64,000 nt of DNA from Ulvibacter algarum (GTDB lineage: Bacteria > Bacteroidota > Bacteroidia > Flavobacteriales > Flavobacteriaceae), in NCBI GenBank assembly GCA_947488905.1, contig CANLBJ010000004.1, positions 62,001-126,000 on the forward strand, in the 5' to 3' direction. The notes below the pieces were generated by a model. The model made no database searches. It had not been told where the DNA came from and saw only the letters and a list, made by a program, of their open reading frames with translations. The translations under genes and the position numbers were made by a program. Each line of letters begins with the position of its first letter. Position 1 is the first letter of the stretch. This document shows, one piece after another, positions 1 to 64,000 of this stretch.

Positions 1-2967
1 ACAATGGCGCAACGTACCGCAGTTTTCACAAATGACCGCGTTGATTATAACAGAGCTATAGAACTCTATAATAACAATCAGTTTTTAGCGGCTCAAAATC
101 TTTTTTCTAAAGTAAAAAAAGAGTCTGATGACCAAACCATCCAGGGAGATGCTGCTTATTATATAGCAAGTAGCGCCGTACGCCTTAACCAGCAAGGTGC
201 AGATCGCTTGATGGAAGATTTTGTAAACGACTACCCTACTTCTCTAAAACGCAACTCTGCTTTTCTTGATGTTGCCGGCTATTATTTTGATACTGGTAAA
301 TACTCTTATGCTCGCAAATGGTATGATAAAGTAGATGGAGATAATTTGCCACGTAGCGAACGTGAAAAATACAACTTTAACAATGGCTATGCATTTTTTC
401 AGACCAAGCGCTATAGTGAAGCTAAAAAATATTTTAATAAAGTAAGTGACTCTAAAAAATACGGATCACAAGCTAAATACTACTTAGGTTTTATAGCCTA
501 TGAAGGTGATGATTATCAAGAAGCTAATGAGCTTTTTGAAGGTGTAGAACAATCAGAAGAAACGAATAAAGAACTATCCTATTTTAAAGCAGACATGAAC
601 TTTAAGTTAGGTAAGTTTCAAGAAGCAATAGACTTGGGTCTTGAGCAATATGATCGTTCTAGCCCTAAGGAGAAAAGTGAGCTCTCTAAAATTATAGGGG
701 AAGGTTATTTTAACCAAGAGAAATATGCAGATGCAATCCCTTACTTAAAAGAATATAAAGGAAAAGGTGGTAAATGGACTAATACAGACTATTATCAGCT
801 AGGCTATGCCTATTATAAACAAGGGCAATATACTAATGCAATTAGTGAATTTAATAAGATTATTGATGGCCGCAACTCTGTAGCACAAAACGCTTATTAT
901 CACTTAGCAGAATCTTATTTAAAATCTGGCCAAAAGCAGCAAGCCTTAAATGCTTTTAAGAATGCAAGTGAGATGGATTTTAGCGCAGAGATACAAGAAG
1001 ATGCTTATTTAAACTATGCAAAACTGAGTTATGAAATAGGAAACAGCTACACAAGTGTTCCTGAAGTTCTAGCCGGTTTTATGGAAGCATACCCAAATAA
1101 TGCAAGTAATGACAAATTAAATGATCTACTAATTGACTCTTATATTTCTTCTAAAAATTATAAAGGAGCATTAGCGTTGCTAGAAGGCAACAAATCTTTT
1201 GAGAATAAATTAGCATACCAAAAAGTGGCATTTTATAGAGGTCTAGAACTTTATAATGAAGGGGATTACAAACAATCAAAAGAATTATTAAAACTGTCTC
1301 TAAAAGAACCTCGCGAACCTTCTTTTACAGCAAGAGCTACTTACTGGGTAGCAGAAAATGATTTTGAATTAAACAACTTTGATGAATCACTTGTGGGTTA
1401 TAAGCAGTTTTTACAATTGCCTTCTGCATCAAGCACTCCAGAGTATGAAACAAGTAGTTACAACTTAGCTTACAACCACTTTAAGTTAAAGCAATACGGA
1501 GAAGCTATTAGCAACTTTAAAAAATACACAACTGGTAATACAGAACCCGCAAGAGAGAAAGATGCCTACTTAAGATTAGGTGACAGTTATTTTGTAACAA
1601 GTGATTACTGGAAAGCAATGGAAAACTACAACAAAGCTGTTGAGTTAAACTCTCCAGATAAAGACTATGCAGCTTTCCAGAAAGCAATTAGTTATGGCTT
1701 TGTAGACAGAACAGACACCAAGATTACAGAGCTTAGCGCGTTTAGCACAAAATATCCTAAATCATTTTTTAGAGATGATGCACTGTATGAATTAGGAAAC
1801 TCTTACGCTTCAAAAAACAAAACTAATGAAGCCATTAACACCTATGACAAGTTAATATCTACATTACCTAATAGCAGTTATGTGTCTAAGTCTTTATTAA
1901 AAAAAGCATTACTTCTAGATAATCAAGGTGATAGTAATGGAGCCTTAACTACGTTTAAAAAAGTAGCTAAAGATTTCCCGTCTACACCAGAGGCTTTGCA
2001 GGCAGTATCGTCTGCAAAAGTGATTTACATTGATGAAGGTCGTGTAGATGAATACGCAGCTTGGGTGAGCACTCTAGAATTTGTAGATATTGAAGATAGC
2101 GAACTCGACGATGCATCTTACCAAGCGGCAGAGCAACCTTACTTAGAGAATAAAACAGGACAAGCGACTACTCGTTTTAAGGCCTACCTTAGTGAGTTTC
2201 CTAATGGGCAACACGCTCTACAAGCTCATTTTTATCTAGCACAGTTACAGTTTGCAGATGACAAAAAACAAGATGCTATACCGCATTACAAATTTGTTGC
2301 AGATAAAGAACGTAGCGAGTTTACAGAACAAGCACTAGCACGTCTTTCTGAAATATTCTTGACTCAAAAAGAGTATGCAAACGCACAGACCTACCTAAAG
2401 CGTTTAGAGCTAGAGGCAGATTTTCCGCAAAACATCATTTTTGCTCAAACCAACATTATGAAAGCTAACTATGAACTTAAACAATATAACGAAGCTGTAA
2501 CCTATGCAGAAAAGGTATTAAGCAATGGCAAGATTGACAATGCAATAAAAAGTGATGCACAGATTATCATTGCTCGTTCTGCCATAAAAACAAACAATGA
2601 AGCAAAAGCAAAAACGGCTTATGCAGAGGTTTCAAAAATAGCCACAGGAAAATTAGCCGCAGAAGCTTTGTTTTATGACGCCTATTTTAAGAACAAAGAA
2701 TCGCAGTATGAAGTTTCAAATGTTTCTGTACAAAGACTAGCAAGCGAGTTTTCTGGCTATAAGTATTTTGGAGCAAAAGGTCTTGTGATAATGGCAAAGA
2801 ACTTTTATGGTTTAAATGATGCGTATCAAGCAACTTATATTCTTGAAAGTGTAATCACAAACTTTACAGATTATCCAGATGTAGTTGAAGATGCAAAACA
2901 AGAACTTGCAATCATCAAAACAGCTGAGGCCAAGACAAATTCTTCTGTAGAAACAGACGGAAACTAA
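1..2967 (+). CDS. Tetratricopeptide-repeat protein, 5' end outside the window
   Basis: The reading frame is open from the first base. The first ATG (position 4) is followed by AQRTAVF, which looks like the residues just after a signal peptidase site, so the true start and the signal peptide probably lie upstream of the window. About 985 residues are made of degenerate 34-residue TPR units through most of the length, rich in A-x-x-Y-Y, G-x-Y-x-x-A and F-x-x-A patterns (for example YNRAIELYNNNQFLAAQNLF). No catalytic domain is visible. TPR proteins act as protein-interaction scaffolds; this one is probably periplasmic. A beta-barrel gene follows after 34 bp and is probably co-transcribed, so an envelope partnership is plausible. 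The family call is secure, the role is not. Confidence 0.85.
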   Translation, partial: TMAQRTAVFTNDRVDYNRAIELYNNNQFLAAQNLFSKVKKESDDQTIQGDAAYYIASSAVRLNQQGADRLMEDFVNDYPTSLKRNSAFLDVAGYYFDTGKYSYARKWYDKVDGDNLPRSEREKYNFNNGYAFFQTKRYSEAKKYFNKVSDSKKYGSQAKYYLGFIAYEGDDYQEANELFEGVEQSEETNKELSYFKADMNFKLGKFQEAIDLGLEQYDRSSPKEKSELSKIIGEGYFNQEKYADAIPYLKEYKGKGGKWTNTDYYQLGYAYYKQGQYTNAISEFNKIIDGRNSVAQNAYYHLAESYLKSGQKQQALNAFKNASEMDFSAEIQEDAYLNYAKLSYEIGNSYTSVPEVLAGFMEAYPNNASNDKLNDLLIDSYISSKNYKGALALLEGNKSFENKLAYQKVAFYRGLELYNEGDYKQSKELLKLSLKEPREPSFTARATYWVAENDFELNNFDESLVGYKQFLQLPSASSTPEYETSSYNLAYNHFKLKQYGEAISNFKKYTTGNTEPAREKDAYLRLGDSYFVTSDYWKAMENYNKAVELNSPDKDYAAFQKAISYGFVDRTDTKITELSAFSTKYPKSFFRDDALYELGNSYASKNKTNEAINTYDKLISTLPNSSYVSKSLLKKALLLDNQGDSNGALTTFKKVAKDFPSTPEALQAVSSAKVIYIDEGRVDEYAAWVSTLEFVDIEDSELDDASYQAAEQPYLENKTGQATTRFKAYLSEFPNGQHALQAHFYLAQLQFADDKKQDAIPHYKFVADKERSEFTEQALARLSEIFLTQKEYANAQTYLKRLELEADFPQNIIFAQTNIMKANYELKQYNEAVTYAEKVLSNGKIDNAIKSDAQIIIARSAIKTNNEAKAKTAYAEVSKIATGKLAAEALFYDAYFKNKESQYEVSNVSVQRLASEFSGYKYFGAKGLVIMAKNFYGLNDAYQATYILESVITNFTDYPDVVEDAKQELAIIKTAEAKTNSSVETDGN

Positions 2968-3001
2968 ATTATATCAATCTAATAATTAAGCAACATATTC
3001 T

Positions 3002-4771
3002 ATGTTTCAATCCATAGCAAACACTATACAATTACATCGCAAACTAGTCTTAGCATTAGCTGGGCTTGGGTGCATCACATTTTCGCCGCAGGCAATCGCA
3101 CAAGAAGAAGAAGAACAAGACTTGGGCACAGAAGTAGTTAATGTAGTAAAGACATACGCACCTACCATTAGCGATGCTTTTAAAGTAAAGCAGACACCTA
3201 CTTTAAATGATGATGGCGCAGCTACAAAAAGACCCGTACAATATCAAATATTTTCTGTTCCAGTTGCCTCTACATTTACACCAGCAAAAGGAAAAGCGGC
3301 AGGTGTTAAAAAATTAAAAGCACCAAAATCTTGGGACAATTATGCAACACTAGGTTTTGGTAACAACACAACACTGCTTGCAGAGTTATTTAGCAATTTT
3401 GAGATAAGCAGAACAGATAATGCTGGTGTTTATTTTAGACATAACTCATCACAAAGAGGTATAGACGGCTTGCAGACAGACAACAAATATTATGACACTA
3501 GACTCGACGGAAACTACTACAGCCGTCAACGAGATATGAGTTATGGTTTTGAGGCTGGCGTTGAGCACCAGATTTATAATTGGTATGGTTCTGCCTTAAA
3601 TACAGAGCTATCTAATGATATTTTAGATTTTACAGATGATGTTGATCAAACATATTTAAGTGGTTACGTAGGCGCAAACATTGCCATAGACGACAGCTAC
3701 TTTAAAAAAGCAAGCGCTACTTTTAGATACACAGGTGATTCTTTTTCTTCTTCGGAAATAAATGCTAGGATACAACCAGAATTTGAATTTCCGGTATCAG
3801 AGTTAAACTTTAAAGTGTTAGGTGACATTGACTATCTAAGTGGAAGATTTGAAGAAAACTATACGGGTAATGACGAAATTAAATACAGCTTTTTAAACGC
3901 AGGGCTTTCTCCCTCTCTAGTTTATATAGCAGATGATCTTACAGCAAACTTAGGAGTAAAAGCCTATGTCTCTCTTGACACAAATGCAAGTGAAACTAAC
4001 TTTAACATCTACCCTAACGTTAATGCATCTTACAACCTTCTTGATGAACTACTAGTAGTATATGCTGGTGCAGAAGGAGGTTTAAACCAGAATACATATT
4101 ATCAATTTAAAAACGATAATCCGTTTATCTCACCTACCCAACTTGTAAAACCATCAAGCAAACTTTATGAAGGTTTTGGAGGATTAAAAGGAAAACTATC
4201 TAGCGTGATTGCATATAACCTAAGAGGTTCTTATAGCAATACTAATGATCACGTATTATTTACACGCAACACATTTGACGGTAATGCATTAAACACTCAA
4301 CCTTACCAACAAGCAAACTCTTTTAACGCTATATATGATGACATTAAAACCTTAAATGTATTTGCAGAACTACAAGTAGAAGTTTCAGAGAATTTTGCGA
4401 TAGGTGGTCAGGTTAATTTTAACTCTTATACTTTAGAAAATCAAGCTGAAGCTTGGAATCTACCTAAAATAGACGCTACAGTATTTACTCGTTTTGATAT
4501 CACAGAAAAGCTTTACGGTGGTGCCTCTGTATTTTTTGTAGGCGAACGTGAAGCACTAAATTCTTATTCTGGTATTGTTGTCACTAATGAGACAGTGACC
4601 CTTGACAGCTATCTTGATCTTAACGCAAACTTTGGGTACCGCGTTAGTGATCGCTTAAATGTTTTTGTAAAAGGTAGTAACCTTCTAGGCAAAAATTATG
4701 ATAAATGGATAGATTACCCCGTACAGAGCATTCAAGTATTAGGTGGAGCAACTTATAAATTTGACTGGTAA
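3002..4771 (+). CDS. TonB-dependent-receptor-like outer-membrane beta-barrel protein
   Basis: 589 residues with a Sec signal peptide (charged start, hydrophobic core LVLALAGLGCITF, cleavage near SPQAIAQ). An acidic run and the segment EVVNVVKTYAPTISDAF, which resembles a TonB-box/linker region, follow. The rest alternates aromatic and polar residues as in outer-membrane beta-strands and ends in an aromatic terminal strand (TYKFDW). It is shorter than a classical TonB receptor and I see no recognisable plug domain, so it may be a reduced receptor or a structural barrel. It sits directly downstream of the TPR gene and upstream of a small membrane protein gene, 3 bp away. The substrate is unknown. 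Confidence 0.7.
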   Translation: MFQSIANTIQLHRKLVLALAGLGCITFSPQAIAQEEEEQDLGTEVVNVVKTYAPTISDAFKVKQTPTLNDDGAATKRPVQYQIFSVPVASTFTPAKGKAAGVKKLKAPKSWDNYATLGFGNNTTLLAELFSNFEISRTDNAGVYFRHNSSQRGIDGLQTDNKYYDTRLDGNYYSRQRDMSYGFEAGVEHQIYNWYGSALNTELSNDILDFTDDVDQTYLSGYVGANIAIDDSYFKKASATFRYTGDSFSSSEINARIQPEFEFPVSELNFKVLGDIDYLSGRFEENYTGNDEIKYSFLNAGLSPSLVYIADDLTANLGVKAYVSLDTNASETNFNIYPNVNASYNLLDELLVVYAGAEGGLNQNTYYQFKNDNPFISPTQLVKPSSKLYEGFGGLKGKLSSVIAYNLRGSYSNTNDHVLFTRNTFDGNALNTQPYQQANSFNAIYDDIKTLNVFAELQVEVSENFAIGGQVNFNSYTLENQAEAWNLPKIDATVFTRFDITEKLYGGASVFFVGEREALNSYSGIVVTNETVTLDSYLDLNANFGYRVSDRLNVFVKGSNLLGKNYDKWIDYPVQSIQVLGGATYKFDW

Positions 4772-4774
4772 TTT

Positions 4775-5005
4775 ATGAGATTTAGCCACATAAACAATAT
4801 CACTATTATTGCGGTGATTTCTTTTATACTTGCCATTCTTGAGTATAAACTAGATCTACAAATACGTGTGCAACAGCAAGACGCTTTTAATATATTTGAG
4901 ATGGTAATGGTTACTGCAGTCATCTTTACAGCTCTATGCAGTTTGTATCTTCTTGGGTTTTTAATCTATAGATTTTTTACTCGTTTAAAGAAGGTTAAAA
5001 GTTAG
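4775..5005 (+). CDS. Small two-helix membrane protein
   Basis: 76 residues with two hydrophobic segments (about residues 9-25 and 41-66) and a basic C-terminus (RLKKVKS). It begins 3 bp after the stop of the barrel gene, so it is very likely translated from the same transcript. A terminator-like hairpin follows at 5032-5057. I recognise no family. Confidence 0.6.
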   Translation: MRFSHINNITIIAVISFILAILEYKLDLQIRVQQQDAFNIFEMVMVTAVIFTALCSLYLLGFLIYRFFTRLKKVKS

Positions 5006-5031
5006 ATAGGCATAGCTTACGCGAAAATGTT

Positions 5032-5066
5032 AAAGCATCTCATAATTGGGATGCTTTGTTTATTTT
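5032..5066 (+). terminator. Rho-independent terminator-like hairpin closing the TPR/barrel operon
   Basis: The arms AAAGCATC (5032-5039) and GATGCTTT (5050-5057) are perfect complements, extendable by two pairs, and a T-rich tract follows. The hairpin also shows that an upstream in-frame start at 5027 for the next gene is not real. Confidence 0.7.
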
Positions 5067-5083
5067 TGCCAAAAACTAATATT

Positions 5084-6730
5084 ATGCGATTCCTACTACC
5101 TTTATTGTGTGTTGCAACTTTTTTTTCTTGTGCACCAGAAAAAACAGAAGCAGACTTACTCATCAAAAACGGAACTATCTACACTGTAAATACAGATTTT
5201 GAAATGGCAGATGCCGTTGCTGTTAAAGATGGAAAAATCATTGAAATAGGTAAAAAACCAGAATTAGAACTCAAATATTCATTTACAGAAGTTTATGACG
5301 CAGAAGGGCAAACCGTGCTACCAGGACTAATAGATGCACACGCACATTTGTTTAATCTTGGGATAGCTATGCAACAAGTAGACTTATCTGGGACTGTAAG
5401 TTTTGAAGACGTGATAAACAAGGTTGTGGCATTTCAGAAAGAAAAAAATGTAGAATATATACGTGGAAGAGGCTGGGATCAAAATGACTGGGAAGTAAAA
5501 GAATTTCCTAACAACACCCTATTAGACTCTCTTTTTCCTGATACGCCTGTGGCATTATCCAGAATAGATGGTCACGCAATGATTGCCAACTCAAAGGCGC
5601 TTGAACTTGCAGGGATAACCGCAGAAACAAAAGTACCCGGCGGACTCGTAATGCTTGAAGACGGAGAAGCAAAAGAACCAAAACTAACTGGATTGTTAAT
5701 AGACACTCCTATGGATTTAGTATGGGCTACCTTCCCAGATGAAAGCAAAGCATTTGCTGAAAAAGCACTAAGAGACGCAGAAATAGAATGTCTAGCTCTA
5801 GGTTTAACAACTATTAATGATGCAGGACTGGACAGAAATGTGATTGAGCTCATAGATGAGATGCAGCAAGCAGACAGCTTAAAACTACGTGTATATGCTA
5901 TGGTGAGTAATAGCGAAGAAAACTTAGACTACTATTTAAATAAAGGGATTATAAAAACAGACAGACTTAATGTTCGCTCTGTAAAAGTATACGCAGATGG
6001 TGCTCTAGGATCAAGAGGTGCAGCTATGAAGAGATCTTATAGTGATGAGGAGAATCATTTTGGTGCGATGATAACGCCACAAGAAGATTTAATGGCAGTA
6101 GCAAAAAAAATAGCAGCTGCAGGCTACCAGATGAACACACACGCTATAGGAGATTCTGCAAATGTTGCAGTAATTAGAGCTTACAAAGAAGCGATAGATA
6201 ATAGCAAAGATATGCGCTGGAAAATAGAACATGCGCAAGTAGTAGATTTACAAGATTTTGATGCTTTTTCTAAAAACATTATTCCATCTATACAGCCTAC
6301 ACATGCTACCAGTGATATGTACTGGGCAGAAGAGCGTGTGGGTAGCAAACGTATAAAAGGTGCATATGCTTACAAAACACTTTTAGACAAAGCAGGGATG
6401 GTAGTTTTAGGAACAGATTTTCCTGTAGAAAAAGTAAATCCAATGCACACGTTTTATGCAGCTGTTGCTCGTAAAGATTTAAAAAACTATCCAGAAGATG
6501 GCTATAGAATGGAAGAGGCATTAACAAGAGAAGAAACCTTAAAAGGAATGACTATCTGGGCAGCTTACTCTAACTTTGAGGAAAATGAAAAAGGAAGTAT
6601 AGAAAAAGGGAAGTTTGCAGATTTTACAATACTAGACCGTGACATTATGAAAGTTGATGCAGACTCTATACCAACTGCAAAAGTAATGGCTACTTATATA
6701 AATGGAGAGAAAGTGTATAGTAGAGATTAG
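5084..6730 (+). CDS. Amidohydrolase-family lipoprotein (YtcJ-like)
   Basis: 548 residues from ATG 5084. A start at 5027 is rejected because it lies in a terminator hairpin, and because the 5084 start yields a proper lipoprotein signal (LLCVATFFSC). The mature protein has the metal-dependent amidohydrolase layout: an N-terminal beta-sandwich (ADLLIKNGTIYTVN), the metal-binding motif GLIDAHAHLF, a later HAIGD, an HAQVV segment and the C-terminal GTDFPVE. These are hallmarks of the YtcJ/AepA-like amidohydrolase 3 subfamily. It probably hydrolyses an amide or cyclic C-N bond of a small molecule in the periplasm. The substrate cannot be told from sequence. Expected metal ligands are present, so it looks active. 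Confidence 0.85.
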   Translation: MRFLLPLLCVATFFSCAPEKTEADLLIKNGTIYTVNTDFEMADAVAVKDGKIIEIGKKPELELKYSFTEVYDAEGQTVLPGLIDAHAHLFNLGIAMQQVDLSGTVSFEDVINKVVAFQKEKNVEYIRGRGWDQNDWEVKEFPNNTLLDSLFPDTPVALSRIDGHAMIANSKALELAGITAETKVPGGLVMLEDGEAKEPKLTGLLIDTPMDLVWATFPDESKAFAEKALRDAEIECLALGLTTINDAGLDRNVIELIDEMQQADSLKLRVYAMVSNSEENLDYYLNKGIIKTDRLNVRSVKVYADGALGSRGAAMKRSYSDEENHFGAMITPQEDLMAVAKKIAAAGYQMNTHAIGDSANVAVIRAYKEAIDNSKDMRWKIEHAQVVDLQDFDAFSKNIIPSIQPTHATSDMYWAEERVGSKRIKGAYAYKTLLDKAGMVVLGTDFPVEKVNPMHTFYAAVARKDLKNYPEDGYRMEEALTREETLKGMTIWAAYSNFEENEKGSIEKGKFADFTILDRDIMKVDADSIPTAKVMATYINGEKVYSRD

Positions 6731-6752
6731 TTATCTGTGGCATTACAATCTT

Positions 6753-6800
6753 AAATAAGAAAACTAACTAAAATTATAATTTTAGTTGGTTTTCTTATTT
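6753..6800. terminator. Bidirectional terminator hairpin between convergent genes
   Basis: A long A+T-rich inverted repeat. AAATAAGAAAAC at the left pairs with GTTTTCTTATTT at the right, continuing inward through AACTAAAATT/AATTTTAGTT with a mismatch. It has T-runs on both strands and lies between convergent genes. Confidence 0.75.
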
Positions 6801-6848
6801 ATCACACTATCCTCTTTTAGGGCAGCGGTCTGCTTATTAAATCTTACC

Positions 6849-7652
6849 TTAAAGCTTACCTCCTTTTGCCGCTAGATCTGCCAAGCATAAATCATCAAAT
6901 ACTGGTATTGTATTTTGGTTTCTGTTTTGCATTCTAGTCTCAATTGCAGACCTCGTAGAGGCGCTAGAAAAATACATTAAGCAATCTTCTATCACACAAT
7001 GTTTTCCATTTTCAGCATCCTCGTGACCAGATGGGTGTATATCATCGTTAACTATATTTACTAAGCCAAAAAGATGTCCTAACTCATGCTCACAAGTAAT
7101 AGTTTCTATAGCAATAAGGGCATCGTTATCACTACCACTCACAAAACTCACTAGAGTATTTTTATAGACTACAATAGATGTATTTTGATAAGCAGACCCT
7201 AAAGTAACAGACGTATCTGTATCATTTTCAGAGCTACTATTTGCAAAAAACATATACAAAGCGATATCATCATCTATTGTATATTGCGTTCTATGCTCGT
7301 CTTCAATATCTTTTATTTCATCTAGAGAAAAAGGGCTATTAGTAGGCGTTGCTATCATCTTCTCTGTAATAGTTATCCCATTTGGTTTATTAATTCTGTC
7401 TCCTAAAAATTGTTGTAGAGCCTGGATGGTTTCTGGCGTGGGTCTTGTTGTTTCTGTATAGACAATCTCTAATCTCAATTTAGAAAAATCGTTAGCAGAT
7501 AAAATATCTTCTGCAGAAACACCTAAACCTCTTCTGTTTTCAACTTTAAAATCATCAATATTATCATTGTCATCTTTTTTCTTGCAAGAGACAATTGTGA
7601 GCATAGTAAAAATAAATACTGCGGAAATTTTAAGAAAATGAGTCATTGGCAT
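6849..7652 (-). CDS. Metzincin-like zinc metalloprotease lipoprotein
   Basis: 267 residues. The N-terminus carries a lipoprotein signal (FTMLTIVSC followed by KKKDDNDN). Near residue 190 is the zinc motif HELGHLFGL (HExxHxxG). A C-x4-C-x-M segment (CVIEDCLM) about 25 residues later supplies the Met-turn and resembles the archaemetzincin core. The usual third zinc ligand of HExxHxxGxxH/D is Asn here (HELGHLFGLVN), so a downstream His (HPSGH) may substitute; that is inference. It is probably an envelope-anchored peptidase. It is convergent with the amidohydrolase gene and divergent from the DUF2059 gene. Flavobacterial relatives are usually called membrane metalloproteases. Confidence 0.7.
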   Translation of the reverse strand: MPMTHFLKISAVFIFTMLTIVSCKKKDDNDNIDDFKVENRRGLGVSAEDILSANDFSKLRLEIVYTETTRPTPETIQALQQFLGDRINKPNGITITEKMIATPTNSPFSLDEIKDIEDEHRTQYTIDDDIALYMFFANSSSENDTDTSVTLGSAYQNTSIVVYKNTLVSFVSGSDNDALIAIETITCEHELGHLFGLVNIVNDDIHPSGHEDAENGKHCVIEDCLMYFSSASTRSAIETRMQNRNQNTIPVFDDLCLADLAAKGGKL

Positions 7653-7660
7653 CTTTTTTG

Positions 7661-7668
7661 TAACTTTG
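7661..7668 (+). promoter_or_regulatory. Bacteroidetes -7 element for the DUF2059 gene
   Basis: TAACTTTG is a perfect TANNTTTG, 26 bp before the ATG at 7694. No clear -33 TTG at standard spacing was found. Confidence 0.55.
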
Positions 7669-7693
7669 TAAATCTAATATTTAATATATCATA

Positions 7694-8233
7694 ATGAAAA
7701 TCAAATCTTTATTATTAACGGTATTCTCCCTGTTTTGTTTTAGCATGATGGCACAAGAATTAACCAGACAAGAAAGCATTGTAAAATACCTTACCATTAA
7801 TGGAACACACGCACAATACAATAGTGCTTATGACCAAATGTTTGACGTATTAGAGCAACAATACAAGGGTGCAAATGTACCTGCAGCAGTATGGACAGAG
7901 GTTAAATCTCAAAAACCAATGGTAGTAAACCAAGTAGTAGGTATGCTAGCTTCTGCTTACCGTGAGAGCTTTAATAAAGGTGAGATTAATAACTTAATAG
8001 CCTTTTACAGTTCTGGTACAGGACAGCAAGTACTACAAGACCCTACAAAACTTACAGCAGAACAAAACCAAGAACTTGCTAATTTTCACGGGAGTATTAC
8101 AGGCCAAAAAATGTTTGATGAGCGCCCTAATTTAGAAAAAAACATTGCTCAAATATCAGAATACTGGAGCCGTGACTTATATAAAAGCACTGTAGATGCA
8201 TTAAGCGCTAAAGGGTATCACGCAAAATTTTAG
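7694..8233 (+). CDS. Secreted DUF2059-family protein
   Basis: 179 residues with a signal peptide (MKIKSLLLTVFSLFCFSMMAQ). The helical body carries the pattern of DUF2059, a family of about 100-120 residues found in exported proteins: a conserved YRESFNKGEINNLIAFYSSGTGQ segment, shortened here to YRESF...FYSSGTGQ. A member of unknown function, probably periplasmic. It has its own promoter (7661-7668) and its own strong terminator (8259-8298), so it is monocistronic. Confidence 0.75.
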   Translation: MKIKSLLLTVFSLFCFSMMAQELTRQESIVKYLTINGTHAQYNSAYDQMFDVLEQQYKGANVPAAVWTEVKSQKPMVVNQVVGMLASAYRESFNKGEINNLIAFYSSGTGQQVLQDPTKLTAEQNQELANFHGSITGQKMFDERPNLEKNIAQISEYWSRDLYKSTVDALSAKGYHAKF

Positions 8234-8258
8234 GTTAAAATAAAATCTAGCTATTAAT

Positions 8259-8298
8259 AAAGAGAGCGTTACTTAACTATAAGTAACGCTCTCTTTTT
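8259..8298 (+). terminator. Rho-independent terminator after the DUF2059 gene
   Basis: The stem AAAGAGAGCGTTACTT / AAGTAACGCTCTCTTT has a 6-nt loop and ends in a T-run. Confidence 0.9.
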
Positions 8299-8381
8299 GT
8301 ATAAATATCTATTAAAACCATTAAAATATTTTTTAGCAACAAAGTATTAATCGTAACATTGCAATTAAATAATAATTAGAT

Positions 8382-8714
8382 ATGGGTTTAGCAAAAACAG
8401 AAATGTTTACAGATCTTCAAAACGAGATATCACTTTATGCAAAAGTGTTTGGACATCCCGCAAGAGTTGCAATCTTAGAACAACTCTTTAAAATAGATGC
8501 TTGTTACTGTGGTGATCTTGTTAATGAAATAGGCCTAGCACAACCTACAATATCGCAACACTTAAAAGAATTAAAAAATTTAGGGTTGATCAAAGGTAAT
8601 GTAGAAGGAACAAGTGTTTGCTATTGTATACACACAGAAAACTGGACAAAAATGAAGGCTACTATGCTTCAATTTTTAAATCAAGATCTAACTAAGACAA
8701 ATGATTGCTGTTAA
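8382..8714 (+). CDS. arsR: ArsR-family metalloregulatory repressor
   Basis: 110 residues. The winged-helix core is HPARVAILEQLF - ACYCGDLVNEI - LAQPTISQHLKELKNLGLI, the classical ArsR/SmtB arrangement with recognition helix QPTISQHLKEL. Cysteines in ACYCGD match the position of the As(III)-sensing ELCVC motif; further cysteines occur at CYC and at the C-terminal CC. It heads a three-gene arsenic cluster with a 37-bp gap to arsC. By family knowledge it represses the operon and releases DNA on arsenite binding. No obvious palindromic operator was identified upstream. Confidence 0.9.
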   Translation: MGLAKTEMFTDLQNEISLYAKVFGHPARVAILEQLFKIDACYCGDLVNEIGLAQPTISQHLKELKNLGLIKGNVEGTSVCYCIHTENWTKMKATMLQFLNQDLTKTNDCC

Positions 8715-8751
8715 TAAGCTTTCATATTAATTAGTAAAAAGAAAACAACAA

Positions 8752-9384
8752 ATGCCTACAACCGCAAAAACAGTATTTCCAGAAATAGAAAAAATAATTG
8801 CAGGATTAGATCCTCAGCATATTTCAGAAGAAAGAAAAGTAATTTTACAACCACTATTAGATTTTATACAACAAAAAGCTACAGGTAAGCAACAGATAAG
8901 AATCAACTTTATTTGTACGCATAACTCAAGAAGAAGCCATTTATCACAAATATGGGCGCAAACTATGGCTAGCTACTTTAATATTAAAGATGTGTTTTGC
9001 TATTCTGCCGGAACAGAAGCTACAGCACTTTTCCCGATGGTGGCAGATACTTTATCAAAGTCTGGTTTTCAAATCAATAAAATTTCAGAAGGAGAAAACC
9101 CAGTTTACAGTATTAAATATGGAGCTAATGAACACCCAATAATTGGTTTTTCTAAAACGCTTGACACTAATTTTAATCCTACATCTAAGTTTGCTGCAAT
9201 TATGACTTGTGACTCTGCAAACGAGGCTTGCCCTTTTGTACCAGGTGCAGAAAAAAGAATCCCCATTACTTTTGAAGACCCAAAAGCTTTTGACAACACA
9301 CCACAACAAGCAGAAAAATACCAAGAAAGAAGTCTGCAAATAGCTACTGAATTATTTTACATATTCTCTCAAATAAACTCATAA
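8752..9384 (+). CDS. arsC: Arsenate reductase, LMW-phosphatase/thioredoxin-coupled type
   Basis: 210 residues. After about 50 helical N-terminal residues comes the phosphatase P-loop CTHNSRRS (C-x5-R-S). Further on are a C-x6-C pair (CDSANEAC) and EDPKAFD. The three cysteines match the relay of thioredoxin-coupled arsenate reductases: a nucleophilic Cys in the P-loop and two resolving Cys. It is longer than the roughly 130-residue classical enzyme because of the N-terminal extension, a common arrangement in this phylum. It is encoded between arsR and acr3, 3 bp before acr3, which supports reduction of arsenate to arsenite for export. Some relatives are annotated only as protein-tyrosine phosphatase. 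Confidence 0.85.
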   Translation: MPTTAKTVFPEIEKIIAGLDPQHISEERKVILQPLLDFIQQKATGKQQIRINFICTHNSRRSHLSQIWAQTMASYFNIKDVFCYSAGTEATALFPMVADTLSKSGFQINKISEGENPVYSIKYGANEHPIIGFSKTLDTNFNPTSKFAAIMTCDSANEACPFVPGAEKRIPITFEDPKAFDNTPQQAEKYQERSLQIATELFYIFSQINS

Positions 9385-9387
9385 AAC

Positions 9388-10422
9388 ATGGCATCTAAAA
9401 AATTAAGTTTCCTTGACAAAAATCTTACACTATGGATATTTATAGCAATGGCGCTAGGTGTAGGTCTTGGCTTTTTTATACCTACATTTCCAGAATTTAT
9501 TAATTCTTTTAGTAGCGGATCTACAAATATCCCCATTGCAATAGGGTTAATATTGATGATGTACCCACCCTTAGCAAAAGTGAATTATGCTTTGTTGCCT
9601 AAAGTTTTTAGAAATACAAAAGTGTTGTCTATCTCTATAGTATTAAACTGGATTGTGGGCCCTGTTTTAATGTTCTTTCTTGCCATTACGTTTTTACGTG
9701 ATTACCCAGAATATATGGTGGGACTTATTTTAATAGGTCTTGCACGTTGTATTGCGATGGTTCTTGTATGGAATGACCTTGCAGATGGTAGTAGCGAGTA
9801 TGGTGCAGGACTGGTCGCTATAAACAGTATATTTCAAGTATTTGCATATAGTTTTTATGCTTGGCTTTTTATAACGGTGCTTCCACCCTATTTTGGTTTT
9901 GAAGGCGCTATAGTAGACATCTCTGTAGGTACCATTGCAGAAAGCGTTGCTATATACTTAGGGATCCCGTTTGTTATGGGAATTTTAAGCCGCTTGATTT
10001 TTGTTAAACTTAAAGGCGAAGAGTGGTATAAAAACACCTTTATTCCAACTATCTCTCCCTTAACATTGATCGCATTACTGTTTACGATTGTTATTATGTT
10101 CTCACTTAAAGGAGAAATGATTGTTGAAATCCCAATGGATGTGTTGATTATAGCAGTACCCTTACTTATTTATTTTGTAGTGATGTTTTTCATATCTTTT
10201 TTTGCTACCAGAGCTATGGGCGCTAGTTATGACAAAACTGCCTCTGTTGCTTTTACAGCAACAGGTAACAACTTTGAACTAGCAATCGCGGTTGCCATTG
10301 CAGTATTTGGTTTAAACTCTGGACAAGCATTTGCAGGTGTTATTGGGCCACTGGTAGAAGTGCCTGCTTTAATATTATTGGTACGTGTTTCATTTTGGCT
10401 AAAGAAGCGTTATTACTCTTAG
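9388..10422 (+). CDS. acr3: ACR3-family arsenite efflux transporter
   Basis: 344 residues, about ten transmembrane segments. It has the hallmark Cys of the fourth helix region in [17 protein letters not shown] and the conserved [17 protein letters not shown] near the C-terminus, both characteristic of ACR3/Arsenite permease (BASS superfamily). It exports arsenite made by the ArsC encoded 3 bp upstream, driven by the membrane potential. It is the last gene of the arsRC-acr3 operon. Full-length, with no missing motifs. Confidence 0.93.
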
Positions 10423-10552
10423 GGCATAAGTAGCATTAATTAACGAGGATAGCTGCATATGTAACAGACCCTGCGCTTAAATTTTAGGGCTTACTACACC
10501 AACCATTTAATATAAACATTAAACATATTCTAATCTCATAACATACTTAATA

Positions 10553-10936
10553 ATGCCTTCTTTCACATTTAATCATATAGCACTTTCAGTAAAAGATGTT
10601 AACGCATCTGTTGAGTTTTACCAAAAGGTTTTTCAGCTTAAAGAAATAAAGAATACTGCTTCTGAGTCAAAAACAAGATGGTTGTCACTTAATGAAGCAA
10701 AACAACTTCATCTTATTCCTCGTCCAGATTTTGAAATAAAAATTAATAAGGCTGTGCATTTTGCTTTAACAACATCAGATTTTGATAAATTCATAACTGA
10801 TCTAAAAGAACTAAAAATTAATTACTCTGATTGGCTTGACAACCCAAACAAAGTTTACACACGACAAGATGGAATTAAACAAGTTTACTTTCAAGACCCA
10901 AATGGATACTGGATTGAAGTAAATAATGATGTTTAA
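10553..10936 (+). CDS. VOC-superfamily (glyoxalase/dioxygenase-fold) protein
   Basis: 127 residues with two beta-alpha-beta-beta-beta halves: FNHIALSVKDVNASVEFYQKVF at the start and VYTRQDGIKQVYFQDPNGYWIEV at the end. The candidate metal ligands are His in NHIALSV, His in KAVHFALTT, and Glu in YWIEV. That pattern fits glyoxalase I, fosfomycin-resistance proteins or extradiol dioxygenases, and substrate cannot be assigned. It is separated by 130 bp from acr3, so it is probably an independent gene. A 52-bp perfect palindrome follows it. Confidence 0.75.
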   Translation: MPSFTFNHIALSVKDVNASVEFYQKVFQLKEIKNTASESKTRWLSLNEAKQLHLIPRPDFEIKINKAVHFALTTSDFDKFITDLKELKINYSDWLDNPNKVYTRQDGIKQVYFQDPNGYWIEVNNDV

Positions 10937-10960
10937 TAAATGAAAAATTGGGTATATAAT

Positions 10961-11012
10961 CTATAAAACAAACCCCATTAATATTTAAATATTAATGGGG
11001 TTTGTTTTATAG
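10961..11012. terminator. 52-bp perfect palindrome, bidirectional terminator
   Basis: Two 26-nt arms are exactly complementary with no spacer. The centre is ATATTTAAATAT, flanked by CCCCATTA/TAATGGGG and by AAAACAA/TTGTTTT. It lies between the VOC gene (+) and typA (-). Confidence 0.85.
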
Positions 11013-11020
11013 ATACTGTT

Positions 11021-11072
11021 CAAAAAAAATCTGCATTAAACAAATGCCCTAAGGCAATGTGTAATGCAGATT
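11021..11072 (-). terminator. Terminator of typA
   Basis: On the minus strand a stem AATCTGCATTA/TAATGCAGATT, with an inner TGCC/GGCA hairpin, is followed by an eight-T run. It lies just after the typA stop. Confidence 0.8.
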
Positions 11073-11106
11073 AATATATTCAATCTATACTATTTCCGAA
11101 GAAATA

Positions 11107-12900
11107 CTATAGTTTATTACGCTTTCTATCATTAGCTTTTAAGAATACTTTACGGATACGTAAGAAGTTAGGTGTTACCTCAACATACTCATCTTTCTGT
11201 ATAAATTCTAATGCTTCTTCTAGTGAGAACTTGATAGCAGGCACAATCTTAGCCTTGTCATCTGCTCCAGAAGAACGTACGTTAGATAGTTTTTTAGTCT
11301 TTGTGATATTTACTTCCATATCATCCTGACGTGTGTTCTCTCCAATTACTTGACCTTCGTAAATATCTTCATTAGGATTAACGAAGAAACGACCTCTATC
11401 TTGTAATTTATCAATAGAATAAGGAATTGCTGAACCATTCTCCATAGATACTAAAGATCCATTTTGACGTTCTGGAATACCACCTCTCATTGGTTGGTAC
11501 TCAATAAAACGGTGTGTCATAATTGCCTCACCTGCTGTTGCAGTTAAAAGCTGATTACGTAAACCAATAATACCTCTAGATGGGATGATAAACTCACAGA
11601 TCATACGATCACCTTTAGCTTCCATAGATACCATTTCTCCTTTACGGATACTTACAAAGTTTACAGCAGTACCACTTACACTTTCTGGTAAGTCAATAGT
11701 TAATTCTTCTACTGGCTCACATTTAACACCATCAATTTCTTTAATGATTACTTGTGGCTGCCCTATTTGTAATTCATACCCTTCACGACGCATTGTCTCA
11801 ATTAAAACTGACAAGTGAAGAATACCACGACCGTAAACTAAAAACTTATCTGCACTCCCTGTTTCTTCAAGGCGCATCGCTAAGTTTTTCTCTAATTCTT
11901 TTTCTAGACGCTCTCTAATATGACGTGAAGTTACATACTTTCCATCTTTACCAAAGAAAGGAGAATCGTTAATTGTAAACAACATGCTCATTGTAGGCTC
12001 ATCAATAGCAATAGTTTCTAATGCTTCTGGGTTTTCAAAATCTGCAACGGTATCACCAATGTCAAATCCTTCTAAACCTACTATTGCACAAATATCTCCC
12101 GCTTGTACTTCTTCTACTTTTAAACGGCCTAAACCTTCAAATGTATGTACTTCTTTAATCTTAGTTTTTACAACAGTACCATCTGCCTTCATTAGAGATA
12201 CTTTCATACCTTCTCTTAAAGTACCACGAGTTAAACGACCTATAGCGATACGTCCTGTAAATGAAGAGAAATCTAAAGATGTGATTAATAACTGAGGTGT
12301 ACCTTCTTCAAATTTAGGAGGAGTTACGTTCTCAAGTACCATATCTAATAATGGCTCTACATTTTCTGTTTCATTTTCCCAGTGATCACTCATCCAGTTG
12401 TTCTTTGCAGAACCGTAAACTGTAGGGAAATCTAATTGCCACTCTTCTGCACCAAGCTCAAACATTAAGTCAAACACTTTCTCGTGCACTAACTCTGGTG
12501 TACAGTTTTCTTTATCTACTTTGTTAATCACAACACAAGGCTTAAGACCTAAGTCTAATGCTTTTTGCAATACAAAACGTGTTTGTGGCATAGGCCCCTC
12601 AAAGGCATCTACTAGCAAACAAACACCATCTGCCATATTTAATACACGCTCTACCTCTCCACCAAAATCGGCGTGACCAGGCGTATCAATAATATTAATC
12701 TTAGTGTCTTTATAGACAACAGATACATTCTTAGATGTAATCGTGATTCCACGTTCACGTTCAAGATCGTTATTATCTAAGATTAAATCTCCAGTATTCT
12801 GGTTATCGCGAAATAACTGACAGTGATACATAATTTTATCAACCAGGGTAGTTTTACCGTGATCTACGTGTGCAATAATTGCAATATTTATAACTTTCAT
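11107..12900 (-). CDS. typA: Ribosome-associated translational GTPase TypA/BipA
   Basis: 597 residues from ATG 12900. The frame opens 6 bp earlier only at a TTG. G-domain motifs are in order: P-loop AHVDHGKTT (G1), RERGITI (G2), DTPGHADFGGEV (G3) and NKVDKE (G4). EF-G-like domains II, III and V and the BipA-specific C-terminal domain (LRIRKVFL) follow. Length and motifs are standard. It binds the ribosome and affects 50S assembly and stress or cold responses. It is monocistronic, with a good -7 element at 12960-12967. A GC-rich hairpin (CCCGT/ACGGG, 12909-12922) sits immediately before the start codon, where it could influence initiation (inference). Confidence 0.96.
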   Translation of the reverse strand: MKVINIAIIAHVDHGKTTLVDKIMYHCQLFRDNQNTGDLILDNNDLERERGITITSKNVSVVYKDTKINIIDTPGHADFGGEVERVLNMADGVCLLVDAFEGPMPQTRFVLQKALDLGLKPCVVINKVDKENCTPELVHEKVFDLMFELGAEEWQLDFPTVYGSAKNNWMSDHWENETENVEPLLDMVLENVTPPKFEEGTPQLLITSLDFSSFTGRIAIGRLTRGTLREGMKVSLMKADGTVVKTKIKEVHTFEGLGRLKVEEVQAGDICAIVGLEGFDIGDTVADFENPEALETIAIDEPTMSMLFTINDSPFFGKDGKYVTSRHIRERLEKELEKNLAMRLEETGSADKFLVYGRGILHLSVLIETMRREGYELQIGQPQVIIKEIDGVKCEPVEELTIDLPESVSGTAVNFVSIRKGEMVSMEAKGDRMICEFIIPSRGIIGLRNQLLTATAGEAIMTHRFIEYQPMRGGIPERQNGSLVSMENGSAIPYSIDKLQDRGRFFVNPNEDIYEGQVIGENTRQDDMEVNITKTKKLSNVRSSGADDKAKIVPAIKFSLEEALEFIQKDEYVEVTPNFLRIRKVFLKANDRKRNKL

Positions 12901-12959
12901 TCTCAAAGCCCGTGAAGACGGGTAACCATTTAATTAGTAGTGTTTTGCGCAGATAGAAT

Positions 12960-12967
12960 CAAAAATA
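12960..12967 (-). promoter_or_regulatory. Bacteroidetes -7 element for typA
   Basis: On the minus strand TATTTTTG matches TANNTTTG exactly, 59 bp before the ATG. A possible -33 TTG lies at 12992-12994. Confidence 0.5.
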
Positions 12968-13043
12968 AATTTGTTTCATTCTAACAGGGCGCAAAAGTAG
13001 TGTTTTTTAATGTATTAGCTATATATTTAGGTGAGATTATTTC

Positions 13044-13055
13044 TCCGGAAATTTT
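13044..13055 (+). repeat. TTCKGAAATTTT-type recurring motif (one mismatch)
   Basis: TCCGGAAATTTT lies in the divergent typA/kdsA spacer. It is one of six similar sites, all in promoter-bearing intergenic regions; function unknown. Confidence 0.4.
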
Positions 13056-13112
13056 AAGGGTTTTAGAAACATCTTTATTTTCTATTCTCAAAGACTTCAC
13101 ATTAGAATATTC

Positions 13113-13120
13113 TACCTTTG
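13113..13120 (+). promoter_or_regulatory. Bacteroidetes -7 element for kdsA
   Basis: TACCTTTG matches TANNTTTG. It overlaps an upstream in-frame start (13118) and so fixes the true kdsA start at 13139. Confidence 0.6.
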
Positions 13121-13138
13121 TATTCTCAAATAAATTTT

Positions 13139-13957
13139 ATGACACTTTCACAAATACCAAACATAAAACACACCACTTCTAACAATTTCTTTTTACTTGC
13201 TGGCCCTTGTGCCATTGAAGGTGAAGATATGGCAATGCGTATTGCAGAAAAGATTGTCACAATTACAGACAAGCTAGAGATACCTTTTATATTTAAAGGA
13301 AGTTACCGTAAAGCAAATAGAAGTAGAATAGATAGCTTTACAGGTATTGGCGATGAAAAAGCATTAGAAATCTTAAAAAAAGTTTCAGAAAAATTTAATG
13401 TACCCACGGTTACAGATATTCACGAAGCTGGAGAGGCTGCTAAAGCTGCACAATATGTAGACGTTTTACAAATACCTGCCTTTTTAGTACGCCAGACTGA
13501 TCTTGTGGTTGCCGCTGCAAAAACAGGAAAAGTGGTCAACTTAAAGAAGGGACAATTTATGAGCCCAGAAGCCATGCAACACGCCGTGCAAAAAGTAAAA
13601 GATGCAGGTAGTGATAAAGCTTGGATTACAGATAGAGGTACGATGTTTGGCTACCAAGATATGATTGTAGATTTTAGAGGCATCCCAACCATGAAGCAGT
13701 ATGCTCCAGTTGTACTTGATGTGACACATAGTTTACAACAACCTAATCAAAGCGCAGGAGTTACTGGCGGAAGACCAGAAATGATTGCTACAATCGCAAA
13801 AGCAGGAATTGTAACTGGCGCAGACGGCCTATTTATTGAAACGCATTTTGACCCAGCTAACGCAAAAAGTGATGGTGCAAATATGCTAGACATTTCTAAA
13901 TTAGAGAAGTTGTTGACAGACTTAGTTGCAATTAGAAAAGTGGTTAATTCTTTATAG
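13139..13957 (+). CDS. kdsA: 3-deoxy-8-phosphooctulonate synthase (KDO-8-P synthase)
   Basis: 272 residues from ATG 13139. The upstream start 13118 lies inside the -7 element. Motifs are LLAGPCAIEGE near the N-terminus, FKGSYRKANRSR (phosphate/PEP binding), DIHEAG, QIPAFLVRQTDL, KKGQFMSPE, DVTHSLQQP and GLFIETH, the full KdsA TIM-barrel set. It condenses phosphoenolpyruvate with arabinose 5-phosphate to make KDO-8-P for lipopolysaccharide inner core. I see Asn in the NLKKGQF strand, and the AGPCAIE Cys is present. Divergent from typA; no operon partner. Confidence 0.96.
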   Translation: MTLSQIPNIKHTTSNNFFLLAGPCAIEGEDMAMRIAEKIVTITDKLEIPFIFKGSYRKANRSRIDSFTGIGDEKALEILKKVSEKFNVPTVTDIHEAGEAAKAAQYVDVLQIPAFLVRQTDLVVAAAKTGKVVNLKKGQFMSPEAMQHAVQKVKDAGSDKAWITDRGTMFGYQDMIVDFRGIPTMKQYAPVVLDVTHSLQQPNQSAGVTGGRPEMIATIAKAGIVTGADGLFIETHFDPANAKSDGANMLDISKLEKLLTDLVAIRKVVNSL

Positions 13958-13978
13958 TAGTGAGTAGTGAGTAGTGAA
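13958..13978 (+). repeat. Three tandem 7-bp repeats after kdsA
   Basis: TAGTGAG is repeated three times, the last copy ending in A, immediately after the kdsA stop. Probably slippage; every unit contains in-frame-capable TAG or TGA. Confidence 0.6.
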
Positions 13979-14014
13979 AATTCAACACTAAAAACTAATT
14001 TCTCAATGCTATTT

Positions 14015-14380
14015 TCAAGAGGTATACCCCTTCTTCTTTGTCTTATTTGCCTCTTCAAGACATTCTATTAAAACCTTACCATCAATATCCTCGGGTTTAA
14101 AATACCGGAGCGATTTTACAAATTTTCGTTTTTCAGAAACCAAAATATCCATGTGGATATTAAAATCTTTGCGTGCCCAGAAGCAAACGTCTACAAAACC
14201 TTTTTTAGCATTCACGTTTAAGTAACAAATAGGACAGTCTTCACTGTAAAATATAGGGAGTCGCCATTTATAAAGCATTTCACATTCTGGCAATGTTTGC
14301 TCTATGAGCACTTGCACTTCTAGTAGCATAGACCTAGAAGGTTCTTGCTGGCGTAAGATGTATTCTTCTGCTGGATTCAT
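14015..14380 (-). CDS. DUF1801-family small protein
   Basis: 121 residues. The pattern EYILRQQEPSRSMLLEVQVL then LPECEMLYKWRLPIFY, CYLNVNAKKGFVDVCFWA and a Lys-rich C-terminus matches the DUF1801/YdhG-like fold (iron chaperone frataxin-like superfamily). Molecular function is not established. It is convergent with kdsA and followed upstream by a dispersed hairpin repeat. No partner genes. Confidence 0.75.
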   Translation of the reverse strand: MNPAEEYILRQQEPSRSMLLEVQVLIEQTLPECEMLYKWRLPIFYSEDCPICYLNVNAKKGFVDVCFWARKDFNIHMDILVSEKRKFVKSLRYFKPEDIDGKVLIECLEEANKTKKKGYTS

Positions 14381-14401
14381 TTATATATAATAACAGTCAC
14401 T

Positions 14402-14458
14402 CTGAGATTGTCGAAGGGCAAAATTAGACTAAACTTGAATGAACTTCGACAAGCTCAG
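14402..14458. repeat. Dispersed inverted repeat (CTTCGACAAGCTCAG type)
   Basis: The arms CTGAGATTGTCGAAG (14402-14416) and CTTCGACAAGCTCAG (14444-14458) are complementary with one mismatch. The sequence style matches dispersed hairpins in flavobacterial intergenic DNA. Confidence 0.7.
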
Positions 14459-14530
14459 TTTGATAAACTATTTAGATTTTGTGATTATAAATTTATCACT
14501 TTTTTCTAGTTTACTTCAATTAAAATATTT

Positions 14531-14549
14531 TACTTTGTAATTCAAAGTA
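14531..14549 (+). promoter_or_regulatory. Operator TACTTTG-N5-CAAAGTA, copy 1
   Basis: TACTTTGTAATTCAAAGTA is a 7+5+7 perfect inverted repeat 7 bp before the ATG of the membrane-protein/regulator operon. An identical-arm copy occurs at 16036-16054. It overlaps a -7-like TTACTTTG, which suggests repression. Confidence 0.75.
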
Positions 14550-14556
14550 CTTTATT

Positions 14557-15165
14557 ATGAGCGAACAAGATTATCTAAAAGACATTAGCGAGATTAAAAA
14601 CTTGATGAATAAGTCATCTCGTTTTATCTCTCTTAGCGGTTGGGCAGGAATATTTGCTGGGGTGTATGCATTAATAGGCGCGGCCGTTGCTTATTATATT
14701 GTGATGAGTTCTGGTAGAGACTACCTTATACTTGATGGTTATGTTTTTAGGCTGATACTTTTAGACCTTGCATTGATTGCCATTTTAAGTGTGGGGACTG
14801 CCATATTTATAACTACTCGAAGAGCAAAAAGTGATGGCGTAAAATTTTGGGATGAGACTACACGTAAACTCTTAATGAGCTTTTTAGTTCCGCTAGTTAC
14901 AGGAGGTATTTATATTCTGATTATTCTCAAACAACAAAAGTATGGGCAAACGGGTGCCTTAATGCTTATTTTTTATGGACTTGCACTAGTAAACGCAGCT
15001 AAACATACTTTTAGTAACATCAAGTACTTAGGTTATATTGAGATTGCACTCGGTCTCATTTGTGCCCTTTACCCAGGGTATGGCTTCTGGTTGTGGGTTG
15101 TTGGTTTTGGGGTGATGCACATTATTTATGGTGCAATGATGTTAGCTAATGAGAAAAAACAATAG
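14557..15165 (+). CDS. Polytopic membrane protein co-transcribed with a winged-helix regulator
   Basis: 202 residues with about six hydrophobic helices (for example around residues 25-47, 60-83, 100-125, 130-145, 155-195) and a soluble N-terminus (MSEQDYLKDISEIKNLMNKS). I recognise no catalytic motif. The regulator gene starts 2 bp after its stop. The same operator precedes this operon and the CreD operon downstream, so both are probably controlled together. Such pairs are common beside creD genes in this phylum. Function unknown; possibly an envelope-stress component. Confidence 0.65.
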   Translation: MSEQDYLKDISEIKNLMNKSSRFISLSGWAGIFAGVYALIGAAVAYYIVMSSGRDYLILDGYVFRLILLDLALIAILSVGTAIFITTRRAKSDGVKFWDETTRKLLMSFLVPLVTGGIYILIILKQQKYGQTGALMLIFYGLALVNAAKHTFSNIKYLGYIEIALGLICALYPGYGFWLWVVGFGVMHIIYGAMMLANEKKQ

Positions 15166-15167
15166 GC

Positions 15168-15470
15168 TTGGGGATTATAGAAAACATAAATAAAGTTTTT
15201 GATCATCGCATTAGACTAGGCATCATGTCTATTTTAATGGTGAATGATGAAGCTGACTTTAACAGACTCAAAGAATTACTTGAGGTGACAGACGGAAACC
15301 TAGCAAGTCACATTAAAGCACTCGAGAAAGAAGCGTATATATTAATTGAAAAACAATTTATAGGCAAAAAACCTAACACAAGATATAGTGCAACCAAGCT
15401 AGGAAAGGCAGCATTTAAAAAACACATTAATGCACTAGAACAATTAATTATGAATAAAGGCTTGAAATAG
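15168..15470 (+). CDS. Winged-helix transcriptional regulator (TTG start)
   Basis: 100 residues. HRIRLGIMSILMVNDEADFNRLKELLEVTDGNLASHIKALEKEAYILIEKQFIGKKP forms an HTH plus beta-wing of the MarR/PadR-like HTH_27 type, with recognition helix DGNLASHIKAL; the C-terminal helix probably dimerises. The only start that preserves the first helix is TTG at 15168, 2 bp after the preceding stop, which implies translational coupling. The next ATG would remove part of the HTH. It is the natural candidate to bind the TACTTTG-N5-CAAAGTA operators at 14531 and 16036, giving autoregulation and control of the CreD operon (inference). Confidence 0.8.
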   Translation: MGIIENINKVFDHRIRLGIMSILMVNDEADFNRLKELLEVTDGNLASHIKALEKEAYILIEKQFIGKKPNTRYSATKLGKAAFKKHINALEQLIMNKGLK

Positions 15471-15587
15471 AAAATTTTCCTTTAAAAACGAGATACGTTA
15501 TAACGCGGTTATCTAAAATATAATAACGGATAATTGATGACACATATCGAATACTAGATACAAGAATAAACAGGCATAAGTAGCTGT

Positions 15588-15595
15588 TACATTTG
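15588..15595 (+). promoter_or_regulatory. Bacteroidetes -7 element for the DoxX-like gene
   Basis: TACATTTG is a perfect TANNTTTG, 22 bp before the ATG at 15618. Confidence 0.5.
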
Positions 15596-15617
15596 TGGTA
15601 TATATAAAAACCACCAG

Positions 15618-15986
15618 ATGAAAACAGGAATAGAGAATACAGGAAATAATAAATGGATCAAGACCATAATGGTATGGCTGCCCTCTACCCTAGTCGCTAT
15701 CTTCTTTATTCAAAACGGAATTGAAAAAATTTTAAAATCTACTGAGCTTGACAAAGTGGGTTTAAGTAGTACGCAGATACTAATAGTTGGAGTGATTTTA
15801 TTGATCTCAACAGCCTTGTATTTAATAGACAGAACGATGATAATTGGGACCGTCATATTGATGCTTTATATGGCAGGTATTGTTATTATTCATATACAAA
15901 AAGGTAAACCCTTTATTATAGCAGGTCTTATTGTGATCACTATAGGTTATGGGGCATATATGAGAAGAATAATATCAAAAGAATAA
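15618..15986 (+). CDS. DoxX-like small membrane protein
   Basis: 122 residues and four transmembrane helices. WLPSTLVAIFFIQNGIEKIL resembles the first helix of DoxX-family proteins (a helix followed by G-x-x-K-L). No redox cysteines are present. Own promoter at 15588. It lies between two operons that share an operator but lacks that operator itself. Family call moderate; function unknown. Confidence 0.55.
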   Translation: MKTGIENTGNNKWIKTIMVWLPSTLVAIFFIQNGIEKILKSTELDKVGLSSTQILIVGVILLISTALYLIDRTMIIGTVILMLYMAGIVIIHIQKGKPFIIAGLIVITIGYGAYMRRIISKE

Positions 15987-16035
15987 CTAAAATAAAAATG
16001 CTCATCATAACACGATGAGTAATTTTTTAAACATT

Positions 16036-16054
16036 TACTTTGTTTTTCAAAGTA
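16036..16054 (+). promoter_or_regulatory. Operator TACTTTG-N5-CAAAGTA, copy 2
   Basis: TACTTTGTTTTTCAAAGTA lies 9 bp before the ATG at 16064. The arms are identical to copy 1 and the conservation extends into CTTTAT downstream. It controls the small membrane protein/Coq4-like/CreD operon. Confidence 0.75.
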
Positions 16055-16063
16055 CTTTATAAT

Positions 16064-16339
16064 ATGAAAACTAAAACAGCATTCAAGATTTTCGCTTCCT
16101 TTTTTGGGATTGGCACTTTTATTTTTGTGGGGCATCTACTAGTACCAGAGACGATGATCTGGTACATTTTAGGGTTTGTTTTTATCATTATCGCTCTTAT
16201 AGTTAATAGTATCGCGCTACTCTCTAACATCATAAAACTTATTAAATACGATCGTCTAGAAACCTTCTTTTCTATCTGTATTCTACTTATTAATATTCCA
16301 GTTGCGGTTATCTATTTTCATTTCCTTTTTAATTTTTAG
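16064..16339 (+). CDS. Small three-helix membrane protein of the CreD operon
   Basis: 91 residues from ATG 16064; an in-frame start at 16040 lies inside the operator and is rejected. There are three hydrophobic stretches (FKIFASFFGIGTFIFVGHLL, MIWYILGFVFIIIALIVNSIALL, FFSICILLINIPVAVIYFHFLF). No recognised family. First gene of an operon with the Coq4-like gene (2 bp downstream) and creD. Confidence 0.6.
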   Translation: MKTKTAFKIFASFFGIGTFIFVGHLLVPETMIWYILGFVFIIIALIVNSIALLSNIIKLIKYDRLETFFSICILLINIPVAVIYFHFLFNF

Positions 16340-16341
16340 TT

Positions 16342-16839
16342 ATGATTTTACCATTCACACATACTCGTAAAAAATTAATCACTTGGCTGTTTCACTGGAC
16401 TATGGTGCTGTATTGCACATTTAAAAAGAAAGCAGCTTGGGGAATTACCACAGCTCAATTATTAGAACTACCTACTTATACTTTAGGTCACCACTTAGGG
16501 TTACTACTTGACAAAAATGGGTTTGAGTTACTCCCTAAAGTTGAGCGCCACGATGCATATCACCTTATGACGGGTTATGGCACCACCGTAGAAGAAGAAA
16601 TAGCACTGCAGTATTGTTGCTTCGGAAATGGTAAAAGAACACCTTATCTCTTAGGAGTTTTAGTACTAGGCACTATTATTCTGCCAGATCATATTTCAGA
16701 ATATATAAAAGCTTTTAAACTGGGGCGGGCTGCAAATAGCTTTCACCATTTTGACTATAAACAGCTGCTTACTGTGAATTATGAACATTTCAGAAATACC
16801 ATATTTACTAACAAACAATTATCATTTATCAATCAATAA
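16342..16839 (+). CDS. Coq4-like protein
   Basis: 165 residues. It contains HDAYHLMTGYGTTVEEE, which fits the Coq4 signature HDxxH-x11-E (zinc-ligand motif of the ubiquinone-biosynthesis scaffold Coq4), and a long C-terminal helical region (KAFKLGRAANSF). Coq4 proteins bind Zn and quinone-like lipids. Members of this phylum normally use menaquinone, so a ubiquinone role is unlikely, and a lipid- or quinone-binding role in the envelope-stress operon is an inference. Start 2 bp after the previous stop; creD begins 12 bp downstream. Confidence 0.65.
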   Translation: MILPFTHTRKKLITWLFHWTMVLYCTFKKKAAWGITTAQLLELPTYTLGHHLGLLLDKNGFELLPKVERHDAYHLMTGYGTTVEEEIALQYCCFGNGKRTPYLLGVLVLGTIILPDHISEYIKAFKLGRAANSFHHFDYKQLLTVNYEHFRNTIFTNKQLSFINQ

Positions 16840-16851
16840 AACACAAATATC

Positions 16852-18201
16852 ATGGAAAACAAAAACGGAAAATTCTCGACGTGGCTTAAAGAGTCTATCA
16901 CTGCAAGAATGCTTGTAGTAGGAATACTAATTCTAATATTACTTATACCGCTACAGTTTGTTAAAGAACTTATCTACGAGCGCGGCGCAAGGCAAACAGA
17001 AGTAATAAGAGAGATTAATGAAAAATGGGGAAATGAGGTCATCCTCTCTGGCCCTATTTTAAAAGTACCTTACAAGACTTATAAAACTACAGAGGAGTTT
17101 AATTCTGAAACTAAAAAGTATGACACGAAGACAGAAACCTTTGTCAAGACTGCCTTTATGTTTCCAGATAAGTTGAATATCACATCAGATATCAATACAA
17201 AAGAAAGCAATCGTGCCATTTACAAATCTGTTGTTTACACGGCAGACATGAAGGTTTCTGGTTTATTTCCTGCTATAGACTTATCTGCTCAAGATGTAAA
17301 ACCAGAAGACATTATCTGGGAAAAAGCAACTGTTGTCATTCAAACCACAAATATTAAAGGGATAAAAAGTAGTATGGAAGTCTATCTTGACGGGACGCCT
17401 ATGGCAATGAACCCAAAGTTCACTAAAGATTATTTAAACACAATACAGAGTGAAGTGATACCAGGTTTTGAAACAATGGCAAAAAAAGAAATCCCTTTTA
17501 CTTTTAATGCTAAAATAAACGGTAGTGAGCGATTACAGTTTATACCTATAGGTAAAGAAACCAGAGTAGCGATGACATCAAACTGGCATTCTCCTAGTTT
17601 TAATGGCAATTATTTACCTATGGATGATGGCAAATCTATCTCTAAAGATGGCTTTACTGCACAATGGGAGGTGTTCCAGATCAACCGTCAGTTTGAGCAA
17701 GTGTTCTTTCACACATTGCCAGATTTAACCCGCTTTGCTTTTGGGGCAGATCTTATTATCCCGGTAGATGAATATCAAAAAAGTGAACGCACGGCTAAGT
17801 ATGGTTTTCTGGTAATAGGTCTTACATTACTTGTTTTCTTGATGATACAAATAGGGAGCAAGATTTACATACACCCTTTTCAGTATGTGATGATAGGGCT
17901 AGCTTTAGTAATGTTTTACACCTTGTTAATCTCTATTAGCGAGCACAGTTCTTTCTTAAAAGCATACATGATTGCTGCCACTGCGGTTCTATTATTAATA
18001 ACGGTGTATAGTCGCTTTGTGTTAAAAGGATGGAAATTCCCTTCACTTATTGCATTCTCACTTGCCTCATTATACGGTTTTATTTATGTAATAATACAAC
18101 TAGAGAATTATGCCTTGTTAGTGGGGAGTATAGGTCTGTTTACCATTCTTGCCATTGTAATGTTTGCTTCTCGTAAAATAGATTGGGGAGGCAACAAATA
18201 G
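16852..18201 (+). CDS. creD: Inner-membrane protein CreD
   Basis: 449 residues. One N-terminal transmembrane helix (MLVVGILILILLIPLQFV) precedes a large periplasmic domain starting with the CreD hallmark RQTEVIREINEKWGNEVILSGPIL (cut here: REINEKWG...SGPIL) and ending before about five C-terminal helices from residue 310. This is the standard CreD architecture and length. CreD is linked to cell-envelope integrity and colicin or beta-lactam phenotypes in Proteobacteria. Here it ends the operon behind operator copy 2, so it is controlled by the winged-helix regulator rather than a CreBC system (inference). Confidence 0.9.
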   Translation: MENKNGKFSTWLKESITARMLVVGILILILLIPLQFVKELIYERGARQTEVIREINEKWGNEVILSGPILKVPYKTYKTTEEFNSETKKYDTKTETFVKTAFMFPDKLNITSDINTKESNRAIYKSVVYTADMKVSGLFPAIDLSAQDVKPEDIIWEKATVVIQTTNIKGIKSSMEVYLDGTPMAMNPKFTKDYLNTIQSEVIPGFETMAKKEIPFTFNAKINGSERLQFIPIGKETRVAMTSNWHSPSFNGNYLPMDDGKSISKDGFTAQWEVFQINRQFEQVFFHTLPDLTRFAFGADLIIPVDEYQKSERTAKYGFLVIGLTLLVFLMIQIGSKIYIHPFQYVMIGLALVMFYTLLISISEHSSFLKAYMIAATAVLLLITVYSRFVLKGWKFPSLIAFSLASLYGFIYVIIQLENYALLVGSIGLFTILAIVMFASRKIDWGGNK

Positions 18202-18254
18202 ACCGTAGTGGTTGTAAGTAGCAGTTTTATGCGCTACTCTAATTAAATAACTAT

Positions 18255-18356
18255 GTCTGGTTGAGCCTGCCTGCCTGCCGTTTTTCTCAGGTAGGCGCAG
18301 CCGAAACGCACTTAAAAACTAACAATTATCAAGTTCTCTACGCTGCTCAACCAGAC
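18255..18356. repeat. Nested dispersed inverted repeat downstream of creD
   Basis: The outer arms GTCTGGTTGAG (18255-18265) and CTCAACCAGAC (18346-18356) are perfect complements. An inner GCCTGCCTG / CAGGTAGGC pair has one mismatch. GCTCAACCAGAC resembles GCTCGACCAGAC of the repeat at 62234-62285. Much of the 303-bp gap after creD is this element. Confidence 0.7.
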
Positions 18357-18374
18357 TATTAAAACTTTATAACA

Positions 18375-18488
18375 ATGAAAAAAATCACAACCATTATCAC
18401 TTTAGTTATAGTTACTGAGATTGCTAATGCGGTATTCAGTATTCAAGAAAAAATACGAGGAGTAAGAAATTCACTCTTCTCTAATTGA
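18375..18488 (+). pseudogene. 37-residue ORF resembling the N-terminus of the DUF2809 gene that follows
   Basis: ATG at 18375, stop at 18486-18488. The peptide MKKITTIITLVIVTEIANAV shares layout with the start of the next gene (MKRNILLFILLFATEIAIAK), including TEIA-x-A and a following F-IR segment (IQEKIRG versus FTEFIRH). It breaks off after SLFSN. It could be a decayed paralogue or a leader peptide; both are tentative. Confidence 0.3.
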
Positions 18489-18504
18489 CATAAATCTATT
18501 AATA

Positions 18505-18867
18505 ATGAAAAGAAACATCCTATTATTCATCTTGCTATTTGCAACAGAAATAGCCATCGCAAAATTCTATTTTACAGAATTTATACGTCACGTAGTGGGT
18601 GATATTTTAGTAATCCCACTACTCTACTTTCTATTGAGAATTTGCACTAAACTCTCCAAACGATACAGCATCATTTCTGTACTGTTATTTGCCTATTTTA
18701 TAGAAATATTACAAGGGTTTCATATTACTGAAATATTAAATATTGAAAATCCCACATTAAGAATAATCACAGGGACCACTTTTGATTTTAGAGATATAAT
18801 TGCCTATACCGTAGGCGCATTATTAATAATATTAACCGAAAAAATCTATACCTATGAAACCCATTAA
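18505..18867 (+). CDS. DUF2809-family membrane protein
   Basis: 120 residues with three to four helices. FTEFIRHVVGDILVIPLLYFLLR followed by FAYFIEILQGFHITEILNI and DFRDIIAYTVGALLI match DUF2809, a VanZ-like small membrane family; the acidic and aromatic positions RDxxAYTxG are typical. Its 3' end overlaps the DUF1361 gene by 14 bp, a conserved pairing in this phylum that implies a joint function. Function is unknown. Confidence 0.75.
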   Translation: MKRNILLFILLFATEIAIAKFYFTEFIRHVVGDILVIPLLYFLLRICTKLSKRYSIISVLLFAYFIEILQGFHITEILNIENPTLRIITGTTFDFRDIIAYTVGALLIILTEKIYTYETH

Positions 18868-19513
18868 AATTTATATATTTCAACATTTTGAAACTTTATT
18901 CACACTTTTATTTGCAACAGTTACCTGCATATTCTTTCTAGCCGTTCGCTTAAAATTGACTCAATCATTTTTTCTCATCTTCTTAGTTTGGAATTTATTT
19001 CTGGCCGCCATCCCTTATTTCATATCTTCTTATCTCGTGGCAAAAGAAAACGCGTCTTGGATAATAAGAAATGGCTTGCTAGTTGTCTGGTTATTATTCT
19101 TACCCAACGCGCCATATATAGTTACAGATCTAATACATGTAACGCACGCAGAAGCAAGCTACAAGTTATTTGATGCAATTATAATTAGTCTCTTTGCATT
19201 AAGCGGGTTACTATTTTATTGTATTTCACTAAATCAAATACTATCAGTTTACACTCAAAAATGTAAAAAATGGAAAATGACTTTCTTCAAGTGGGCCATC
19301 CCTTTTTTATGTGCCTTTGGTATTTATTTAGGTAGATTTTTACGTTGGAATAGTTGGGATATTTTACAAAATCCTTTTAACTTATTAGAAGATATTATCG
19401 CACCATTTATTGCACCTGTAAATCATCCTGTTGCGTGGATAACAACTCTAGGCTTTGGTTTTGGATTGTATGGTTTATTTAAAATGTTTAGAAAATTTCA
19501 GAAGGAAAACTAA
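18854..19513 (+). CDS. DUF1361-family membrane protein
   Basis: 219 residues with about six transmembrane helices. The diagnostic LLFLPNAPYIVTDLIHV and a later FGIYLGRFLRWNSWDIL are the DUF1361 signature (LPNAPY-x-x-TD-h-x-H and R-F-x-R-x-N-S-W-D). Role unknown. It overlaps the DUF2809 gene by 14 bp, so the two are translationally coupled. Confidence 0.85.
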   Translation: MKPIKIYIFQHFETLFTLLFATVTCIFFLAVRLKLTQSFFLIFLVWNLFLAAIPYFISSYLVAKENASWIIRNGLLVVWLLFLPNAPYIVTDLIHVTHAEASYKLFDAIIISLFALSGLLFYCISLNQILSVYTQKCKKWKMTFFKWAIPFLCAFGIYLGRFLRWNSWDILQNPFNLLEDIIAPFIAPVNHPVAWITTLGFGFGLYGLFKMFRKFQKEN

Positions 19514-19608
19514 CGTTTAGTGTTATACCCACTTTCTATTATAATAAATTAATTAGAGATTTGTCAAGACTTTATAATTAAGCTACATTTATCTCAAAAT
19601 CTTATTCA

Positions 19609-21573
19609 ATGAAATTACACTTTAGCTTTCTACTTTTATTTATTACGCAATTAAGTTTTGCCCAAGACAGAACAATTGCAACATTTGGGGAGCCTACCAT
19701 GCAAGAGAAAAACATGAAAACATTCCCTGCAGACACAACGGCAGCAGGTGTTGTTTTATTTGATCAAGGAATTTATAAAGTTGAAGAAATAAATGGACAG
19801 CTTAGGCTTGTTAAAGAGATTCACGTAAAAACTAAGGTTATAAATGCTAAAAAATTTACACAAGGTGAAGTAGAAATATCTTATTACAAAGGATCTAATA
19901 ACACAGAAAAAATAAAAAACATAAAAGCACTTACACACAATGGAGGCGTAAAAAACTATGTAAAACAAGATGACATTTTTACTATAGACGATACTCCAAA
20001 CTGGAAATCAAAAAGGTTCACTTTTCCAGATATAAAAGACGGGAGTATCTTAGAATATAAATATAGAGTAGAGTCACCATACTTTTTTAATCTTGGTGGA
20101 TGGGCATTTCAAGGAGAACTACCTACCATTTATAGTGAGTTTTACACAGAAATACCAGGGAATTTCAAATACAACAAAGGTGTTTATGGCTATCACCCAT
20201 TATCAATAAACGAATCTGCCCTTAAAAAAAAATGTCTTTATTTTAACTACACAAATCAAAGTGCAGATTGTGAAACAGGCCTATACACCATGGAGAATAT
20301 TCCTGCATTTAAGGAAGAGGAATACATGCTATCAAAAAAGAACTATATCTCTAGAATAGGCTATGAACTTAAAGAGTTTTATATGTTTAATGGAGATGTA
20401 GAGCGATATACAAAATCATGGGACGATGTAGATAAAGAACTTAAAAGCGATAATGATCTAGGAAGGCAACTAGGAAGCAGAAGTTTTTTTGAAAAAAATA
20501 TTCCAGTTACTATTATGACTATGCCTTTAAATAAAAATAAAGCGGTAGCCATTCATGATTTTATAAGGGATCATTACACATGGAATAACTCATATCGTTT
20601 GTATTCTGACATTGAAGTAAAAGACTCCTTTAAAAAAGAAATAGGAAATAGCAGTGAGATAAACATTGCATTAATAAACGCATTAAATGCCGGCGGTTTT
20701 AATGCTCATATGGTAATAAGCTCAACTAGGAAGAATGGAATCCCAACACCCTTATATCCCGTAATCACAGAGTTCAATTACGTCTTTGCTGCGCTTATTT
20801 TAGATAATGAAACAATATTACTTGATGCCACTAGAAAAAATGCGAAATTTGGATTACTACCTTTCGAGTTACTCAATAATCAAGGGCGCTTAATGGATTT
20901 TAACAAAGAGAGTACATGGATACCAATTAAGGCATACGATAATAACCCGCACATAGTTAGAGCTCAAATTAAAGCAAATGAAATGGGAGATTTTATTGGT
21001 CAGGCTAGAGAAAGTTTTGATGGTTATCTAGCGTATAACGAGCGATTAGATATTGAAGAAGAAACTCAAAAAGTATTTATAAAAAATAAAGAAAACACTA
21101 ATCTTTTTACAGAAATTAGTGACTTCACGATTAAGAACAAGAACAAGCCTAAAGAAAAATTAGAGATGAATTATAACATTTCTCTAAGTCCAGAAAGTGT
21201 GGGTAATAAAATAATTCTCAATCCATTTTTCTTTGAGCCTACATTTGACAAAAATCCATTTAAACTAGATGTACGCAACTTTCCTGTAGATTTTGGTTTT
21301 CCCGTAAATACTACTTTTAATATCAATATAAACTTAAGCGATCAGTATTCAATACTTGACTTACCAAAAAACATTTCTGTATCGTTACCAGATCATCAAG
21401 GTAGCATAACTTTACAGAGTGTTCTAACTAACAATGTTATACAGATGAGTTATAAGTTATCATTAAACAAAACTACGTTTCAACCTGATGATTATGAAGA
21501 TCTCAAAACGTTTTTCAATCTTATTATTAAAACACAATCACAAAGCACAATAGTGCTTGAAAAGATTAACTAA
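19609..21573 (+). CDS. Secreted DUF3857 / transglutaminase-like protein
   Basis: 654 residues with a signal peptide (FLLLFITQLSFAQ). Residues 45-200 form a DUF3857 domain (KEIHVKTKVINAKK, GSILEYKYRVESPYFF). A transglutaminase-like core spans about 310-420: IHDFIRDHYTWNN, then GNSSEINIALINALNAGGF where the catalytic Cys would be Ser, and FNYVFAALILDNETILLDAT where the catalytic His position is Asn/Tyr. The triad is therefore incomplete and I expect no transglutaminase or protease activity. This form recurs in flavobacterial DUF3857 proteins. The C-terminal part is a beta-rich DUF3858-type domain. Periplasmic; role unknown. Confidence 0.8.
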   Translation: MKLHFSFLLLFITQLSFAQDRTIATFGEPTMQEKNMKTFPADTTAAGVVLFDQGIYKVEEINGQLRLVKEIHVKTKVINAKKFTQGEVEISYYKGSNNTEKIKNIKALTHNGGVKNYVKQDDIFTIDDTPNWKSKRFTFPDIKDGSILEYKYRVESPYFFNLGGWAFQGELPTIYSEFYTEIPGNFKYNKGVYGYHPLSINESALKKKCLYFNYTNQSADCETGLYTMENIPAFKEEEYMLSKKNYISRIGYELKEFYMFNGDVERYTKSWDDVDKELKSDNDLGRQLGSRSFFEKNIPVTIMTMPLNKNKAVAIHDFIRDHYTWNNSYRLYSDIEVKDSFKKEIGNSSEINIALINALNAGGFNAHMVISSTRKNGIPTPLYPVITEFNYVFAALILDNETILLDATRKNAKFGLLPFELLNNQGRLMDFNKESTWIPIKAYDNNPHIVRAQIKANEMGDFIGQARESFDGYLAYNERLDIEEETQKVFIKNKENTNLFTEISDFTIKNKNKPKEKLEMNYNISLSPESVGNKIILNPFFFEPTFDKNPFKLDVRNFPVDFGFPVNTTFNININLSDQYSILDLPKNISVSLPDHQGSITLQSVLTNNVIQMSYKLSLNKTTFQPDDYEDLKTFFNLIIKTQSQSTIVLEKIN

Positions 21574-21642
21574 CATAATCTAAACACAATTATCAGATAG
21601 GCATTTGATAAAACAACTTCATTTTAACAGAAGTATTTTTAT

Positions 21643-21654
21643 TTCTGAAATTTT
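21643..21654 (+). repeat. TTCKGAAATTTT recurring motif
   Basis: TTCTGAAATTTT lies 80 bp upstream of the lipoprotein gene at 21735. Second of six similar intergenic sites. Confidence 0.45.
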
Positions 21655-21734
21655 CTTACTTGATATTTAGGCCTACTAATTACAGTAACACTAATTAAAA
21701 ATTTTGTAATTTGCATAATCAAAACTATCTAATT

Positions 21735-22709
21735 ATGAAACCTTTACAAATTTTAGCCATATCTATTGTATGCATTTTATCAGCTTGTAGCACAGATTCA
21801 AATAATGAATCTAGCTATGATGAACCTGAAATTTTAGACCTTGTTGCTCACGTAGCAGACAGCTCTTTTGACAAAGACTATCGCGGTAAATACGTAGGTG
21901 TTTTTGGTCACTATCTTAACAGTGACTTACACGGAAAAATATATGTAAACGTAGCTATGGATTCTCGTTATGCTGCAATTATAGAACTGGTTGATAATAC
22001 AACTCTGCGTTTTTCTGGAACAAGACTTTCTAGAAGCAACCCTAATGTTATTAAATATGAAGGAAGCGAAGGAAGTTTTATTATAGATTTTTCAGATTAT
22101 GAAAACCCTGTAATTACAAACGTATTAATGAATGGTGAAGAAGAACCAGGGTATATTGTATTAACAAAAGCAAAAAGCGGAAAACAACCAGATGTAATGA
22201 TGGGTGCTTATGAAGAGACAGGGAATACCGTTTTTAATGGTAACTGGGATCTTATTACAGATCCAGCGACAAACACACTAACACCTTTTTCTTTTCCAGC
22301 TAGTGGGTTTACTGTAACAGGAAATGCAGAAACGCAAGAGATAAATATGCTAGTGGTTAGCCACGTAGGTAGCTCTAGCCCTTTAACAATGACAGACCCT
22401 AATGATTTTGACACTAATACGGCTATTGCTTGTGCACCTGCAGGCATTACAATACCTACAACACAACCTGTATTAATTGACATTTTTATTACGGGTCCTT
22501 TTCCTTTAGGAAACGTAGGGAGAGCTATTAGTGCTGGAGGTCAAACTTCAACAATTAATGGTTCATTAGCTTCTTGGAGTTTAAATTACACACCAGAAAT
22601 TTCTTTTGCTGGACAAGCTGCAACTTATTCTACTGATGCTTGCGCTACCGCGACGTCTGGTACTTGGAGTTGGAATGGGAGAACTGGAACAAACACTGTA
22701 ATTGATTAA
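21735..22709 (+). CDS. Lipoprotein of unknown function
   Basis: 324 residues from ATG 21735; the TTG at 21711 would put eight extra residues before the signal. The lipoprotein signal is ISIVCILSAC. The mature protein is beta-rich and acidic with little helix. Segments such as YRGKYVGVFGHYLNSDLHGKIYV and EGSFIIDFSDYENPVI, and two C-terminal cysteines (CAPAG, DACATA), stand out. I recognise no domain. It is monocistronic and ends in a strong bidirectional terminator. Probably displayed on the cell surface or in the periplasm. Confidence 0.65.
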   Translation: MKPLQILAISIVCILSACSTDSNNESSYDEPEILDLVAHVADSSFDKDYRGKYVGVFGHYLNSDLHGKIYVNVAMDSRYAAIIELVDNTTLRFSGTRLSRSNPNVIKYEGSEGSFIIDFSDYENPVITNVLMNGEEEPGYIVLTKAKSGKQPDVMMGAYEETGNTVFNGNWDLITDPATNTLTPFSFPASGFTVTGNAETQEINMLVVSHVGSSSPLTMTDPNDFDTNTAIACAPAGITIPTTQPVLIDIFITGPFPLGNVGRAISAGGQTSTINGSLASWSLNYTPEISFAGQAATYSTDACATATSGTWSWNGRTGTNTVID

Positions 22710-22720
22710 CATATTAAGCA

Positions 22721-22767
22721 GTATACTAAAAAAGAGACCACTAATAGTGGTCTCTTTTTTAGTATAC
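22721..22767. terminator. Bidirectional terminator, near-perfect palindrome
   Basis: GTATACTAAAAAAGAGACCA pairs with TGGTCTCTTTTTTAGTATAC around a very small loop. T-runs occur on both strands. It separates convergent genes. Confidence 0.9.
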
Positions 22768-22865
22768 TTTAAATTGTGACTTACTATTAAAATTAACAAG
22801 AGTAACTCACATTAATTGATTTTTTAAATTATTTAATCAAGTAATATTCAATAGATATTACTCAA

Positions 22866-24077
22866 CTATTTTCCTGACACATAATCTTCTAAATAAGAAA
22901 AACGCTCTGTTAATTTACCATCTTGCGTAGTAATACGAGCACGCTTTAAAATACCACGCTCATCACCATTAAAAAAGGCTGGGATTACGTTTTCTAAAAA
23001 CATCTCTCCAAAACCTTCACTTGCATCTTTAGGTAACTCGCAAGGTAAATTATCTACCGCCATCATTGTGATTGCTCCAGGAGCATCCATTGCAACTTCG
23101 CTTTCTGTATTTGGGTCATAGCCATAAAAAGGGTCTGCGATTGTTGAAGCCTTTATGGTTGCAGCTACTGGACCATCAATATCACAAGAGATATCTGCAA
23201 TTAGATTTATGCGGAAATTTTCTTTTTTTGCATCTTCTCTAGTAAATAAATAAGGTGCATTGTTACCATAAAAATGCCCCGCAATAAAAAAGTCTGTTTG
23301 TGATGCATAGGGCATAAAGTTACTTTCATACGGTATAGGGTTTTTATAAAAAGCATACTTATCTCCTACTTTACCATCTTTACGTTTTGCATACTCCATA
23401 ACGTCTGCCATACAGTAAACAGGTTCTGTAAATTGTGAGGTAAGGTATAATGCGTCGCTTATTTGCTTTATTTTTAAATGATCTAAAATCTCTTTAGCTC
23501 CCATTGCAACTTTACCGGTACCGGTAAGTAATATTTTAATTGCTGGTAGTTTAATTTTATCAAGTTCTTCTTTAACAGCATCAAGATCTGGTAAATTTTC
23601 AACTTTTGGCAAATTAAAAAGTCCATCTCTAATACCTAATGCTCTAAAACCATTATAGGCACCCACTAAACCTGCATAACGACCAAAACCTATAAGACGT
23701 GCATTGCTTTGCTTAACGATAGTCTCATGGTCATACATCTCTATATTGCGCTCTAACATAGCAATAAGCAGTTTACGGTTGTAAGGCTGTTTTTTTATAG
23801 TATGCGAAAAATAAAAATATTTTTTGTTTGGTATTAATGCTTCTACCGGCACTTCTTTTACACCAAGCATTACATCTGCTTCTGTTATATCATCAAGCAC
23901 TTCAAACCCTACGGCTTTATAAGCACTATCTGGAAAAACACGTATATCACTAGACTCCACAATAAAGCGAGCTTCTGGAAACTGTGCTGCAGCTTCTTTT
24001 AGTTTTTCTGGTGAGAAAACCACACGACGATCTGGCGGGTTTTTACGTTCTTTAAGTATGGCGAATGTAATAGGCAT
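22866..24077 (-). CDS. NAD(P)-dependent dehydrogenase, AlaDH/PNT family (saccharopine-dehydrogenase-like)
   Basis: 403 residues. The N-terminal AlaDH/PNT domain carries AILKERKNPPDRRVVFSP (the family's K-E and R-V-x-x-xP signature) and YFYFSHTIKKQPYNRKL. The C-terminal part has the Rossmann loop LLTGTGKVAMGAKEIL and later DISCDIDGPVAATIKAST with DNLPCELPKDAS, a segment typical of the lysine-forming saccharopine dehydrogenase (LYS1-like) branch. It could catalyse an amino-acid oxidoreduction in lysine metabolism, but the substrate is not proven. Monocistronic. Confidence 0.8.
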   Translation of the reverse strand: MPITFAILKERKNPPDRRVVFSPEKLKEAAAQFPEARFIVESSDIRVFPDSAYKAVGFEVLDDITEADVMLGVKEVPVEALIPNKKYFYFSHTIKKQPYNRKLLIAMLERNIEMYDHETIVKQSNARLIGFGRYAGLVGAYNGFRALGIRDGLFNLPKVENLPDLDAVKEELDKIKLPAIKILLTGTGKVAMGAKEILDHLKIKQISDALYLTSQFTEPVYCMADVMEYAKRKDGKVGDKYAFYKNPIPYESNFMPYASQTDFFIAGHFYGNNAPYLFTREDAKKENFRINLIADISCDIDGPVAATIKASTIADPFYGYDPNTESEVAMDAPGAITMMAVDNLPCELPKDASEGFGEMFLENVIPAFFNGDERGILKRARITTQDGKLTERFSYLEDYVSGK

Positions 24078-24221
24078 TTGGTATAGATTTTGTGTTTAAT
24101 TTGTGACCCAAAGATAGTGGAATTCTATTATCTTTGCCATCCTCTTTATAACTCAAAGTTTTAAATTATGGTAAAATAGCTTAAACACTAATTACTAAAA
24201 AAGGCAATGAGCGCAGAGGCC

Positions 24222-24333
24222 GTGTGAGGGATAGCAGCGACATCCTTTTATACCTCTTTAGGGTATAAAAGATATAGCGAATAGCCCGACTTTTTAAACA
24301 GCAGCTTTTTTGCTGAAGTTAAAAAAGTCACAC
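24222..24333. ncRNA. Structured repeat element, copy 1 (three-way-junction-like)
   Basis: GTGTGA (24222-24227) pairs with TCACAC (24328-24333). Inside are a conserved GTGAGGGAT...ATCC strand, a variable hairpin TTTTATACC/GGTATAAAA (24246-24270), a conserved AGCCCGAC and a second variable hairpin (24288-24329, inner CAGCA/TGCTG). The same conserved blocks with different hairpins occur at 34750-34836. It lies 78 bp upstream of tmRNA. The transcribed strand is unknown. Confidence 0.6.
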
Positions 24334-24411
24334 ACAAAACAATTTAGTCTTGATAAGACAATCTACCAGTGTATGCTGCGTGTTGTTTCTAAAAACTAAA
24401 TAACTAACAAT

Positions 24412-24808
24412 GGGGCCGACTGGTTTTGACAGCGGGTTTTCGGGTATAGTAAGCATGTAGAGCGCTGGAAAACAGCTCTTAAATCTCATTTTTCACACTT
24501 TTTAAACGGCGAGAACAACTACGCCCTAGCTGCATAATCCGAATCATAGTAGGATTACGCCTCGGTCTACAAGGTAGACAAGCAGGAAGTCACTCGAGAG
24601 CCTTGGTTTACGGCAATCGATATAGTGACTTCGTAAAAGTAAACCTATCGAGTGTAGTGTCTAGATACGCTTGAGACATCTAATTTAGAATAAGGGACGC
24701 GTTGGTAGTTTTCGACCGGCAAATTCACGAAAATCTAAATGAAAACTAAACATGTAGAAAGCTGTGCAAGTGCACGTTTGGACGAGGGTTCGAATCCCTC
24801 CGGCTCCA
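24412..24808 (+). ncRNA. ssrA: Transfer-messenger RNA (tmRNA)
   Basis: The 5' end GGGGCCGACTGG pairs with the 3' end CCGGCTCC to form the acceptor stem, and the T-arm GGTTCGAATCCC is present near the 3' end. CCA is not encoded, as is normal in this phylum. The tag reading frame at 24508-24537 gives GENNYALAA then TAA, a Bacteroidota-type degradation tag starting on the resume codon GGC. The intervening sequence has the expected pseudoknot-rich repeats. tmRNA with SmpB rescues stalled ribosomes. A terminator follows immediately. It is preceded by a structured repeat element and lies in the 795-bp gap between two minus-strand genes. Confidence 0.97.
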
Positions 24809-24809
24809 C

Positions 24810-24849
24810 AATAAAGAAAGCCACACCTTACGGTGTGGCTTTCTTTATT
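24810..24849. terminator. Terminator of tmRNA (bidirectional)
   Basis: Perfect 18-bp arms AATAAAGAAAGCCACACC / GGTGTGGCTTTCTTTATT with a 4-nt loop. It also serves the convergent T9SS-cargo gene. Confidence 0.92.
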
Positions 24850-24872
24850 TATAAAATATTTATTAAATAGTC

Positions 24873-25679
24873 TTATTCTTTTATAACCTTAAAACTATGT
24901 TCTCCTTCTTGAGCTTTTACTTTTACTATATAAGCTCCTCTTTGCAAAGTTGATAAATTTGCTTGTAATTGATTTCCAGAATTGTTTTGTGAATATACTT
25001 CTTGACCTAAAAGGTTATATACTTTTAAACTGCTTATAGCTGTTTTATACTCTACATTAAGTATATCGCTTACTGGTGATGGGTAAACGGTAAAAGCATT
25101 TGTATCAAACTTGTCTACTCCAACAAGACCTGCTAACAATGTAAAATCTAATGCTTGACCATAACCAGGGTTGGTACCTTGACCAAATGGGTCAAATACA
25201 ATCGCGCAAGGATCAATTTCTGCTGGAGAATCTGCGTCTGTATAAGTCTTAGTTATTCTTACACGCAACTCCTGTGCTTCTGCATCTACAGGTATTGTAA
25301 TATCCATACTTACAGTAATACCGTCTTCTCCGGTTGAGTTGGTGATAGTACCTATTTCATAAACCTCTCCGTCATCATCTAATATTTCATTGTTGTTCCA
25401 GTCTATAAACGCTACTATATTATTGTCAAAATCACCTACAGTATTACCACCCACAGTAAGTGTATAAGTATCACCTATATTACCAAACCCAAATGAGTCT
25501 GTAGCGTCTATTAACACAGAAGAGGTATCTGTATTTGTTATACTTACTTCAGCAAAATCTACTGTTGTAATCTCTTCTACGGTAACACCTGTGTTATCAA
25601 CATCACAATAAGGAGCTGGAAAAGTTTGTGCTTGCACACCTAGGCTTACTAGGGCAAGTAATAATGTAATTTTTTTCAT
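24873..25679 (-). CDS. T9SS-secreted protein with GEVED-like domain
   Basis: 268 residues. Signal peptide (LLLALVSLGVQAQ). A beta-sandwich resembling the GEVED domain occupies roughly 45-185 (VAFIDWNNNEILDDDGEVYEIG, then GYGQALDFTL where GEVEDY would stand). The type A sorting domain spans residues 195-268 (FTVYPSPVSDILNVEY, LKVYNLLGQEVY, LQRGAYIVKVKAQ, ending KVIKE). It is expected to cross the outer membrane by the Por/type IX system. No enzymatic domain. A second sorting-domain gene is divergent from it. Confidence 0.85.
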   Translation of the reverse strand: MKKITLLLALVSLGVQAQTFPAPYCDVDNTGVTVEEITTVDFAEVSITNTDTSSVLIDATDSFGFGNIGDTYTLTVGGNTVGDFDNNIVAFIDWNNNEILDDDGEVYEIGTITNSTGEDGITVSMDITIPVDAEAQELRVRITKTYTDADSPAEIDPCAIVFDPFGQGTNPGYGQALDFTLLAGLVGVDKFDTNAFTVYPSPVSDILNVEYKTAISSLKVYNLLGQEVYSQNNSGNQLQANLSTLQRGAYIVKVKAQEGEHSFKVIKE

Positions 25680-25779
25680 GATTTTTATTGTTTATTTTAT
25701 CACAAGATATAAATATTAGGATGAACTTACCCAATGCTTATGTAAATTTTCTAAGTATTATATCACACTTTTCTTTTCC

Positions 25780-25791
25780 TTCGGAAATTTT
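25780..25791 (+). repeat. TTCKGAAATTTT recurring motif
   Basis: TTCGGAAATTTT lies in the divergent spacer between the two T9SS-cargo genes (25680-25975). I see no other clear signal in that 296-bp spacer. Confidence 0.45.
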
Positions 25792-25975
25792 ATAAAGGTT
25801 AGGATTGCTCTAATCATCTATTAAAATGTGAGAATCAACTTACATATGTTGCTTAACATACCCATTTGTACATTTCAGAAGTTAAAACAAGCTTTTCAGA
25901 AACTACTCTATCTACAAACTAGAGTTAAGTGGTTTATTTGCAGCATAATTATAAACCAATATAAATTAAACTATT

Positions 25976-27241
25976 ATGAAAAAAACTAGACTCTTATTAT
26001 CAACTTTAGCACTTGCCCTTGTAAGTACCTTTCAATCTCAGGCACAATGTGACTCTGCTAATTATCAAGCAGATGCTTGTGATGATGTGTTTGACTATGT
26101 TATTCAACCAGTAATGAATAACAAAAGTGTTTTATTATCTGGAGATGTATATTACCTTCAAGCTTCTACTGGTCACCCTTGGGGACAAACTACTAACATA
26201 GATGCAATGAATGCAGTTTTTGGTACAGGTAACTGGACACAAGACACTTTTTTAGCAGCAGATGCCGCAACATTATTCTCTGATGATACAGAATTGATTT
26301 ACTTAGACGGTAGTGATAGTGGCGCTCCAGAACTAAACACATTTATTACAAACAATCAAGCTGCTATGGAGGCTTGGGTAAACGCTGGAGGATATTTATT
26401 TTTTAACTCAGCATCTCAAGGTCCAGATGTACCAGTAGGTTTTGATGATATTATATTAACTTATACACCGCAACAAGCTTCTGTTGATGCTGTTGATGCT
26501 ACTCATCCAGTTTTTGTAGGGCCTCTTACTACAACTACTACTTTAACAGGTAACGATTTCTCTCATAATGTAGTTACGGGTACAGGATTAACAACAATTT
26601 TAACTGGAACTGGAAATACTGAAATTGTTCTTGCAGAAGGATTATTTGGCGAAGGATATTTATTAGTAGGTGGTATGACTACTCCAAACTTTCATAGTCC
26701 AAGTCCTGACGGTGTCAATTTTAGAACAAATCTACTTACTATGATGGCAACTTTTCCAGAAATAACTGCTTGTCACGAAGATGAAACAGTAGTTGTAACT
26801 GAAGGTGAAACGTATACATTACCAGATTATGTAGCTGATGGAGATGTGATTATAGATAATGCAACTACAACTATACAAACTCCAGCACCTGGAACATTAA
26901 TAGCATCTGCAGCTGGATCTGTTACAGTTACTTTTACTGCAGAAAATGGTAGTATAGTAACAGATGAGTGTAGCTTTTTGCTAACTGTAGATGAAGTTTT
27001 AGGAGTAAACGAAACAGCAGTAAGTGCTTTCTCAATTTTCCCTAACCCAACTACATCTAGTTTTGCGATACAAGGTGACTTCTCTGTAGCTAGTGTTGAA
27101 GTATATAATTTATTAGGTCAAAAAGTAATCTCTATTTCTTCAAATAATGTAGATGTATCTAACCTAAATACAGGTATGTACTTAGTGACAGTAACAGATA
27201 CAGATGGTAATAAAGCTACTAAGAGATGTATTAAAAAGTAA
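25976..27241 (+). CDS. T9SS-secreted protein with HYR-like and sorting domains
   Basis: 421 residues. Signal peptide (LLSTLALALVSTFQSQAQ). Residues 25-265 form an alpha/beta domain with SVLLSGDVYYLQ, LIYLDGSDS and MEAWVNAGGYLFFNSASQGP, reminiscent of a class-I glutamine-amidotransferase-like or DUF4350 fold without recognisable catalytic residues. Residues 265-335 look like an HYR repeat (CHEDETVVVTEGETYTLPDY ... DECSFLLTV). The type A sorting domain is at the end (FSIFPNPTTSSFAIQ, VYNLLGQKVI, LNTGMYLVTV). Exported to the surface or medium. Ligand unknown. Confidence 0.8.
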   Translation: MKKTRLLLSTLALALVSTFQSQAQCDSANYQADACDDVFDYVIQPVMNNKSVLLSGDVYYLQASTGHPWGQTTNIDAMNAVFGTGNWTQDTFLAADAATLFSDDTELIYLDGSDSGAPELNTFITNNQAAMEAWVNAGGYLFFNSASQGPDVPVGFDDIILTYTPQQASVDAVDATHPVFVGPLTTTTTLTGNDFSHNVVTGTGLTTILTGTGNTEIVLAEGLFGEGYLLVGGMTTPNFHSPSPDGVNFRTNLLTMMATFPEITACHEDETVVVTEGETYTLPDYVADGDVIIDNATTTIQTPAPGTLIASAAGSVTVTFTAENGSIVTDECSFLLTVDEVLGVNETAVSAFSIFPNPTTSSFAIQGDFSVASVEVYNLLGQKVISISSNNVDVSNLNTGMYLVTVTDTDGNKATKRCIKK

Positions 27242-27264
27242 TATTATTTTTAAGTTAAATATAG

Positions 27265-27298
27265 AAAACCCTCAGCACGAATGCTGAGGGTTTTTGCC
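27265..27298. terminator. Bidirectional terminator
   Basis: AAAACCCTCAGCA/TGCTGAGGGTTTT with loop CGAA and a T-run. It lies between the T9SS-cargo gene (+) and acs (-). Confidence 0.93.
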
Positions 27299-27322
27299 TT
27301 TTATAATAAACTGTAATTTACT

Positions 27323-29230
27323 CTATAGCACGTTATCCATAATATCTTGTACACATTCTGGATTTAATAAAGTACTTGTGTCTCCTAAGTTGCTAGTATC
27401 TTTACTAGCTATTTTTCTTAAAATACGACGCATAATTTTACCTGATCTAGTTTTAGGTAAACCGTTTGTAAATTGAATTTTATCTAATTTAGCAATAGGC
27501 CCTATTTGTTCTGTGATAATTTGATTTATTTCTTTTCTTAAATTATCGTGATTTCTACTTTCTCCTGTTTCTTTTAAAATAACATATCCGTAGAGTGCAT
27601 TTCCTTTTACGTCATGCGGGAAACCTACAATGGCGCTTTCAGATACTGCAGGGTGTTCATTAATTGCATCTTCAATAGGAGCGGTCCCTAAGTTATGGCC
27701 AGATACAATAATAACATCATCTACACGACCTGTTATTCTGTAATAACCTACTTCATCTCTTAGCGCGCCATCTCCAGTAAAGTACATATTTTCATATGCT
27801 GAGAAATAGGTGTCTTTATATCGTTGGTGATTTCCCCAAATGGTTCTAGCGATACTAGGCCAAGGAAACTTTATACACAACCTACCATCGGTTTGATTTC
27901 CTTTTATTTCTTTTCCTTTTTCATCCATCAATGCTGGCTGAATACCTATAAAAGGTAAAGTAGCATATGTTGGCTTTGTAGGGGTTGAAAAAGGAATAGG
28001 AGTAATCATAATTCCTCCTGTTTCGGTTTGCCACCAAGTATCTACAATTGGAGAATTTTTCTTTCCTATGTTGTCATCATACCAATGCCAAGCCTCTTCA
28101 TTAATAGGCTCACCAACGGTCCCTAAAACTTTTAGTGATGATAAATCGTGTTTTTCTACATGTTCTACACCTTCTTTTGCTAAGGCTCTAATAGCTGTAG
28201 GAGCAGTGTAAAATTGAGTGATTTTATGCTTTTCTACAATATCCCAAAAACGCCCATAATCAGGATAACTTGGTACGCCTTCAAACATTACTGTTGTAGC
28301 TCCATTTGCTAGTGGTCCATAAACTATATAGCTATGACCAGTTATCCAACCAATATCTGCTGTACACCAATAGATATCATCTTCTTTATATTGAAAAACG
28401 TTCTTAAAAGTATAGGCACTATAAACCATATAACCTCCTGTGGTGTGCACCATACCTTTAGGAGTACCTGTAGAACCCGAAGTATATAATATAAACAATG
28501 GATCTTCAGCGTCCATAACAGTTGCTGTTAGACTTTCTGAGGCTTTATCTAGCAAAGGCTGCAACCATTGATCACGTCCCTCTTTCATGCTAATTTCAGA
28601 ATTAATACGATTTACAACTAACACTGTATTTACACCACTACAATCATCTAAAGCCTCATCTACAATCCCTTTTAAATCTATTGTTTTTTTTCCTCTGTAA
28701 GACCCGTCAGATGTGATTACTAATTTACAATCACTATCATTTATTCTAGTCGCTAAAGCGGTAGAAGAAAAACCAGCAAACACCACCGAATGTATAGCCC
28801 CTATTCTAGCACAAGCTAGTAATGACACTGCTAATTCTGGGATCATAGGCAGATAGATACAGACCCTATCTCCTTTTTTAATTCCATTATCCTTGAGAAC
28901 GTTTGCTAACTTATTTACCCGTTTGTATAACTCTTTATAGGTAATGTGTTGTGCTTCTTCATTTGGGTCATTAGGCTCAAATAAAATAGCTGTTTTATCT
29001 CCTCTTGTTGCTAAATGTCTATCAATACAGTTTTCTGTAATATTTAATTTAGCACCTTCAAACCATTTAATTTCTGGCTTTTTAAAATCCCAACTCAAAA
29101 CATTATCCCATTTTTTTCTCCATAAAAAATGTTCTTCAGCTATTTCTTCCCAAAAAGCTTCAGGATTTCTAACAGATTTTCTATAAACTTGGTAGTATTC
29201 TTCTAAGTGTTTTATGTGATAATTACTCAT
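27323..29230 (-). CDS. acs: Acetyl-CoA synthetase
   Basis: 635 residues. ANL-family motifs are in order: an N-terminal acetyl-CoA-synthetase domain (YQVYRKSVRNPEAFWEEIAE cut to YRKSVRNPEAFW), the P-loop LFILYTSGSTGTPKGMVHT near residue 255, WWQTETGG (A5), YFTGDGALRDEVGYY and RVDDVIIVSGHNLGT, and the acetylatable Lys in GLPKTRSGKIMRR near the C-terminus. It converts acetate, ATP and CoA to acetyl-CoA. It is slightly shorter than the classical 650-residue enzyme. It lies 17 bp downstream of a second synthetase and near the SSS-kinase, CheY-like regulator and acetate-type symporter, supporting an acetate-scavenging module. Confidence 0.92.
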   Translation of the reverse strand: MSNYHIKHLEEYYQVYRKSVRNPEAFWEEIAEEHFLWRKKWDNVLSWDFKKPEIKWFEGAKLNITENCIDRHLATRGDKTAILFEPNDPNEEAQHITYKELYKRVNKLANVLKDNGIKKGDRVCIYLPMIPELAVSLLACARIGAIHSVVFAGFSSTALATRINDSDCKLVITSDGSYRGKKTIDLKGIVDEALDDCSGVNTVLVVNRINSEISMKEGRDQWLQPLLDKASESLTATVMDAEDPLFILYTSGSTGTPKGMVHTTGGYMVYSAYTFKNVFQYKEDDIYWCTADIGWITGHSYIVYGPLANGATTVMFEGVPSYPDYGRFWDIVEKHKITQFYTAPTAIRALAKEGVEHVEKHDLSSLKVLGTVGEPINEEAWHWYDDNIGKKNSPIVDTWWQTETGGIMITPIPFSTPTKPTYATLPFIGIQPALMDEKGKEIKGNQTDGRLCIKFPWPSIARTIWGNHQRYKDTYFSAYENMYFTGDGALRDEVGYYRITGRVDDVIIVSGHNLGTAPIEDAINEHPAVSESAIVGFPHDVKGNALYGYVILKETGESRNHDNLRKEINQIITEQIGPIAKLDKIQFTNGLPKTRSGKIMRRILRKIASKDTSNLGDTSTLLNPECVQDIMDNVL

Positions 29231-29247
29231 TGCTTTTATTTTAATTT

Positions 29248-31143
29248 TTATTTATGTATCCCTATATTTTGGGCTTGATAGATAGATTTTATTTCATTTA
29301 TTATAGACACATCGTCTATTGTTGATGGTATATTGTATTGTTGCTCATCAGCAATATTTCTAAGTAGTTTCCGAAGTATTTTTCCACTTCTTGTTTTTGG
29401 CAAACGCTTTACTATATGAACATCTCTAAAAGATGCTACTGCACCAATTTCACGTCTAACATCCTGTATTATTTCTTTTTGGACAGTATTAGTTTCTGAA
29501 ATGTTCTCCGATTTTAAAACAATGAGTCCTAAAGGCTTTTGGCCTTTAATTTCGCAATGAACTCCAAACACAGCGCATTCAGCTACTTCTGAATGTGACG
29601 CTACAATTTCTTCCATCTCAGCAGTAGAAAGTCTGTGTCCTGCAACATTAATAATGTCATCTACACGGCCTGTAATAAACAGGTATCCATCTTCATCTTT
29701 ATAACCGCCATCACCTGAAAAATAATATCCAGGAAATCTATCTAAATAACCAGATTTAAAACGCTCAGGATTTCCCCAAAGATTGCTTAGAGTTCCTGGT
29801 GGCAATGGTAGTTTTATAGCAACATAACCCTCAACGCTATCTTCAACTACTTCTCCATCTTCATTTAATATTTGAATGTCATAACCACAAACAGCAAGAC
29901 TTGCTGAGCCTGGTTTTATAGGTTGTAACTCTACCCCTACCATATTAGAGATCATTGGCCAACCACTTTCGGTTTGCCACCAATGGTCAATTACAGGTAT
30001 TTGCAATTGATCTTGTGTCCAGTTTAAGGTTGCAACATCACATCGCTCTCCAGCTAAAAACAAATGTTTAAAACTAGAAAGATCATATTTTTTAATAAAG
30101 CTTCCTGTGGGATCTTCTTTTTTAATTGCTCTTATAGCAGTGGGTGCGGTAAACATTGCCTTTACCTTATGCTCACTCAACACTCTCCAAAAAGTTGAAG
30201 CATCTGGAGTTTTAATTGGTTTACCTTCAAACAGGATTGTAGTATTTCTGTTTAATAATGGGCCGTATGCAATAAAACTATGACCTACAACCCAACCAAC
30301 ATCGCTGGCTGCCCAAAACGTTTCACCTTCATTTATGCCATAAATATATTTCATTGAAAACTTTAAAGCAGTAGCATAACCACCTGTATCTCTAACAATA
30401 CCCTTAGGTGTTCCCGTCGTGCCAGATGTATAAAGAATATAAGAAGGATGTGTAGATGGTAAAGGGATAGCTTCTATTGAAGGAGAGTTTTCAACTAAGG
30501 TTGTGTAGTCAATATCATATTCCTTTTTAGGTATTTCTACATCTAGATTTCTATCATAAACAATAACCTTTTCTGGTTTGTGCTTCGCTTTTATTATAGC
30601 TTCATCTACAAAGGGTTTGTATGGGATAATACGCTCTATTTCAATTCCATTAGACGCAGTAATGATAACTTTGGGCTTGCAATCATCAATTCTAATAGCT
30701 AATTCGTGAGGAGCAAAACCTCCAAAAACCACCGAATGTATTACACCTATTCTAGCACAGGCTAACATTGCATATAATGCTTGAGGTATCATTGGCATAT
30801 AGATAATCACAGTATCACCCTTATTGAGTCCTAAATTTTGCAGACCTCCTGCTAATTTTGAGACTTGATAATGAAGTTGATTAAATGTAATATGCTCTAT
30901 AGTTTTGGTAACTGGAGAGTCATAAATTATAGCATTTTGATCTCCATAACCATCATTTATATGTTTATCAACACAAAGATAACTTAGGTTTAATGTACCG
31001 TTTTCAAACCATTGATTGTAGTTGTGCTTATCCTTAGACAATATGGTTGTAGGCACTTTATGCCAAGCTAAATCCTTTGCTTTTGAAAGCCAAAAACTTT
31101 CTGGATTTTCAATACTGTCTTTGTAAAAATCTGAATATTTCAT
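29248..31143 (-). CDS. Acyl-CoA synthetase, propionyl-CoA synthetase (PrpE)-like
   Basis: 631 residues. Same fold as the neighbouring acs gene with SYILYTSGTTGTPKGIVRDTGGYA, WWQTESGWPM, YYFSGDGGYKDEDGYLF, RVDDIINVAGHRLSTAEMEE and the Lys motif RLPKTRSGKILRK. GIVRDTGGYA, WWQTESGWP and GHRLSTAEMEE are typical of the PrpE branch, so propionate or another short acid is the likely substrate. Gene order upstream: overlaps by 4 bp (ATGA) with the small membrane gene at 31140-31364, so these are translationally coupled. Acetate versus propionate specificity is not provable here. Confidence 0.85.
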   Translation of the reverse strand: MKYSDFYKDSIENPESFWLSKAKDLAWHKVPTTILSKDKHNYNQWFENGTLNLSYLCVDKHINDGYGDQNAIIYDSPVTKTIEHITFNQLHYQVSKLAGGLQNLGLNKGDTVIIYMPMIPQALYAMLACARIGVIHSVVFGGFAPHELAIRIDDCKPKVIITASNGIEIERIIPYKPFVDEAIIKAKHKPEKVIVYDRNLDVEIPKKEYDIDYTTLVENSPSIEAIPLPSTHPSYILYTSGTTGTPKGIVRDTGGYATALKFSMKYIYGINEGETFWAASDVGWVVGHSFIAYGPLLNRNTTILFEGKPIKTPDASTFWRVLSEHKVKAMFTAPTAIRAIKKEDPTGSFIKKYDLSSFKHLFLAGERCDVATLNWTQDQLQIPVIDHWWQTESGWPMISNMVGVELQPIKPGSASLAVCGYDIQILNEDGEVVEDSVEGYVAIKLPLPPGTLSNLWGNPERFKSGYLDRFPGYYFSGDGGYKDEDGYLFITGRVDDIINVAGHRLSTAEMEEIVASHSEVAECAVFGVHCEIKGQKPLGLIVLKSENISETNTVQKEIIQDVRREIGAVASFRDVHIVKRLPKTRSGKILRKLLRNIADEQQYNIPSTIDDVSIINEIKSIYQAQNIGIHK

Positions 31144-31364
31144 TGCTTCGGGATTTTAGGATTAAATAGTCCGAACCAGTTAGGATTGAGTAGCTTAAGC
31201 TTGATAAGAGACCAAGGCATAGCCACAAGGCAAATACCAATTACAAGAGATTGTAATGCGGTAACACCTGTTTCATTTTCAAACTTTATTCTATAAAATA
31301 AAGTGAGTACAACATAGATAGTAATTATTATATCTGATGCACGCGAGTTTATCTTAAATTTCAT
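31140..31364 (-). CDS. Small two-helix membrane protein upstream of the acyl-CoA synthetases
   Basis: 74 residues, two helices (about IIITIYVVLTLFYRI and SLVIGICLVAMPWSLIKL). It overlaps the PrpE-like gene by 4 bp. No recognised family. It starts 73 bp downstream of the CheY-like regulator gene, so it may belong to the same transcript. Confidence 0.6.
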   Translation of the reverse strand: MKFKINSRASDIIITIYVVLTLFYRIKFENETGVTALQSLVIGICLVAMPWSLIKLKLLNPNWFGLFNPKIPKQ

Positions 31365-31437
31365 GTCTTAAATTTTTAATTAAACATTGTTTGTTTGCAC
31401 ACAAAACCAATATTTAAATAGACTTATAAGACTGCTT

Positions 31438-31803
31438 TTAAGTCAAAAGTTCCAATATTTCTGAAACTATTTTTTTTACTGAAAAAGGCTTTATTAAATA
31501 CTTATCTGCTCCAAGATTTAAACCTTTTTCTATGTCTGAAGCTTTATTTTTTGCAGTTAAGAATACTACTTTTGTAGCTTCTAAACTTTCTGTATTTCTT
31601 ATTTGTTTTAATGTTTGAAATCCATCAACATTAGGCATCATAATATCTAACAGAACGATGTCTGGAATATTGTCTTTTAATATCTCTAAAGCCTCACTAC
31701 CATCTCTTGCTATAAACACTTCAAAACCTTTTTTTTTAAAGGCGTATTCTAGCGACATTACTATATTTGGCTCATCATCAACTATTAAAATTTTATGCTT
31801 CAT
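31438..31803 (-). CDS. Single-domain (CheY-like) response regulator
   Basis: 121 residues, only a receiver domain: acidic pair DDEPN at the start, phospho-acceptor Asp in DIVLLDIMMPNVDG, Thr in VVFLTAKN and Lys in KYLIKPF. No output domain. It lies 15 bp downstream of the SSS-histidine kinase, so it is its cognate partner. In Vibrio and Pseudomonas the homologous kinase (CrbS/CbrA type) uses a DNA-binding regulator to switch on acs. Here output must go through a protein-protein contact or another regulator (inference). Confidence 0.9.
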   Translation of the reverse strand: MKHKILIVDDEPNIVMSLEYAFKKKGFEVFIARDGSEALEILKDNIPDIVLLDIMMPNVDGFQTLKQIRNTESLEATKVVFLTAKNKASDIEKGLNLGADKYLIKPFSVKKIVSEILELLT

Positions 31804-31818
31804 AAATCAAGATGTAAT

Positions 31819-34509
31819 TTAGCTAATTGGTAACGTAAAAACAAATTTTGCACCTGTTTTTTTATGCCTATCTACCCAGATCTTACCTTTGTGTTTTTCT
31901 ACAATTTGCTTAGTTATTGCTAGACCTAAGCCACTACCCTCTGGTTTAATAGTATTTTGATGTTGAGATTGATAAAACTTATCAAAAATATATGCTACAT
32001 CTTCTTCTGGAATCCCTTTACCATTGTCTGTCACAGATAGCTCCAAAACTTTATTTCCAAGTCTATAATCAATCTCTATTATCCCAAGATTTGGTTCGCA
32101 AAACTTAATGGCGTTTGATATTAAATTCATTAAAACTTGTACTATTCTGTCCTCATCATATTCTATCTTAAACCTATGTACATTAATTACTTTTAGAGTT
32201 ATCCCTTTTTTAGCTGCAATGTGCTGCGTGTTTGCAAGTGCTTTATTAATTGTTTGTTGTATATCAAGATAGTTTAAATCTAAACTAAGGCGTCCAGTTT
32301 CAAGTTTTTCAAAGTCTAAAATATTATTAATTAGTCTTCCTAATCTATCAGAGTCTTGCAAAATATTTGAAAGAAATTGCTTTTTAATATCTTTAGGCAT
32401 ATCATCTTCATCATCCATTAATAGCTCTGTTGCAGCCCTTATACCTGTGATAGGTGTTTTTAACTCGTGGGCAACAGTGTCTAAAAACTCGTCTTTTTGT
32501 TTGTCTTTTACTACGAGCTCTTTATTAGCATCTTTTAGTTTTGAAGATAACTGTGATAACTCATCAGATTTTTCGGTGAGTATTTTATTGCTTACAATGT
32601 TGTCTTTAGATTCTTCTAATATTCTTAAAACCTCAACAAGACTTATTTGCTCTTCTTTTACAACTTTGGCAATCAATATTTTTGCCGAAGCACTACCTAT
32701 GCTCCCCGTTAATAGCTTTTCAGAAAAATTTATAAGCCTTGCATCTGCTAGTTGTGTATCTAATGGCAATTTGTATTTGGTAAAAAATAACCGCAATGCC
32801 CTGCTAGCTTTTTGCTCACCTAAAAAACGAACAAGCACACTTTTTATATCTGCAACATAAGCCTCTCCCTTCCATACAAGAGCGCTGTCTTGCAAAGCTT
32901 TAAAGTTACTACTGTCTACAAACATTTCTGCATAATTACGCTCTCTGTAGTTCCCCTTAGTTATGATTGAAAATACCAAATAACATAATAGATTAAATAA
33001 TATACTCCAGAAAAATGCGTGTGCCGGCGGGCTTAAAAAATCGATACCAAAAAGCGCATGTGGTTTAAGTGCAGATATTCCATTTAAACCTAGCTCTGTA
33101 AACGTGTCTGAGCCTGTATAAGCAACCAATGTAAACGGAAGTATTAAAGTGTAAAAGGTAATGCAGAAGCCAACGATGATACCAATAATTGCTCCTTTTG
33201 AGGATCCTCGATTCCAGAAAAGACCAATAAAAAAAGAGGGAGCAAGCTGTGCTATTATTACAAAAGAAATAAGCCCTATTGAATAAAGTGACAGTTCTTT
33301 AGAAAATGAAATGTAAAAAAAATAGGCGATTATAATTATCGTGAAAATTGAAATTCGCCTTATATTCTTGATGTATTTGGCATTTCTTTCTGTTTTATTT
33401 TTTATGAATTTATCTAAAAATCCATAGGGTATAATCAAGTTGTTACTTACCATTATTGAAAGCGCTAATGTAGAAACTACAACCATTGATATCACAGCAG
33501 AAAAACCTCCTAGAAAAACCAAAGTCGCTAAAAAAGAATTGCCATTTTCTAAAGGGAGTAGTAGCGTGTAATACTCTGAGTTAACAGTATCCCCAAATGT
33601 TAGTTTTCCCGCCCAGGCAATAAAAATAACAAATACATTAAAAAGAAATAAGTAAAGTGGGAATAACCAGATTGCTTTTTTTAAGTACTTCTCTCTATTA
33701 TTTTCTAATACCGAAACTTGAAATTGGCGTGGCAATAAAAAAATTGCCATAAATGATAATGAGATTAAAAATAGCCAATTAAAACCATCTTCTAAACCGC
33801 TTAAACTAGTGAGTTCTTTAAAATTATCTATTACTGAAATTTGATTGTAAATATCTGTTGTGCCATCAAATAAATAGAAGGTTATATAAACACCAATAAT
33901 TAAAAAGAACACTAATTTTAATATAGACTCAAAAGCTACAGAAGCTATAATACCCGAATGTTTTTCTGAAGCATCTGCATTTTGAGTTCCAAAAAACGTT
34001 GCAAATATAGCTAGTAGTAATGCCACATAAAAAGTAGAATCATCTAGTATGTTAGTAGAAACATAGCTAGTATGATCTGCCATAATTTCAAAAGTTTCTG
34101 AGACTGCTTTTAGCTGTAATGAAATATACGGGAGTGTACCTAAAAGACAAATTACTGTTACGAGTGCGCCTAAAAATCTATTGTTTCCGTAGCGTAACGA
34201 GATGAAATCTGCAATCGATGAAATTTTATTTTGGTTAGAAATTCGTATCACTTTACGTAAAACAATAATCCACAGTGGAGCTGCTATTACTGGCCCAATA
34301 TAAATGGGCAGAAAATCTATACCTGAGTTTGCTGCAATACCCACACTACCATAATAAGTCCAGGCAGAACAGTAAACAGCAAGTGATAATGTGTAAACGT
34401 AAGGGTTATTTACCCATTTGCTTTTCTTTCTTTTTTCTGCAAGAAAAGCAACATAAAACAACATTGCCAAGTAGGCAACAATGATAACTATGAGAGCATA
34501 ATTATTCAT
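31819..34509 (-). CDS. Sodium/solute symporter-sensor histidine kinase fusion (CrbS/CbrA-like)
   Basis: 896 residues. Residues 1 to about 530 are a 13-helix SSS transporter domain (SLAVYCSAWTYYGSVGIAANSG, SIADFISLRYG, FLGGFSAVISMVVVSTLALSIMVSN, each shortened here). A linker and coiled coil lead to HisKA with FLDTVAHELKTPITGIRAATELL (His in AHELKTP), then HATPase motifs NLISNAIKF, DNGKGIPEEDVAYIFDKFYQ and GSGLGLAIT. This is the class that links solute presence to transcription, known for acetate control in other phyla. It overlaps the small gene upstream by 8 bp. Its neighbours are the CheY-like regulator, two acyl-CoA synthetases and an acetate-type symporter. Confidence 0.92.
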   Translation of the reverse strand: MNNYALIVIIVAYLAMLFYVAFLAEKRKKSKWVNNPYVYTLSLAVYCSAWTYYGSVGIAANSGIDFLPIYIGPVIAAPLWIIVLRKVIRISNQNKISSIADFISLRYGNNRFLGALVTVICLLGTLPYISLQLKAVSETFEIMADHTSYVSTNILDDSTFYVALLLAIFATFFGTQNADASEKHSGIIASVAFESILKLVFFLIIGVYITFYLFDGTTDIYNQISVIDNFKELTSLSGLEDGFNWLFLISLSFMAIFLLPRQFQVSVLENNREKYLKKAIWLFPLYLFLFNVFVIFIAWAGKLTFGDTVNSEYYTLLLPLENGNSFLATLVFLGGFSAVISMVVVSTLALSIMVSNNLIIPYGFLDKFIKNKTERNAKYIKNIRRISIFTIIIIAYFFYISFSKELSLYSIGLISFVIIAQLAPSFFIGLFWNRGSSKGAIIGIIVGFCITFYTLILPFTLVAYTGSDTFTELGLNGISALKPHALFGIDFLSPPAHAFFWSILFNLLCYLVFSIITKGNYRERNYAEMFVDSSNFKALQDSALVWKGEAYVADIKSVLVRFLGEQKASRALRLFFTKYKLPLDTQLADARLINFSEKLLTGSIGSASAKILIAKVVKEEQISLVEVLRILEESKDNIVSNKILTEKSDELSQLSSKLKDANKELVVKDKQKDEFLDTVAHELKTPITGIRAATELLMDDEDDMPKDIKKQFLSNILQDSDRLGRLINNILDFEKLETGRLSLDLNYLDIQQTINKALANTQHIAAKKGITLKVINVHRFKIEYDEDRIVQVLMNLISNAIKFCEPNLGIIEIDYRLGNKVLELSVTDNGKGIPEEDVAYIFDKFYQSQHQNTIKPEGSGLGLAITKQIVEKHKGKIWVDRHKKTGAKFVFTLPIS

Positions 34510-34696
34510 AATGACGATTTAATACTATTGCAGAGATAATAATAGAAAGCAACCAAATAGAAAATAAAGAAAAGTAAAATGTTGGGATGCCAAATACCGC
34601 ACCTTCAAAATTAAAAATCAAAACAAAGGGGATATTAAAAGCTATAAAAAGTGCAACAGAAAGGACGATAAGTTTTTGTTCGTGGCGTTTTTTCAT
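34502..34696 (-). CDS. Small two-helix membrane protein preceding the SSS-kinase
   Basis: 64 residues with two helices (KLIVLSVALFIAFNIPFVLIF and GIPTFYFSLFSIWLLSIIISA, shortened). It overlaps the SSS-kinase start by 8 bp, so it is translationally coupled. Small partners of this type (DUF485/DUF4212-like) commonly accompany SSS proteins and may stabilise them. First gene of the operon. Family not identified. Confidence 0.6.
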   Translation of the reverse strand: MKKRHEQKLIVLSVALFIAFNIPFVLIFNFEGAVFGIPTFYFSLFSIWLLSIIISAIVLNRHYE

Positions 34697-34749
34697 TGAT
34701 GTTCTCTGTTTAATAATTTAATACCTATTATTATAAACCATCACTATCT

Positions 34750-34836
34750 GCGTGAGGGATTGAAGTGGAAATCCCGCATCCGCATTTTTCTTGCGGAGTG
34801 GAATTGAAACATAAAGCCCGACCCTTGTGGTCACGC
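34750..34836. ncRNA. Structured repeat element, copy 2
   Basis: GCGTGA (34750-34755) pairs with TCACGC (34831-34836). Inside are conserved GTGAGGGAT, AG-G and ATCC, a variable hairpin CCGCA/TGCGG (34780-34796) and conserved AAGCCCGACC. It shares these blocks with 24222-24333, but the hairpins differ in sequence while staying paired. It occupies much of the 294-bp spacer between the SSS-kinase operon and the symporter gene. Confidence 0.6.
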
Positions 34837-34848
34837 CCTAATACTAAC

Positions 34849-34860
34849 TTCGGAAATTTT
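34849..34860 (+). repeat. TTCKGAAATTTT recurring motif
   Basis: TTCGGAAATTTT lies in the promoter region upstream of the SSS-kinase operon, 12 bp after the structured element. Confidence 0.45.
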
Positions 34861-34914
34861 AATGGTTTATCAACGGTGCTTTTATATGTTATAAAGTTAA
34901 ATAATTTAAATTAA

Positions 34915-34950
34915 GAAAATCAGCACTACAAAAATGTAATGCTGATTTTC
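34915..34950 (-). terminator. Terminator of the porin-DUF4212-symporter operon
   Basis: On the minus strand GAAAATCAGCA/TGCTGATTTTC, with an inner TTACA/TGTAG stem, is followed by T-rich DNA just after the symporter stop. Confidence 0.7.
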
Positions 34951-34990
34951 AACTAAAACTTACTTAACCAAATAGAATAAATAATAATTA

Positions 34991-36697
34991 TTAATGATCT
35001 GAAGCTTCTCCTGCTCCTGAAGGGATTCTAATATTCTCAACAATTTCTTGAACATTTTCTGGCGGTGCAGGTGTCATTCTTGAAATCACGACAGAGAATA
35101 TAAAGTTTACAAACATTGCAACAGTACCAAACCCTTCTGGAGAAATACCAAACCACCAGCTAGATTTAAGGCCAGCAACGGCTTCTTTACCACCATCAAA
35201 AATCCCGAATTTGAATTTCAACATATAGAATACCATTAATGACAACCCTATTATCATACCTGCAATTGCTCCTTCTTTATTCATTCTTTTATCAAATATC
35301 CCTAAAACAATGGCCGGAAAAAAGGAGGCGGCTGCGAGACCAAATGCTAGTGCAACCACGGCGGCGACAAAGCCTGGCGGATTAATACCAAAGTAACCTG
35401 CAATTACAACTGCTACTGCAGCAGCAAGACGTGCAGCGATTAGTTCGCCTTTTTCACTAATTTTTGGCATCAATATTTTCTTGAATAAATCATGAGAGAT
35501 TGATGATGCAATCACTAATAATAATCCTGCTGCAGTTGATAGTGCTGCGGCTAGACCACCAGCTCCTACAAGTGCAATAACCCAGTTAGGTAATTTTGCA
35601 ATTTCTGGGTTTGCTAGTACCATTATATCACGGTCTATAGTAAGTTCGTTTTTGTCTGAATCTGCTACATATTGAACAACCCCATCACCGTTTTTGTCTT
35701 CAAAACCTAATAATCCTGTTTTCTCCCAGTTTGCAAACCATTCTGGTAAATCTGCATAATTTTCGTTACTTACAGTTTCTATTAAATTTACTCTTGCAAA
35801 TACTGCTACTGCAGGAATAGTTGTGTACATTATTGCAATAAATAATAAAGCCCAACCTGCAGATTTACGTGCATCTTTTACTTTTGGCACTGTAAAAAAG
35901 CGAACAATAACGTGAGGCAATCCTGCCGTACCTGCCATTAATGCAAGTGTTATAGCAAATACATCTATCATAGATTTGCTTCCTGTTGTATATTCACTAA
36001 AACCTAGTTCTGCGTGTAGACCATCTAATTTGTCTAATAAATAGGCTCCATCTGCTCCTGCTTGACCTAAGCCTATTTGAGGAATTGGGTTTCCTGTCAT
36101 CTCTATAGAAATGAAAATTGCTGGAACCATAAATGCAAAAATCAAAACACAGTATTGTGCTACTTGAGTGTAGGTAATACCTTTCATCCCACCTAATACT
36201 GCATAGAATAAAACTATTGCCATACCTATGTAAACACCTGTGTCAATCTCTACTTCTAAGTAACGAGAAAAAACAATACCAACACCTCTCATTTGACCTG
36301 CTACATAGGTAAATGAAACTATTAATGCAGCAATTACTGCAACAATACGCGCTACGTTTGAGTAATATCTGTCTCCAATAAAATCTGGTACTGTAAATTT
36401 TCCAAATTTTCTTAAATAGGGTGCGAGTAATAATGCTAATAATACATATCCTCCTGTCCATCCCATTAAATAAACGGAGCCGTCATACCCACCAAAGGAT
36501 ACTATACCGGCGAGCGATATAAATGATGCTGCAGACATCCAGTCTGCGGCTGTAGCCATACCATTAACGATAGGGTGAACACCACCACCAGCTACATAAA
36601 ATTCTTTTGATGACCCTGCTCTAGCCCATATTGCAATACCTATGTAAAGTGCAAATGTGATACCTACAAGTATCCAGGTCCAAGTTAAAATTCCCAT
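34991..36697 (-). CDS. Sodium/solute symporter, VC_2705 (acetate, ActP-like) subfamily
   Basis: 568 residues, about 13 transmembrane helices. The SSS signature includes GGVHPIVNGMATAADWMSAASFISLAG (near residue 45), RKFGKFTVPDFIGDRYYS and ALALVGAGGLAAALSTAAGLLLVI, all shortened in this note. Residues about 310-370 form the periplasmic/loop insertion (DKNGDGVVQYVADSDKNEL). This branch, with a DUF4212 partner encoded immediately upstream, corresponds to the VC_2705-type transporters linked to acetate uptake. It probably imports acetate or another monocarboxylate with Na+. Encoded next to acs and a CrbS-like kinase. Confidence 0.88.
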   Translation of the reverse strand: MGILTWTWILVGITFALYIGIAIWARAGSSKEFYVAGGGVHPIVNGMATAADWMSAASFISLAGIVSFGGYDGSVYLMGWTGGYVLLALLLAPYLRKFGKFTVPDFIGDRYYSNVARIVAVIAALIVSFTYVAGQMRGVGIVFSRYLEVEIDTGVYIGMAIVLFYAVLGGMKGITYTQVAQYCVLIFAFMVPAIFISIEMTGNPIPQIGLGQAGADGAYLLDKLDGLHAELGFSEYTTGSKSMIDVFAITLALMAGTAGLPHVIVRFFTVPKVKDARKSAGWALLFIAIMYTTIPAVAVFARVNLIETVSNENYADLPEWFANWEKTGLLGFEDKNGDGVVQYVADSDKNELTIDRDIMVLANPEIAKLPNWVIALVGAGGLAAALSTAAGLLLVIASSISHDLFKKILMPKISEKGELIAARLAAAVAVVIAGYFGINPPGFVAAVVALAFGLAAASFFPAIVLGIFDKRMNKEGAIAGMIIGLSLMVFYMLKFKFGIFDGGKEAVAGLKSSWWFGISPEGFGTVAMFVNFIFSVVISRMTPAPPENVQEIVENIRIPSGAGEASDH

Positions 36698-36724
36698 AAT
36701 ATATGTGTGTTTTTTATAGTTAGT

Positions 36725-36985
36725 TTATTCGTCAAGTCCGTATTTTTTATCCAGTTTATTCATCAAACGTATGTAGACAAATATGAGGATTACAAATACA
36801 TAAATTGACCCTTGTTGAGCAAACCAGAACCCTAGTTTGAACCCTCCCAATTTAATTTCGTTTAATTGATCTACTAATAAGATTCCAAACCCGAAGGAGA
36901 CTAAAAACCAAATAAATAGTAATATGGCTAAGTACCTTAAGTTTTCTTTCCAGTACGCGGTTGCGTTTTCTTGTTTTTTAGACAT
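36725..36985 (-). CDS. DUF4212-family small subunit of the symporter
   Basis: 86 residues. AYWKENLRYLAILLFIWFLVSFG, a second helix from GSIYVFVILIFVYIRLMNKLDKKYGLDE and the sequence QLNEIKLGGFKLGFWFAQQGS are typical of DUF4212, which is always encoded beside VC_2705-type SSS permeases. Presumed two-helix accessory subunit. The gap to the symporter is 27 bp. Confidence 0.9.
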   Translation of the reverse strand: MSKKQENATAYWKENLRYLAILLFIWFLVSFGFGILLVDQLNEIKLGGFKLGFWFAQQGSIYVFVILIFVYIRLMNKLDKKYGLDE

Positions 36986-36996
36986 AGTTATAGTTT

Positions 36997-38244
36997 TTAT
37001 AGATAAATCATAGCTTGAAGTGTAATGACGTTTGAGTCTATTTCACCAAAATTTTGATTTTTATATTCTAAGGTTAATTTTGAATTGTGACCACTCATAA
37101 AAGCATTAACTCCTACGCCAAGAGTGTTTCTGTTATCACTAACAGCATCATAACTATTAGCGCCATAACTTAGATATGGTTGGTATCGTGTTTTAGCTAC
37201 ATCTCCTTTAAAAACATAACCTACGTGACCGTACACCATACTTCCGGTTCCGTAAGCGCTAAAAAGGTAATCTTTACCATAATCACTAGATTGAAAAACA
37301 GCATATGCGGTAATTGCACTACCGTTATCACTTAATGGCGCATCATAAAATGCATCTACTGCAAAAATAGAAACGTCATCACCTTGAAGATCTGGAGCTA
37401 TTTCTGTACCTGTATCTATTACAGCTCCTTTAGGATGTAAAAAGAAACCTGCTCCAACATTAAAGACTTTTTTTCCGCCTAGATATGTACCTACTTTGTA
37501 TGGTAGGAAATTAGATTCTTGATCAAAAAAGTGATAATCAAAATAACCGGCATATGTTTTTCCTGCATCTTTACCGCCTAATGTAGCTCTACCATTATAC
37601 ACAGCTCCTCCACCAGCAATTGCTGTACGGCCATCTAATGATGATGTAGATGCATCATTAATTGCTACTCTATATTGTAGTTTTTCAAATTGCCCTTTTG
37701 CAAACACACCCAGATGGCGTGCAAACTGGTCTGACAACCCTATTGTAGCCCAAGATTGGCGGTTATTATCTAAGGTCATCATATTTAAAGTACTCTGGTT
37801 ATTTAACCTAGAAATACCGTTAAAGTAATGCAACCCTCCTCCTACTGTATGGTTAGCACCTACAGAATATTGTGCCCAAACATCATGAAAAAATAGTTGA
37901 GAACCATCTCCTTTTCCTGTAGGGCTTAATGTAGAACTAGTAAGACTATTAAGTCCAAAATGTGTTAGGATTAAAAAGTTCTTGTTTATTTGAGCGAACA
38001 TTAATACACGTGCTCGCCTTAAATTGAAGCCTAGTTGGCTATTTTCATTTCCGTTGCTATCTAAGCTTTCGTCTAAATTATAATTAGCTTGAACTTGCGC
38101 CCAAGAAATTACACGGAGATATTTAGAACCGTCTTCGTTGAATTTCATTTTTAGTCCTCCAGTGTAATCTGGAGACCCTTGCGCAGTTGCAAATTGAAAC
38201 GACGCAAGGAAAAAAACTAATAGAATAAGAGCTTGTTTTCTCAT
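36997..38244 (-). CDS. Outer-membrane porin of the acetate-uptake operon
   Basis: 415 residues with a signal peptide (ILLVFFLASFQFATAQG). The rest alternates aromatic strands (LRVISWAQVQANYNLDES, FNLRRARVLMFAQINKNFLIL, VWAQYSVGANHTVGGGLHYF, shortened), similar to the phosphate-selective porin/OprP-like family in layout. It ends in an aromatic strand (LQAMIYL). It heads the operon with DUF4212 (11 bp) and the symporter, so it likely supplies the outer-membrane route for the solute. A clean TANNTTTG was not found upstream. Confidence 0.75.
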   Translation of the reverse strand: MRKQALILLVFFLASFQFATAQGSPDYTGGLKMKFNEDGSKYLRVISWAQVQANYNLDESLDSNGNENSQLGFNLRRARVLMFAQINKNFLILTHFGLNSLTSSTLSPTGKGDGSQLFFHDVWAQYSVGANHTVGGGLHYFNGISRLNNQSTLNMMTLDNNRQSWATIGLSDQFARHLGVFAKGQFEKLQYRVAINDASTSSLDGRTAIAGGGAVYNGRATLGGKDAGKTYAGYFDYHFFDQESNFLPYKVGTYLGGKKVFNVGAGFFLHPKGAVIDTGTEIAPDLQGDDVSIFAVDAFYDAPLSDNGSAITAYAVFQSSDYGKDYLFSAYGTGSMVYGHVGYVFKGDVAKTRYQPYLSYGANSYDAVSDNRNTLGVGVNAFMSGHNSKLTLEYKNQNFGEIDSNVITLQAMIYL

Positions 38245-38350
38245 TGAATTTCTAGTTTAGTGGTTAGTAATTGGTTTTGTGTGCACCGCTAAACTCTATA
38301 AAACAATGAGTTAATGAAAACTTAATATACTTTTTTGGTAATTAGTATAG

Positions 38351-38770
38351 TTAATATTTGAAACGCTCCCATTTTATAAGCATAAACTTATCTCCTAATT
38401 CTGTTACAATAACTCCCGCTCCTCTTATATTTTCTGAATTGCTAAAGTATTCTCCAAGTTCTATTGCATTTAATATTTTATACGTGGGATGGTAATTAGA
38501 ATTATAAGGTCGTTTTATATTATATTTTTTTACCCAATTCATGATGCTCACATGAGAAATACCAAGAATACGTTCAATCTCACGGTAGGTAAGGCCTTCT
38601 AGATAAAGCTGAAGTGATTTATTAACGTAATAGTCATCAATTTTTTTTCCTATCTTATTGACAGAGAAGAAGTAATTGCACGCTTTACATTTATAGCGTT
38701 GTCTATTATTTACAACTCCGCTTTTTATTTTTTTATCAGATCCACAGTTTGGGCAGGCTTCAATTTTCAT
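38351..38770 (-). CDS. IS1/InsA-type zinc-ribbon and HTH protein, apparently domesticated
   Basis: 139 residues. A zinc ribbon opens it (CPNCGSDKKIKSG...RYKCKACNYFF, four Cys as in the InsA N-terminus). A helix-turn-helix follows (LEGLTYREIERILGISHVSIMNWVKKY), and then about 45 residues (YHPTYKILNAIELGEYFSNS...RGAGVIVTELGDKFML) that match no transposase catalytic domain. No DDE residues, inverted repeats or second ORF are seen, so this is not an intact IS. It sits beside the porin operon and could be a regulator derived from a transposase. Function is inference. Confidence 0.7.
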   Translation of the reverse strand: MKIEACPNCGSDKKIKSGVVNNRQRYKCKACNYFFSVNKIGKKIDDYYVNKSLQLYLEGLTYREIERILGISHVSIMNWVKKYNIKRPYNSNYHPTYKILNAIELGEYFSNSENIRGAGVIVTELGDKFMLIKWERFKY

Positions 38771-38908
38771 ATATACTAAATTAGCATAAATATATCAATT
38801 TAGCAATAAAAGTTTTCTGAAGGCATTCTTTATTAATTTATGTAGTCTTTTAGAGCATAATTTTAAAAACAGATAACAGAATGGTTATAGTTTTAAAAGT
38901 TCACTTTA

Positions 38909-38951
38909 TGATAAACATCATTTTTTTTGTGTCATATGACTCTTATTTTCG
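38909..38951 (+). promoter_or_regulatory. FNR-like box and -7 element of the first UspA gene
   Basis: TGATAAACATCA (38909-38920) is centred 33 bp upstream of the centre of TATTTTCG (38944-38951), which has one mismatch to TANNTTTG. ATG at 38972. Confidence 0.75.
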
Positions 38952-38957
38952 TTGTAT

Positions 38958-38969
38958 AAAATTTCAGAA
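38958..38969 (-). repeat. TTCKGAAATTTT recurring motif (minus orientation)
   Basis: TTCTGAAATTTT on the minus strand ends 3 bp before the UspA ATG at 38972, inside its leader. Confidence 0.4.
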
Positions 38970-38971
38970 AC

Positions 38972-39805
38972 ATGAAAAAAATACTTCTCCCTACAGACTT
39001 TTCTGCAAGCTCTAACAATGCAATAGATTATGCGATGCATTTTTTTAAGAATTGGAAATGTGAATTTTACATTTTAAATGTCCAGAAAATTTCTGAATAT
39101 GTAAGTGACGACCTTGCTTCTGGTGCTAAATCTGATAGTGTTTATGACAGTATTGCGTTTGATAATAAAAAGGCAATTAATGACCTAGTTATCAAATTAA
39201 AAGAGGAACACGCTAATGAGAATTATGATTTTAACGGTTTATATGACTTTGACAATTTTGTATCTGCTGTTAATGAAGCGGTTTCTTTTCATTCTATAGA
39301 TCTAATAGTCATGGGTAGTAATGGCGCTACGGGAGCTAAGGAAACTCTTTTTGGTAGTAATACGCTAAAGGTTATTAGAAACTCAGAATGTCCTACGCTA
39401 ACCATACCAGAACATTTTAAGTTTAAGAATATTAAGAGTGTATTATTTTCTACTCAAAATTGTGAAGATTTTTCACAATCTGGGATCAAGGTTTTTACTA
39501 AAATTCTAGATATGCATCAACCAGTGCTTAATGTTTTAGACATTGATGAAAATGCACATGATATGTCTATTAAAGAAGATAATCAATGTCTAAAGGAGCT
39601 ATTTGTTGATTATGAGTATACGTATTACAGCCTAAATACAATACCTGGTTTAATTGCTGTAAATACCGCTACACAGCTTTTAAAAGTAGATTTACACGCT
39701 GTGTTTATAAAGAAAGAAACGTTCTTAGATCGTTTGCTCTTAGGCTCAGACACTTCAAAGTTGGTTTATAGAACTTTAATTCCATTACTGTTTTTACACA
39801 GATAA
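38972..39805 (+). CDS. Universal stress protein (tandem UspA domains)
   Basis: 277 residues. The first Usp domain begins KKILLPTDFSASSNNAIDYA and holds the nucleotide-loop IDLIVMGSNGATGAKETLFGSNTLKVIRNSECPTLTIP (shortened), that is the G-x2-G-x9-G(S/T) ATP-binding pattern. The second domain (about 150-277) is degenerate and lacks that loop. UspA-like proteins bind ATP and act in stress survival. It is the only one of the five Usp genes on the plus strand. An FNR-like box lies in its promoter. It is convergent with ldhA. Confidence 0.88.
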   Translation: MKKILLPTDFSASSNNAIDYAMHFFKNWKCEFYILNVQKISEYVSDDLASGAKSDSVYDSIAFDNKKAINDLVIKLKEEHANENYDFNGLYDFDNFVSAVNEAVSFHSIDLIVMGSNGATGAKETLFGSNTLKVIRNSECPTLTIPEHFKFKNIKSVLFSTQNCEDFSQSGIKVFTKILDMHQPVLNVLDIDENAHDMSIKEDNQCLKELFVDYEYTYYSLNTIPGLIAVNTATQLLKVDLHAVFIKKETFLDRLLLGSDTSKLVYRTLIPLLFLHR

Positions 39806-39849
39806 TTTACCCCCAAACTCTAAAGTATATTTATAGTTTAACACAAATA

Positions 39850-39884
39850 ATAACGAGCTTTTATTAATTATGAAAGCTCGTTAT
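39850..39884. terminator. Hairpin overlapping the 3' end of the D-lactate dehydrogenase gene
   Basis: ATAACGAGCTTTT (39850-39862) pairs with GAAAGCTCGTTAT (39872-39884) with one G-T pair. It lies between convergent genes and includes the last codons of the minus-strand gene. Confidence 0.55.
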
Positions 39885-40857
39885 GTGCGTGAATACCTTT
39901 TTGCCAATCGTTTAAATTGTTAAAAGTAGCTGCAGCAATGTTCTGTAGCGCCTCATTAGTTGCAAATGCTTGATGAGGTGTTAGTAATACCAATGGATGC
40001 TTTAATAAGCTATCTAACAATTGATCTTCTGGTTTATCTTTAGACTTATCATAAAAAAATATTCCATTTTCATTCTCATAGACATCTGTTGCGTACCCGC
40101 TAATTTTAGCACTGTCTAGTGCATTTAAAATTGCTTTAGTGTCAACTACGGCTCCTCTGGCTACATTAACTATAACTGGTTTCTGTTTCATTTTTTCTAG
40201 ATAATGGGTATCAAAAAAATGATGTGTTTTTGTGGTAAGCGGCAAACAAGTAAAGATTACCTGTGCTTCATTTGCTATAGCATCTTTAGAAACATACTCA
40301 ACATTATAAAAATTAATGAGTCTTTTATCACTGCTTATATCATTTGCAATAATTTTACAATTAAAACCGTGGAGTATTTTAACTAACACACTACCTATTT
40401 TACCGGTTCCTAATACGCCTACTGTTTTATTATTTAAATCAAACCCAACCAAACTATCTAGCAAAAAATTATATGTTCTTGTTTGCTGTTGTGCAAGGGG
40501 TATCTTTCTATTTAAAGCTAACAATAAAGCTATAGCATGTTCTGCAATAGCGTTAGGTGAATAATCTGGAGTATTTGCTACTCGTATACCAAGTTTATTG
40601 GCTGTCTTTACATTTATATTATCATGACCTGCAGACCTAAGAGTGATGTACTTTACCCCAAAAGTTTTAAGTTTTTCTAAAACAATAGAGGTCGCTTTAT
40701 CTGCAGAAAAAATTGAAACTGCATCTTGATTAATTGCTAACAAAGCCGTGTTAGACGTGAGTCTTTCTGGTGTGAAGGTTAATTCATGTTTCCCTTCGTT
40801 TGTTTTTTTTAGCAATTCAATCTCAAAGGGTTTTGCGCTATATATAAGTACTTTCAT
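39868..40857 (-). CDS. ldhA: D-lactate dehydrogenase (2-hydroxyacid dehydrogenase family)
   Basis: 329 residues. Substrate Arg in TLRSAGHDNIN, catalytic residues in NVARGAVVDTKAIL (Arg) and the later Glu/His (LTPHQAFATNEA with the active His), Rossmann loop VGVLGTGKIGSVLVKIL. The segment YATDVYENENGIFFYD is typical of fermentative D-LDH. It reduces pyruvate to D-lactate with NADH. Last gene of a three-gene operon driven from an FNR-like box at 42114; it overlaps the lipoprotein gene by 1 bp. Fermentative NADH recycling fits a low-oxygen program (inference). Confidence 0.85.
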   Translation of the reverse strand: MKVLIYSAKPFEIELLKKTNEGKHELTFTPERLTSNTALLAINQDAVSIFSADKATSIVLEKLKTFGVKYITLRSAGHDNINVKTANKLGIRVANTPDYSPNAIAEHAIALLLALNRKIPLAQQQTRTYNFLLDSLVGFDLNNKTVGVLGTGKIGSVLVKILHGFNCKIIANDISSDKRLINFYNVEYVSKDAIANEAQVIFTCLPLTTKTHHFFDTHYLEKMKQKPVIVNVARGAVVDTKAILNALDSAKISGYATDVYENENGIFFYDKSKDKPEDQLLDSLLKHPLVLLTPHQAFATNEALQNIAAATFNNLNDWQKGIHAHNELS

Positions 40858-41498
40858 TATTCGAGTAGTAAAAAGTTATTCTCTTTGAGCGTTGTAAATA
40901 GTGTCTTTATGTAAGCGTTTATGTTTTTATTAAATTTAACAGCATCTATTAGCTCAATATTTCCACGCCATATAAGTTCGCGCTCTTTACCGGGACAAAT
41001 ACAAAATAGAGATGTCTCTGTAGTATAAACTTGATAGCGTTCTTCTTGTTCTTTTAAATATTCATGTTGATGCTTGTAGTAGTAGTCTTCAAAAGTTTGA
41101 TTTTGATTTGAGAGATTTTGATATGCATTTACTAGCGTCACCTTACTCTCTTTACCAGTGATTTTTGCAAGTAATATAGCATCAAAACCAGATTCTAATA
41201 ATTTATCTTCAATGGTGTTTAATTGTTCAATGGACTGCTCATTATCTGAAAAAGAAGTTTCAAAAAAATCTATACTCTTCACAGCAAGCACCTCATTTTT
41301 TTCTAATGAGGAGACCATCTTAGTCTCAAAAGCTCTTCTTAGTTCTTTATTTGCTGAAATACCAACAACCAAAACTTTATTAGCTTGAAAAAAATCATTG
41401 TCAGGACTCTTATATTGCTGAGTAACTTTTGTGCTACTGCAACCTATAATCAATGAAGTAATGATTAATAGAGTCAATAAAAGTGTTGTTTTTTTCAT
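40857..41498 (-). CDS. DUF4136-like lipoprotein
   Basis: 213 residues with a lipoprotein signal (LLIITSLIIGCSSTKVTQQYKSP). NKVLVVGISANKELRRAFETKM and LESGFDAILLAKITGKES suggest the DUF4136/lipoprotein-type alpha/beta fold. CICPGKERELIWRGNIELID near the C-terminus contains two extra cysteines. Its stop overlaps the ldhA start by 1 bp (TAATG). Envelope role unknown. Confidence 0.6.
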   Translation of the reverse strand: MKKTTLLLTLLIITSLIIGCSSTKVTQQYKSPDNDFFQANKVLVVGISANKELRRAFETKMVSSLEKNEVLAVKSIDFFETSFSDNEQSIEQLNTIEDKLLESGFDAILLAKITGKESKVTLVNAYQNLSNQNQTFEDYYYKHQHEYLKEQEERYQVYTTETSLFCICPGKERELIWRGNIELIDAVKFNKNINAYIKTLFTTLKENNFLLLE

Positions 41499-41533
41499 AG
41501 TTGTATATTTTAAAAAACTAGATAGTCTTTAAG

Positions 41534-41971
41534 TTATAGTATTTTTTTTTGCTTACTTTTTTTCATAATTTCTGCAAGCATTTTAAAAATATGGCTTTTG
41601 GTCTTTTTAATATCTGCGTGAAAATCCATCTCTTCTATAACTAAAGAGTAATGCTCATTTTTAAACAGCCGCAACTCCTCTTCATCATTGCCACTATCAA
41701 TTAACTTATCTAAATTACTATTATGATTATTAAATTTTTCTGTTAAAATCGATAACCTTTTAGAATGCTCTGTAAGCTCTTTTATAATAGCATTAGTCTC
41801 TAATGAGTTTTTTTTGTAGAAAAACTCTATAGTGTGATCGCTCACTAGGTTTTCTAAAAAACGAAGTTCATCTTTTAAAAAATCAAGATCTAAAATAGAA
41901 GTAGTGATATCTTTATGAAGACCAGCAGTGTCTTGCCATTCTATAAATTTAAAATGAGTTTTTGAAGCCAT
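41534..41971 (-). CDS. Small helical coiled-coil protein
   Basis: 145 residues, almost wholly helical and charged (for example LDFLKDELRFLENLVSDH and LRLFKNEHYSLVIEEMDFHADIKK, shortened), with a Lys-rich end (MKKSKQKKIL). No signal peptide or recognised family. First gene of the operon with the lipoprotein and ldhA genes, 35 bp upstream of the former. A small hairpin GAAGAT/ATCTTC lies in its leader near 41994. Confidence 0.5.
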   Translation of the reverse strand: MASKTHFKFIEWQDTAGLHKDITTSILDLDFLKDELRFLENLVSDHTIEFFYKKNSLETNAIIKELTEHSKRLSILTEKFNNHNSNLDKLIDSGNDEEELRLFKNEHYSLVIEEMDFHADIKKTKSHIFKMLAEIMKKSKQKKIL

Positions 41972-42082
41972 AACAAGTAGAATTTAAGGGAAGATTGTGA
42001 TCTTCTGTGACTAATAATATTATTATCATTATTTAAAAAAGATTAGCCCTATTTTTTAAAGTAGAACTTATCGTTTATACTA

Positions 42083-42125
42083 TAAATATAACGCACTCCA
42101 TTAATTTTATAAATGATATTTATCA
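42083..42125 (-). promoter_or_regulatory. FNR-like box and -7 element of the coiled-coil/lipoprotein/ldhA operon
   Basis: TGATATTTATCA (42114-42125) is centred 33 bp from the centre of minus-strand TATATTTA (42083-42090), which has one mismatch to TANNTTTG. The ATG at 41971 leaves a long leader. The 267-bp gap (41972-42238) otherwise holds only an AGCTTTTTAAAAAGCT palindrome at 42125-42140. Confidence 0.75.
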
Positions 42126-42238
42126 GCTTTTTAAAAAGCTTTATCAGTCGTTATAAAAACAATAAATAATTTTAAATAACAACTCTTAAAGATCCATCTA
42201 TCAAGCCTTTTTTTTTCTAGGTATTGCTACTTAGATTA

Positions 42239-43609
42239 TTAAAGATTTATCTCAATTATTTGGTTTAGTTTAGAAATAACAACATCCCATTTATATGTAT
42301 CCTTAAGTTTTACTCTTAAAGTATTTAAGGCATTAGCCTCGCCGTGAATTAAATATGTGCTTTGAGGTGTGTTTTTAATTTCACTAAGCCAACTAACTAT
42401 ACCTTCTTGATCTGCGTGTGCAGATAAACTATCTATATGCTCCACCGTTGCTTTTACGGGATAGTATTTGCCAAAAAACTTGAGTTCATGAGCACCTTCT
42501 AAAAGTTGGCGACCTCTAGTACCTTCTGCTTGGTAGCCAACAATTAAAACTGTTGTAGACTTCTCATCAATTAATTGTTTTAAATACGTAAGTACTCTAC
42601 CACCAGTAATCATACCGCTACCAGCAATAACAATTTTAGGTCTTGGATCATCAATTGTTTCCCAAGTTTCTTTGTATGAAGTGATTATATTCATACGGTT
42701 TTTCATATTGTTAAATTCTGTTGGAGCAATTTTATGCCATGAAGCAAAACGCTCAAAAACATTTAGAACGTTATTACCCATTGGACTATCAATAAAAATT
42801 GGAATATTCGGGATTTTGCCCTCGTCATATAATTTCCATAATAAAAACATCAATGTTTGCAAACGCTCAACAGCAAAAGAAGGTATGATTAAAGCACCTC
42901 TATTATGTACTGTTTTATTAATGACTTCAATTAGTTTTTTTGAAACTTCCTCTTTTGGATGTAGCTTATTTCCGTAGGTACTTTCTACAAACAAATAATC
43001 TGCTTTTTGAGGTTTGCTAGGCGGAAATAATAAAACATCTTCTTCTCTCCCTATATCTCCAGAAAATACAAACATTTTTCCTGAAATATTAAGCTCAATA
43101 AAAGTAGCTCCTAAAATATGCCCATTATAATTAAAGCGATATTTTATGTCTTCTGAAATGTTATACCATTGATCTTTTTGTGAGGCTTCAAATTTTTTAA
43201 TGGTTTGCTCAGCATCTTTTAATGTATAAAAAGGTAACGCGGGGTGATGTTTTGTGAAGTTTTCTTTATTTGCTCTTTCTGCATCTTCTTCATTTATTTT
43301 TGCACTGTCTAACAATATTATTTTTGCAATTTCTAGGGTTGGTGGTGTTCCTATAATTTTACCGTTATAACCCTGTTTAACTAACCTTGGCAAATAACCT
43401 GTATGGTCTAAATGCGCGTGAGTTAATAAAACAATATCAATTGTAGAAACATCAAAATTAAAATCCTTCCAGTTTAATTCTCTTAATTCTTTTAAACCTT
43501 GAAACATACCGCAGTCAATTAATATATTTTTTTGAGGTGTTTCAAGTAAAAACTTAGAGCCAGTCACTGTTTGTGAAGCTCCTAAAAAATGGATTTTAAT
43601 TTTGCTCAT
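42239..43609 (-). CDS. MBL-fold beta-CASP RNA metallo-hydrolase
   Basis: 456 residues. The metallo-beta-lactamase motif THAHLDHTGYLP (HxHxDH) is near residue 60. FSGDIGRE supplies the next Asp, and the beta-CASP motifs follow: FVESTYGNKLHP, PSFAVERLQTLMFLL, VIAGSGMITGGRVLTYL and the final His in HIDSLSAHADQEG. The architecture is that of CPSF73/YSH1-type exo/endoribonucleases, shared with bacterial proteins of the MBL-CASP family. It probably acts on RNA. It lies 1 bp after the ATP-cone gene, in the putative FNR-like operon. Confidence 0.88.
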   Translation of the reverse strand: MSKIKIHFLGASQTVTGSKFLLETPQKNILIDCGMFQGLKELRELNWKDFNFDVSTIDIVLLTHAHLDHTGYLPRLVKQGYNGKIIGTPPTLEIAKIILLDSAKINEEDAERANKENFTKHHPALPFYTLKDAEQTIKKFEASQKDQWYNISEDIKYRFNYNGHILGATFIELNISGKMFVFSGDIGREEDVLLFPPSKPQKADYLFVESTYGNKLHPKEEVSKKLIEVINKTVHNRGALIIPSFAVERLQTLMFLLWKLYDEGKIPNIPIFIDSPMGNNVLNVFERFASWHKIAPTEFNNMKNRMNIITSYKETWETIDDPRPKIVIAGSGMITGGRVLTYLKQLIDEKSTTVLIVGYQAEGTRGRQLLEGAHELKFFGKYYPVKATVEHIDSLSAHADQEGIVSWLSEIKNTPQSTYLIHGEANALNTLRVKLKDTYKWDVVISKLNQIIEINL

Positions 43610-43610
43610 T

Positions 43611-44447
43611 TCAGTTTGTATTAGAAAGCATAGAAACTTCGGTTAGTATTTTTGTTTTACGTTTTTCAGAAATCCCCAAATGATCTAAATAAAAGTTATC
43701 ATCAACTAATTGTCTGCACAGCACTACTTTTCTACTTAGCAAAAATTGTTTTTCGCGTTTTGTTAATAAAGTTGAAACTGTAATGGGATAGAGACCTAAT
43801 CTATCTATACGCTCTTTAAGGCCGTTCTCTTTTGGGTAATCCCAACTTAACAAATAAAGACCAACGCATTTTGCGTAAGTAATCGCATCACTAGTAAAAC
43901 GTGTATTAGTAACTACCCAACCTTCATTAGGGCATAAAGGCGTGTTATTGTATTGTGCTATGATATCCTTATAACGAGAGTTTATATATAGCGGGACTTT
44001 AATATTACAGGTGCTTGTTTTTTCGCTATGAAACTTACATTCTGCTATAATGTGCTGTTTGTGTTTTATAGCAATTACATCTACCTCATGATTTACACAT
44101 TTACCTTGCAAAATTTTACCCACCTCTACCTTGTAACCAGAATATTCCATTAATGCCCCAATAAAATTCTCAAAAGGAAAACCTGTTGGACCTAATTCAT
44201 AAATAGCTCTTTTTAGTTTGTATTTAGAAGCAAAAATAGGTTGGCTTTTTTTTAATAATGCAAACGCTCTATTGTATATTTCTTTTGTAGATATACCTTG
44301 GTATAACTCATCTCTAACTATATTAATAATATTATCTACTACAAGCTTATCTGCGCCACTTTTAAATAGACTGTTGCGGAGTTTAGCTAGTGAAAAATCT
44401 GCTTTCTCTCCAGATGATTTAATAACTTGAAAAGCTTCTTTTTTCAT
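43611..44447 (-). CDS. ATP-cone plus restriction-endonuclease-like protein
   Basis: 278 residues. Residues 1-95 form an ATP-cone: VIKSSGEKADFSLAKLRNSLFKSGA, then IFASKYKLKRAIYELGPTGFPFENFIG (shortened). Residues about 105-190 carry a PD-(D/E)xK nuclease core with FENFIGALMEYSGYKVE, HEVDVIAIK and IIAECKFH (D...ExK). A C-terminal helical segment (LLTKREKQFLLSRKVVLCRQLV, LDHLGISEKRKTKILTEV, shortened) looks like a helix-hairpin-helix DNA-binding tail. It is probably a DNA or RNA nuclease sensing ATP/dNTP; known relatives are poorly studied. 1 bp upstream of the MBL gene. Confidence 0.75.
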   Translation of the reverse strand: MKKEAFQVIKSSGEKADFSLAKLRNSLFKSGADKLVVDNIINIVRDELYQGISTKEIYNRAFALLKKSQPIFASKYKLKRAIYELGPTGFPFENFIGALMEYSGYKVEVGKILQGKCVNHEVDVIAIKHKQHIIAECKFHSEKTSTCNIKVPLYINSRYKDIIAQYNNTPLCPNEGWVVTNTRFTSDAITYAKCVGLYLLSWDYPKENGLKERIDRLGLYPITVSTLLTKREKQFLLSRKVVLCRQLVDDNFYLDHLGISEKRKTKILTEVSMLSNTN

Positions 44448-44499
44448 TATTAACGTTAAAGATTATTATAGGTTTTGCAAACTAAGCCAAGCATAGCTA

Positions 44500-44511
44500 T
44501 GACATTAATCA
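44500..44511 (-). promoter_or_regulatory. FNR-like box overlapping the stop of a UspA gene
   Basis: TGACATTAATCA covers the TGA stop of the 44509-45357 gene. Unlike the other sites it has no -7 element at 33 bp. It may drive the ATP-cone/MBL pair, or may be fortuitous. Confidence 0.45.
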
Positions 44512-45357
44512 GTCTATCTTTGGTAAAATAAGAAAAGGTAAGTTTACATATCTAGCAATATTTTTTACTGTTGCTTCTCTAAATAATCTTACTATAGCAT
44601 TATGTTTATAGAATATCATTGACACCATATCAATATCTTCATTGCCTAAATAATTGCTTATTGCATCAAAGTTTTCTCTCTCATCTAATAAGAAAGTGTT
44701 TTCAGGTTTTTCAGACTTTAACAAGTCAAATAATTGATTAAAATTAGCCAGTTGCTCTTCACTCATATCTACATTTTCGTTAACGTGAACTACTTTTATA
44801 GTAGAGTTGTTTAAAGATGAGATAGCGACTAGAGGCGCTAGTTCTTCTTTGTTATAAGACCTTTTATATCCAGTTGCAAAGGCAATTTTATTAATGGGTT
44901 TAAAATCTAGATCTTCTGGGATTATTAATAATGGAGTCTTTTTAATTTTCTGAATCATTGACAGTGTATTACTACCCATTAGTATATTACTTGCCCCAGT
45001 ACTACCCTTACTCCCCATAACCACATAGTGTGCTTTTTCTTTTTCAATTAATTTATTAATTGCTCTAGAGAGTGTTAAAGAAGTTGCTATCGCTTGATAG
45101 CTATGATTATCATTAGCGGTATCTAACCTAATCTCGTGTATTATTTCTTCACATCTAGTTTCGGTAGTGTTATAAAGTTCTGTAACAACTGCCTCTGTTT
45201 TTTCTATATCTATTCTACTAGTAAGGCTAGAAACTTGACTTTCAAAAGAGTGAATGATAATGAAATTGCACTTTTCAGCAGCAAATATTTGTGTTGCAAA
45301 ATAAAAGGCACTGTAAGCGTTTCTTGAAAAATCTGTAGGTATTATAATTGTTTTCAT
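44509..45357 (-). CDS. Universal stress protein (tandem UspA domains), cluster copy 2
   Basis: 282 residues. TIIIPTDFSRNAYSAFYFAT opens the first domain. VVMGSKGSTGASNILMGSNTLSMI gives the ATP-binding pattern (G-x2-G-x9-G-S). The second domain (about 150-282) is degenerate. Third Usp of the operon 47082-44509, 10 bp after the previous gene. It is a diverged paralogue of its neighbours, so the set grew by tandem duplication. Confidence 0.85.
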   Translation of the reverse strand: MKTIIIPTDFSRNAYSAFYFATQIFAAEKCNFIIIHSFESQVSSLTSRIDIEKTEAVVTELYNTTETRCEEIIHEIRLDTANDNHSYQAIATSLTLSRAINKLIEKEKAHYVVMGSKGSTGASNILMGSNTLSMIQKIKKTPLLIIPEDLDFKPINKIAFATGYKRSYNKEELAPLVAISSLNNSTIKVVHVNENVDMSEEQLANFNQLFDLLKSEKPENTFLLDERENFDAISNYLGNEDIDMVSMIFYKHNAIVRLFREATVKNIARYVNLPFLILPKID

Positions 45358-45367
45358 TGCTATTATA

Positions 45368-46222
45368 TTAGTTGTGTTGTTTTTCTACCGAAGGGATCAC
45401 TAAAAACGGAACGTTAGTGTGATATATTAATTGATTTATGACAGGCTTGAAAAGCAGATTTTCAAAAAAATTATGTTTGTTATGAATCATCACAACAAAA
45501 TTTATCTTCTTTTTAACCTGAAATTTTTCTACAGCGTCTACTATATCTGTATCATCTGTTAGTTCAAATAGATGGGTGTTGTCAATAAAAAATGCATCTA
45601 AAAAACCTTGCGCTTCTTTTTGCTCACTAGTTAAAGGAGTACCATAATAAGCATTTAAAATATGTAAGTTAGAACTGTGATAGTCGCACAATTCACGAAG
45701 CATTTTTAAATATTGATTTTTACTGTCAAATTTATAATCTGTGGCAAAAAGTATTTCTTTTAATGGCTCATATTTAAAACCTGAAGGCACTGCTAGTAAA
45801 GGACATTTTAGTTTTTTAATAGCATACATTGTATTTGTACCTATAAAAATTTCTTTAGCACCAGTAGCGCCTTGAGTACCCATTATTACATAATCAATAT
45901 CGTGTTTTTCAACAATATATGACATTTCAGAAACCAACATATTTAATGACACAATTGTTGTAAAACTATGATTGTCATTTTTAAACTCTTTTTTAATACG
46001 GTTTTCTAAAGCCTCTATACGCTCTTCTGCTTTTTTATGCACTACATCTTGCATGATTAATGCTGAGTAGCTGTCTACCATACTGCCTGCACTTACCACA
46101 GGCACAGAATAAGCGTGCACGAGAAAAAACTCGCAAGTAGTATCTTTTAATAAATGCATTGCATAATCAATGGCATTATTTGAACTCTCTGAAAAATCTG
46201 TAGGTAATAAAATACGTTTCAT
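45368..46222 (-). CDS. Universal stress protein (tandem UspA domains), cluster copy 3
   Basis: 284 residues. KRILLPTDFSESSNNAIDYAM and YVIMGTQGATGAKEIFIGTNTMYAI (G-x2-G-x9-G-T) mark the first, ATP-binding-type Usp domain. The second half lacks the loop. Its N-terminal half is very close to that of the 38972 gene (TDFS-x-SSNNAIDYAMH). Second gene of the Usp operon, with 14 bp before and 10 bp after it. Confidence 0.87.
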   Translation of the reverse strand: MKRILLPTDFSESSNNAIDYAMHLLKDTTCEFFLVHAYSVPVVSAGSMVDSYSALIMQDVVHKKAEERIEALENRIKKEFKNDNHSFTTIVSLNMLVSEMSYIVEKHDIDYVIMGTQGATGAKEIFIGTNTMYAIKKLKCPLLAVPSGFKYEPLKEILFATDYKFDSKNQYLKMLRELCDYHSSNLHILNAYYGTPLTSEQKEAQGFLDAFFIDNTHLFELTDDTDIVDAVEKFQVKKKINFVVMIHNKHNFFENLLFKPVINQLIYHTNVPFLVIPSVEKQHN

Positions 46223-46236
46223 AATATATGATTTGG

Positions 46237-47082
46237 TTATCGCTGTATACTTTGCATTACTAAAAAAGGAATTTTTATATCAATCCCTATTTTTTCTATA
46301 GTAGAATGATATAAGACATTTTCTAGATAAGAATGTCTATGGTTTACCATCACAAGCATATCATATTTCTTATCATTTAATTCTTTGTTGATACCTTGAG
46401 CTAGGTCCTTTTCTTTAATTTGTAAATAAGCCTTTTTATTATCTCTAAAACAATGGTCTAAAAACAAGCGGTTATCTTCTTGTCTATGTGAGTATTTTTT
46501 AAATTCTGAAATAAAAAGCATTTGAATATTTGACACAAATGATTTTGCCATCGTGCTTAATAAATTTAATTCTCTACGTTTAAACGGGATCAAATAATCT
46601 GTAGGGAATAATATATTTTCTGGAGGAAAACCGTGATAACCTATTGGTATTGCTAATACCGGGCATTGTACATATTTAATTACCTGTAAGGTTTGACTAC
46701 CAAAAGTGATCTCTTTATTTTGAGTTTTACCCTTGGTACCCATTACTACAATATCTATATTATCTCTTTCTACAATATCATTAGTCTCATCAACAAGACT
46801 CCCAAAACGGGCTTCAAAATTATAAGTGTGTTTTGGGTTTGCCGTTTTTTTAATCATTACAACAACTTCTTTTTGAAGCTGTGCTTCTACACTATTGCGA
46901 TACTTATCTTTAAACACTTCAAAAAACTCGCGGTCCATCTCCATGGTATTATTATAAACCTCATCTGCAAAAGCATGCATGACAATAAACTCACAAGTAT
47001 CATATTTAAATAACTCTAGAGCATACTCAATGGCGTTCATTGAAGTTTCTGAAAAATCTGTTGGTATTAATATTTTTCTCAT
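46237..47082 (-). CDS. Universal stress protein (tandem UspA domains), cluster copy 4
   Basis: 281 residues from ATG 47082. An in-frame start at 47139 is rejected because it lies upstream of the predicted transcription start and inside the FNR-like box. MRKILIPTDFSETSMNAIEYA and IVVMGTKGKTQNKEITFGSQTLQVI give a somewhat altered ATP loop (G-x2-G-x9-G-S with TQNK). Second domain degenerate. First gene of the Usp-Usp-Usp-nuclease-MBL operon and preceded by the best box/-7 pair in the region. Confidence 0.87.
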   Translation of the reverse strand: MRKILIPTDFSETSMNAIEYALELFKYDTCEFIVMHAFADEVYNNTMEMDREFFEVFKDKYRNSVEAQLQKEVVVMIKKTANPKHTYNFEARFGSLVDETNDIVERDNIDIVVMGTKGKTQNKEITFGSQTLQVIKYVQCPVLAIPIGYHGFPPENILFPTDYLIPFKRRELNLLSTMAKSFVSNIQMLFISEFKKYSHRQEDNRLFLDHCFRDNKKAYLQIKEKDLAQGINKELNDKKYDMLVMVNHRHSYLENVLYHSTIEKIGIDIKIPFLVMQSIQR

Positions 47083-47102
47083 AATGTAGTGTTTAACAAT
47101 CT

Positions 47103-47145
47103 CAAAGTTAGAGCTAAACAATACGTTATAAAATGACATTTATCA
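47103..47145 (-). promoter_or_regulatory. FNR-like box and -7 element of the Usp operon
   Basis: TGACATTTATCA (47134-47145) is centred 33 bp from minus-strand TAACTTTG (47103-47110), a perfect TANNTTTG. The predicted transcription start is about 47099 and the ATG is at 47082. Confidence 0.85.
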
Positions 47146-47176
47146 CTCTTTAGCCTTAACATGGAGGCTTAAAAAA

Positions 47177-48010
47177 CTATTCGTGAAGTATTAAAAAAGG
47201 AATATTAATATGATAGCTAATTTTTTCAACTTGAGGTTTGAAGAGTATACGTTGATAAAAATTTAAATTTTTAGCAACCATAGCTATAAAATCTACTTTT
47301 AGACTTGTAACAAATGACTGTATGGCATGTTCTAAATTTTGATCTTCAGTTTCGTGAAAACTATTAGAGGTATGCAACATATGCTTTAAAAGCTTTTTAT
47401 TACTATTCTGAAAGCTGTTTAATGATTTTGCTGACTGTTTAGCATATAAAACTCTAACAGTAGAATTGTGTTCCTCTGCAACTGATATTAAGGTTTCTAT
47501 TACTTTGCTATTGTACGTTAAATTAAAGTCTGTAGGAAAACCAATGTTCAATGGTATTTTAAACGAGGCTTCTTCTGGAATGACAAGTATAGGTGTTCTA
47601 ACTCGAGTGATCACAGAACCCGTTTTACTGCCTATGGTCATCTCTTTTAAACCAGAAGCACCTTTTGTTCCCATTACCACAAAAGATATAGCGTGCTCTT
47701 TAATATAAAACCTAATGCCCTCTATAAAAGTAGTTTTTAATATAGCACTATTAAAATGATGCTTAGCGTTAGGACAACATTTTTGAACCCTGTTTACCCA
47801 CTCAGTCATCTGAGATTTTAAATCATCAGAGATTTCTTTTTTAGCAGAAATACCAAAACTATGAAGATTTGCATCTGCGTTAATTTGCATAGTGATATCA
47901 ACATGCAAAAAATGAAATGACACCTCTTGATTTTCAAAAAATCTCAATGCATAGCTCGTGGCATTCCAGGCATTATCAGAAAAATCTGTAGGTATTAAAA
48001 TATGCTGCAT
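47177..48010 (-). CDS. Universal stress protein (tandem UspA domains), cluster copy 5
   Basis: 277 residues. QHILIPTDFSDNAWNATSYAL and FVVMGTKGASGLKEMTIGSKTGSVI keep the ATP-binding loop. The C-terminal domain is degenerate. It has its own FNR-like promoter at 48028-48070 and is separated from the next Usp by 94 bp, so it is transcribed separately from the other three on this strand. Confidence 0.86.
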   Translation of the reverse strand: MQHILIPTDFSDNAWNATSYALRFFENQEVSFHFLHVDITMQINADANLHSFGISAKKEISDDLKSQMTEWVNRVQKCCPNAKHHFNSAILKTTFIEGIRFYIKEHAISFVVMGTKGASGLKEMTIGSKTGSVITRVRTPILVIPEEASFKIPLNIGFPTDFNLTYNSKVIETLISVAEEHNSTVRVLYAKQSAKSLNSFQNSNKKLLKHMLHTSNSFHETEDQNLEHAIQSFVTSLKVDFIAMVAKNLNFYQRILFKPQVEKISYHINIPFLILHE

Positions 48011-48027
48011 GATACTGTTTATTAAAA

Positions 48028-48070
48028 CAAATGTATCAATGTAAAAAAGAGTGTGATATGATAAAAATCA
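48028..48070 (-). promoter_or_regulatory. FNR-like box and -7 element of UspA copy 5
   Basis: TGATAAAAATCA (48059-48070) is centred 33 bp from minus-strand TACATTTG (48028-48035), a perfect TANNTTTG; 17 bp to the ATG. Confidence 0.85.
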
Positions 48071-48079
48071 GTTTCCTAA

Positions 48080-49129
48080 TTATTCTACTTCTTCAAGCGC
48101 TTGCAGTTTTAAAATTTTAATATTTCTACCTTCAATTTCAATAAAGCCTTTCTTTTTAAATTCTGACAATGTTCTAATCAAACTTTCTGTTGCTATACCT
48201 GCAACACTGGCTAGATCATTACGCGAAATCTTAATAGCTTCGTTAGGATTTTTATTAAGTATGCGTGTAAATTGAAGAATAGTCTGTGCTGTTTTTTTTC
48301 TAACAGAGCTATAGGCCATTTGTAAAAGTTGATGTTTTGCTTCTGAAATATCTTTAGATAAAATATTCATCAACTCTATTGAGATATTTTTGTTTTTGCT
48401 TAAAATCTCTACTAAATTTTCTTTAGAAACGCTAGCTACTTTTACATCATCTACAGCTGTAGTTGTCTCTTGATAAGGAAAATTTTCTGCAAATGATGTG
48501 AAGCCTAAAAAATCATCTGCTTTATGTAGTGCAGTAATTAATTCTTTACCGCTCTCTTCCATTTTATGGCTTTTAACAATACCATTTAATATTAAATATA
48601 TGTTTCTTGAAAAAGCACCTTCTTTATAAATCACCTCTCCTTTTTTAAACTCTTTAATTTGTCCAGTATCGTCAAAAAGGTTTTTTAATTCGTTTAGGTT
48701 TCTTATGTCATCTTCTTCTGGAGTAGCACTAGACTTAGCAGTTACCATATTTGCTATAATTTCGGCTTTAGCTAGCCTACTTTCTACAGCGCTTATTAAC
48801 TCTTCTTCTTCAAAAGGTTTTGTAAGGTAGTCATCTGCACCTTGGTCCATCCCTTTTCTAATTTCTTTATGTTCTGTTTTAGCAGAAAGAAAAATAAAGG
48901 GTATTTGTGACGTAGTTGGGTCTGTTGAGATGGCTTTTAAAACCCCATACCCATCAACTTCTGGCATCATAATATCACAAACAATGATATTTGGCAGTAT
49001 TTTTTTAGCCATTTCGATCCCTATTTTCCCGTTTGGAGCTGTATGCACAGTGTAGTTTGAGAGCTCTAAAAGTTCTGCTGTATTTTCACGTAGGGCAGTA
49101 TCATCTTCAATAAGTAAAATAGTGTTCAT
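48080..49129 (-). CDS. Response regulator fused to a Crp/Fnr-type regulator (REC-cNMP-HTH)
   Basis: 349 residues. Residues 1-125 are a receiver domain: acidic EDD at 8-10, phospho-acceptor D52 in IIVCDIMMPEVDG, Ser in FIFLSAKTE and Lys in DYLTKPF. Residues about 145-260 are a cyclic-nucleotide-binding-like beta-barrel (FKKGEVIYKEGAFSRNIYLILNGIVKSHK, shortened). The C-terminal HTH_Crp follows (ISRNDLASVAGIATESLIRTLSEF). In the recognition helix, Glu and Arg occupy the positions that contact G-A in FNR and CRP sites. No Fe-S cysteines of FNR are present. It is encoded 11 bp after its kinase, so phosphorylation probably controls it. It is the natural candidate regulator of the TGAY-N4-RTCA boxes (inference). 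Confidence 0.92.
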   Translation of the reverse strand: MNTILLIEDDTALRENTAELLELSNYTVHTAPNGKIGIEMAKKILPNIIVCDIMMPEVDGYGVLKAISTDPTTSQIPFIFLSAKTEHKEIRKGMDQGADDYLTKPFEEEELISAVESRLAKAEIIANMVTAKSSATPEEDDIRNLNELKNLFDDTGQIKEFKKGEVIYKEGAFSRNIYLILNGIVKSHKMEESGKELITALHKADDFLGFTSFAENFPYQETTTAVDDVKVASVSKENLVEILSKNKNISIELMNILSKDISEAKHQLLQMAYSSVRKKTAQTILQFTRILNKNPNEAIKISRNDLASVAGIATESLIRTLSEFKKKGFIEIEGRNIKILKLQALEEVE

Positions 49130-49140
49130 AATATCTGTTG

Positions 49141-50646
49141 TTAGTTAGTGATGGGTAATGTTATTGTAAATATACTCCCTTGATCTTGCACACTACTAAA
49201 TATAATGCTGCCACCAAGGTTTTCTAAATGCGTTTTTACAATATTAAGACCAATACCTGTACCTTGATTTAAAAGGGCATTTTCGGCTCTAAAATATCTA
49301 TTAAATATATGTTTTTGTTCTTCTTCAGGAATACCTATTCCTTCATCTCTTACAGCAATAATTAACAAATCATCTTTTTCTGTAGCCGAAATATGAATGG
49401 TTGACATTTCAGAAGAATATTTAATAGCGTTATTAATCAAATTTGTTAAAATAAGATCAAGGATTTTCTCGTCAAAATCTATAAATATGGCATCTATATT
49501 TTCTGGATACACAATATTTTGACCTTCTTTTAATAACATATTAGCATCATAAATAACCTCATTGATAACTTTACTTAAAGGGAAGTTTGTGTAGTTGTAC
49601 TTAACTTTTCCGCTTTCTAAACGTTCTATAGATAAAAAATCGTTTATAATATTATTTAGGTATTTTACTTTTGCTTGTATGGTTTTTAAATGCTTCTCAC
49701 GTTTTTCTTGCTGGTCTTCTCTAGGGTATTTCCCTGCTAATGTTGCAGAAGTTAAAATACCACTCAAGGGTGTTTTAAACTCATGAGATACTAAAGATAA
49801 AAATTTAGTTTTTAATTCTCCTAGCTCTTTTTCTTTTACTAATGCCTCTTCAAGTTGGCTTGTTCTTTTTGCAACTGTTTGCTCTAGTTTTTGAGTGTAG
49901 GCCTCTTGTTCTGTGATATCTAGTATTATAGCTACTAATGTTTCGTGATCACCTGTAGAGCTTTTTTGTAAATGAACCTCTACAGGATATGTAGTACCAT
50001 CTTTACGTTGATGCGTTGTATTAAATTTTAATTTATCTTTTTTACCTTCAAGAATAGGGTTTATTTCTTTTAGAAAACCTTCTTTATCTAAGTGTGGTTT
50101 AATATCTACAGGCGTCATTTTTCTTAACTCAGAAATGTCATAGCCTATATTTTTTAAAGCTCCTTTATTAACATCTATAAAAAGCATCGTGTTCACATCA
50201 AAAATATAAATCTCATTGAGCGACTCGTTAAAAATATTAGCCCAGTGTTTTAACTCTTGCTCTGCTTTTTTTCTAACCGTAATATCTATAACTAATGCCA
50301 TCACATAGTTATTATCATAAACAGAAAAAGGGTTTAAACCAGCTTCAACAGGAAATTGAGAACCATCTTTTCTCGCACCATATAATTCTTGATTATGGCC
50401 CATTTGTCTCTTGTGACTTTTATCCATAAAACCACTTACGTGTTTGTGGTGATTATGATGGTATTTTTTAGGGATTAACACATCTAAATGTTGCCCCAAA
50501 AGCTCATCTTCGTCATAACCAAAAAGAGAGTTGGCAGCGGCATTAGTACCTACTATAATTTGCGACTTATTTACAATGACAATCCCTTCAGAAACAGCTT
50601 CTGACAGAATTTTAAAGATGTTACTTCCCTTCTTAAACACTTCCAT
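49141..50646 (-). CDS. Soluble PAS-PAS sensor histidine kinase
   Basis: 501 residues, no transmembrane helix. PAS 1 (about 13-130) includes FGYDEDELLGQHLDVLIPKK, HHNHHKHVSGF and ARKDGSQFPVEAG. PAS 2 (about 140-250) ends HQRKDGTTYPVEVHLQKSS. A coiled coil leads to HisKA with FLSLVSHEFKTPLSGIL, and HATPase motifs NLINNAIKYS, DEGIGIPEEEQKHIFNRYF and GTGIGLNIVK. PAS 1 parallels FixL-type PAS in this stretch, with a His where FixL holds its haem ligand, but the FixL distal Arg is Gln here. Many non-haem PAS also have that His, so oxygen sensing is only a hypothesis. Cognate to the REC-Crp fusion. Confidence 0.9.
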   Translation of the reverse strand: MEVFKKGSNIFKILSEAVSEGIVIVNKSQIIVGTNAAANSLFGYDEDELLGQHLDVLIPKKYHHNHHKHVSGFMDKSHKRQMGHNQELYGARKDGSQFPVEAGLNPFSVYDNNYVMALVIDITVRKKAEQELKHWANIFNESLNEIYIFDVNTMLFIDVNKGALKNIGYDISELRKMTPVDIKPHLDKEGFLKEINPILEGKKDKLKFNTTHQRKDGTTYPVEVHLQKSSTGDHETLVAIILDITEQEAYTQKLEQTVAKRTSQLEEALVKEKELGELKTKFLSLVSHEFKTPLSGILTSATLAGKYPREDQQEKREKHLKTIQAKVKYLNNIINDFLSIERLESGKVKYNYTNFPLSKVINEVIYDANMLLKEGQNIVYPENIDAIFIDFDEKILDLILTNLINNAIKYSSEMSTIHISATEKDDLLIIAVRDEGIGIPEEEQKHIFNRYFRAENALLNQGTGIGLNIVKTHLENLGGSIIFSSVQDQGSIFTITLPITN

Positions 50647-50679
50647 CTAGTAAAAATACCATTTTAAATTTCTTATCCC

Positions 50680-50722
50680 TGACAAATATCATAGTATGAT
50701 GCGTTTTTCAAGCTTATTTTTA
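50680..50722 (+). promoter_or_regulatory. FNR-like box and -7 element of the DUF3298/trx/deo operon
   Basis: TGACAAATATCA (50680-50691) is centred 33 bp upstream of TATTTTTA (50715-50722, one mismatch). On the other strand the box overlaps a -7-like TATTTG segment for the kinase operon (TTG of a -33 at 50709-50711), so binding might repress kinase transcription. Confidence 0.7.
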
Positions 50723-50786
50723 CTCGTAGTAAAGAGTCATTTTATAAATTATAAAGCACTTTTTAAAAACAATTAATTTATTACAT

Positions 50787-51680
50787 ATGAAATATCTAAG
50801 TATCACATTTTTACTATTAGTTTTTATATCGTGTAAGAACGAAAAAAAAGAAATTCAAACTGTTGTAGATAAAGGTCTTGAGATTGCAACACCAGAAACG
50901 TTTGAAGAAACTCTGCCTTTTGATACTATATATTCTATTAGCGAAGCAGAGCTTAATAAAACCAAACAGGTGGTTATTAAAAGACAAACACTTTTAGACA
51001 AAAAAGATGATAAACTAGAATTAAAAGAGCTTATCACTCAAAAGACATTTAAAAAAGATGAAGACTTATATTTAATAGATTATAAATACCCACATTTAAA
51101 CGAGAATCTTAAAGAGTCTTATCATAACTTTAATGAATACCTTGAAGATACATACATGAATATTGCAGGTGTAGAAGCAAGTATTCTTGAAGATAAAGAA
51201 ATGATATGTGATACTCTTAGCATAAACCGTTTTAGAGAGCAAAGATTAGTAGATTATAAAATGTATAATTTAAACGAAACGCTAATAAGTGTATTATTTT
51301 ATAAAGAGAACTACTACTCAGGAACACTTCATCCTTCTTATAGTTTTGACTGTCTTAATTTTGATTTACAACGTTCTGTCTTTATGGGGTATGAAGACTT
51401 CTTTAATGAAGGGAGCGAACAAGAAATGACTACAATTTTAAATGAGGTCATTTCAGAAAAAAGAGATTTAAATGATATCTATTTTGACTGTTGGGAAATA
51501 TCTAATGATGACTTTTTTGAATACAAAGACAATTTTGTAGTAGATGACTATAAAGTAGAATATTACTTTGATGATTGTGTAATTTGCCCATCATATACTG
51601 GTACTTTTTCTGTAGTAATACCGTTAGAAAGGTTGTTACCAGTGCTTAAAAAGTATGAACTTAACCCATTAATTTTATAA
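50787..51680 (+). CDS. DUF3298 (RsiV-like) lipoprotein
   Basis: 297 residues with a lipoprotein signal (ITFLLLVFISC). From about residue 85 it follows the DUF4163/DUF3298 layout: YHNFNEYLEDTY, YSGTLHPSYSFDCLNFDLQR, GYEDFFNE, and a C-terminal YKVEYYFDDCVICPSYTGTFSVVIPL resembling the Y-x-x-G-P-Y-x-x-G motif of DUF3298, as in anti-sigma factor RsiV and lysozyme-inhibitor-like proteins (both segments abbreviated). First gene of an operon with trx, deoC and deoD. Role in the cluster unknown. Confidence 0.7.
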   Translation: MKYLSITFLLLVFISCKNEKKEIQTVVDKGLEIATPETFEETLPFDTIYSISEAELNKTKQVVIKRQTLLDKKDDKLELKELITQKTFKKDEDLYLIDYKYPHLNENLKESYHNFNEYLEDTYMNIAGVEASILEDKEMICDTLSINRFREQRLVDYKMYNLNETLISVLFYKENYYSGTLHPSYSFDCLNFDLQRSVFMGYEDFFNEGSEQEMTTILNEVISEKRDLNDIYFDCWEISNDDFFEYKDNFVVDDYKVEYYFDDCVICPSYTGTFSVVIPLERLLPVLKKYELNPLIL

Positions 51681-51683
51681 CAG

Positions 51684-51980
51684 ATGAAAAATAGTTTTAA
51701 AAATATTATTAATTCTGAAACGCCAGTACTCATTGACTTTTTTGCAGATTGGTGTGGACCTTGTAAAGCATTAGCACCTATATTAAAACAAGTAAAAGAA
51801 GAGTTAGGTGATCAAGTAAAAATAATAAAAATTGATGTTGACAAAAACCAGCCTCTAGCAGCGCAATACCAAGTACGCGGAGTACCTACAATGCTATTAT
51901 TTAAAAATGGAAATAAAGTATGGCAGCAATCTGGAGTGCTACAAAAAGATGAAATAGTACGCATCATTAAATCTAAATAA
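51684..51980 (+). CDS. trx: Thioredoxin
   Basis: 98 residues, the single-domain thioredoxin fold with active site DWCGPCKAL near residue 25, conserved VDKNQPLA, cis-Pro in VRGVPTMLLF and FKNGNKV. Full-length and cytosolic (no signal peptide). It would reduce protein disulfides; the arsenate reductase elsewhere in this window is a possible client, but there is no direct link. The gap is 3 bp to the preceding gene and 1 bp to deoC. Confidence 0.95.
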   Translation: MKNSFKNIINSETPVLIDFFADWCGPCKALAPILKQVKEELGDQVKIIKIDVDKNQPLAAQYQVRGVPTMLLFKNGNKVWQQSGVLQKDEIVRIIKSK

Positions 51981-51981
51981 A

Positions 51982-52644
51982 GTGACCAATCTTCACACAT
52001 ATATAGAGCATACGCTTTTAAAGCCAACGGCAACTGTAAAAGATATTATAGAGCTTTGTGATGAAGCTAAAAAATATGATTTTCACGGTGTTTGTGTTAA
52101 TAGTAGCTATGTACATCTAGCCGCAAATGAACTAAAAAATCATCCTTCAAAAGTCATTGCTACCATTGGTTTCCCACTAGGAGCATCTTCTACAAAAGCA
52201 AAAGTTACAGAAGCTAAGAAAGCCGTTAAAGATGGAGCAGATGAAATTGATATGGTGATTAATTTGGGCTTTTTTAAATCACAGAACACAAAATATGTAA
52301 GCAATGAGATAAGGGCTGTAAAAAAAGCAATAGACCGTCGTCAATTAAAAGTTATCATAGAAACGTGTTACCTTAATGAGGCAGAAATAATAATGGCTTG
52401 CGAAATGGTACGTCTTGCGGGAGCAGATTTTGTAAAAACCTCAACAGGTTTTGGAGATAAAGGTGCCCAATTAAAAGATGTAGAATTAATGCGTAAAAAA
52501 GTAGATGGTAAAATAGGCATCAAAGCCTCTGGCGGTATTAAAACAGCAAACCAAGCCATTGCTTTTATTATAGCAGGAGCAACAAGAATAGGAACCTCTA
52601 ATGGGGTAACTATTGTTTATGACCCAAAAAATCACGAAGAATGA
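51982..52644 (+). CDS. deoC: Deoxyribose-phosphate aldolase (GTG start)
   Basis: 220 residues. HTLLKPTAT near the start, DGADEIDMVINLG, Schiff-base Lys in DFVKTSTGFGDKGA and GIKASGGIKT complete the DeoC motifs. It cleaves 2-deoxyribose 5-phosphate to glyceraldehyde 3-phosphate and acetaldehyde. Starts at GTG 51982, 1 bp after the thioredoxin stop, and overlaps deoD by 4 bp (ATGA), so all three are translationally coupled. Confidence 0.95.
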   Translation: MTNLHTYIEHTLLKPTATVKDIIELCDEAKKYDFHGVCVNSSYVHLAANELKNHPSKVIATIGFPLGASSTKAKVTEAKKAVKDGADEIDMVINLGFFKSQNTKYVSNEIRAVKKAIDRRQLKVIIETCYLNEAEIIMACEMVRLAGADFVKTSTGFGDKGAQLKDVELMRKKVDGKIGIKASGGIKTANQAIAFIIAGATRIGTSNGVTIVYDPKNHEE

Positions 52645-53345
52645 GCACACATATTGAAGCCAAAAAAGGCGAAATAGCAGAAAACGTTTTATTACCAGGA
52701 GACCCTATGCGCGCTAAGTGGATTGCAGAGAACTTTCTAGAAAACGCTAAACTATACAATGATGTTAGAGGTATGCTAGGCTACACAGGCACTTATAAAG
52801 GCACTCCAGTTTCTGTGCAAGGCACAGGTATGGGAATCCCCTCTGCGCTTATTTATTGTCATGAGCTAATAACTAATTATGGCGTTAAAAACCTCATTAG
52901 AGTAGGTAGTGCAGGTTCTTACCATAAAGATGTAAAACTGCGAGATGTTGTTATAGCAATGTCTGCCTCTACAACTTCTGGTATTAATAATTCGCGTTTT
53001 ATAAATGCAGATTATTCACCCACAGCAAATTTTAATTTGTTTATGAAAGCCGCAACATACGCTAAAGACAACAACATTTCTATTAAAGCCGGTAATGTGC
53101 TATCTAGTGATGAGTTTTATGAAGACAACACTAACGCCTATAAATTATGGGCAGAATATGGAGTGTTATGTGTTGAGATGGAAGCAGCGGGTTTATATAC
53201 CATAGCAGCAAAACATAATGTAAATGCTCTAGCTATTTTAACAATTTCAGACTCATTAGTTACTAAAGAAGCAACCTCTGCAGAGGATAGAGAAACAAGT
53301 TTTTCTACAATGATAGACATTGCTTTAAACACATTAATAGATTAA
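52641..53345 (+). CDS. deoD: Purine nucleoside phosphorylase, DeoD type
   Basis: 234 residues. LPGDPMRAKWIAENFL (phosphate binding), LIRVGSAGSYHKDVKLRDVVIA (abbreviated), SSDEFYED and GVLCVEMEAAGLY match hexameric DeoD. It phosphorolyses purine (deoxy)nucleosides to base plus (deoxy)ribose 1-phosphate, feeding DeoC after mutase conversion. Its TAA stop shares bases with the stop of the convergent mscS-like gene. Confidence 0.94.
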   Translation: MSTHIEAKKGEIAENVLLPGDPMRAKWIAENFLENAKLYNDVRGMLGYTGTYKGTPVSVQGTGMGIPSALIYCHELITNYGVKNLIRVGSAGSYHKDVKLRDVVIAMSASTTSGINNSRFINADYSPTANFNLFMKAATYAKDNNISIKAGNVLSSDEFYEDNTNAYKLWAEYGVLCVEMEAAGLYTIAAKHNVNALAILTISDSLVTKEATSAEDRETSFSTMIDIALNTLID

Positions 53346-54244
53346 GAGTTAATTTTAATTTCAGGTATTCTTATAACTTCTACCGTTGTTGAAGCTAACT
53401 CTACAAGCCCATCTGTTTTATTTATTTTATCATGTATCGCATTATGCAAAAGACTTTTTATCATTCTTCTTTTCTTATAATCTACAATGTATCTCAAATT
53501 AAATTTAACCCAATTGTCTGTAAGAGTTATTGCTAGTGTAGGATCAACTACTGCATCTTCAATATAAAATTTATTTACAATTTCTCCCCATTTTTCTTTT
53601 GAAGCTGCGGTGTATTCACTTAATATTTCAGAAGCTACAGAGATCATTATTTGTTTTGTTATTTCTAGATCAGACTTATAGCGTATCATTATATCAAGCT
53701 CGTCCCAGATAAACGGAAAGTCTTTTGAGTAATTATATACAGGGCCTTTAAAGACAAAAGCATTGCTCAACTTTACAATGCGGCCACTATAATTATCACT
53801 TGTAACCCATTGTCCTATCTCCATCATTGTTGTGTAAATACTATCAATATCAATGACATCTCCTTTAATACCGTTAATTTCTATACGGTCTCCAGGAGCA
53901 TAAACTCTCACTAAAAAAATATAAATAGACCCAGCAAGACTTAAAAAAAGCTCTTGGAGCGTGATAGCTATTCCTGCAGAAAATAAACCCAAAGCTAAGG
54001 TAAAATCTTTAATGCTTCCTGTAAAATAAGAGATGGTTAAAATGATGATAAATAAATAGCCAAAAATCTCTACTGCCTTTTGTGCCTTGTAGCGAGATGT
54101 GGCAACGGGTAATCTCTTTTTTAAAAAACTACGTAAAAATTGAATCACCAAAATAATAAATGCTAACCACACTAAATATTTAATAATACTTGTTGCAGTA
54201 GGGTGTTCACTAAACCAGTTTGAGATATATTTTAAAGATTCCAT
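53342..54244 (-). CDS. Small-conductance mechanosensitive channel (MscS family)
   Basis: 300 residues. Three N-terminal helices, then GIAITLQELFLSLAGSIYIFLVRVYAPGDRIEI (abbreviated), the TM3-type segment with pore-lining Gly/Ala pattern, and the MscS beta-domain IKGDVIDIDSIYTTMMEIG. It would release solutes under hypo-osmotic stress. Its stop overlaps deoD by 4 bp. Its promoter has an FNR-like box (54351-54362). Confidence 0.85.
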   Translation of the reverse strand: MESLKYISNWFSEHPTATSIIKYLVWLAFIILVIQFLRSFLKKRLPVATSRYKAQKAVEIFGYLFIIILTISYFTGSIKDFTLALGLFSAGIAITLQELFLSLAGSIYIFLVRVYAPGDRIEINGIKGDVIDIDSIYTTMMEIGQWVTSDNYSGRIVKLSNAFVFKGPVYNYSKDFPFIWDELDIMIRYKSDLEITKQIMISVASEILSEYTAASKEKWGEIVNKFYIEDAVVDPTLAITLTDNWVKFNLRYIVDYKKRRMIKSLLHNAIHDKINKTDGLVELASTTVEVIRIPEIKINS

Positions 54245-54319
54245 ATTAAAAAGCTTGCTTCGTTTTAAGGTTTAAAAAAGGTGCGATTAATAAAACATAA
54301 ATAACTTGCATTTATAAAG

Positions 54320-54362
54320 CTAAAATAGTTGCTGTTATACTTTGTATTTATGACAATTATCA
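54320..54362 (-). promoter_or_regulatory. FNR-like box and -7 element of the mscS-like gene
   Basis: TGACAATTATCA (54351-54362) is centred 33 bp from minus-strand TATTTTAG (54320-54327), which has one mismatch. Confidence 0.75.
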
Positions 54363-54422
54363 TAACAATTACACACATTTATAACGCTTAGCAAGTTGAT
54401 AAATAAACACTTATTTATTTTC

Positions 54423-54434
54423 TTCTGAAATTTT
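54423..54434 (+). repeat. TTCKGAAATTTT recurring motif
   Basis: TTCTGAAATTTT lies in the divergent spacer (54245-54522) between the two FNR-like boxes. Confidence 0.45.
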
Positions 54435-54464
54435 AAGACTTTAAACAATAGGGCTTTCATTTTA

Positions 54465-54507
54465 TGATATTGGTCATTCTATAACTTATTAAATAATCTC
54501 ACTTTTG
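54465..54507 (+). promoter_or_regulatory. FNR-like box and -7 element of the ABC-exporter operon
   Basis: TGATATTGGTCA (54465-54476) is centred 33 bp upstream of CACTTTTG (54500-54507, one mismatch). The TTG at 54505 is part of the -7 element, so the true start is ATG 54523. Confidence 0.75.
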
Positions 54508-54522
54508 AATAAAATTATAAGA

Positions 54523-55611
54523 ATGGAAAAGTTTTTTTTAGGTCTTCTTCTAATTAGTATTTCGGTTTCCTGCAAAAAGGAGACTAATACAATAATGCCT
54601 ACTGTTGATAAAATTAGCCAGTCTGTTTACGTTTCAGTTACGGTACAACCAGATAGTTTATATGAAGTTTTTGCGAGTGTAAATGGTATTTTAGATAGTA
54701 ATTTAATTTCTGAAGGAGAAGAGGTTAAAAAAGGGGATCCTTTATTTCAAATTATTAATAGCAATACTAAACTCACCACAGAAAACGCAAAACTCGCCTA
54801 CAATCTTGCTCAAAAAAATTACAGTGGTAGCACGGCCTTATTAGTATCAATAGAAGACGAAATAAAAGCTGCAAAACTTAATTTATACAATGACAGTATT
54901 AATTATTTTAGACAGAAAAACTTATGGGAGCAACAGATAGGCTCTAAAGCACAATTTGATGCTAAAGAGTTAGCATTTAACTTAAGCCGTAATAATGTTG
55001 CTAGCATAAAAACAAGATACAACCGTACAAAAACCGAATTACAAACACAGCTTAATCAAGCTTCAAATACGTATAAAAACTCGGTAATAACTACAGAAGA
55101 TTACACTGTTTGTAGTAAGATGAATGGTAAGGTATATGCACTCTATAAAAACCCAGGCGAAATTGTAAACACACAACAACCCTTAGGAATCATAGGCAGT
55201 AAGGATAATTTCTTGTTAGAATTATTAGTAGATGAAGTAGATATTGTAACTATCTCAAAACAACAAAAAGTAGTAGTTGCTTTAGATGCTTATCCAGATC
55301 AAATATTTTTGGCTCATATCATAAAAATTTACCCAAATAAAGATGAACGTAACCAAACGTTTAAAGTTGAAGCCACCTTTGACGATGCTCCTAAAAAATT
55401 ATACCCAGGGCTTTCTGGCGAAGCAAATATCATTATAGCAGTAAAAGATGATGCATTAATAATACCGCGTGAATACCTTATTAATAATGAAAGCGTAAAA
55501 ACAGAATCTGGTTTAATAACAGTAACTACAGGATTATCAACAGATGATAAAATTGAAATTCTCTCAGGTATCACAAGCGAAACAAAACTTTTAAAACCTG
55601 ATGCAGAATGA
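54523..55611 (+). CDS. HlyD/MacA-like periplasmic adaptor lipoprotein
   Basis: 362 residues from ATG 54523; the TTG at 54505 lies in the -7 element. Lipoprotein signal (LLLISISVSC). A barrel-sandwich half (SVNGILDSNLISEGEEVKKGDPLFQI, abbreviated) and helical hairpin (about 75-190) precede a second half (SKMNGKVYALYKNPGEIVNTQQPLGIIG, abbreviated) and a beta-barrel domain (YPGLSGEANIII). It forms the adaptor of a tripartite exporter with the two ABC genes downstream. It overlaps the permease gene by 4 bp. Confidence 0.87.
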   Translation: MEKFFLGLLLISISVSCKKETNTIMPTVDKISQSVYVSVTVQPDSLYEVFASVNGILDSNLISEGEEVKKGDPLFQIINSNTKLTTENAKLAYNLAQKNYSGSTALLVSIEDEIKAAKLNLYNDSINYFRQKNLWEQQIGSKAQFDAKELAFNLSRNNVASIKTRYNRTKTELQTQLNQASNTYKNSVITTEDYTVCSKMNGKVYALYKNPGEIVNTQQPLGIIGSKDNFLLELLVDEVDIVTISKQQKVVVALDAYPDQIFLAHIIKIYPNKDERNQTFKVEATFDDAPKKLYPGLSGEANIIIAVKDDALIIPREYLINNESVKTESGLITVTTGLSTDDKIEILSGITSETKLLKPDAE

Positions 55612-56867
55612 ATAGCGCATTACTTTTAGGAATTGCAAAAAAGCATTTGATGACTAAGGTCAAGCAAACGCTTATAGCAGCGTTAGGAGTAACATTTGGT
55701 ATTGGGTCTTATATAACTTTAGTTAGTTTTATGACTGGTCTAAATGAAATGTTAGACAATTTAATATTAAACCAAACCCCTCATATTCATATCTATAATG
55801 AAATAGAGCCTTCTAAAAAACAACCTATTGCCAGTTATTCAGATTTTGAAGCTGCATTAAATGTTGTTCACTCTGTAAAGCCAAAATTTAGTCAAACAAA
55901 AATACACAATGCATTACCTTTATTAGAAAAATTAAACGAAGACAAAAGGGTAAGAGGCGCATTGCCTCAATTAAATACACAGCTTTTTTACATTTCTGGA
56001 CCCATAGAATTAAGTGGTAATTTAAAGGGTATAGATATTATGAATGAAGTGTCCCTTTTTAATTTTGGTGACTACATTATTGGCGGTAGTGCTAAAGATT
56101 TAGAAAACAATAGTTCCGGAATTTTTCTAGGCTCAGGAGTCGCAGAAAAAATGTCTTTAAAAATAGGAGACCGTGTACAAGTAAGTACAGTTAAAGGCGG
56201 TATTTTCCCTCTAAAAGTGGTGGGTATCTACCAGAGCGGAGTTGCAGATCTTGATGATATACAGAGCTATGCAAATATTACTACGGTACAACGTATACTA
56301 GGAGTGCCTAACAACTACATTACAGACATTAATGTAAAACTACATAACATTGAAGAAGCTCCTGGTATGGCAAAATCTGTTGCTTCTCAAAACAAATTAA
56401 AAGCTGTAGATATTGCCACTGCAAATGCACAGTTTGAAACAGGTACTGCTATTAGAAACTTAATTACATACGCGGTATCTGTTACATTATTAATTGTTGC
56501 AGGATTTGGGATTTACAATATATTGAATATGCTTATTTATGAAAAAATGAATGACATTGCAATTTTAAAAGCCACAGGTTTTTCAGGAAAAGATGTTCAA
56601 TTTATTTTTTTAAGTCAAGCTATGATAATAGGTATTGCTGGAGGGCTTTTAGGGTTATTAATAGGGTTTTTACTCTCTACTATTATTGATGGAATTCCTT
56701 TTGAGACTGATGCTTTGCCTACCATAACAACATACCCTGTTCATTTTGATATTTGGTATTATATCATTGGTTTTTCATTTGCATTAGTGTCTACATTTTT
56801 TGCAGGATACCTTCCGTCATTAAAAGCAAGAAAAATAGATCCTGTAGAGATAATTAGAGGTCAATAA
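55608..56867 (+). CDS. ABC-exporter permease, MacB/LolCE-like (FtsX family)
   Basis: 419 residues. One N-terminal helix (TLIAALGVTFGIGSYITLVSF), a large periplasmic MacB-PCD domain (about 45-260) and three C-terminal helices with the FtsX motif YNILNMLIYEKMNDIAILKATGFSGKDV (abbreviated), ending LKARKIDPVEIIRG. It pairs with the adjacent ATPase and the adaptor. Substrate unknown; LolCDE-type lipoprotein release is an alternative. Overlaps the adaptor gene by 4 bp. Confidence 0.9.
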   Translation: MNSALLLGIAKKHLMTKVKQTLIAALGVTFGIGSYITLVSFMTGLNEMLDNLILNQTPHIHIYNEIEPSKKQPIASYSDFEAALNVVHSVKPKFSQTKIHNALPLLEKLNEDKRVRGALPQLNTQLFYISGPIELSGNLKGIDIMNEVSLFNFGDYIIGGSAKDLENNSSGIFLGSGVAEKMSLKIGDRVQVSTVKGGIFPLKVVGIYQSGVADLDDIQSYANITTVQRILGVPNNYITDINVKLHNIEEAPGMAKSVASQNKLKAVDIATANAQFETGTAIRNLITYAVSVTLLIVAGFGIYNILNMLIYEKMNDIAILKATGFSGKDVQFIFLSQAMIIGIAGGLLGLLIGFLLSTIIDGIPFETDALPTITTYPVHFDIWYYIIGFSFALVSTFFAGYLPSLKARKIDPVEIIRGQ

Positions 56868-56874
56868 ATACAAA

Positions 56875-57543
56875 ATGGTTTTACAAGCAAATAACATAAA
56901 TAAGCATTTTAGAAAACCTGTAGATTTTCACGTTTTAAAAGATATTAATCTATCTATTAATAATGGCGAATTTGTCTCTATAATGGGGAAATCTGGCTGC
57001 GGAAAATCAACTCTGTTATATATTCTCTCTACAATGGATACAGATTATGAAGGAGAGCTTATGATTCAAGGCGAGAAAATTTCAGGAAGAACAAGAGATG
57101 AGCTATCTTATATAAGAAACAAACATATAGGTTTTGTATTCCAGTTTCATTACTTACTATCAGAATTTACTGTGTTAGAAAATGTAATGCTTCCCGCAAA
57201 AAAATTAGGCGAAAAGTCTCTAAAAGAGATAGAAGCAGATGCCATGGAAAAACTTCGTATTTTAGATATTGAGAGCATCGCTCACAATAAAGCCTCTAGA
57301 ATATCTGGAGGCCAAAAACAGCGAGTAGCTATTGCGAGAGCTTTAATAAATAATCCTGCTATTATTATGGGCGATGAACCTACAGGAAATTTAGATAGTC
57401 ATAATGCGCAAAACGTTTTTTCTATTTTTAAAAAGCTAAGTGTAGAACAAGGATTATCTCTCTTAATTGTAACTCATGATTTAGATTTCGCAAAAAAAAC
57501 AGATCGTATTATAGAAATGCTAGACGGTCGTATCATTAGTTAA
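56875..57543 (+). CDS. ABC-transporter ATPase, MacB/LolD type
   Basis: 222 residues with Walker A GKSGCGKST near residue 38, Q-loop VFQFHYLLSEFTVLENV, signature RISGGQKQRVAIARAL, Walker B IIMGDEPTGNLD and switch His VTHDLDF. It powers the FtsX-type permease encoded 7 bp upstream. Last gene of the FNR-box operon. Confidence 0.93.
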   Translation: MVLQANNINKHFRKPVDFHVLKDINLSINNGEFVSIMGKSGCGKSTLLYILSTMDTDYEGELMIQGEKISGRTRDELSYIRNKHIGFVFQFHYLLSEFTVLENVMLPAKKLGEKSLKEIEADAMEKLRILDIESIAHNKASRISGGQKQRVAIARALINNPAIIMGDEPTGNLDSHNAQNVFSIFKKLSVEQGLSLLIVTHDLDFAKKTDRIIEMLDGRIIS

Positions 57544-57555
57544 AATAATCTAAAT

Positions 57556-57590
57556 AATACAATAGTAATATACTATTACTTAGTTGTATT
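57556..57590. terminator. A+T-rich bidirectional hairpin between convergent genes
   Basis: AATACAA/TTGTATT arms with an inner TAGTAATA/TATTACT pairing. It overlaps the DUF2892 stop codon. Weak stem, so moderate confidence. Confidence 0.45.
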
Positions 57591-57797
57591 TACAGAACAA
57601 CTAGCACCACTCCCCTTTTTAACTCCTAGCTTCATTAGTATAGTCTCTAATAAACACCATTTTGTGAAGGCAGACTGGATTAAATTAACGCCTATAAATA
57701 CTGTAAACCACATCCAGTTAGGGCTCACATAAACACTTAAGACAACGCTTAATAATACCATCACTCCTACTATTACTCTAAAATATGTATTCAACAT
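57576..57797 (-). CDS. DUF2892-type small membrane protein
   Basis: 73 residues from ATG 57797. The start at 57839 would overlap the upstream RND gene and prefix a Lys/Arg-rich stretch. YFRVIVGVMVLLSVVLSVYV and WFTVFIGVNLIQSAFTKWCLLETIL (abbreviated) match DUF2892, with the conserved GxNLxQSxFTxxC segment including the Cys. Last gene of the efflux operon. Function unknown; often beside rhodaneses or RND pumps. Confidence 0.75.
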   Translation of the reverse strand: MLNTYFRVIVGVMVLLSVVLSVYVSPNWMWFTVFIGVNLIQSAFTKWCLLETILMKLGVKKGSGASCSVNTTK

Positions 57798-57816
57798 AAC
57801 CTTCTTTTTTAAATTT

Positions 57817-60800
57817 TTATTTAATATTCTTCTTCTCAATCATATAGTAAACTAATGGCACTACTAATAATGTTAGTACAGTAGACACAATAGTCCCTCC
57901 CATTAATGAGATCGCTAATCCTTGAAAAATAGGATCAAACAATATTACAAATGCTCCAATCACTACCGTACCCGCAGTTAATAAAATAGGCGTAGTTCTT
58001 ACCGCTCCCGCCTCAATGGCAGCTTGTTTTAATGGTATTCCTTCTGCGACTCTTAAGTTGATAAAGTCAATTAGTAACACAGAATTTCGCACCATTATTC
58101 CCGCTAGAGCAATCATCCCAATAAAAGAAGTGGCCGTAAAAAAGGCTCCCATAATCCAGTGCCCTATAATGATACCAATTAATGACAATGGTATGGCAAC
58201 CATCATAACAATAGGTGCTTTAAAATTCTGGAACCAACCCACAATTAATATGTAGATTAATATAATTGCTCCTAAAAACGCAATCCCTAAATCTCTAAAA
58301 ACCTCTAAGGTAATTTGCCATTCTCCATCCCATTTTACCGTGTAGTCATCTTCATAATCTGGTTGCCCTAGGTACATCTCATTAATCTTATAACCTGCTG
58401 GCAATGGTATTTCTTTTAGTTTTTCTTCCATACCCAGAATAGCGTATGCAGGACTTTCTAGTTTTCCTGCCATATCTGCCATGACATACACTACGCGCTT
58501 TTGGTTTTTTCTATATATGCTCTTTGCACTTGTCGTTTCTGAAATAGTCACCAAGTCTGCGATAGGAATCATATTTCCTTGTGTAGATTTTACTTTAAGC
58601 TGTGAAATATCTGAAATAGTAGACTTTTCTTTTTCATCTAAAGCTAAAACAAGTCCTATCTGGTTAGAAGCATCTTCATTATACATGTTTGTCAAAGGTC
58701 TATTAGACAATGCCATATTCATGGTGTAAGCTATCTGCTGCGGCGCAACGCCATATAACATTGCCTTCTCTTTGTTGATGTCAAATTGATATTCTGTTTG
58801 ATCATCTTCTACCATCCAGTCTATATCAACTACATCATCTGTATTTTTAAGTATAGTCTGTATACTGTTTGCAATTTTTATTTGCTCTTTATAATCTGGA
58901 CCATACACCTCAGCAACTATAGTAGAAAGCACTGGAGGTCCTGGCGGCACTTCTACCAGTTTTACATTTGCACCATACTTAGCAGCAATTTTCTGAATCT
59001 CTGGTCGCATTAATTTTGCGATACCATGACTCTGTATAGAACGTTCTCCTTTATCTATTAAGTTTACTTGTATATCTGCCATATTACTACCACCACGAAG
59101 ATCATAATGACGTACCAGACCGTTAAAAGTTATAGGAGCAGAAGTACCTATGTAATTTTGATAATTAACCACCTCTGGTCTAGTAGACAAGTATTGAGCA
59201 ATCTCTTGAGTTACAACAGCAGTTCGCTCTAGTGTTGTACCCTCTGGCATATCTATTACCACCTGAAATTCATTTTTATTATCAAATGGAAGCATTTTTA
59301 CAACCACAGAGTTTGTAAAAAACAACACCATTGTACCTAGTAGCACAAAAAAAGTACCTCCTAAAAACAACCATCTTTTTGCTTTGCTCTCCATTAATGG
59401 GCGTTCAAACTTGTTGTAAACACGATAAATCAATGTTTCTTCTAAAGGCTTCTCTACTTTGACAGCCTTCCCTTTTTTCTCTTTTTCTCTTAAAAATATA
59501 TACCCTAGATAAGGTGTAATTGTCAATGCTACAAACAGTGATAAAATCATTGCAATAGAAGCCCCTATTGGCATTGGCGCCATATAAGGCCCCATTAAAC
59601 CTGAAACAAATGCCATAGGTAACACAGATGCAATCACAGTAAATGTGGCTAGTATCGTTGGGTTACCTACTTCATTAATCGCATATAAAGCCGCATCTTT
59701 AAACGGCAAGCGTTTCATCTTAAAATGCCGGTGCATATTCTCGGCTATAATAATAGAGTCATCAACCACAATACCCGTCACAAATACTAAAGCAAATAGC
59801 GTAATACGGTTAAGCGTATAATCCATCATATAATAACTTAACAAGGTAAGTGCAAACGTAATAGGCACAGATAGAAAAACTACCAGACCGCCACGCCAGC
59901 CCATAGCTAGCATTACAACAAGCGTTACCGCAAAGATAGACCCTATTAAATGCCATAAAAGCTCAGACACCTTATGTGAAGCCGTCTCACCATAATTACG
60001 AGTTATCTCTACATTAACATCATCAGGTATTAATGTTTTACGCAAATGCTCCACTTTTGCAATAATCACTTCTGCAATTTTCATCGCATCTGCACCCTTT
60101 CTTTTTGCTACGGAAATAGTCACCGCAGGATACTCAGACTTAAAAGTGGAAGCTTTGTCACTGCCTTTACCAAAACCTAAACTCACATAATTTTGTGGTA
60201 TTTCTGGCCCGTCAATAATTGTCGCAACTTGTTTTAAATAGATAGGCTGGTTTTGTTGTACACCCACCACCAAGTTTTCTACATCTGTAGCAGAAGTCAA
60301 AAACGTACCTGTATTTACTAGAAACTCGGTATCATTTTTATCAAAGCTTCCAGCACTTAACTGCGTGTTGTTTGCTTTGATCATTTCAGAAACTGATAAA
60401 AAGTCTAAGCCGCTTGACGCTAGCTTGTCTTTGTCTAAAACAACTCTTAATTGACGGTCACGCCCTCCTATTTTATGCGTGATAGCAACGTCATTTACTT
60501 TTTTTATTTCGGCCTCTAGCTCTTGCGCCATTTGGCTTAACTGGTAATCATCATAATTCTCACTCCACAACGTAACCCCTAACATAGGAACATCATCTAT
60601 CGCACGTGTTTTTACTAACGGAAACGTCACACCCTCGGGCATTTGGTCCATATGTTTATTAATCTCGTTATATAATTTAACAAACGAGCGCTCAATATCT
60701 TCGCCCACATAAAACTGAACGATGACCATCCCTTGCTCTTTCATAGATGTAGAATACACATATTCTACCCCTTTAATGTTTGAAATTAATTGCTCTAAAG

Positions 60801-61011
60801 GTTTTATAACTCTAGACTCCACCTCTGTTGGGCTTGCTCCAGGGTAGCCTATAAATATATCTGCCATAGGCACATCTATTTGCGGCTCCTCTTCACGAGG
60901 TATTAAAAACGAACTATACACCCCAACAACCATAAACACAATCATTAACAAGACTGTTAACTTAGATTGCATAAAGACTTTGGCAATTTTTCCTGCGATT
61001 CCTTCTTTCAT
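57817..61011 (-). CDS. RND-family efflux transporter permease (AcrB/CzcA-like)
   Basis: 1064 residues. One N-terminal helix (LLMIVFMVVGVYSSFLI), a duplicated large periplasmic loop (porter domain), TM4 with GIVVDDSIIIAENMHRH containing the proton-relay Asp pair, and the second half LAGIMVRNSVLLIDFIN in TM10 region. Length and motifs are typical. With the adaptor and TolC-like genes upstream it forms a tripartite pump. Hydrophobic drug versus metal substrate cannot be separated; the CzcA metal motif was not recognised. Confidence 0.93.
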   Translation of the reverse strand: MKEGIAGKIAKVFMQSKLTVLLMIVFMVVGVYSSFLIPREEEPQIDVPMADIFIGYPGASPTEVESRVIKPLEQLISNIKGVEYVYSTSMKEQGMVIVQFYVGEDIERSFVKLYNEINKHMDQMPEGVTFPLVKTRAIDDVPMLGVTLWSENYDDYQLSQMAQELEAEIKKVNDVAITHKIGGRDRQLRVVLDKDKLASSGLDFLSVSEMIKANNTQLSAGSFDKNDTEFLVNTGTFLTSATDVENLVVGVQQNQPIYLKQVATIIDGPEIPQNYVSLGFGKGSDKASTFKSEYPAVTISVAKRKGADAMKIAEVIIAKVEHLRKTLIPDDVNVEITRNYGETASHKVSELLWHLIGSIFAVTLVVMLAMGWRGGLVVFLSVPITFALTLLSYYMMDYTLNRITLFALVFVTGIVVDDSIIIAENMHRHFKMKRLPFKDAALYAINEVGNPTILATFTVIASVLPMAFVSGLMGPYMAPMPIGASIAMILSLFVALTITPYLGYIFLREKEKKGKAVKVEKPLEETLIYRVYNKFERPLMESKAKRWLFLGGTFFVLLGTMVLFFTNSVVVKMLPFDNKNEFQVVIDMPEGTTLERTAVVTQEIAQYLSTRPEVVNYQNYIGTSAPITFNGLVRHYDLRGGSNMADIQVNLIDKGERSIQSHGIAKLMRPEIQKIAAKYGANVKLVEVPPGPPVLSTIVAEVYGPDYKEQIKIANSIQTILKNTDDVVDIDWMVEDDQTEYQFDINKEKAMLYGVAPQQIAYTMNMALSNRPLTNMYNEDASNQIGLVLALDEKEKSTISDISQLKVKSTQGNMIPIADLVTISETTSAKSIYRKNQKRVVYVMADMAGKLESPAYAILGMEEKLKEIPLPAGYKINEMYLGQPDYEDDYTVKWDGEWQITLEVFRDLGIAFLGAIILIYILIVGWFQNFKAPIVMMVAIPLSLIGIIIGHWIMGAFFTATSFIGMIALAGIMVRNSVLLIDFINLRVAEGIPLKQAAIEAGAVRTTPILLTAGTVVIGAFVILFDPIFQGLAISLMGGTIVSTVLTLLVVPLVYYMIEKKNIK

Positions 61012-61130
61012 TATTTATATTTTTTAGCTCCATTTAAGGAGATACTCTTTTTACTTTTATGGGCGTTGTAACAGGCTAGTTGTCACACTCTTTTTAACTG
61101 CTGCAACTTACTATTGCAAGCTAAGAACTA

Positions 61131-62210
61131 CTACTGGATACTAATTTTTGCGCCATTGTACAGTTTCCCTTCCGCAGAAAGAATATAGGCCTCATCTGCG
61201 TTTAAACCAGATAATACCTCCACTTGATCACCAAAACTTCTACCCAATCGTAACCAGCGTAATAATGCTGTATTGCTCTCGCTTACAGTATATACTCCAG
61301 ATAATTGACCCTTAGTTATTATTGCCGCTGTTGGTATTAAAACCAAATTTGTTTTAGATTGTTTCTCTACCGGAAATTGAACCGTTGTAAACATGCCAGA
61401 AAGTATAGAAGCTTCTGTCTTATCTAATGCAATTTTCACTAAATACTGACCGCCAGTGTTTTTTGCAGAAGTACTTACTTCTATTACTTTTCCTGTTAGT
61501 GTTTTGTTTAATGACTTTACAACTACGTGAACCTCAGTATTCTTTTTAATTTGAGATATTTCAGTTTCTGGAACCATTGCCAATACTTCAAAATTTCCTG
61601 GAGTTTCTATAGAAATAAGCGGTTGACCTGGGTTTGCCATATCGCCAGTCTCTATATTTTTACTGGTTACTACACCACTAAAAGGGGCAGTTATGTTACT
61701 ATAGGCAAACTGTGCGTTAATCTCATTTTTCATCTGCTTTGCTCCTTCTAATCGTGCTTTAGCCATATTAAAATTTGCAGTCATATCATCTACTTCTTTT
61801 TGAGAAGCACTATTTGCTGCAAATAGATTTTTAAAACGAGTATAATCTTTTTCTGCATTAGTTACTGCAGCTGTAGCCTCTGTAATACTTGCGTTTACTT
61901 GTGCACGTTTTGCTTGTAAGTCTGAGTTGTTAATAGAAACTAGTAGCTGTCCTTTGCGTACTTTATCACCTACAGAAACATGTACTTTATTTACAAAGCC
62001 CATCATTCTTGTGCTTAAATCTGCACTATTTGCTGCTTGTATTTTTCCGCTTACGCTTAAAAAAGGACTGTTACCATTTACAGCTATCTCGTTTACTTTT
62101 ACAGCAATTGCTGGTGTATTATCAACCACTACTTTTTTGTCTTCACTGCCGCAGCTTGCCATGAGTAATGAGATAGTGAGGGTAATTAATATGTAGGTAT
62201 ATTTTTTCAT
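61131..62210 (-). CDS. RND efflux periplasmic adaptor (MFP) lipoprotein
   Basis: 359 residues with lipoprotein signal (LTISLLMASC). Barrel-sandwich (VSGKIQAANSADLSTRM, VGDKVRKGQLLVSINNSDLQ), helical hairpin (about 95-160), then ITAPFSGVVTSKNIETGDMANPG (abbreviated) and beta-barrel/MP domains (GMFTTVQFPVE, VLIPTAAI). Standard AcrA/MexA-like layout. It follows the TolC-like gene after 77 bp that include a hairpin repeat, and precedes the permease. Confidence 0.92.
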   Translation of the reverse strand: MKKYTYILITLTISLLMASCGSEDKKVVVDNTPAIAVKVNEIAVNGNSPFLSVSGKIQAANSADLSTRMMGFVNKVHVSVGDKVRKGQLLVSINNSDLQAKRAQVNASITEATAAVTNAEKDYTRFKNLFAANSASQKEVDDMTANFNMAKARLEGAKQMKNEINAQFAYSNITAPFSGVVTSKNIETGDMANPGQPLISIETPGNFEVLAMVPETEISQIKKNTEVHVVVKSLNKTLTGKVIEVSTSAKNTGGQYLVKIALDKTEASILSGMFTTVQFPVEKQSKTNLVLIPTAAIITKGQLSGVYTVSESNTALLRWLRLGRSFGDQVEVLSGLNADEAYILSAEGKLYNGAKISIQ

Positions 62211-62233
62211 TATATAATTTGTTATAAGTTAGG

Positions 62234-62285
62234 TCTCGACTGCGCTCGACCAGACAAAGTTCTGTCCCCTCGAGCGCAGTCGAGA
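62234..62285. repeat. Dispersed inverted repeat between tolC-like and adaptor genes
   Basis: TCTCGACTGCGCTCGA (62234-62249) and TCGAGCGCAGTCGAGA (62270-62285) are perfect 16-bp arms, with an inner CAGA/TCTG pair. It belongs to the same family of G+C-rich intergenic hairpins as at 14402 and 18255 (GCTCGACCAGAC versus GCTCAACCAGAC). Confidence 0.8.
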
Positions 62286-62287
62286 GA

Positions 62288-63598
62288 TTATTTTTTAGTT
62301 AGAAATTGCAAATAAGCTTGTGCGTAATTGTACTCAAAAATGGTTTGGTAATATTCTAATTGTTTTTGAGCGTATTGCGTTTCGGCCATTAGTAAATCTG
62401 TTGTTTTTTCTAGTCCTTCTTTAAATCTGTTTCCTCTTATTCTTAAAGATTCTTCAGATTGCTCTAGTGCTAGTTTATTTAAATTCAATTTATTTTCTGC
62501 ATCTAAAAGGGCTCTTTTAGCTTGGTTTAGTTCTAGATTACTTTTAGATACATACTGCTCATATTCTAATTGTGATTTCTGGAACTCAGCTTGACTTTTT
62601 TGGACTTTTCCGAAGCGCTTAGATCCCTGAAATAAATCCCATTTTAATTGTGCCCCCAGCAAATACCCGCTAGCACTACCTTGAAAAATCTGGTCGTCAT
62701 ACAACTCATAACTACCAAAAGCGTTAAGGCTTGGGTAAAAAGCCATCTTGTCTGCTTTATTCATATCTCTATAAGCATTAGTGGCTAATTGCATTGCTTT
62801 AATGTCTGCTCTATTTTCTGAAATCTCGTTATTTGTCGCTATAACCAATGTTTGCTTTTCTAATACATCACTTGGTTTATAAACTACATAGGCATCATCA
62901 TTCATTAAAAAAGACAAGTAATCTGATGCATTTTGCACATTACTTTTTGCGGTTTGCAATTGGTTTTGAACTTCTGTTACACGTACACTTGCATTGAGAA
63001 TATCTGTTTTTTGTAGATAGCCTTGCTCAAAACTATTGTCTGTAAGTTGTTTATTTGCCTGTGACGTTTGGAGTGCTTTTTCTAAGACATCAACACCTTT
63101 ATAAGCCAACTGCAATTGCATATAGGCTTTCTCAACTTCTAGTGTTAAATAATCTCCCGTACGAGTTTGTTTTAATGACATTGCCTCCATCTTAGACTTT
63201 GCAGCTTTGCGTTGATAAACGCCGTCAAGATTTACAAGCGGTTGTTGTATTTCAAACTTTGTAGCAAAATTTTGAATGTGAGATGGATCATTTAATAACG
63301 AGGGATTAAAATCATTTTGAGTCAATATTTCTTGATTCAATTTTGACCCAAACGCCATTAAGGGATTTGTAGTGGTTATACCTGTGTGGCTTGCCGTAAT
63401 GTTAGGCAAAAAGATTGCATTTGTTTGTTTATAATCTGCTCTGGCCACCATAAATTCTTGTTCAGAAATTTTAAGGCTTGTATTTTCTTGCGACACCTTA
63501 GTTATTACTTCAGATTTTGTAATAGGCACCACCTCTTGCGCTTGGCTAACAAGGCTTATTAATAAAAAAGCAAGGATTGATATATACGTTTTTTTCAT
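62288..63598 (-). CDS. TolC-family outer-membrane efflux protein
   Basis: 436 residues with a signal peptide (ISILAFLLISLVSQAQ). Two OEP-type repeats of long amphipathic helices and short strands, for example YLTLEVEKAYMQLQLAYKGVDVLEKA and a second copy YLLGAQLKWDLFQGSKRFGKV (both abbreviated). It supplies the outer-membrane channel for the downstream adaptor and RND pump. First gene of the operon; a 20-bp palindrome lies 48 bp upstream. Confidence 0.9.
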   Translation of the reverse strand: MKKTYISILAFLLISLVSQAQEVVPITKSEVITKVSQENTSLKISEQEFMVARADYKQTNAIFLPNITASHTGITTTNPLMAFGSKLNQEILTQNDFNPSLLNDPSHIQNFATKFEIQQPLVNLDGVYQRKAAKSKMEAMSLKQTRTGDYLTLEVEKAYMQLQLAYKGVDVLEKALQTSQANKQLTDNSFEQGYLQKTDILNASVRVTEVQNQLQTAKSNVQNASDYLSFLMNDDAYVVYKPSDVLEKQTLVIATNNEISENRADIKAMQLATNAYRDMNKADKMAFYPSLNAFGSYELYDDQIFQGSASGYLLGAQLKWDLFQGSKRFGKVQKSQAEFQKSQLEYEQYVSKSNLELNQAKRALLDAENKLNLNKLALEQSEESLRIRGNRFKEGLEKTTDLLMAETQYAQKQLEYYQTIFEYNYAQAYLQFLTKK

Positions 63599-63646
63599 TA
63601 AACTAATATTTTGATACTGTAAAAATACCTCTTAATATAATAGCGT

Positions 63647-63666
63647 TTGGTAACAATAGTTACCAA
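63647..63666. promoter_or_regulatory. Operator-like palindrome upstream of the RND operon
   Basis: TTGGTAACAATAGTTACCAA has perfect 8-bp arms and a 4-bp spacer, 48 bp before the tolC-like ATG. TetR-like repressors often bind such sites near RND operons, but no regulator gene is visible in this window. Confidence 0.65.
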
Positions 63667-63755
63667 GTAAAAAAGGCATCTATAATTGCTTATAGACACC
63701 TTTTAACTACTAACCAAAACTGATTACCACATCAATTTTCTTTTAAATGTTTTTA

Positions 63756-64000
63756 CTATTGTTTATACGTTTTATGACATTGCACACAGTAATTAATGGT
63801 ACTTGACAATGCGGCTAATGACTTGTCTTTATCTCCTTGTTTAATAATTTCGCTCATTAGATCAGCGCTTTTATGAAATTCTAGTCCAAGAGTTTCAAAA
63901 CCTTTATCCCCAAAAGAGGCACACATTAATCGCATCTCTGTTGTAGAGCCTAATTTTGAATATGCTGTTTGAGAAGCCTCATCATATTTATCTTCAGAAA
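63756..64000 (-). CDS. C-type cytochrome, class II-like (3' fragment only)
   Basis: The minus-strand frame is open from the window edge and ends at 63756. The last 81 residues include LMCASFGDKGFETLGLEFHK and, near the end, the haem motif NYCVQCHKTYKQ (C-x-x-C-H). A haem motif next to the C-terminus is the layout of cytochrome c' (class II). The start and any signal peptide lie outside the window. It may act in electron transfer or NO binding; both are speculative. A 157-bp spacer with the RND operator separates it from the tolC-like gene. Confidence 0.65.
   Translation of the reverse strand, partial: SEDKYDEASQTAYSKLGSTTEMRLMCASFGDKGFETLGLEFHKSADLMSEIIKQGDKDKSLAALSSTINYCVQCHKTYKQ

Follow-up and report, generated by a model that had tools for sequence, protein, structure and literature searches.

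One precisely spaced promoter switch shared by stress, dormancy and low-oxygen respiration genes in a flavobacterium and its relatives, with a probable oxygen-sensing kinase and its DNA-binding fusion partner encoded inside a cluster of such switches

We analysed a 64-kb window of the Ulvibacter algarum genome (the whole stretch of DNA under study), in which universal stress protein (Usp) genes lie among promoter-like palindromes (Table 1). For the genes of this island, Pfam agrees with the families that an initial annotation had assigned from the letters: five Usp genes, a 2-hydroxyacid dehydrogenase (probably a D-lactate dehydrogenase), beta-CASP, ATP-cone, DUF3298, thioredoxin, DeoC, a PNP-family protein, MscS, HlyD and FtsX. 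The scan covered the island apart from the ABC ATPase gene at 56875-57543. That list of controlled genes lacked two genes that lie between the boxes (48080-50646) and encode a sensor kinase and a receiver-Crp fusion. The beta-CASP and ATP-cone/Mrr-like genes are recurring neighbours in relatives. For the ORF listed as 46237-47139, whose annotated start falls within a box, an internal ATG near 47082 is the probable start.

Table 1 Genes and candidate promoter sites of the island (window coordinates)
Feature	Position	Strand	Basis
Box TGATAAACATCA + -7-like TATTTTCG (one mismatch), upstream of Usp 38972-39805	38909..38951	+	
Usp, 277 aa	38972..39805	+	Pfam
145 aa, lipoprotein-like 213 aa and 2-hydroxyacid dehydrogenase genes	39868..41971	-	Pfam
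Box + TATATTTA, upstream of genes 41971-39868	42083..42125	-	
Beta-CASP metallo-hydrolase and ATP-cone/Mrr-like genes	42239..44447	-	Pfam
Unpaired palindrome	44500..44511	.	
Four Usp genes (47177-48010, 46237-47082, 45368-46222, 44509-45357)	44509..48010	-	Pfam
Box + perfect TAACTTTG, upstream of Usp genes 47082-44509	47103..47145	-	
Box + perfect TACATTTG, between receiver-Crp gene and Usp 47177-48010	48028..48070	-	
Receiver + cNMP_binding + HTH_Crp_2 fusion, 349 aa, candidate activator	48080..49129	-	Pfam
PAS-PAS-HisKA-HATPase sensor kinase, 501 aa	49141..50646	-	Pfam
Box + TATTTTTA, upstream of DUF3298-thioredoxin-DeoC-PNP genes, faces away from kinase gene	50680..50722	+	
DUF3298, thioredoxin, DeoC and PNP-family genes	50787..53345	+	Pfam
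Box + TATTTTAG (one mismatch), upstream of mscS 54244-53342	54320..54362	-	
Box + CACTTTTG (one mismatch), upstream of HlyD/FtsX/ABC exporter	54465..54507	+	

All eight TGAY-N4-RTCA palindromes described in the initial annotation are present at their positions, and the window holds 12 in total against 3.7 expected, a count reached in none of 100 shuffles. The annotation had also proposed that the centres of box and -7 element lie 33 bp apart; seven of the eight palindromes do carry a -7-like element, in each case exactly 23 bp from the box, which puts the two centres 33 bp apart. At this gap from the box, TANNTTTG is found with at most one mismatch at seven window sites and with none at two (47103-47145 and 48028-48070, the pair already singled out as perfect), whereas other gaps from 5 to 60 yield a mean of 0.29 sites and a maximum of 2. 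By eye, all seven paired sites face the genes that had been named for them. Since these seven gap-23 sites are the seven first described, the further palindromes at 507, 2817, 3637 and 55651 have no such -7 partner. One palindrome described as intergenic, 44500, is not strictly so, since its end coincides with the final bases of the Usp gene 44509-45357; this palindrome lacks a -7 partner, as originally noted, and is probably not a promoter site. Transcription from the 47103-47145 promoter may possibly continue into the ATP-cone/beta-CASP genes (44447-42239).

Activators of class II promoters are positioned at -41.5. A Flavobacterium psychrophilum promoter map places the sigma-A element TAnnTTTG at -12 to -5 (PMC9723704), an element like the -7 element of our sites. 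With TAnnTTTG set at this published position, the box is centred at -41.5 and sits in the -33 slot of these promoters, and TTTG at -33 shows no enrichment in the 123 sites searched. The fixed gap of 23, the centre at -41.5 and the absent TTTG enrichment agree with the Crp/Fnr-type activator in class II geometry that had been postulated. Relative to predicted starts, the promoters are thus of the class II Crp type, with an activator site near -41.5 and no -35-type element. The site reads [CA]TGAY-N4-RTCAT, with a relaxed -7 element TANNTTTR; among the 123 sites the box is followed by T in 98%, and preceded by C in 57% and by A in 34%. The E. coli FNR consensus is TTGAT-N4-ATCAA, which the box flanks of these 123 sites do not match. 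This promoter code is well supported.

Genome-wide enrichment, a check set beforehand, was found: the exact pair occurs 8 times in the genome of origin versus 0 in reversed controls, and 16 times versus 0 when TANNTTTR is allowed. Over gaps of 8-38 there are 19 matches, 8 of them at gap 23. The neighbourhoods of 20 relatives, hand-picked rather than randomly drawn from 66 fusion-bearing genomes, contain 50 exact pairs at gap 23, while the other gaps average 0.44. Conservation in related species extends to 149 Flavobacteriaceae genomes (own included), which hold 1154 sites versus 22 for reversed controls. The regulon had been called local; paired sites are spread genome-wide and family-wide, and a purely local regulon is ruled out because the sites occur throughout the genome. 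Outside Flavobacteriaceae the exact motif is scarce even with the fusion present (0 sites in genomes G241 and G289). One site in the genome of origin belongs to a 138-aa gene (L002), for which the 20 neighbourhoods yield no relative at E 1e-6.

Sites in the genome of origin precede a cytochrome c-fasciclin-NosZ operon and ccoS/ccoN, and those of relatives precede CcoI and HemN genes (all named by eye); further targets include Usp, hibernation factor, Hsp20, P-type ATPase and ferredoxin genes. This gene content (cbb3, NosZ, HemN) favours the low-oxygen meaning proposed initially, which we continue to infer. The Flavobacterium psychrophilum study reports cbb3 induction on oxygen limitation (PMC9723704).

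By its predicted domains, the fusion belongs to the Crp/Fnr superfamily of activators (Pfam cNMP_binding 4e-17, Crp-type HTH 1.7e-12); its recognition helix reads ATESLIRT. Its receiver (Pfam 1.9e-27) carries a phosphorylatable Asp52, which together with the adjoining kinase gene gives it the predicted make-up of a two-component response regulator. The fusion sequence contains no iron-sulfur cysteine cluster, its single Cys (position 51) lying in the receiver, and on this reading it is not FNR proper. Hence the earlier label "FNR-like" holds in the sense of Crp/Fnr-type, but the candidate fusion lacks the FNR cysteines and the sites differ from the FNR consensus. The gene order kinase-fusion-box is kept in 20/20 relatives, with a Usp gene next in 19 of them, and the box at the 48028-48070 position was found in all 20 of these relatives; the kinase gene itself has a site immediately upstream and oriented for its activation in only 1/20 neighbourhoods. 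Exact sites within 20 kb of the fusion gene number 43 of 166 versus 2.0 expected in 15 genomes, and 8 of 59 versus 0.56 expected in 11 further genomes, both sets comprising fusion-bearing genomes whose sites were listed in full; no site lies near the fusion gene in 1 of the first 15 and 6 of the further 11. Three further HTH_Crp_2 matches in the genome (L046, L047, L048) were dropped by eye: the recognition helix differs in two of them, while L048 fell below the cut-off and resembles another regulator family.

A second Crp-type protein, the FNR-like L045, is encoded beside the cbb3 oxidase genes in the genome of origin. Its recognition helix is similar to that of the fusion, both being Glu-x-x-x-Arg. 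Three of the four cluster cysteines align (C9, C12 and C111, kept in 12/12 proteins examined, own included), and the third N-terminal Cys is Asn. When genomes are classed solely by the presence of these two proteins, with thresholds set by eye at list gaps (fusion E<=1e-75, FNR-like E<=1e-43), mean sites per genome are 13.8 with both regulators (n=36), 8.9 with the fusion only (30), 6.5 with the FNR-like protein only (n=55) and 1.2 with neither (28); fusion only versus neither gives p=1.6e-9, a statistic that ignores phylogeny. Some neither-regulator genomes carry several sites (G073 9, G171 7, G162 5, G076 3, G110 2), and completeness is 73-88% for the assemblies of G073, G171 and G076. Site flanks differ between the two one-regulator groups: among the sites listed (94 FNR-like-only, 48 fusion-only), the frequency of C/G two bases beyond the box is 38% in one group and 10% in the other (p=4e-4). 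Fusion and FNR-like protein probably share sites; co-occurrence with either regulator is a computed result, as are motif, spacing, gene order and conservation.

The best solved relatives of the first PAS domain of the kinase are FixL (1.9e-15) and Dos/DosP (about 1e-12). His66 aligns with the proximal haem ligand of FixL/Dos and is invariant in 21/21 kinases; by alignment the domain has the FixL-type proximal haem His, and it probably holds haem. The distal Arg of FixL is present in 17/21 kinases and missing in four; the window kinase lacks it and has Gln86 in its place, and its gas response may therefore differ. Among nine other PAS_9 matches in the genome (counted apart from L094 and the window kinase's own first PAS, L190), one has the ligand His (L188), five do not, and in three the alignment stops short of the position. 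The kinase probably senses oxygen.

We consider it likely that the kinase is FixL-like and switches on a fused regulator of the FixJ/FixK type, which in turn controls a DosR-like regulon for low oxygen. The inferred steps (binding, phosphotransfer, activation and the parts played by haem and oxygen) would run as follows. The boxes would be class II activator sites at which two Crp-superfamily proteins, alike in their recognition helices, bind as dimers, the main user within the island being the receiver-Crp fusion encoded between boxes. Oxygen would inhibit the PAS kinase, which at low oxygen would phosphorylate receiver Asp52; once this has happened, the Crp part would occupy [CA]TGAY-N4-RTCAT, with its centre at -41.5, and bring RNA polymerase to a TANNTTTR -7 element that has no -33 element. 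The second user would be L045, the FNR-like protein encoded next to the cbb3 genes. The targets (universal stress proteins, ribosome hibernation factor, Hsp20, lactate dehydrogenase, cbb3 oxidase, nitrous-oxide reductase) would serve survival and energy gain once oxygen is exhausted. The broader idea that Bacteroidota own an independently built DosR-like dormancy regulon, in which a FixL-like haem kinase signals to a FixJ+FixK fusion that shares its rigid -41.5 code with a three-cysteine FNR-like protein, two oxygen inputs thereby meeting at the same sites, is more tentative, and we judge it a little more apt to fail than to hold.

The regulon could be driven by the fusion with its kinase answering not to oxygen but to redox state, NO, respiratory inhibition or starvation. 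Gln at the distal position in the window kinase, the Arg missing from 4/21 kinases, and targets that are general stress genes (Usp, hibernation factor, Hsp20) would suit such a signal, but the PAS domain's best solved relatives are O2-sensing haem domains and cbb3, NosZ and HemN genes (named by eye) stand among the targets, and we think this rather unlikely. We give distinctly less credence to the boxes being used only by the cbb3-side FNR-like protein (or another Crp-type protein where it is absent), with the fusion's location coincidental and its targets elsewhere. Sites with this spacing do occur in FNR-like-only genomes (n=55, mean 6.5), and the protein has a similar helix and three FNR cysteines kept in 12/12 proteins; yet 30 fusion genomes with no FNR-like orthologue above threshold have 2-24 sites, sites cluster around the fusion gene, and site flanks differ between genome groups (38% vs 10%, p=4e-4, among the matches listed). 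A classical FNR as sole user is weakened because fusion-only genomes carry sites.

That the boxes are repression operators seems very improbable to us: a dimer bound to them could obstruct RNA polymerase, given their overlap with the -33 region, but the exact spacing of 23 and the absent -33 element fit activator-dependent promoters, and a repressor has no need of fixed spacing. Box and element are both short and A+T-rich, as a chance or composition artefact would have it; however, reversed patterns give 22 matches versus 1154, gap 23 stands alone, and just 3 of 123 sites fall within ORFs of at least 120 aa. Chance has a negligible probability and is ruled out by the reversed-pattern and spacing controls.

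The system resembles rhizobial FixL-FixJ-FixK in its haem-PAS kinase signature, its receiver protein, a Crp-type activator without FNR cysteines, and cbb3 genes among the targets. Unlike there, receiver and Crp output form one protein, whose output domain is not of the FixJ type, and the FixJ-to-fixK transcription step is therefore absent; if the reading is true, the route from kinase to DNA is one step shorter. It also belongs to another phylum, with an island dominated by Usp/dormancy targets. Proteobacterial FNR/Anr regulons, which have Usp genes as targets, share the TGA..TCA half-site palindrome and the class II position, but here the fusion lacks iron-sulfur cysteines, the core is flanked by A/C..T where the FNR consensus has T..A, and the -7 element is the TANNTTTR of the Bacteroidota sigma factor. 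As with mycobacterial DosS/DosT-DosR and Streptomyces OsdKR, a low-oxygen two-component system adjoins its core targets, several Usp genes among them, and the Hsp20, P-type ATPase and ferredoxin genes that DosR is known to target are targets here too. DosR, however, is a NarL-type regulator with its own DosR box, and the DosS haem sits in a GAF domain; the output domain here is Crp type, so the regulator is not of the NarL type, and we do not claim common descent with the DosR/OsdKR systems. Among the matches listed, the open-licence literature yielded no description of a receiver-Crp regulon in Bacteroidota, and the main text of the Flavobacterium psychrophilum map (PMC9723704) has no occurrence of Crp or Fnr. 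For a large environmental group, the sites offer a promoter code that can be used for prediction, along with a candidate kinase-regulator pair and a list of low-oxygen targets; if the reading is true, oxygen would control a dormancy toolkit shared with actinobacteria (Usp, hibernation factor, Hsp20) through a regulator unlike theirs.

All eight TGAY-N4-RTCA palindromes that the initial annotation placed in the window (contig 4, bases 62001-126000 of a 3.55 Mb genome; 33.6% G+C over 64,000 bases) were recovered at their positions. Seven of these boxes are paired as claimed with a -7-like element, at a gap of exactly 23 bp, each differing from TANNTTTG at no more than one position; two of the seven elements match it perfectly. 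The palindrome at 44500, described as unpaired, indeed lacks a partner element and extends into the 3' end of a Usp gene. When gaps of 5-60 bp were scanned in the window with up to one mismatch, gap 23 gave 7 pairs, against a mean of 0.29 and a maximum of 2 for other gaps.

The regulon had been described as local, a view that did not survive the proposed scans of the whole genome and of related genomes: the exact pair occurs genome-wide and family-wide. The source genome holds 8 exact pairs versus 0 for a reversed control. Allowing gaps of 8-38 gave 19 matches, 8 of them at gap 23, and because the reversed control then reached 13, it is the fixed gap alone that stands out. With the relaxed element TANNTTTR, 16 pairs were found in the source genome versus 0 in the control. 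Counting the source genome in each set, the exact pair is present in 25/39 relatives, in 134/149 family genomes (1154 sites versus 22 controls) and in 63/158 phylum genomes (36/39 of the same class, 27/119 of other classes). We conclude that the promoter code is real and family-wide.

We derived a site logo from 123 paired sites (exact box, element with at most one mismatch) in the neighbourhoods of 20 relatives. The base 3' of the box is T in 98% of sites; immediately 5' of it, 57% of sites have C and 34% have A. The last base of the element is G in 56% and A in 40%; TTTG did not accumulate between box and element in these sites. The E. coli FNR site is TTGAT-N4-ATCAA, from which the flavobacterial boxes differ in the outer base. 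Only 3/123 sites lie inside an ORF of at least 120 aa. In Flavobacterium psychrophilum, TAnnTTTG spans -12 to -5 (PMC9723704), which sets the element centre at -8.5 and the box centre at -41.5, the class II position.

The list in the initial annotation left out a PAS kinase and a receiver-Crp fusion protein encoded inside the island. In all 20 relatives, our own choice among 66 fusion-bearing genomes, kinase, fusion and box follow one another in this order and in the same direction, and a Usp gene comes next in 19. Across 15 genomes, 43/166 exact sites are no more than 20 kb away from a fusion gene (2.0 expected). In 11 more distant or further genomes the count is 8/59 (0.56 expected), and 6 of these 11 have no site within that distance. 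A conserved two-component regulator sits at the centre of the code's main site cluster. A near full-length fusion was found in 14/21 same-class genomes outside the order and in 0/2 other genomes of the order; across the 119 genomes outside the class, the best match (2.7e-39) spans the receiver part. In the search that gave the 66 fusion-bearing genomes, fourteen matches, G021:C16:14639-15673 among them, are receiver-Crp fusions 41-43% identical to that of the window, and 10 of these 14 genomes also encode a closer fusion.

The recognition helices of the fusion (ATESLIRT) and of the FNR-like protein L045 (ATELLIRT) are similar. Three of the four FNR cysteines are conserved in all 12 FNR-like proteins examined, L045 among them, and the fourth place is taken by Asn; if L045 binds a cluster, its fourth ligand is unusual. 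We split the 149 family genomes by regulator, with presence thresholds set by eye and 'fusion only' defined by these two genes without regard to other Crp-type proteins. Sites per genome averaged 13.8 with both regulators (n=36, range 3-26), 8.9 with the fusion only (n=30, range 2-24), 6.5 with the FNR-like protein only (n=55, range 1-15) and 1.2 with neither (n=28, range 0-9). Fusion only differs from neither at p=1.6e-9, a value that ignores kinship of the genomes. The order is kept in genomes at least 90% complete (13.8, 9.1, 6.2 and 0.8). Genome size was considered as the cause of the site counts and rejected, as the ten 'neither' genomes of at least 3 Mb average 1.3 sites. Five 'neither' genomes with 2-9 sites run counter to the split; three of them are less than 90% complete. 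Flanks differ slightly between sites of the fusion-only and FNR-like-only groups. The two regulators probably share one site code.

The best solved relatives of the kinase's first PAS domain are FixL (1.9e-15) and E. coli Dos/DosP (~1e-12), whose entries make up 13/15 structure matches; the other two are a blue-light photoreceptor (2.7e-4) and one without an assignable cofactor. The FixL/Dos haem-ligand His aligns with His66, invariant in 21/21 kinases. Of these 21, 17 carry the distal Arg of FixL, but the window kinase has Gln86 instead. Among nine other genomic PAS_9 matches, the His is present in one, absent in five and beyond too short an alignment in three; with a single match carrying it, this His is not a general PAS feature. 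From sequence, the first PAS domain is predicted to bind haem. A 1902-residue open frame at G000:C3:21918-25340 (L188, L189, L191, L192) has at least four PAS_9 domains; one of them, L188, is the match with the haem-ligand His.

Most likely, gas sensing would begin with low O2 lifting inhibition of the kinase; phosphate would then move to Asp52 of the fusion, whose dimer would bind at -41.5 and activate transcription by taking over the -33 contact that these promoters lack. A second input at sites used in common would come from the FNR-like protein. The target content resembles that of the DosR regulon, which counts six Usp proteins among its members (PMC2914252), and of OsdR, which shares its recognition element with DevR and has the conserved core of its regulon next to it (PMC5069765). 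There is also a resemblance to FixL-FixJ-FixK, in which FixL is a haem-based O2 sensor and fixK the one conserved FixJ target (PMC4999443). The system resembles the Fix, FNR and Dos kinds and is not wholly new in kind.

Candidate regulatory genes, and source-genome sites that lie outside the window
Feature	Coordinates	Strand	Description
Fusion	48080-49129	-	receiver + cNMP_binding + HTH_Crp_2
Kinase	49141-50646	-	PAS-PAS-HisKA-HATPase
FNR-like protein L045	G000:C3:186153-186851		233 aa; adjoins ccoI
Site			before cytochrome c-fasciclin-NosZ operon (genes named by eye)
Site			before ccoS/ccoN of cbb3 oxidase (genes named by eye)
Site			before pyridine-nucleotide oxidoreductase, with ferredoxin (ferredoxin by eye)
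Site			before P-type ATPase gene
Site			before one more Usp gene
Site			before 138-aa gene of unknown kind
Site			before BLUF-type protein with DnaJ (by eye)
Site			before OsmC-like proteins (by eye)
Site			before Pta-like operon and divergent 405-aa gene (by eye)
Site			before thioredoxin-like gene (by eye)
Site L006			MCRA-family gene ~380 bp further on; a weak link because of this distance

The first gene after 47/123 logo sites is a Usp gene, judged by its best match among the Usp genes of the window; 8 sites have no called gene after them, and 61 have a first gene unlike the window's proteins. These 61 include a 133-146 aa family (14; Pfam gave nothing for the single member scanned), a hibernation-factor family (8; S30AE in the single member scanned), Hsp20 (5) and CcoI-like ATPases (3), each with one member scanned, as well as HemN and a cbb3 subunit named by eye. 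Members of the 133-146 aa family (L081:7461-7868 and 13 relatives) are mostly divergent from the kinase gene with a box in front; a DUF3298 gene takes this place beside the window kinase. At G000:C6:157399-157472 (L185, L186), one palindrome serves both divergent directions with an element at gap 23 on each side, and likewise at G021:C16:32086-32159 and G042:C2:256994-257067. On the island edge, window positions 38351-38770 encode a 139-aa zinc-ribbon and HTH protein resembling part of a transposase.
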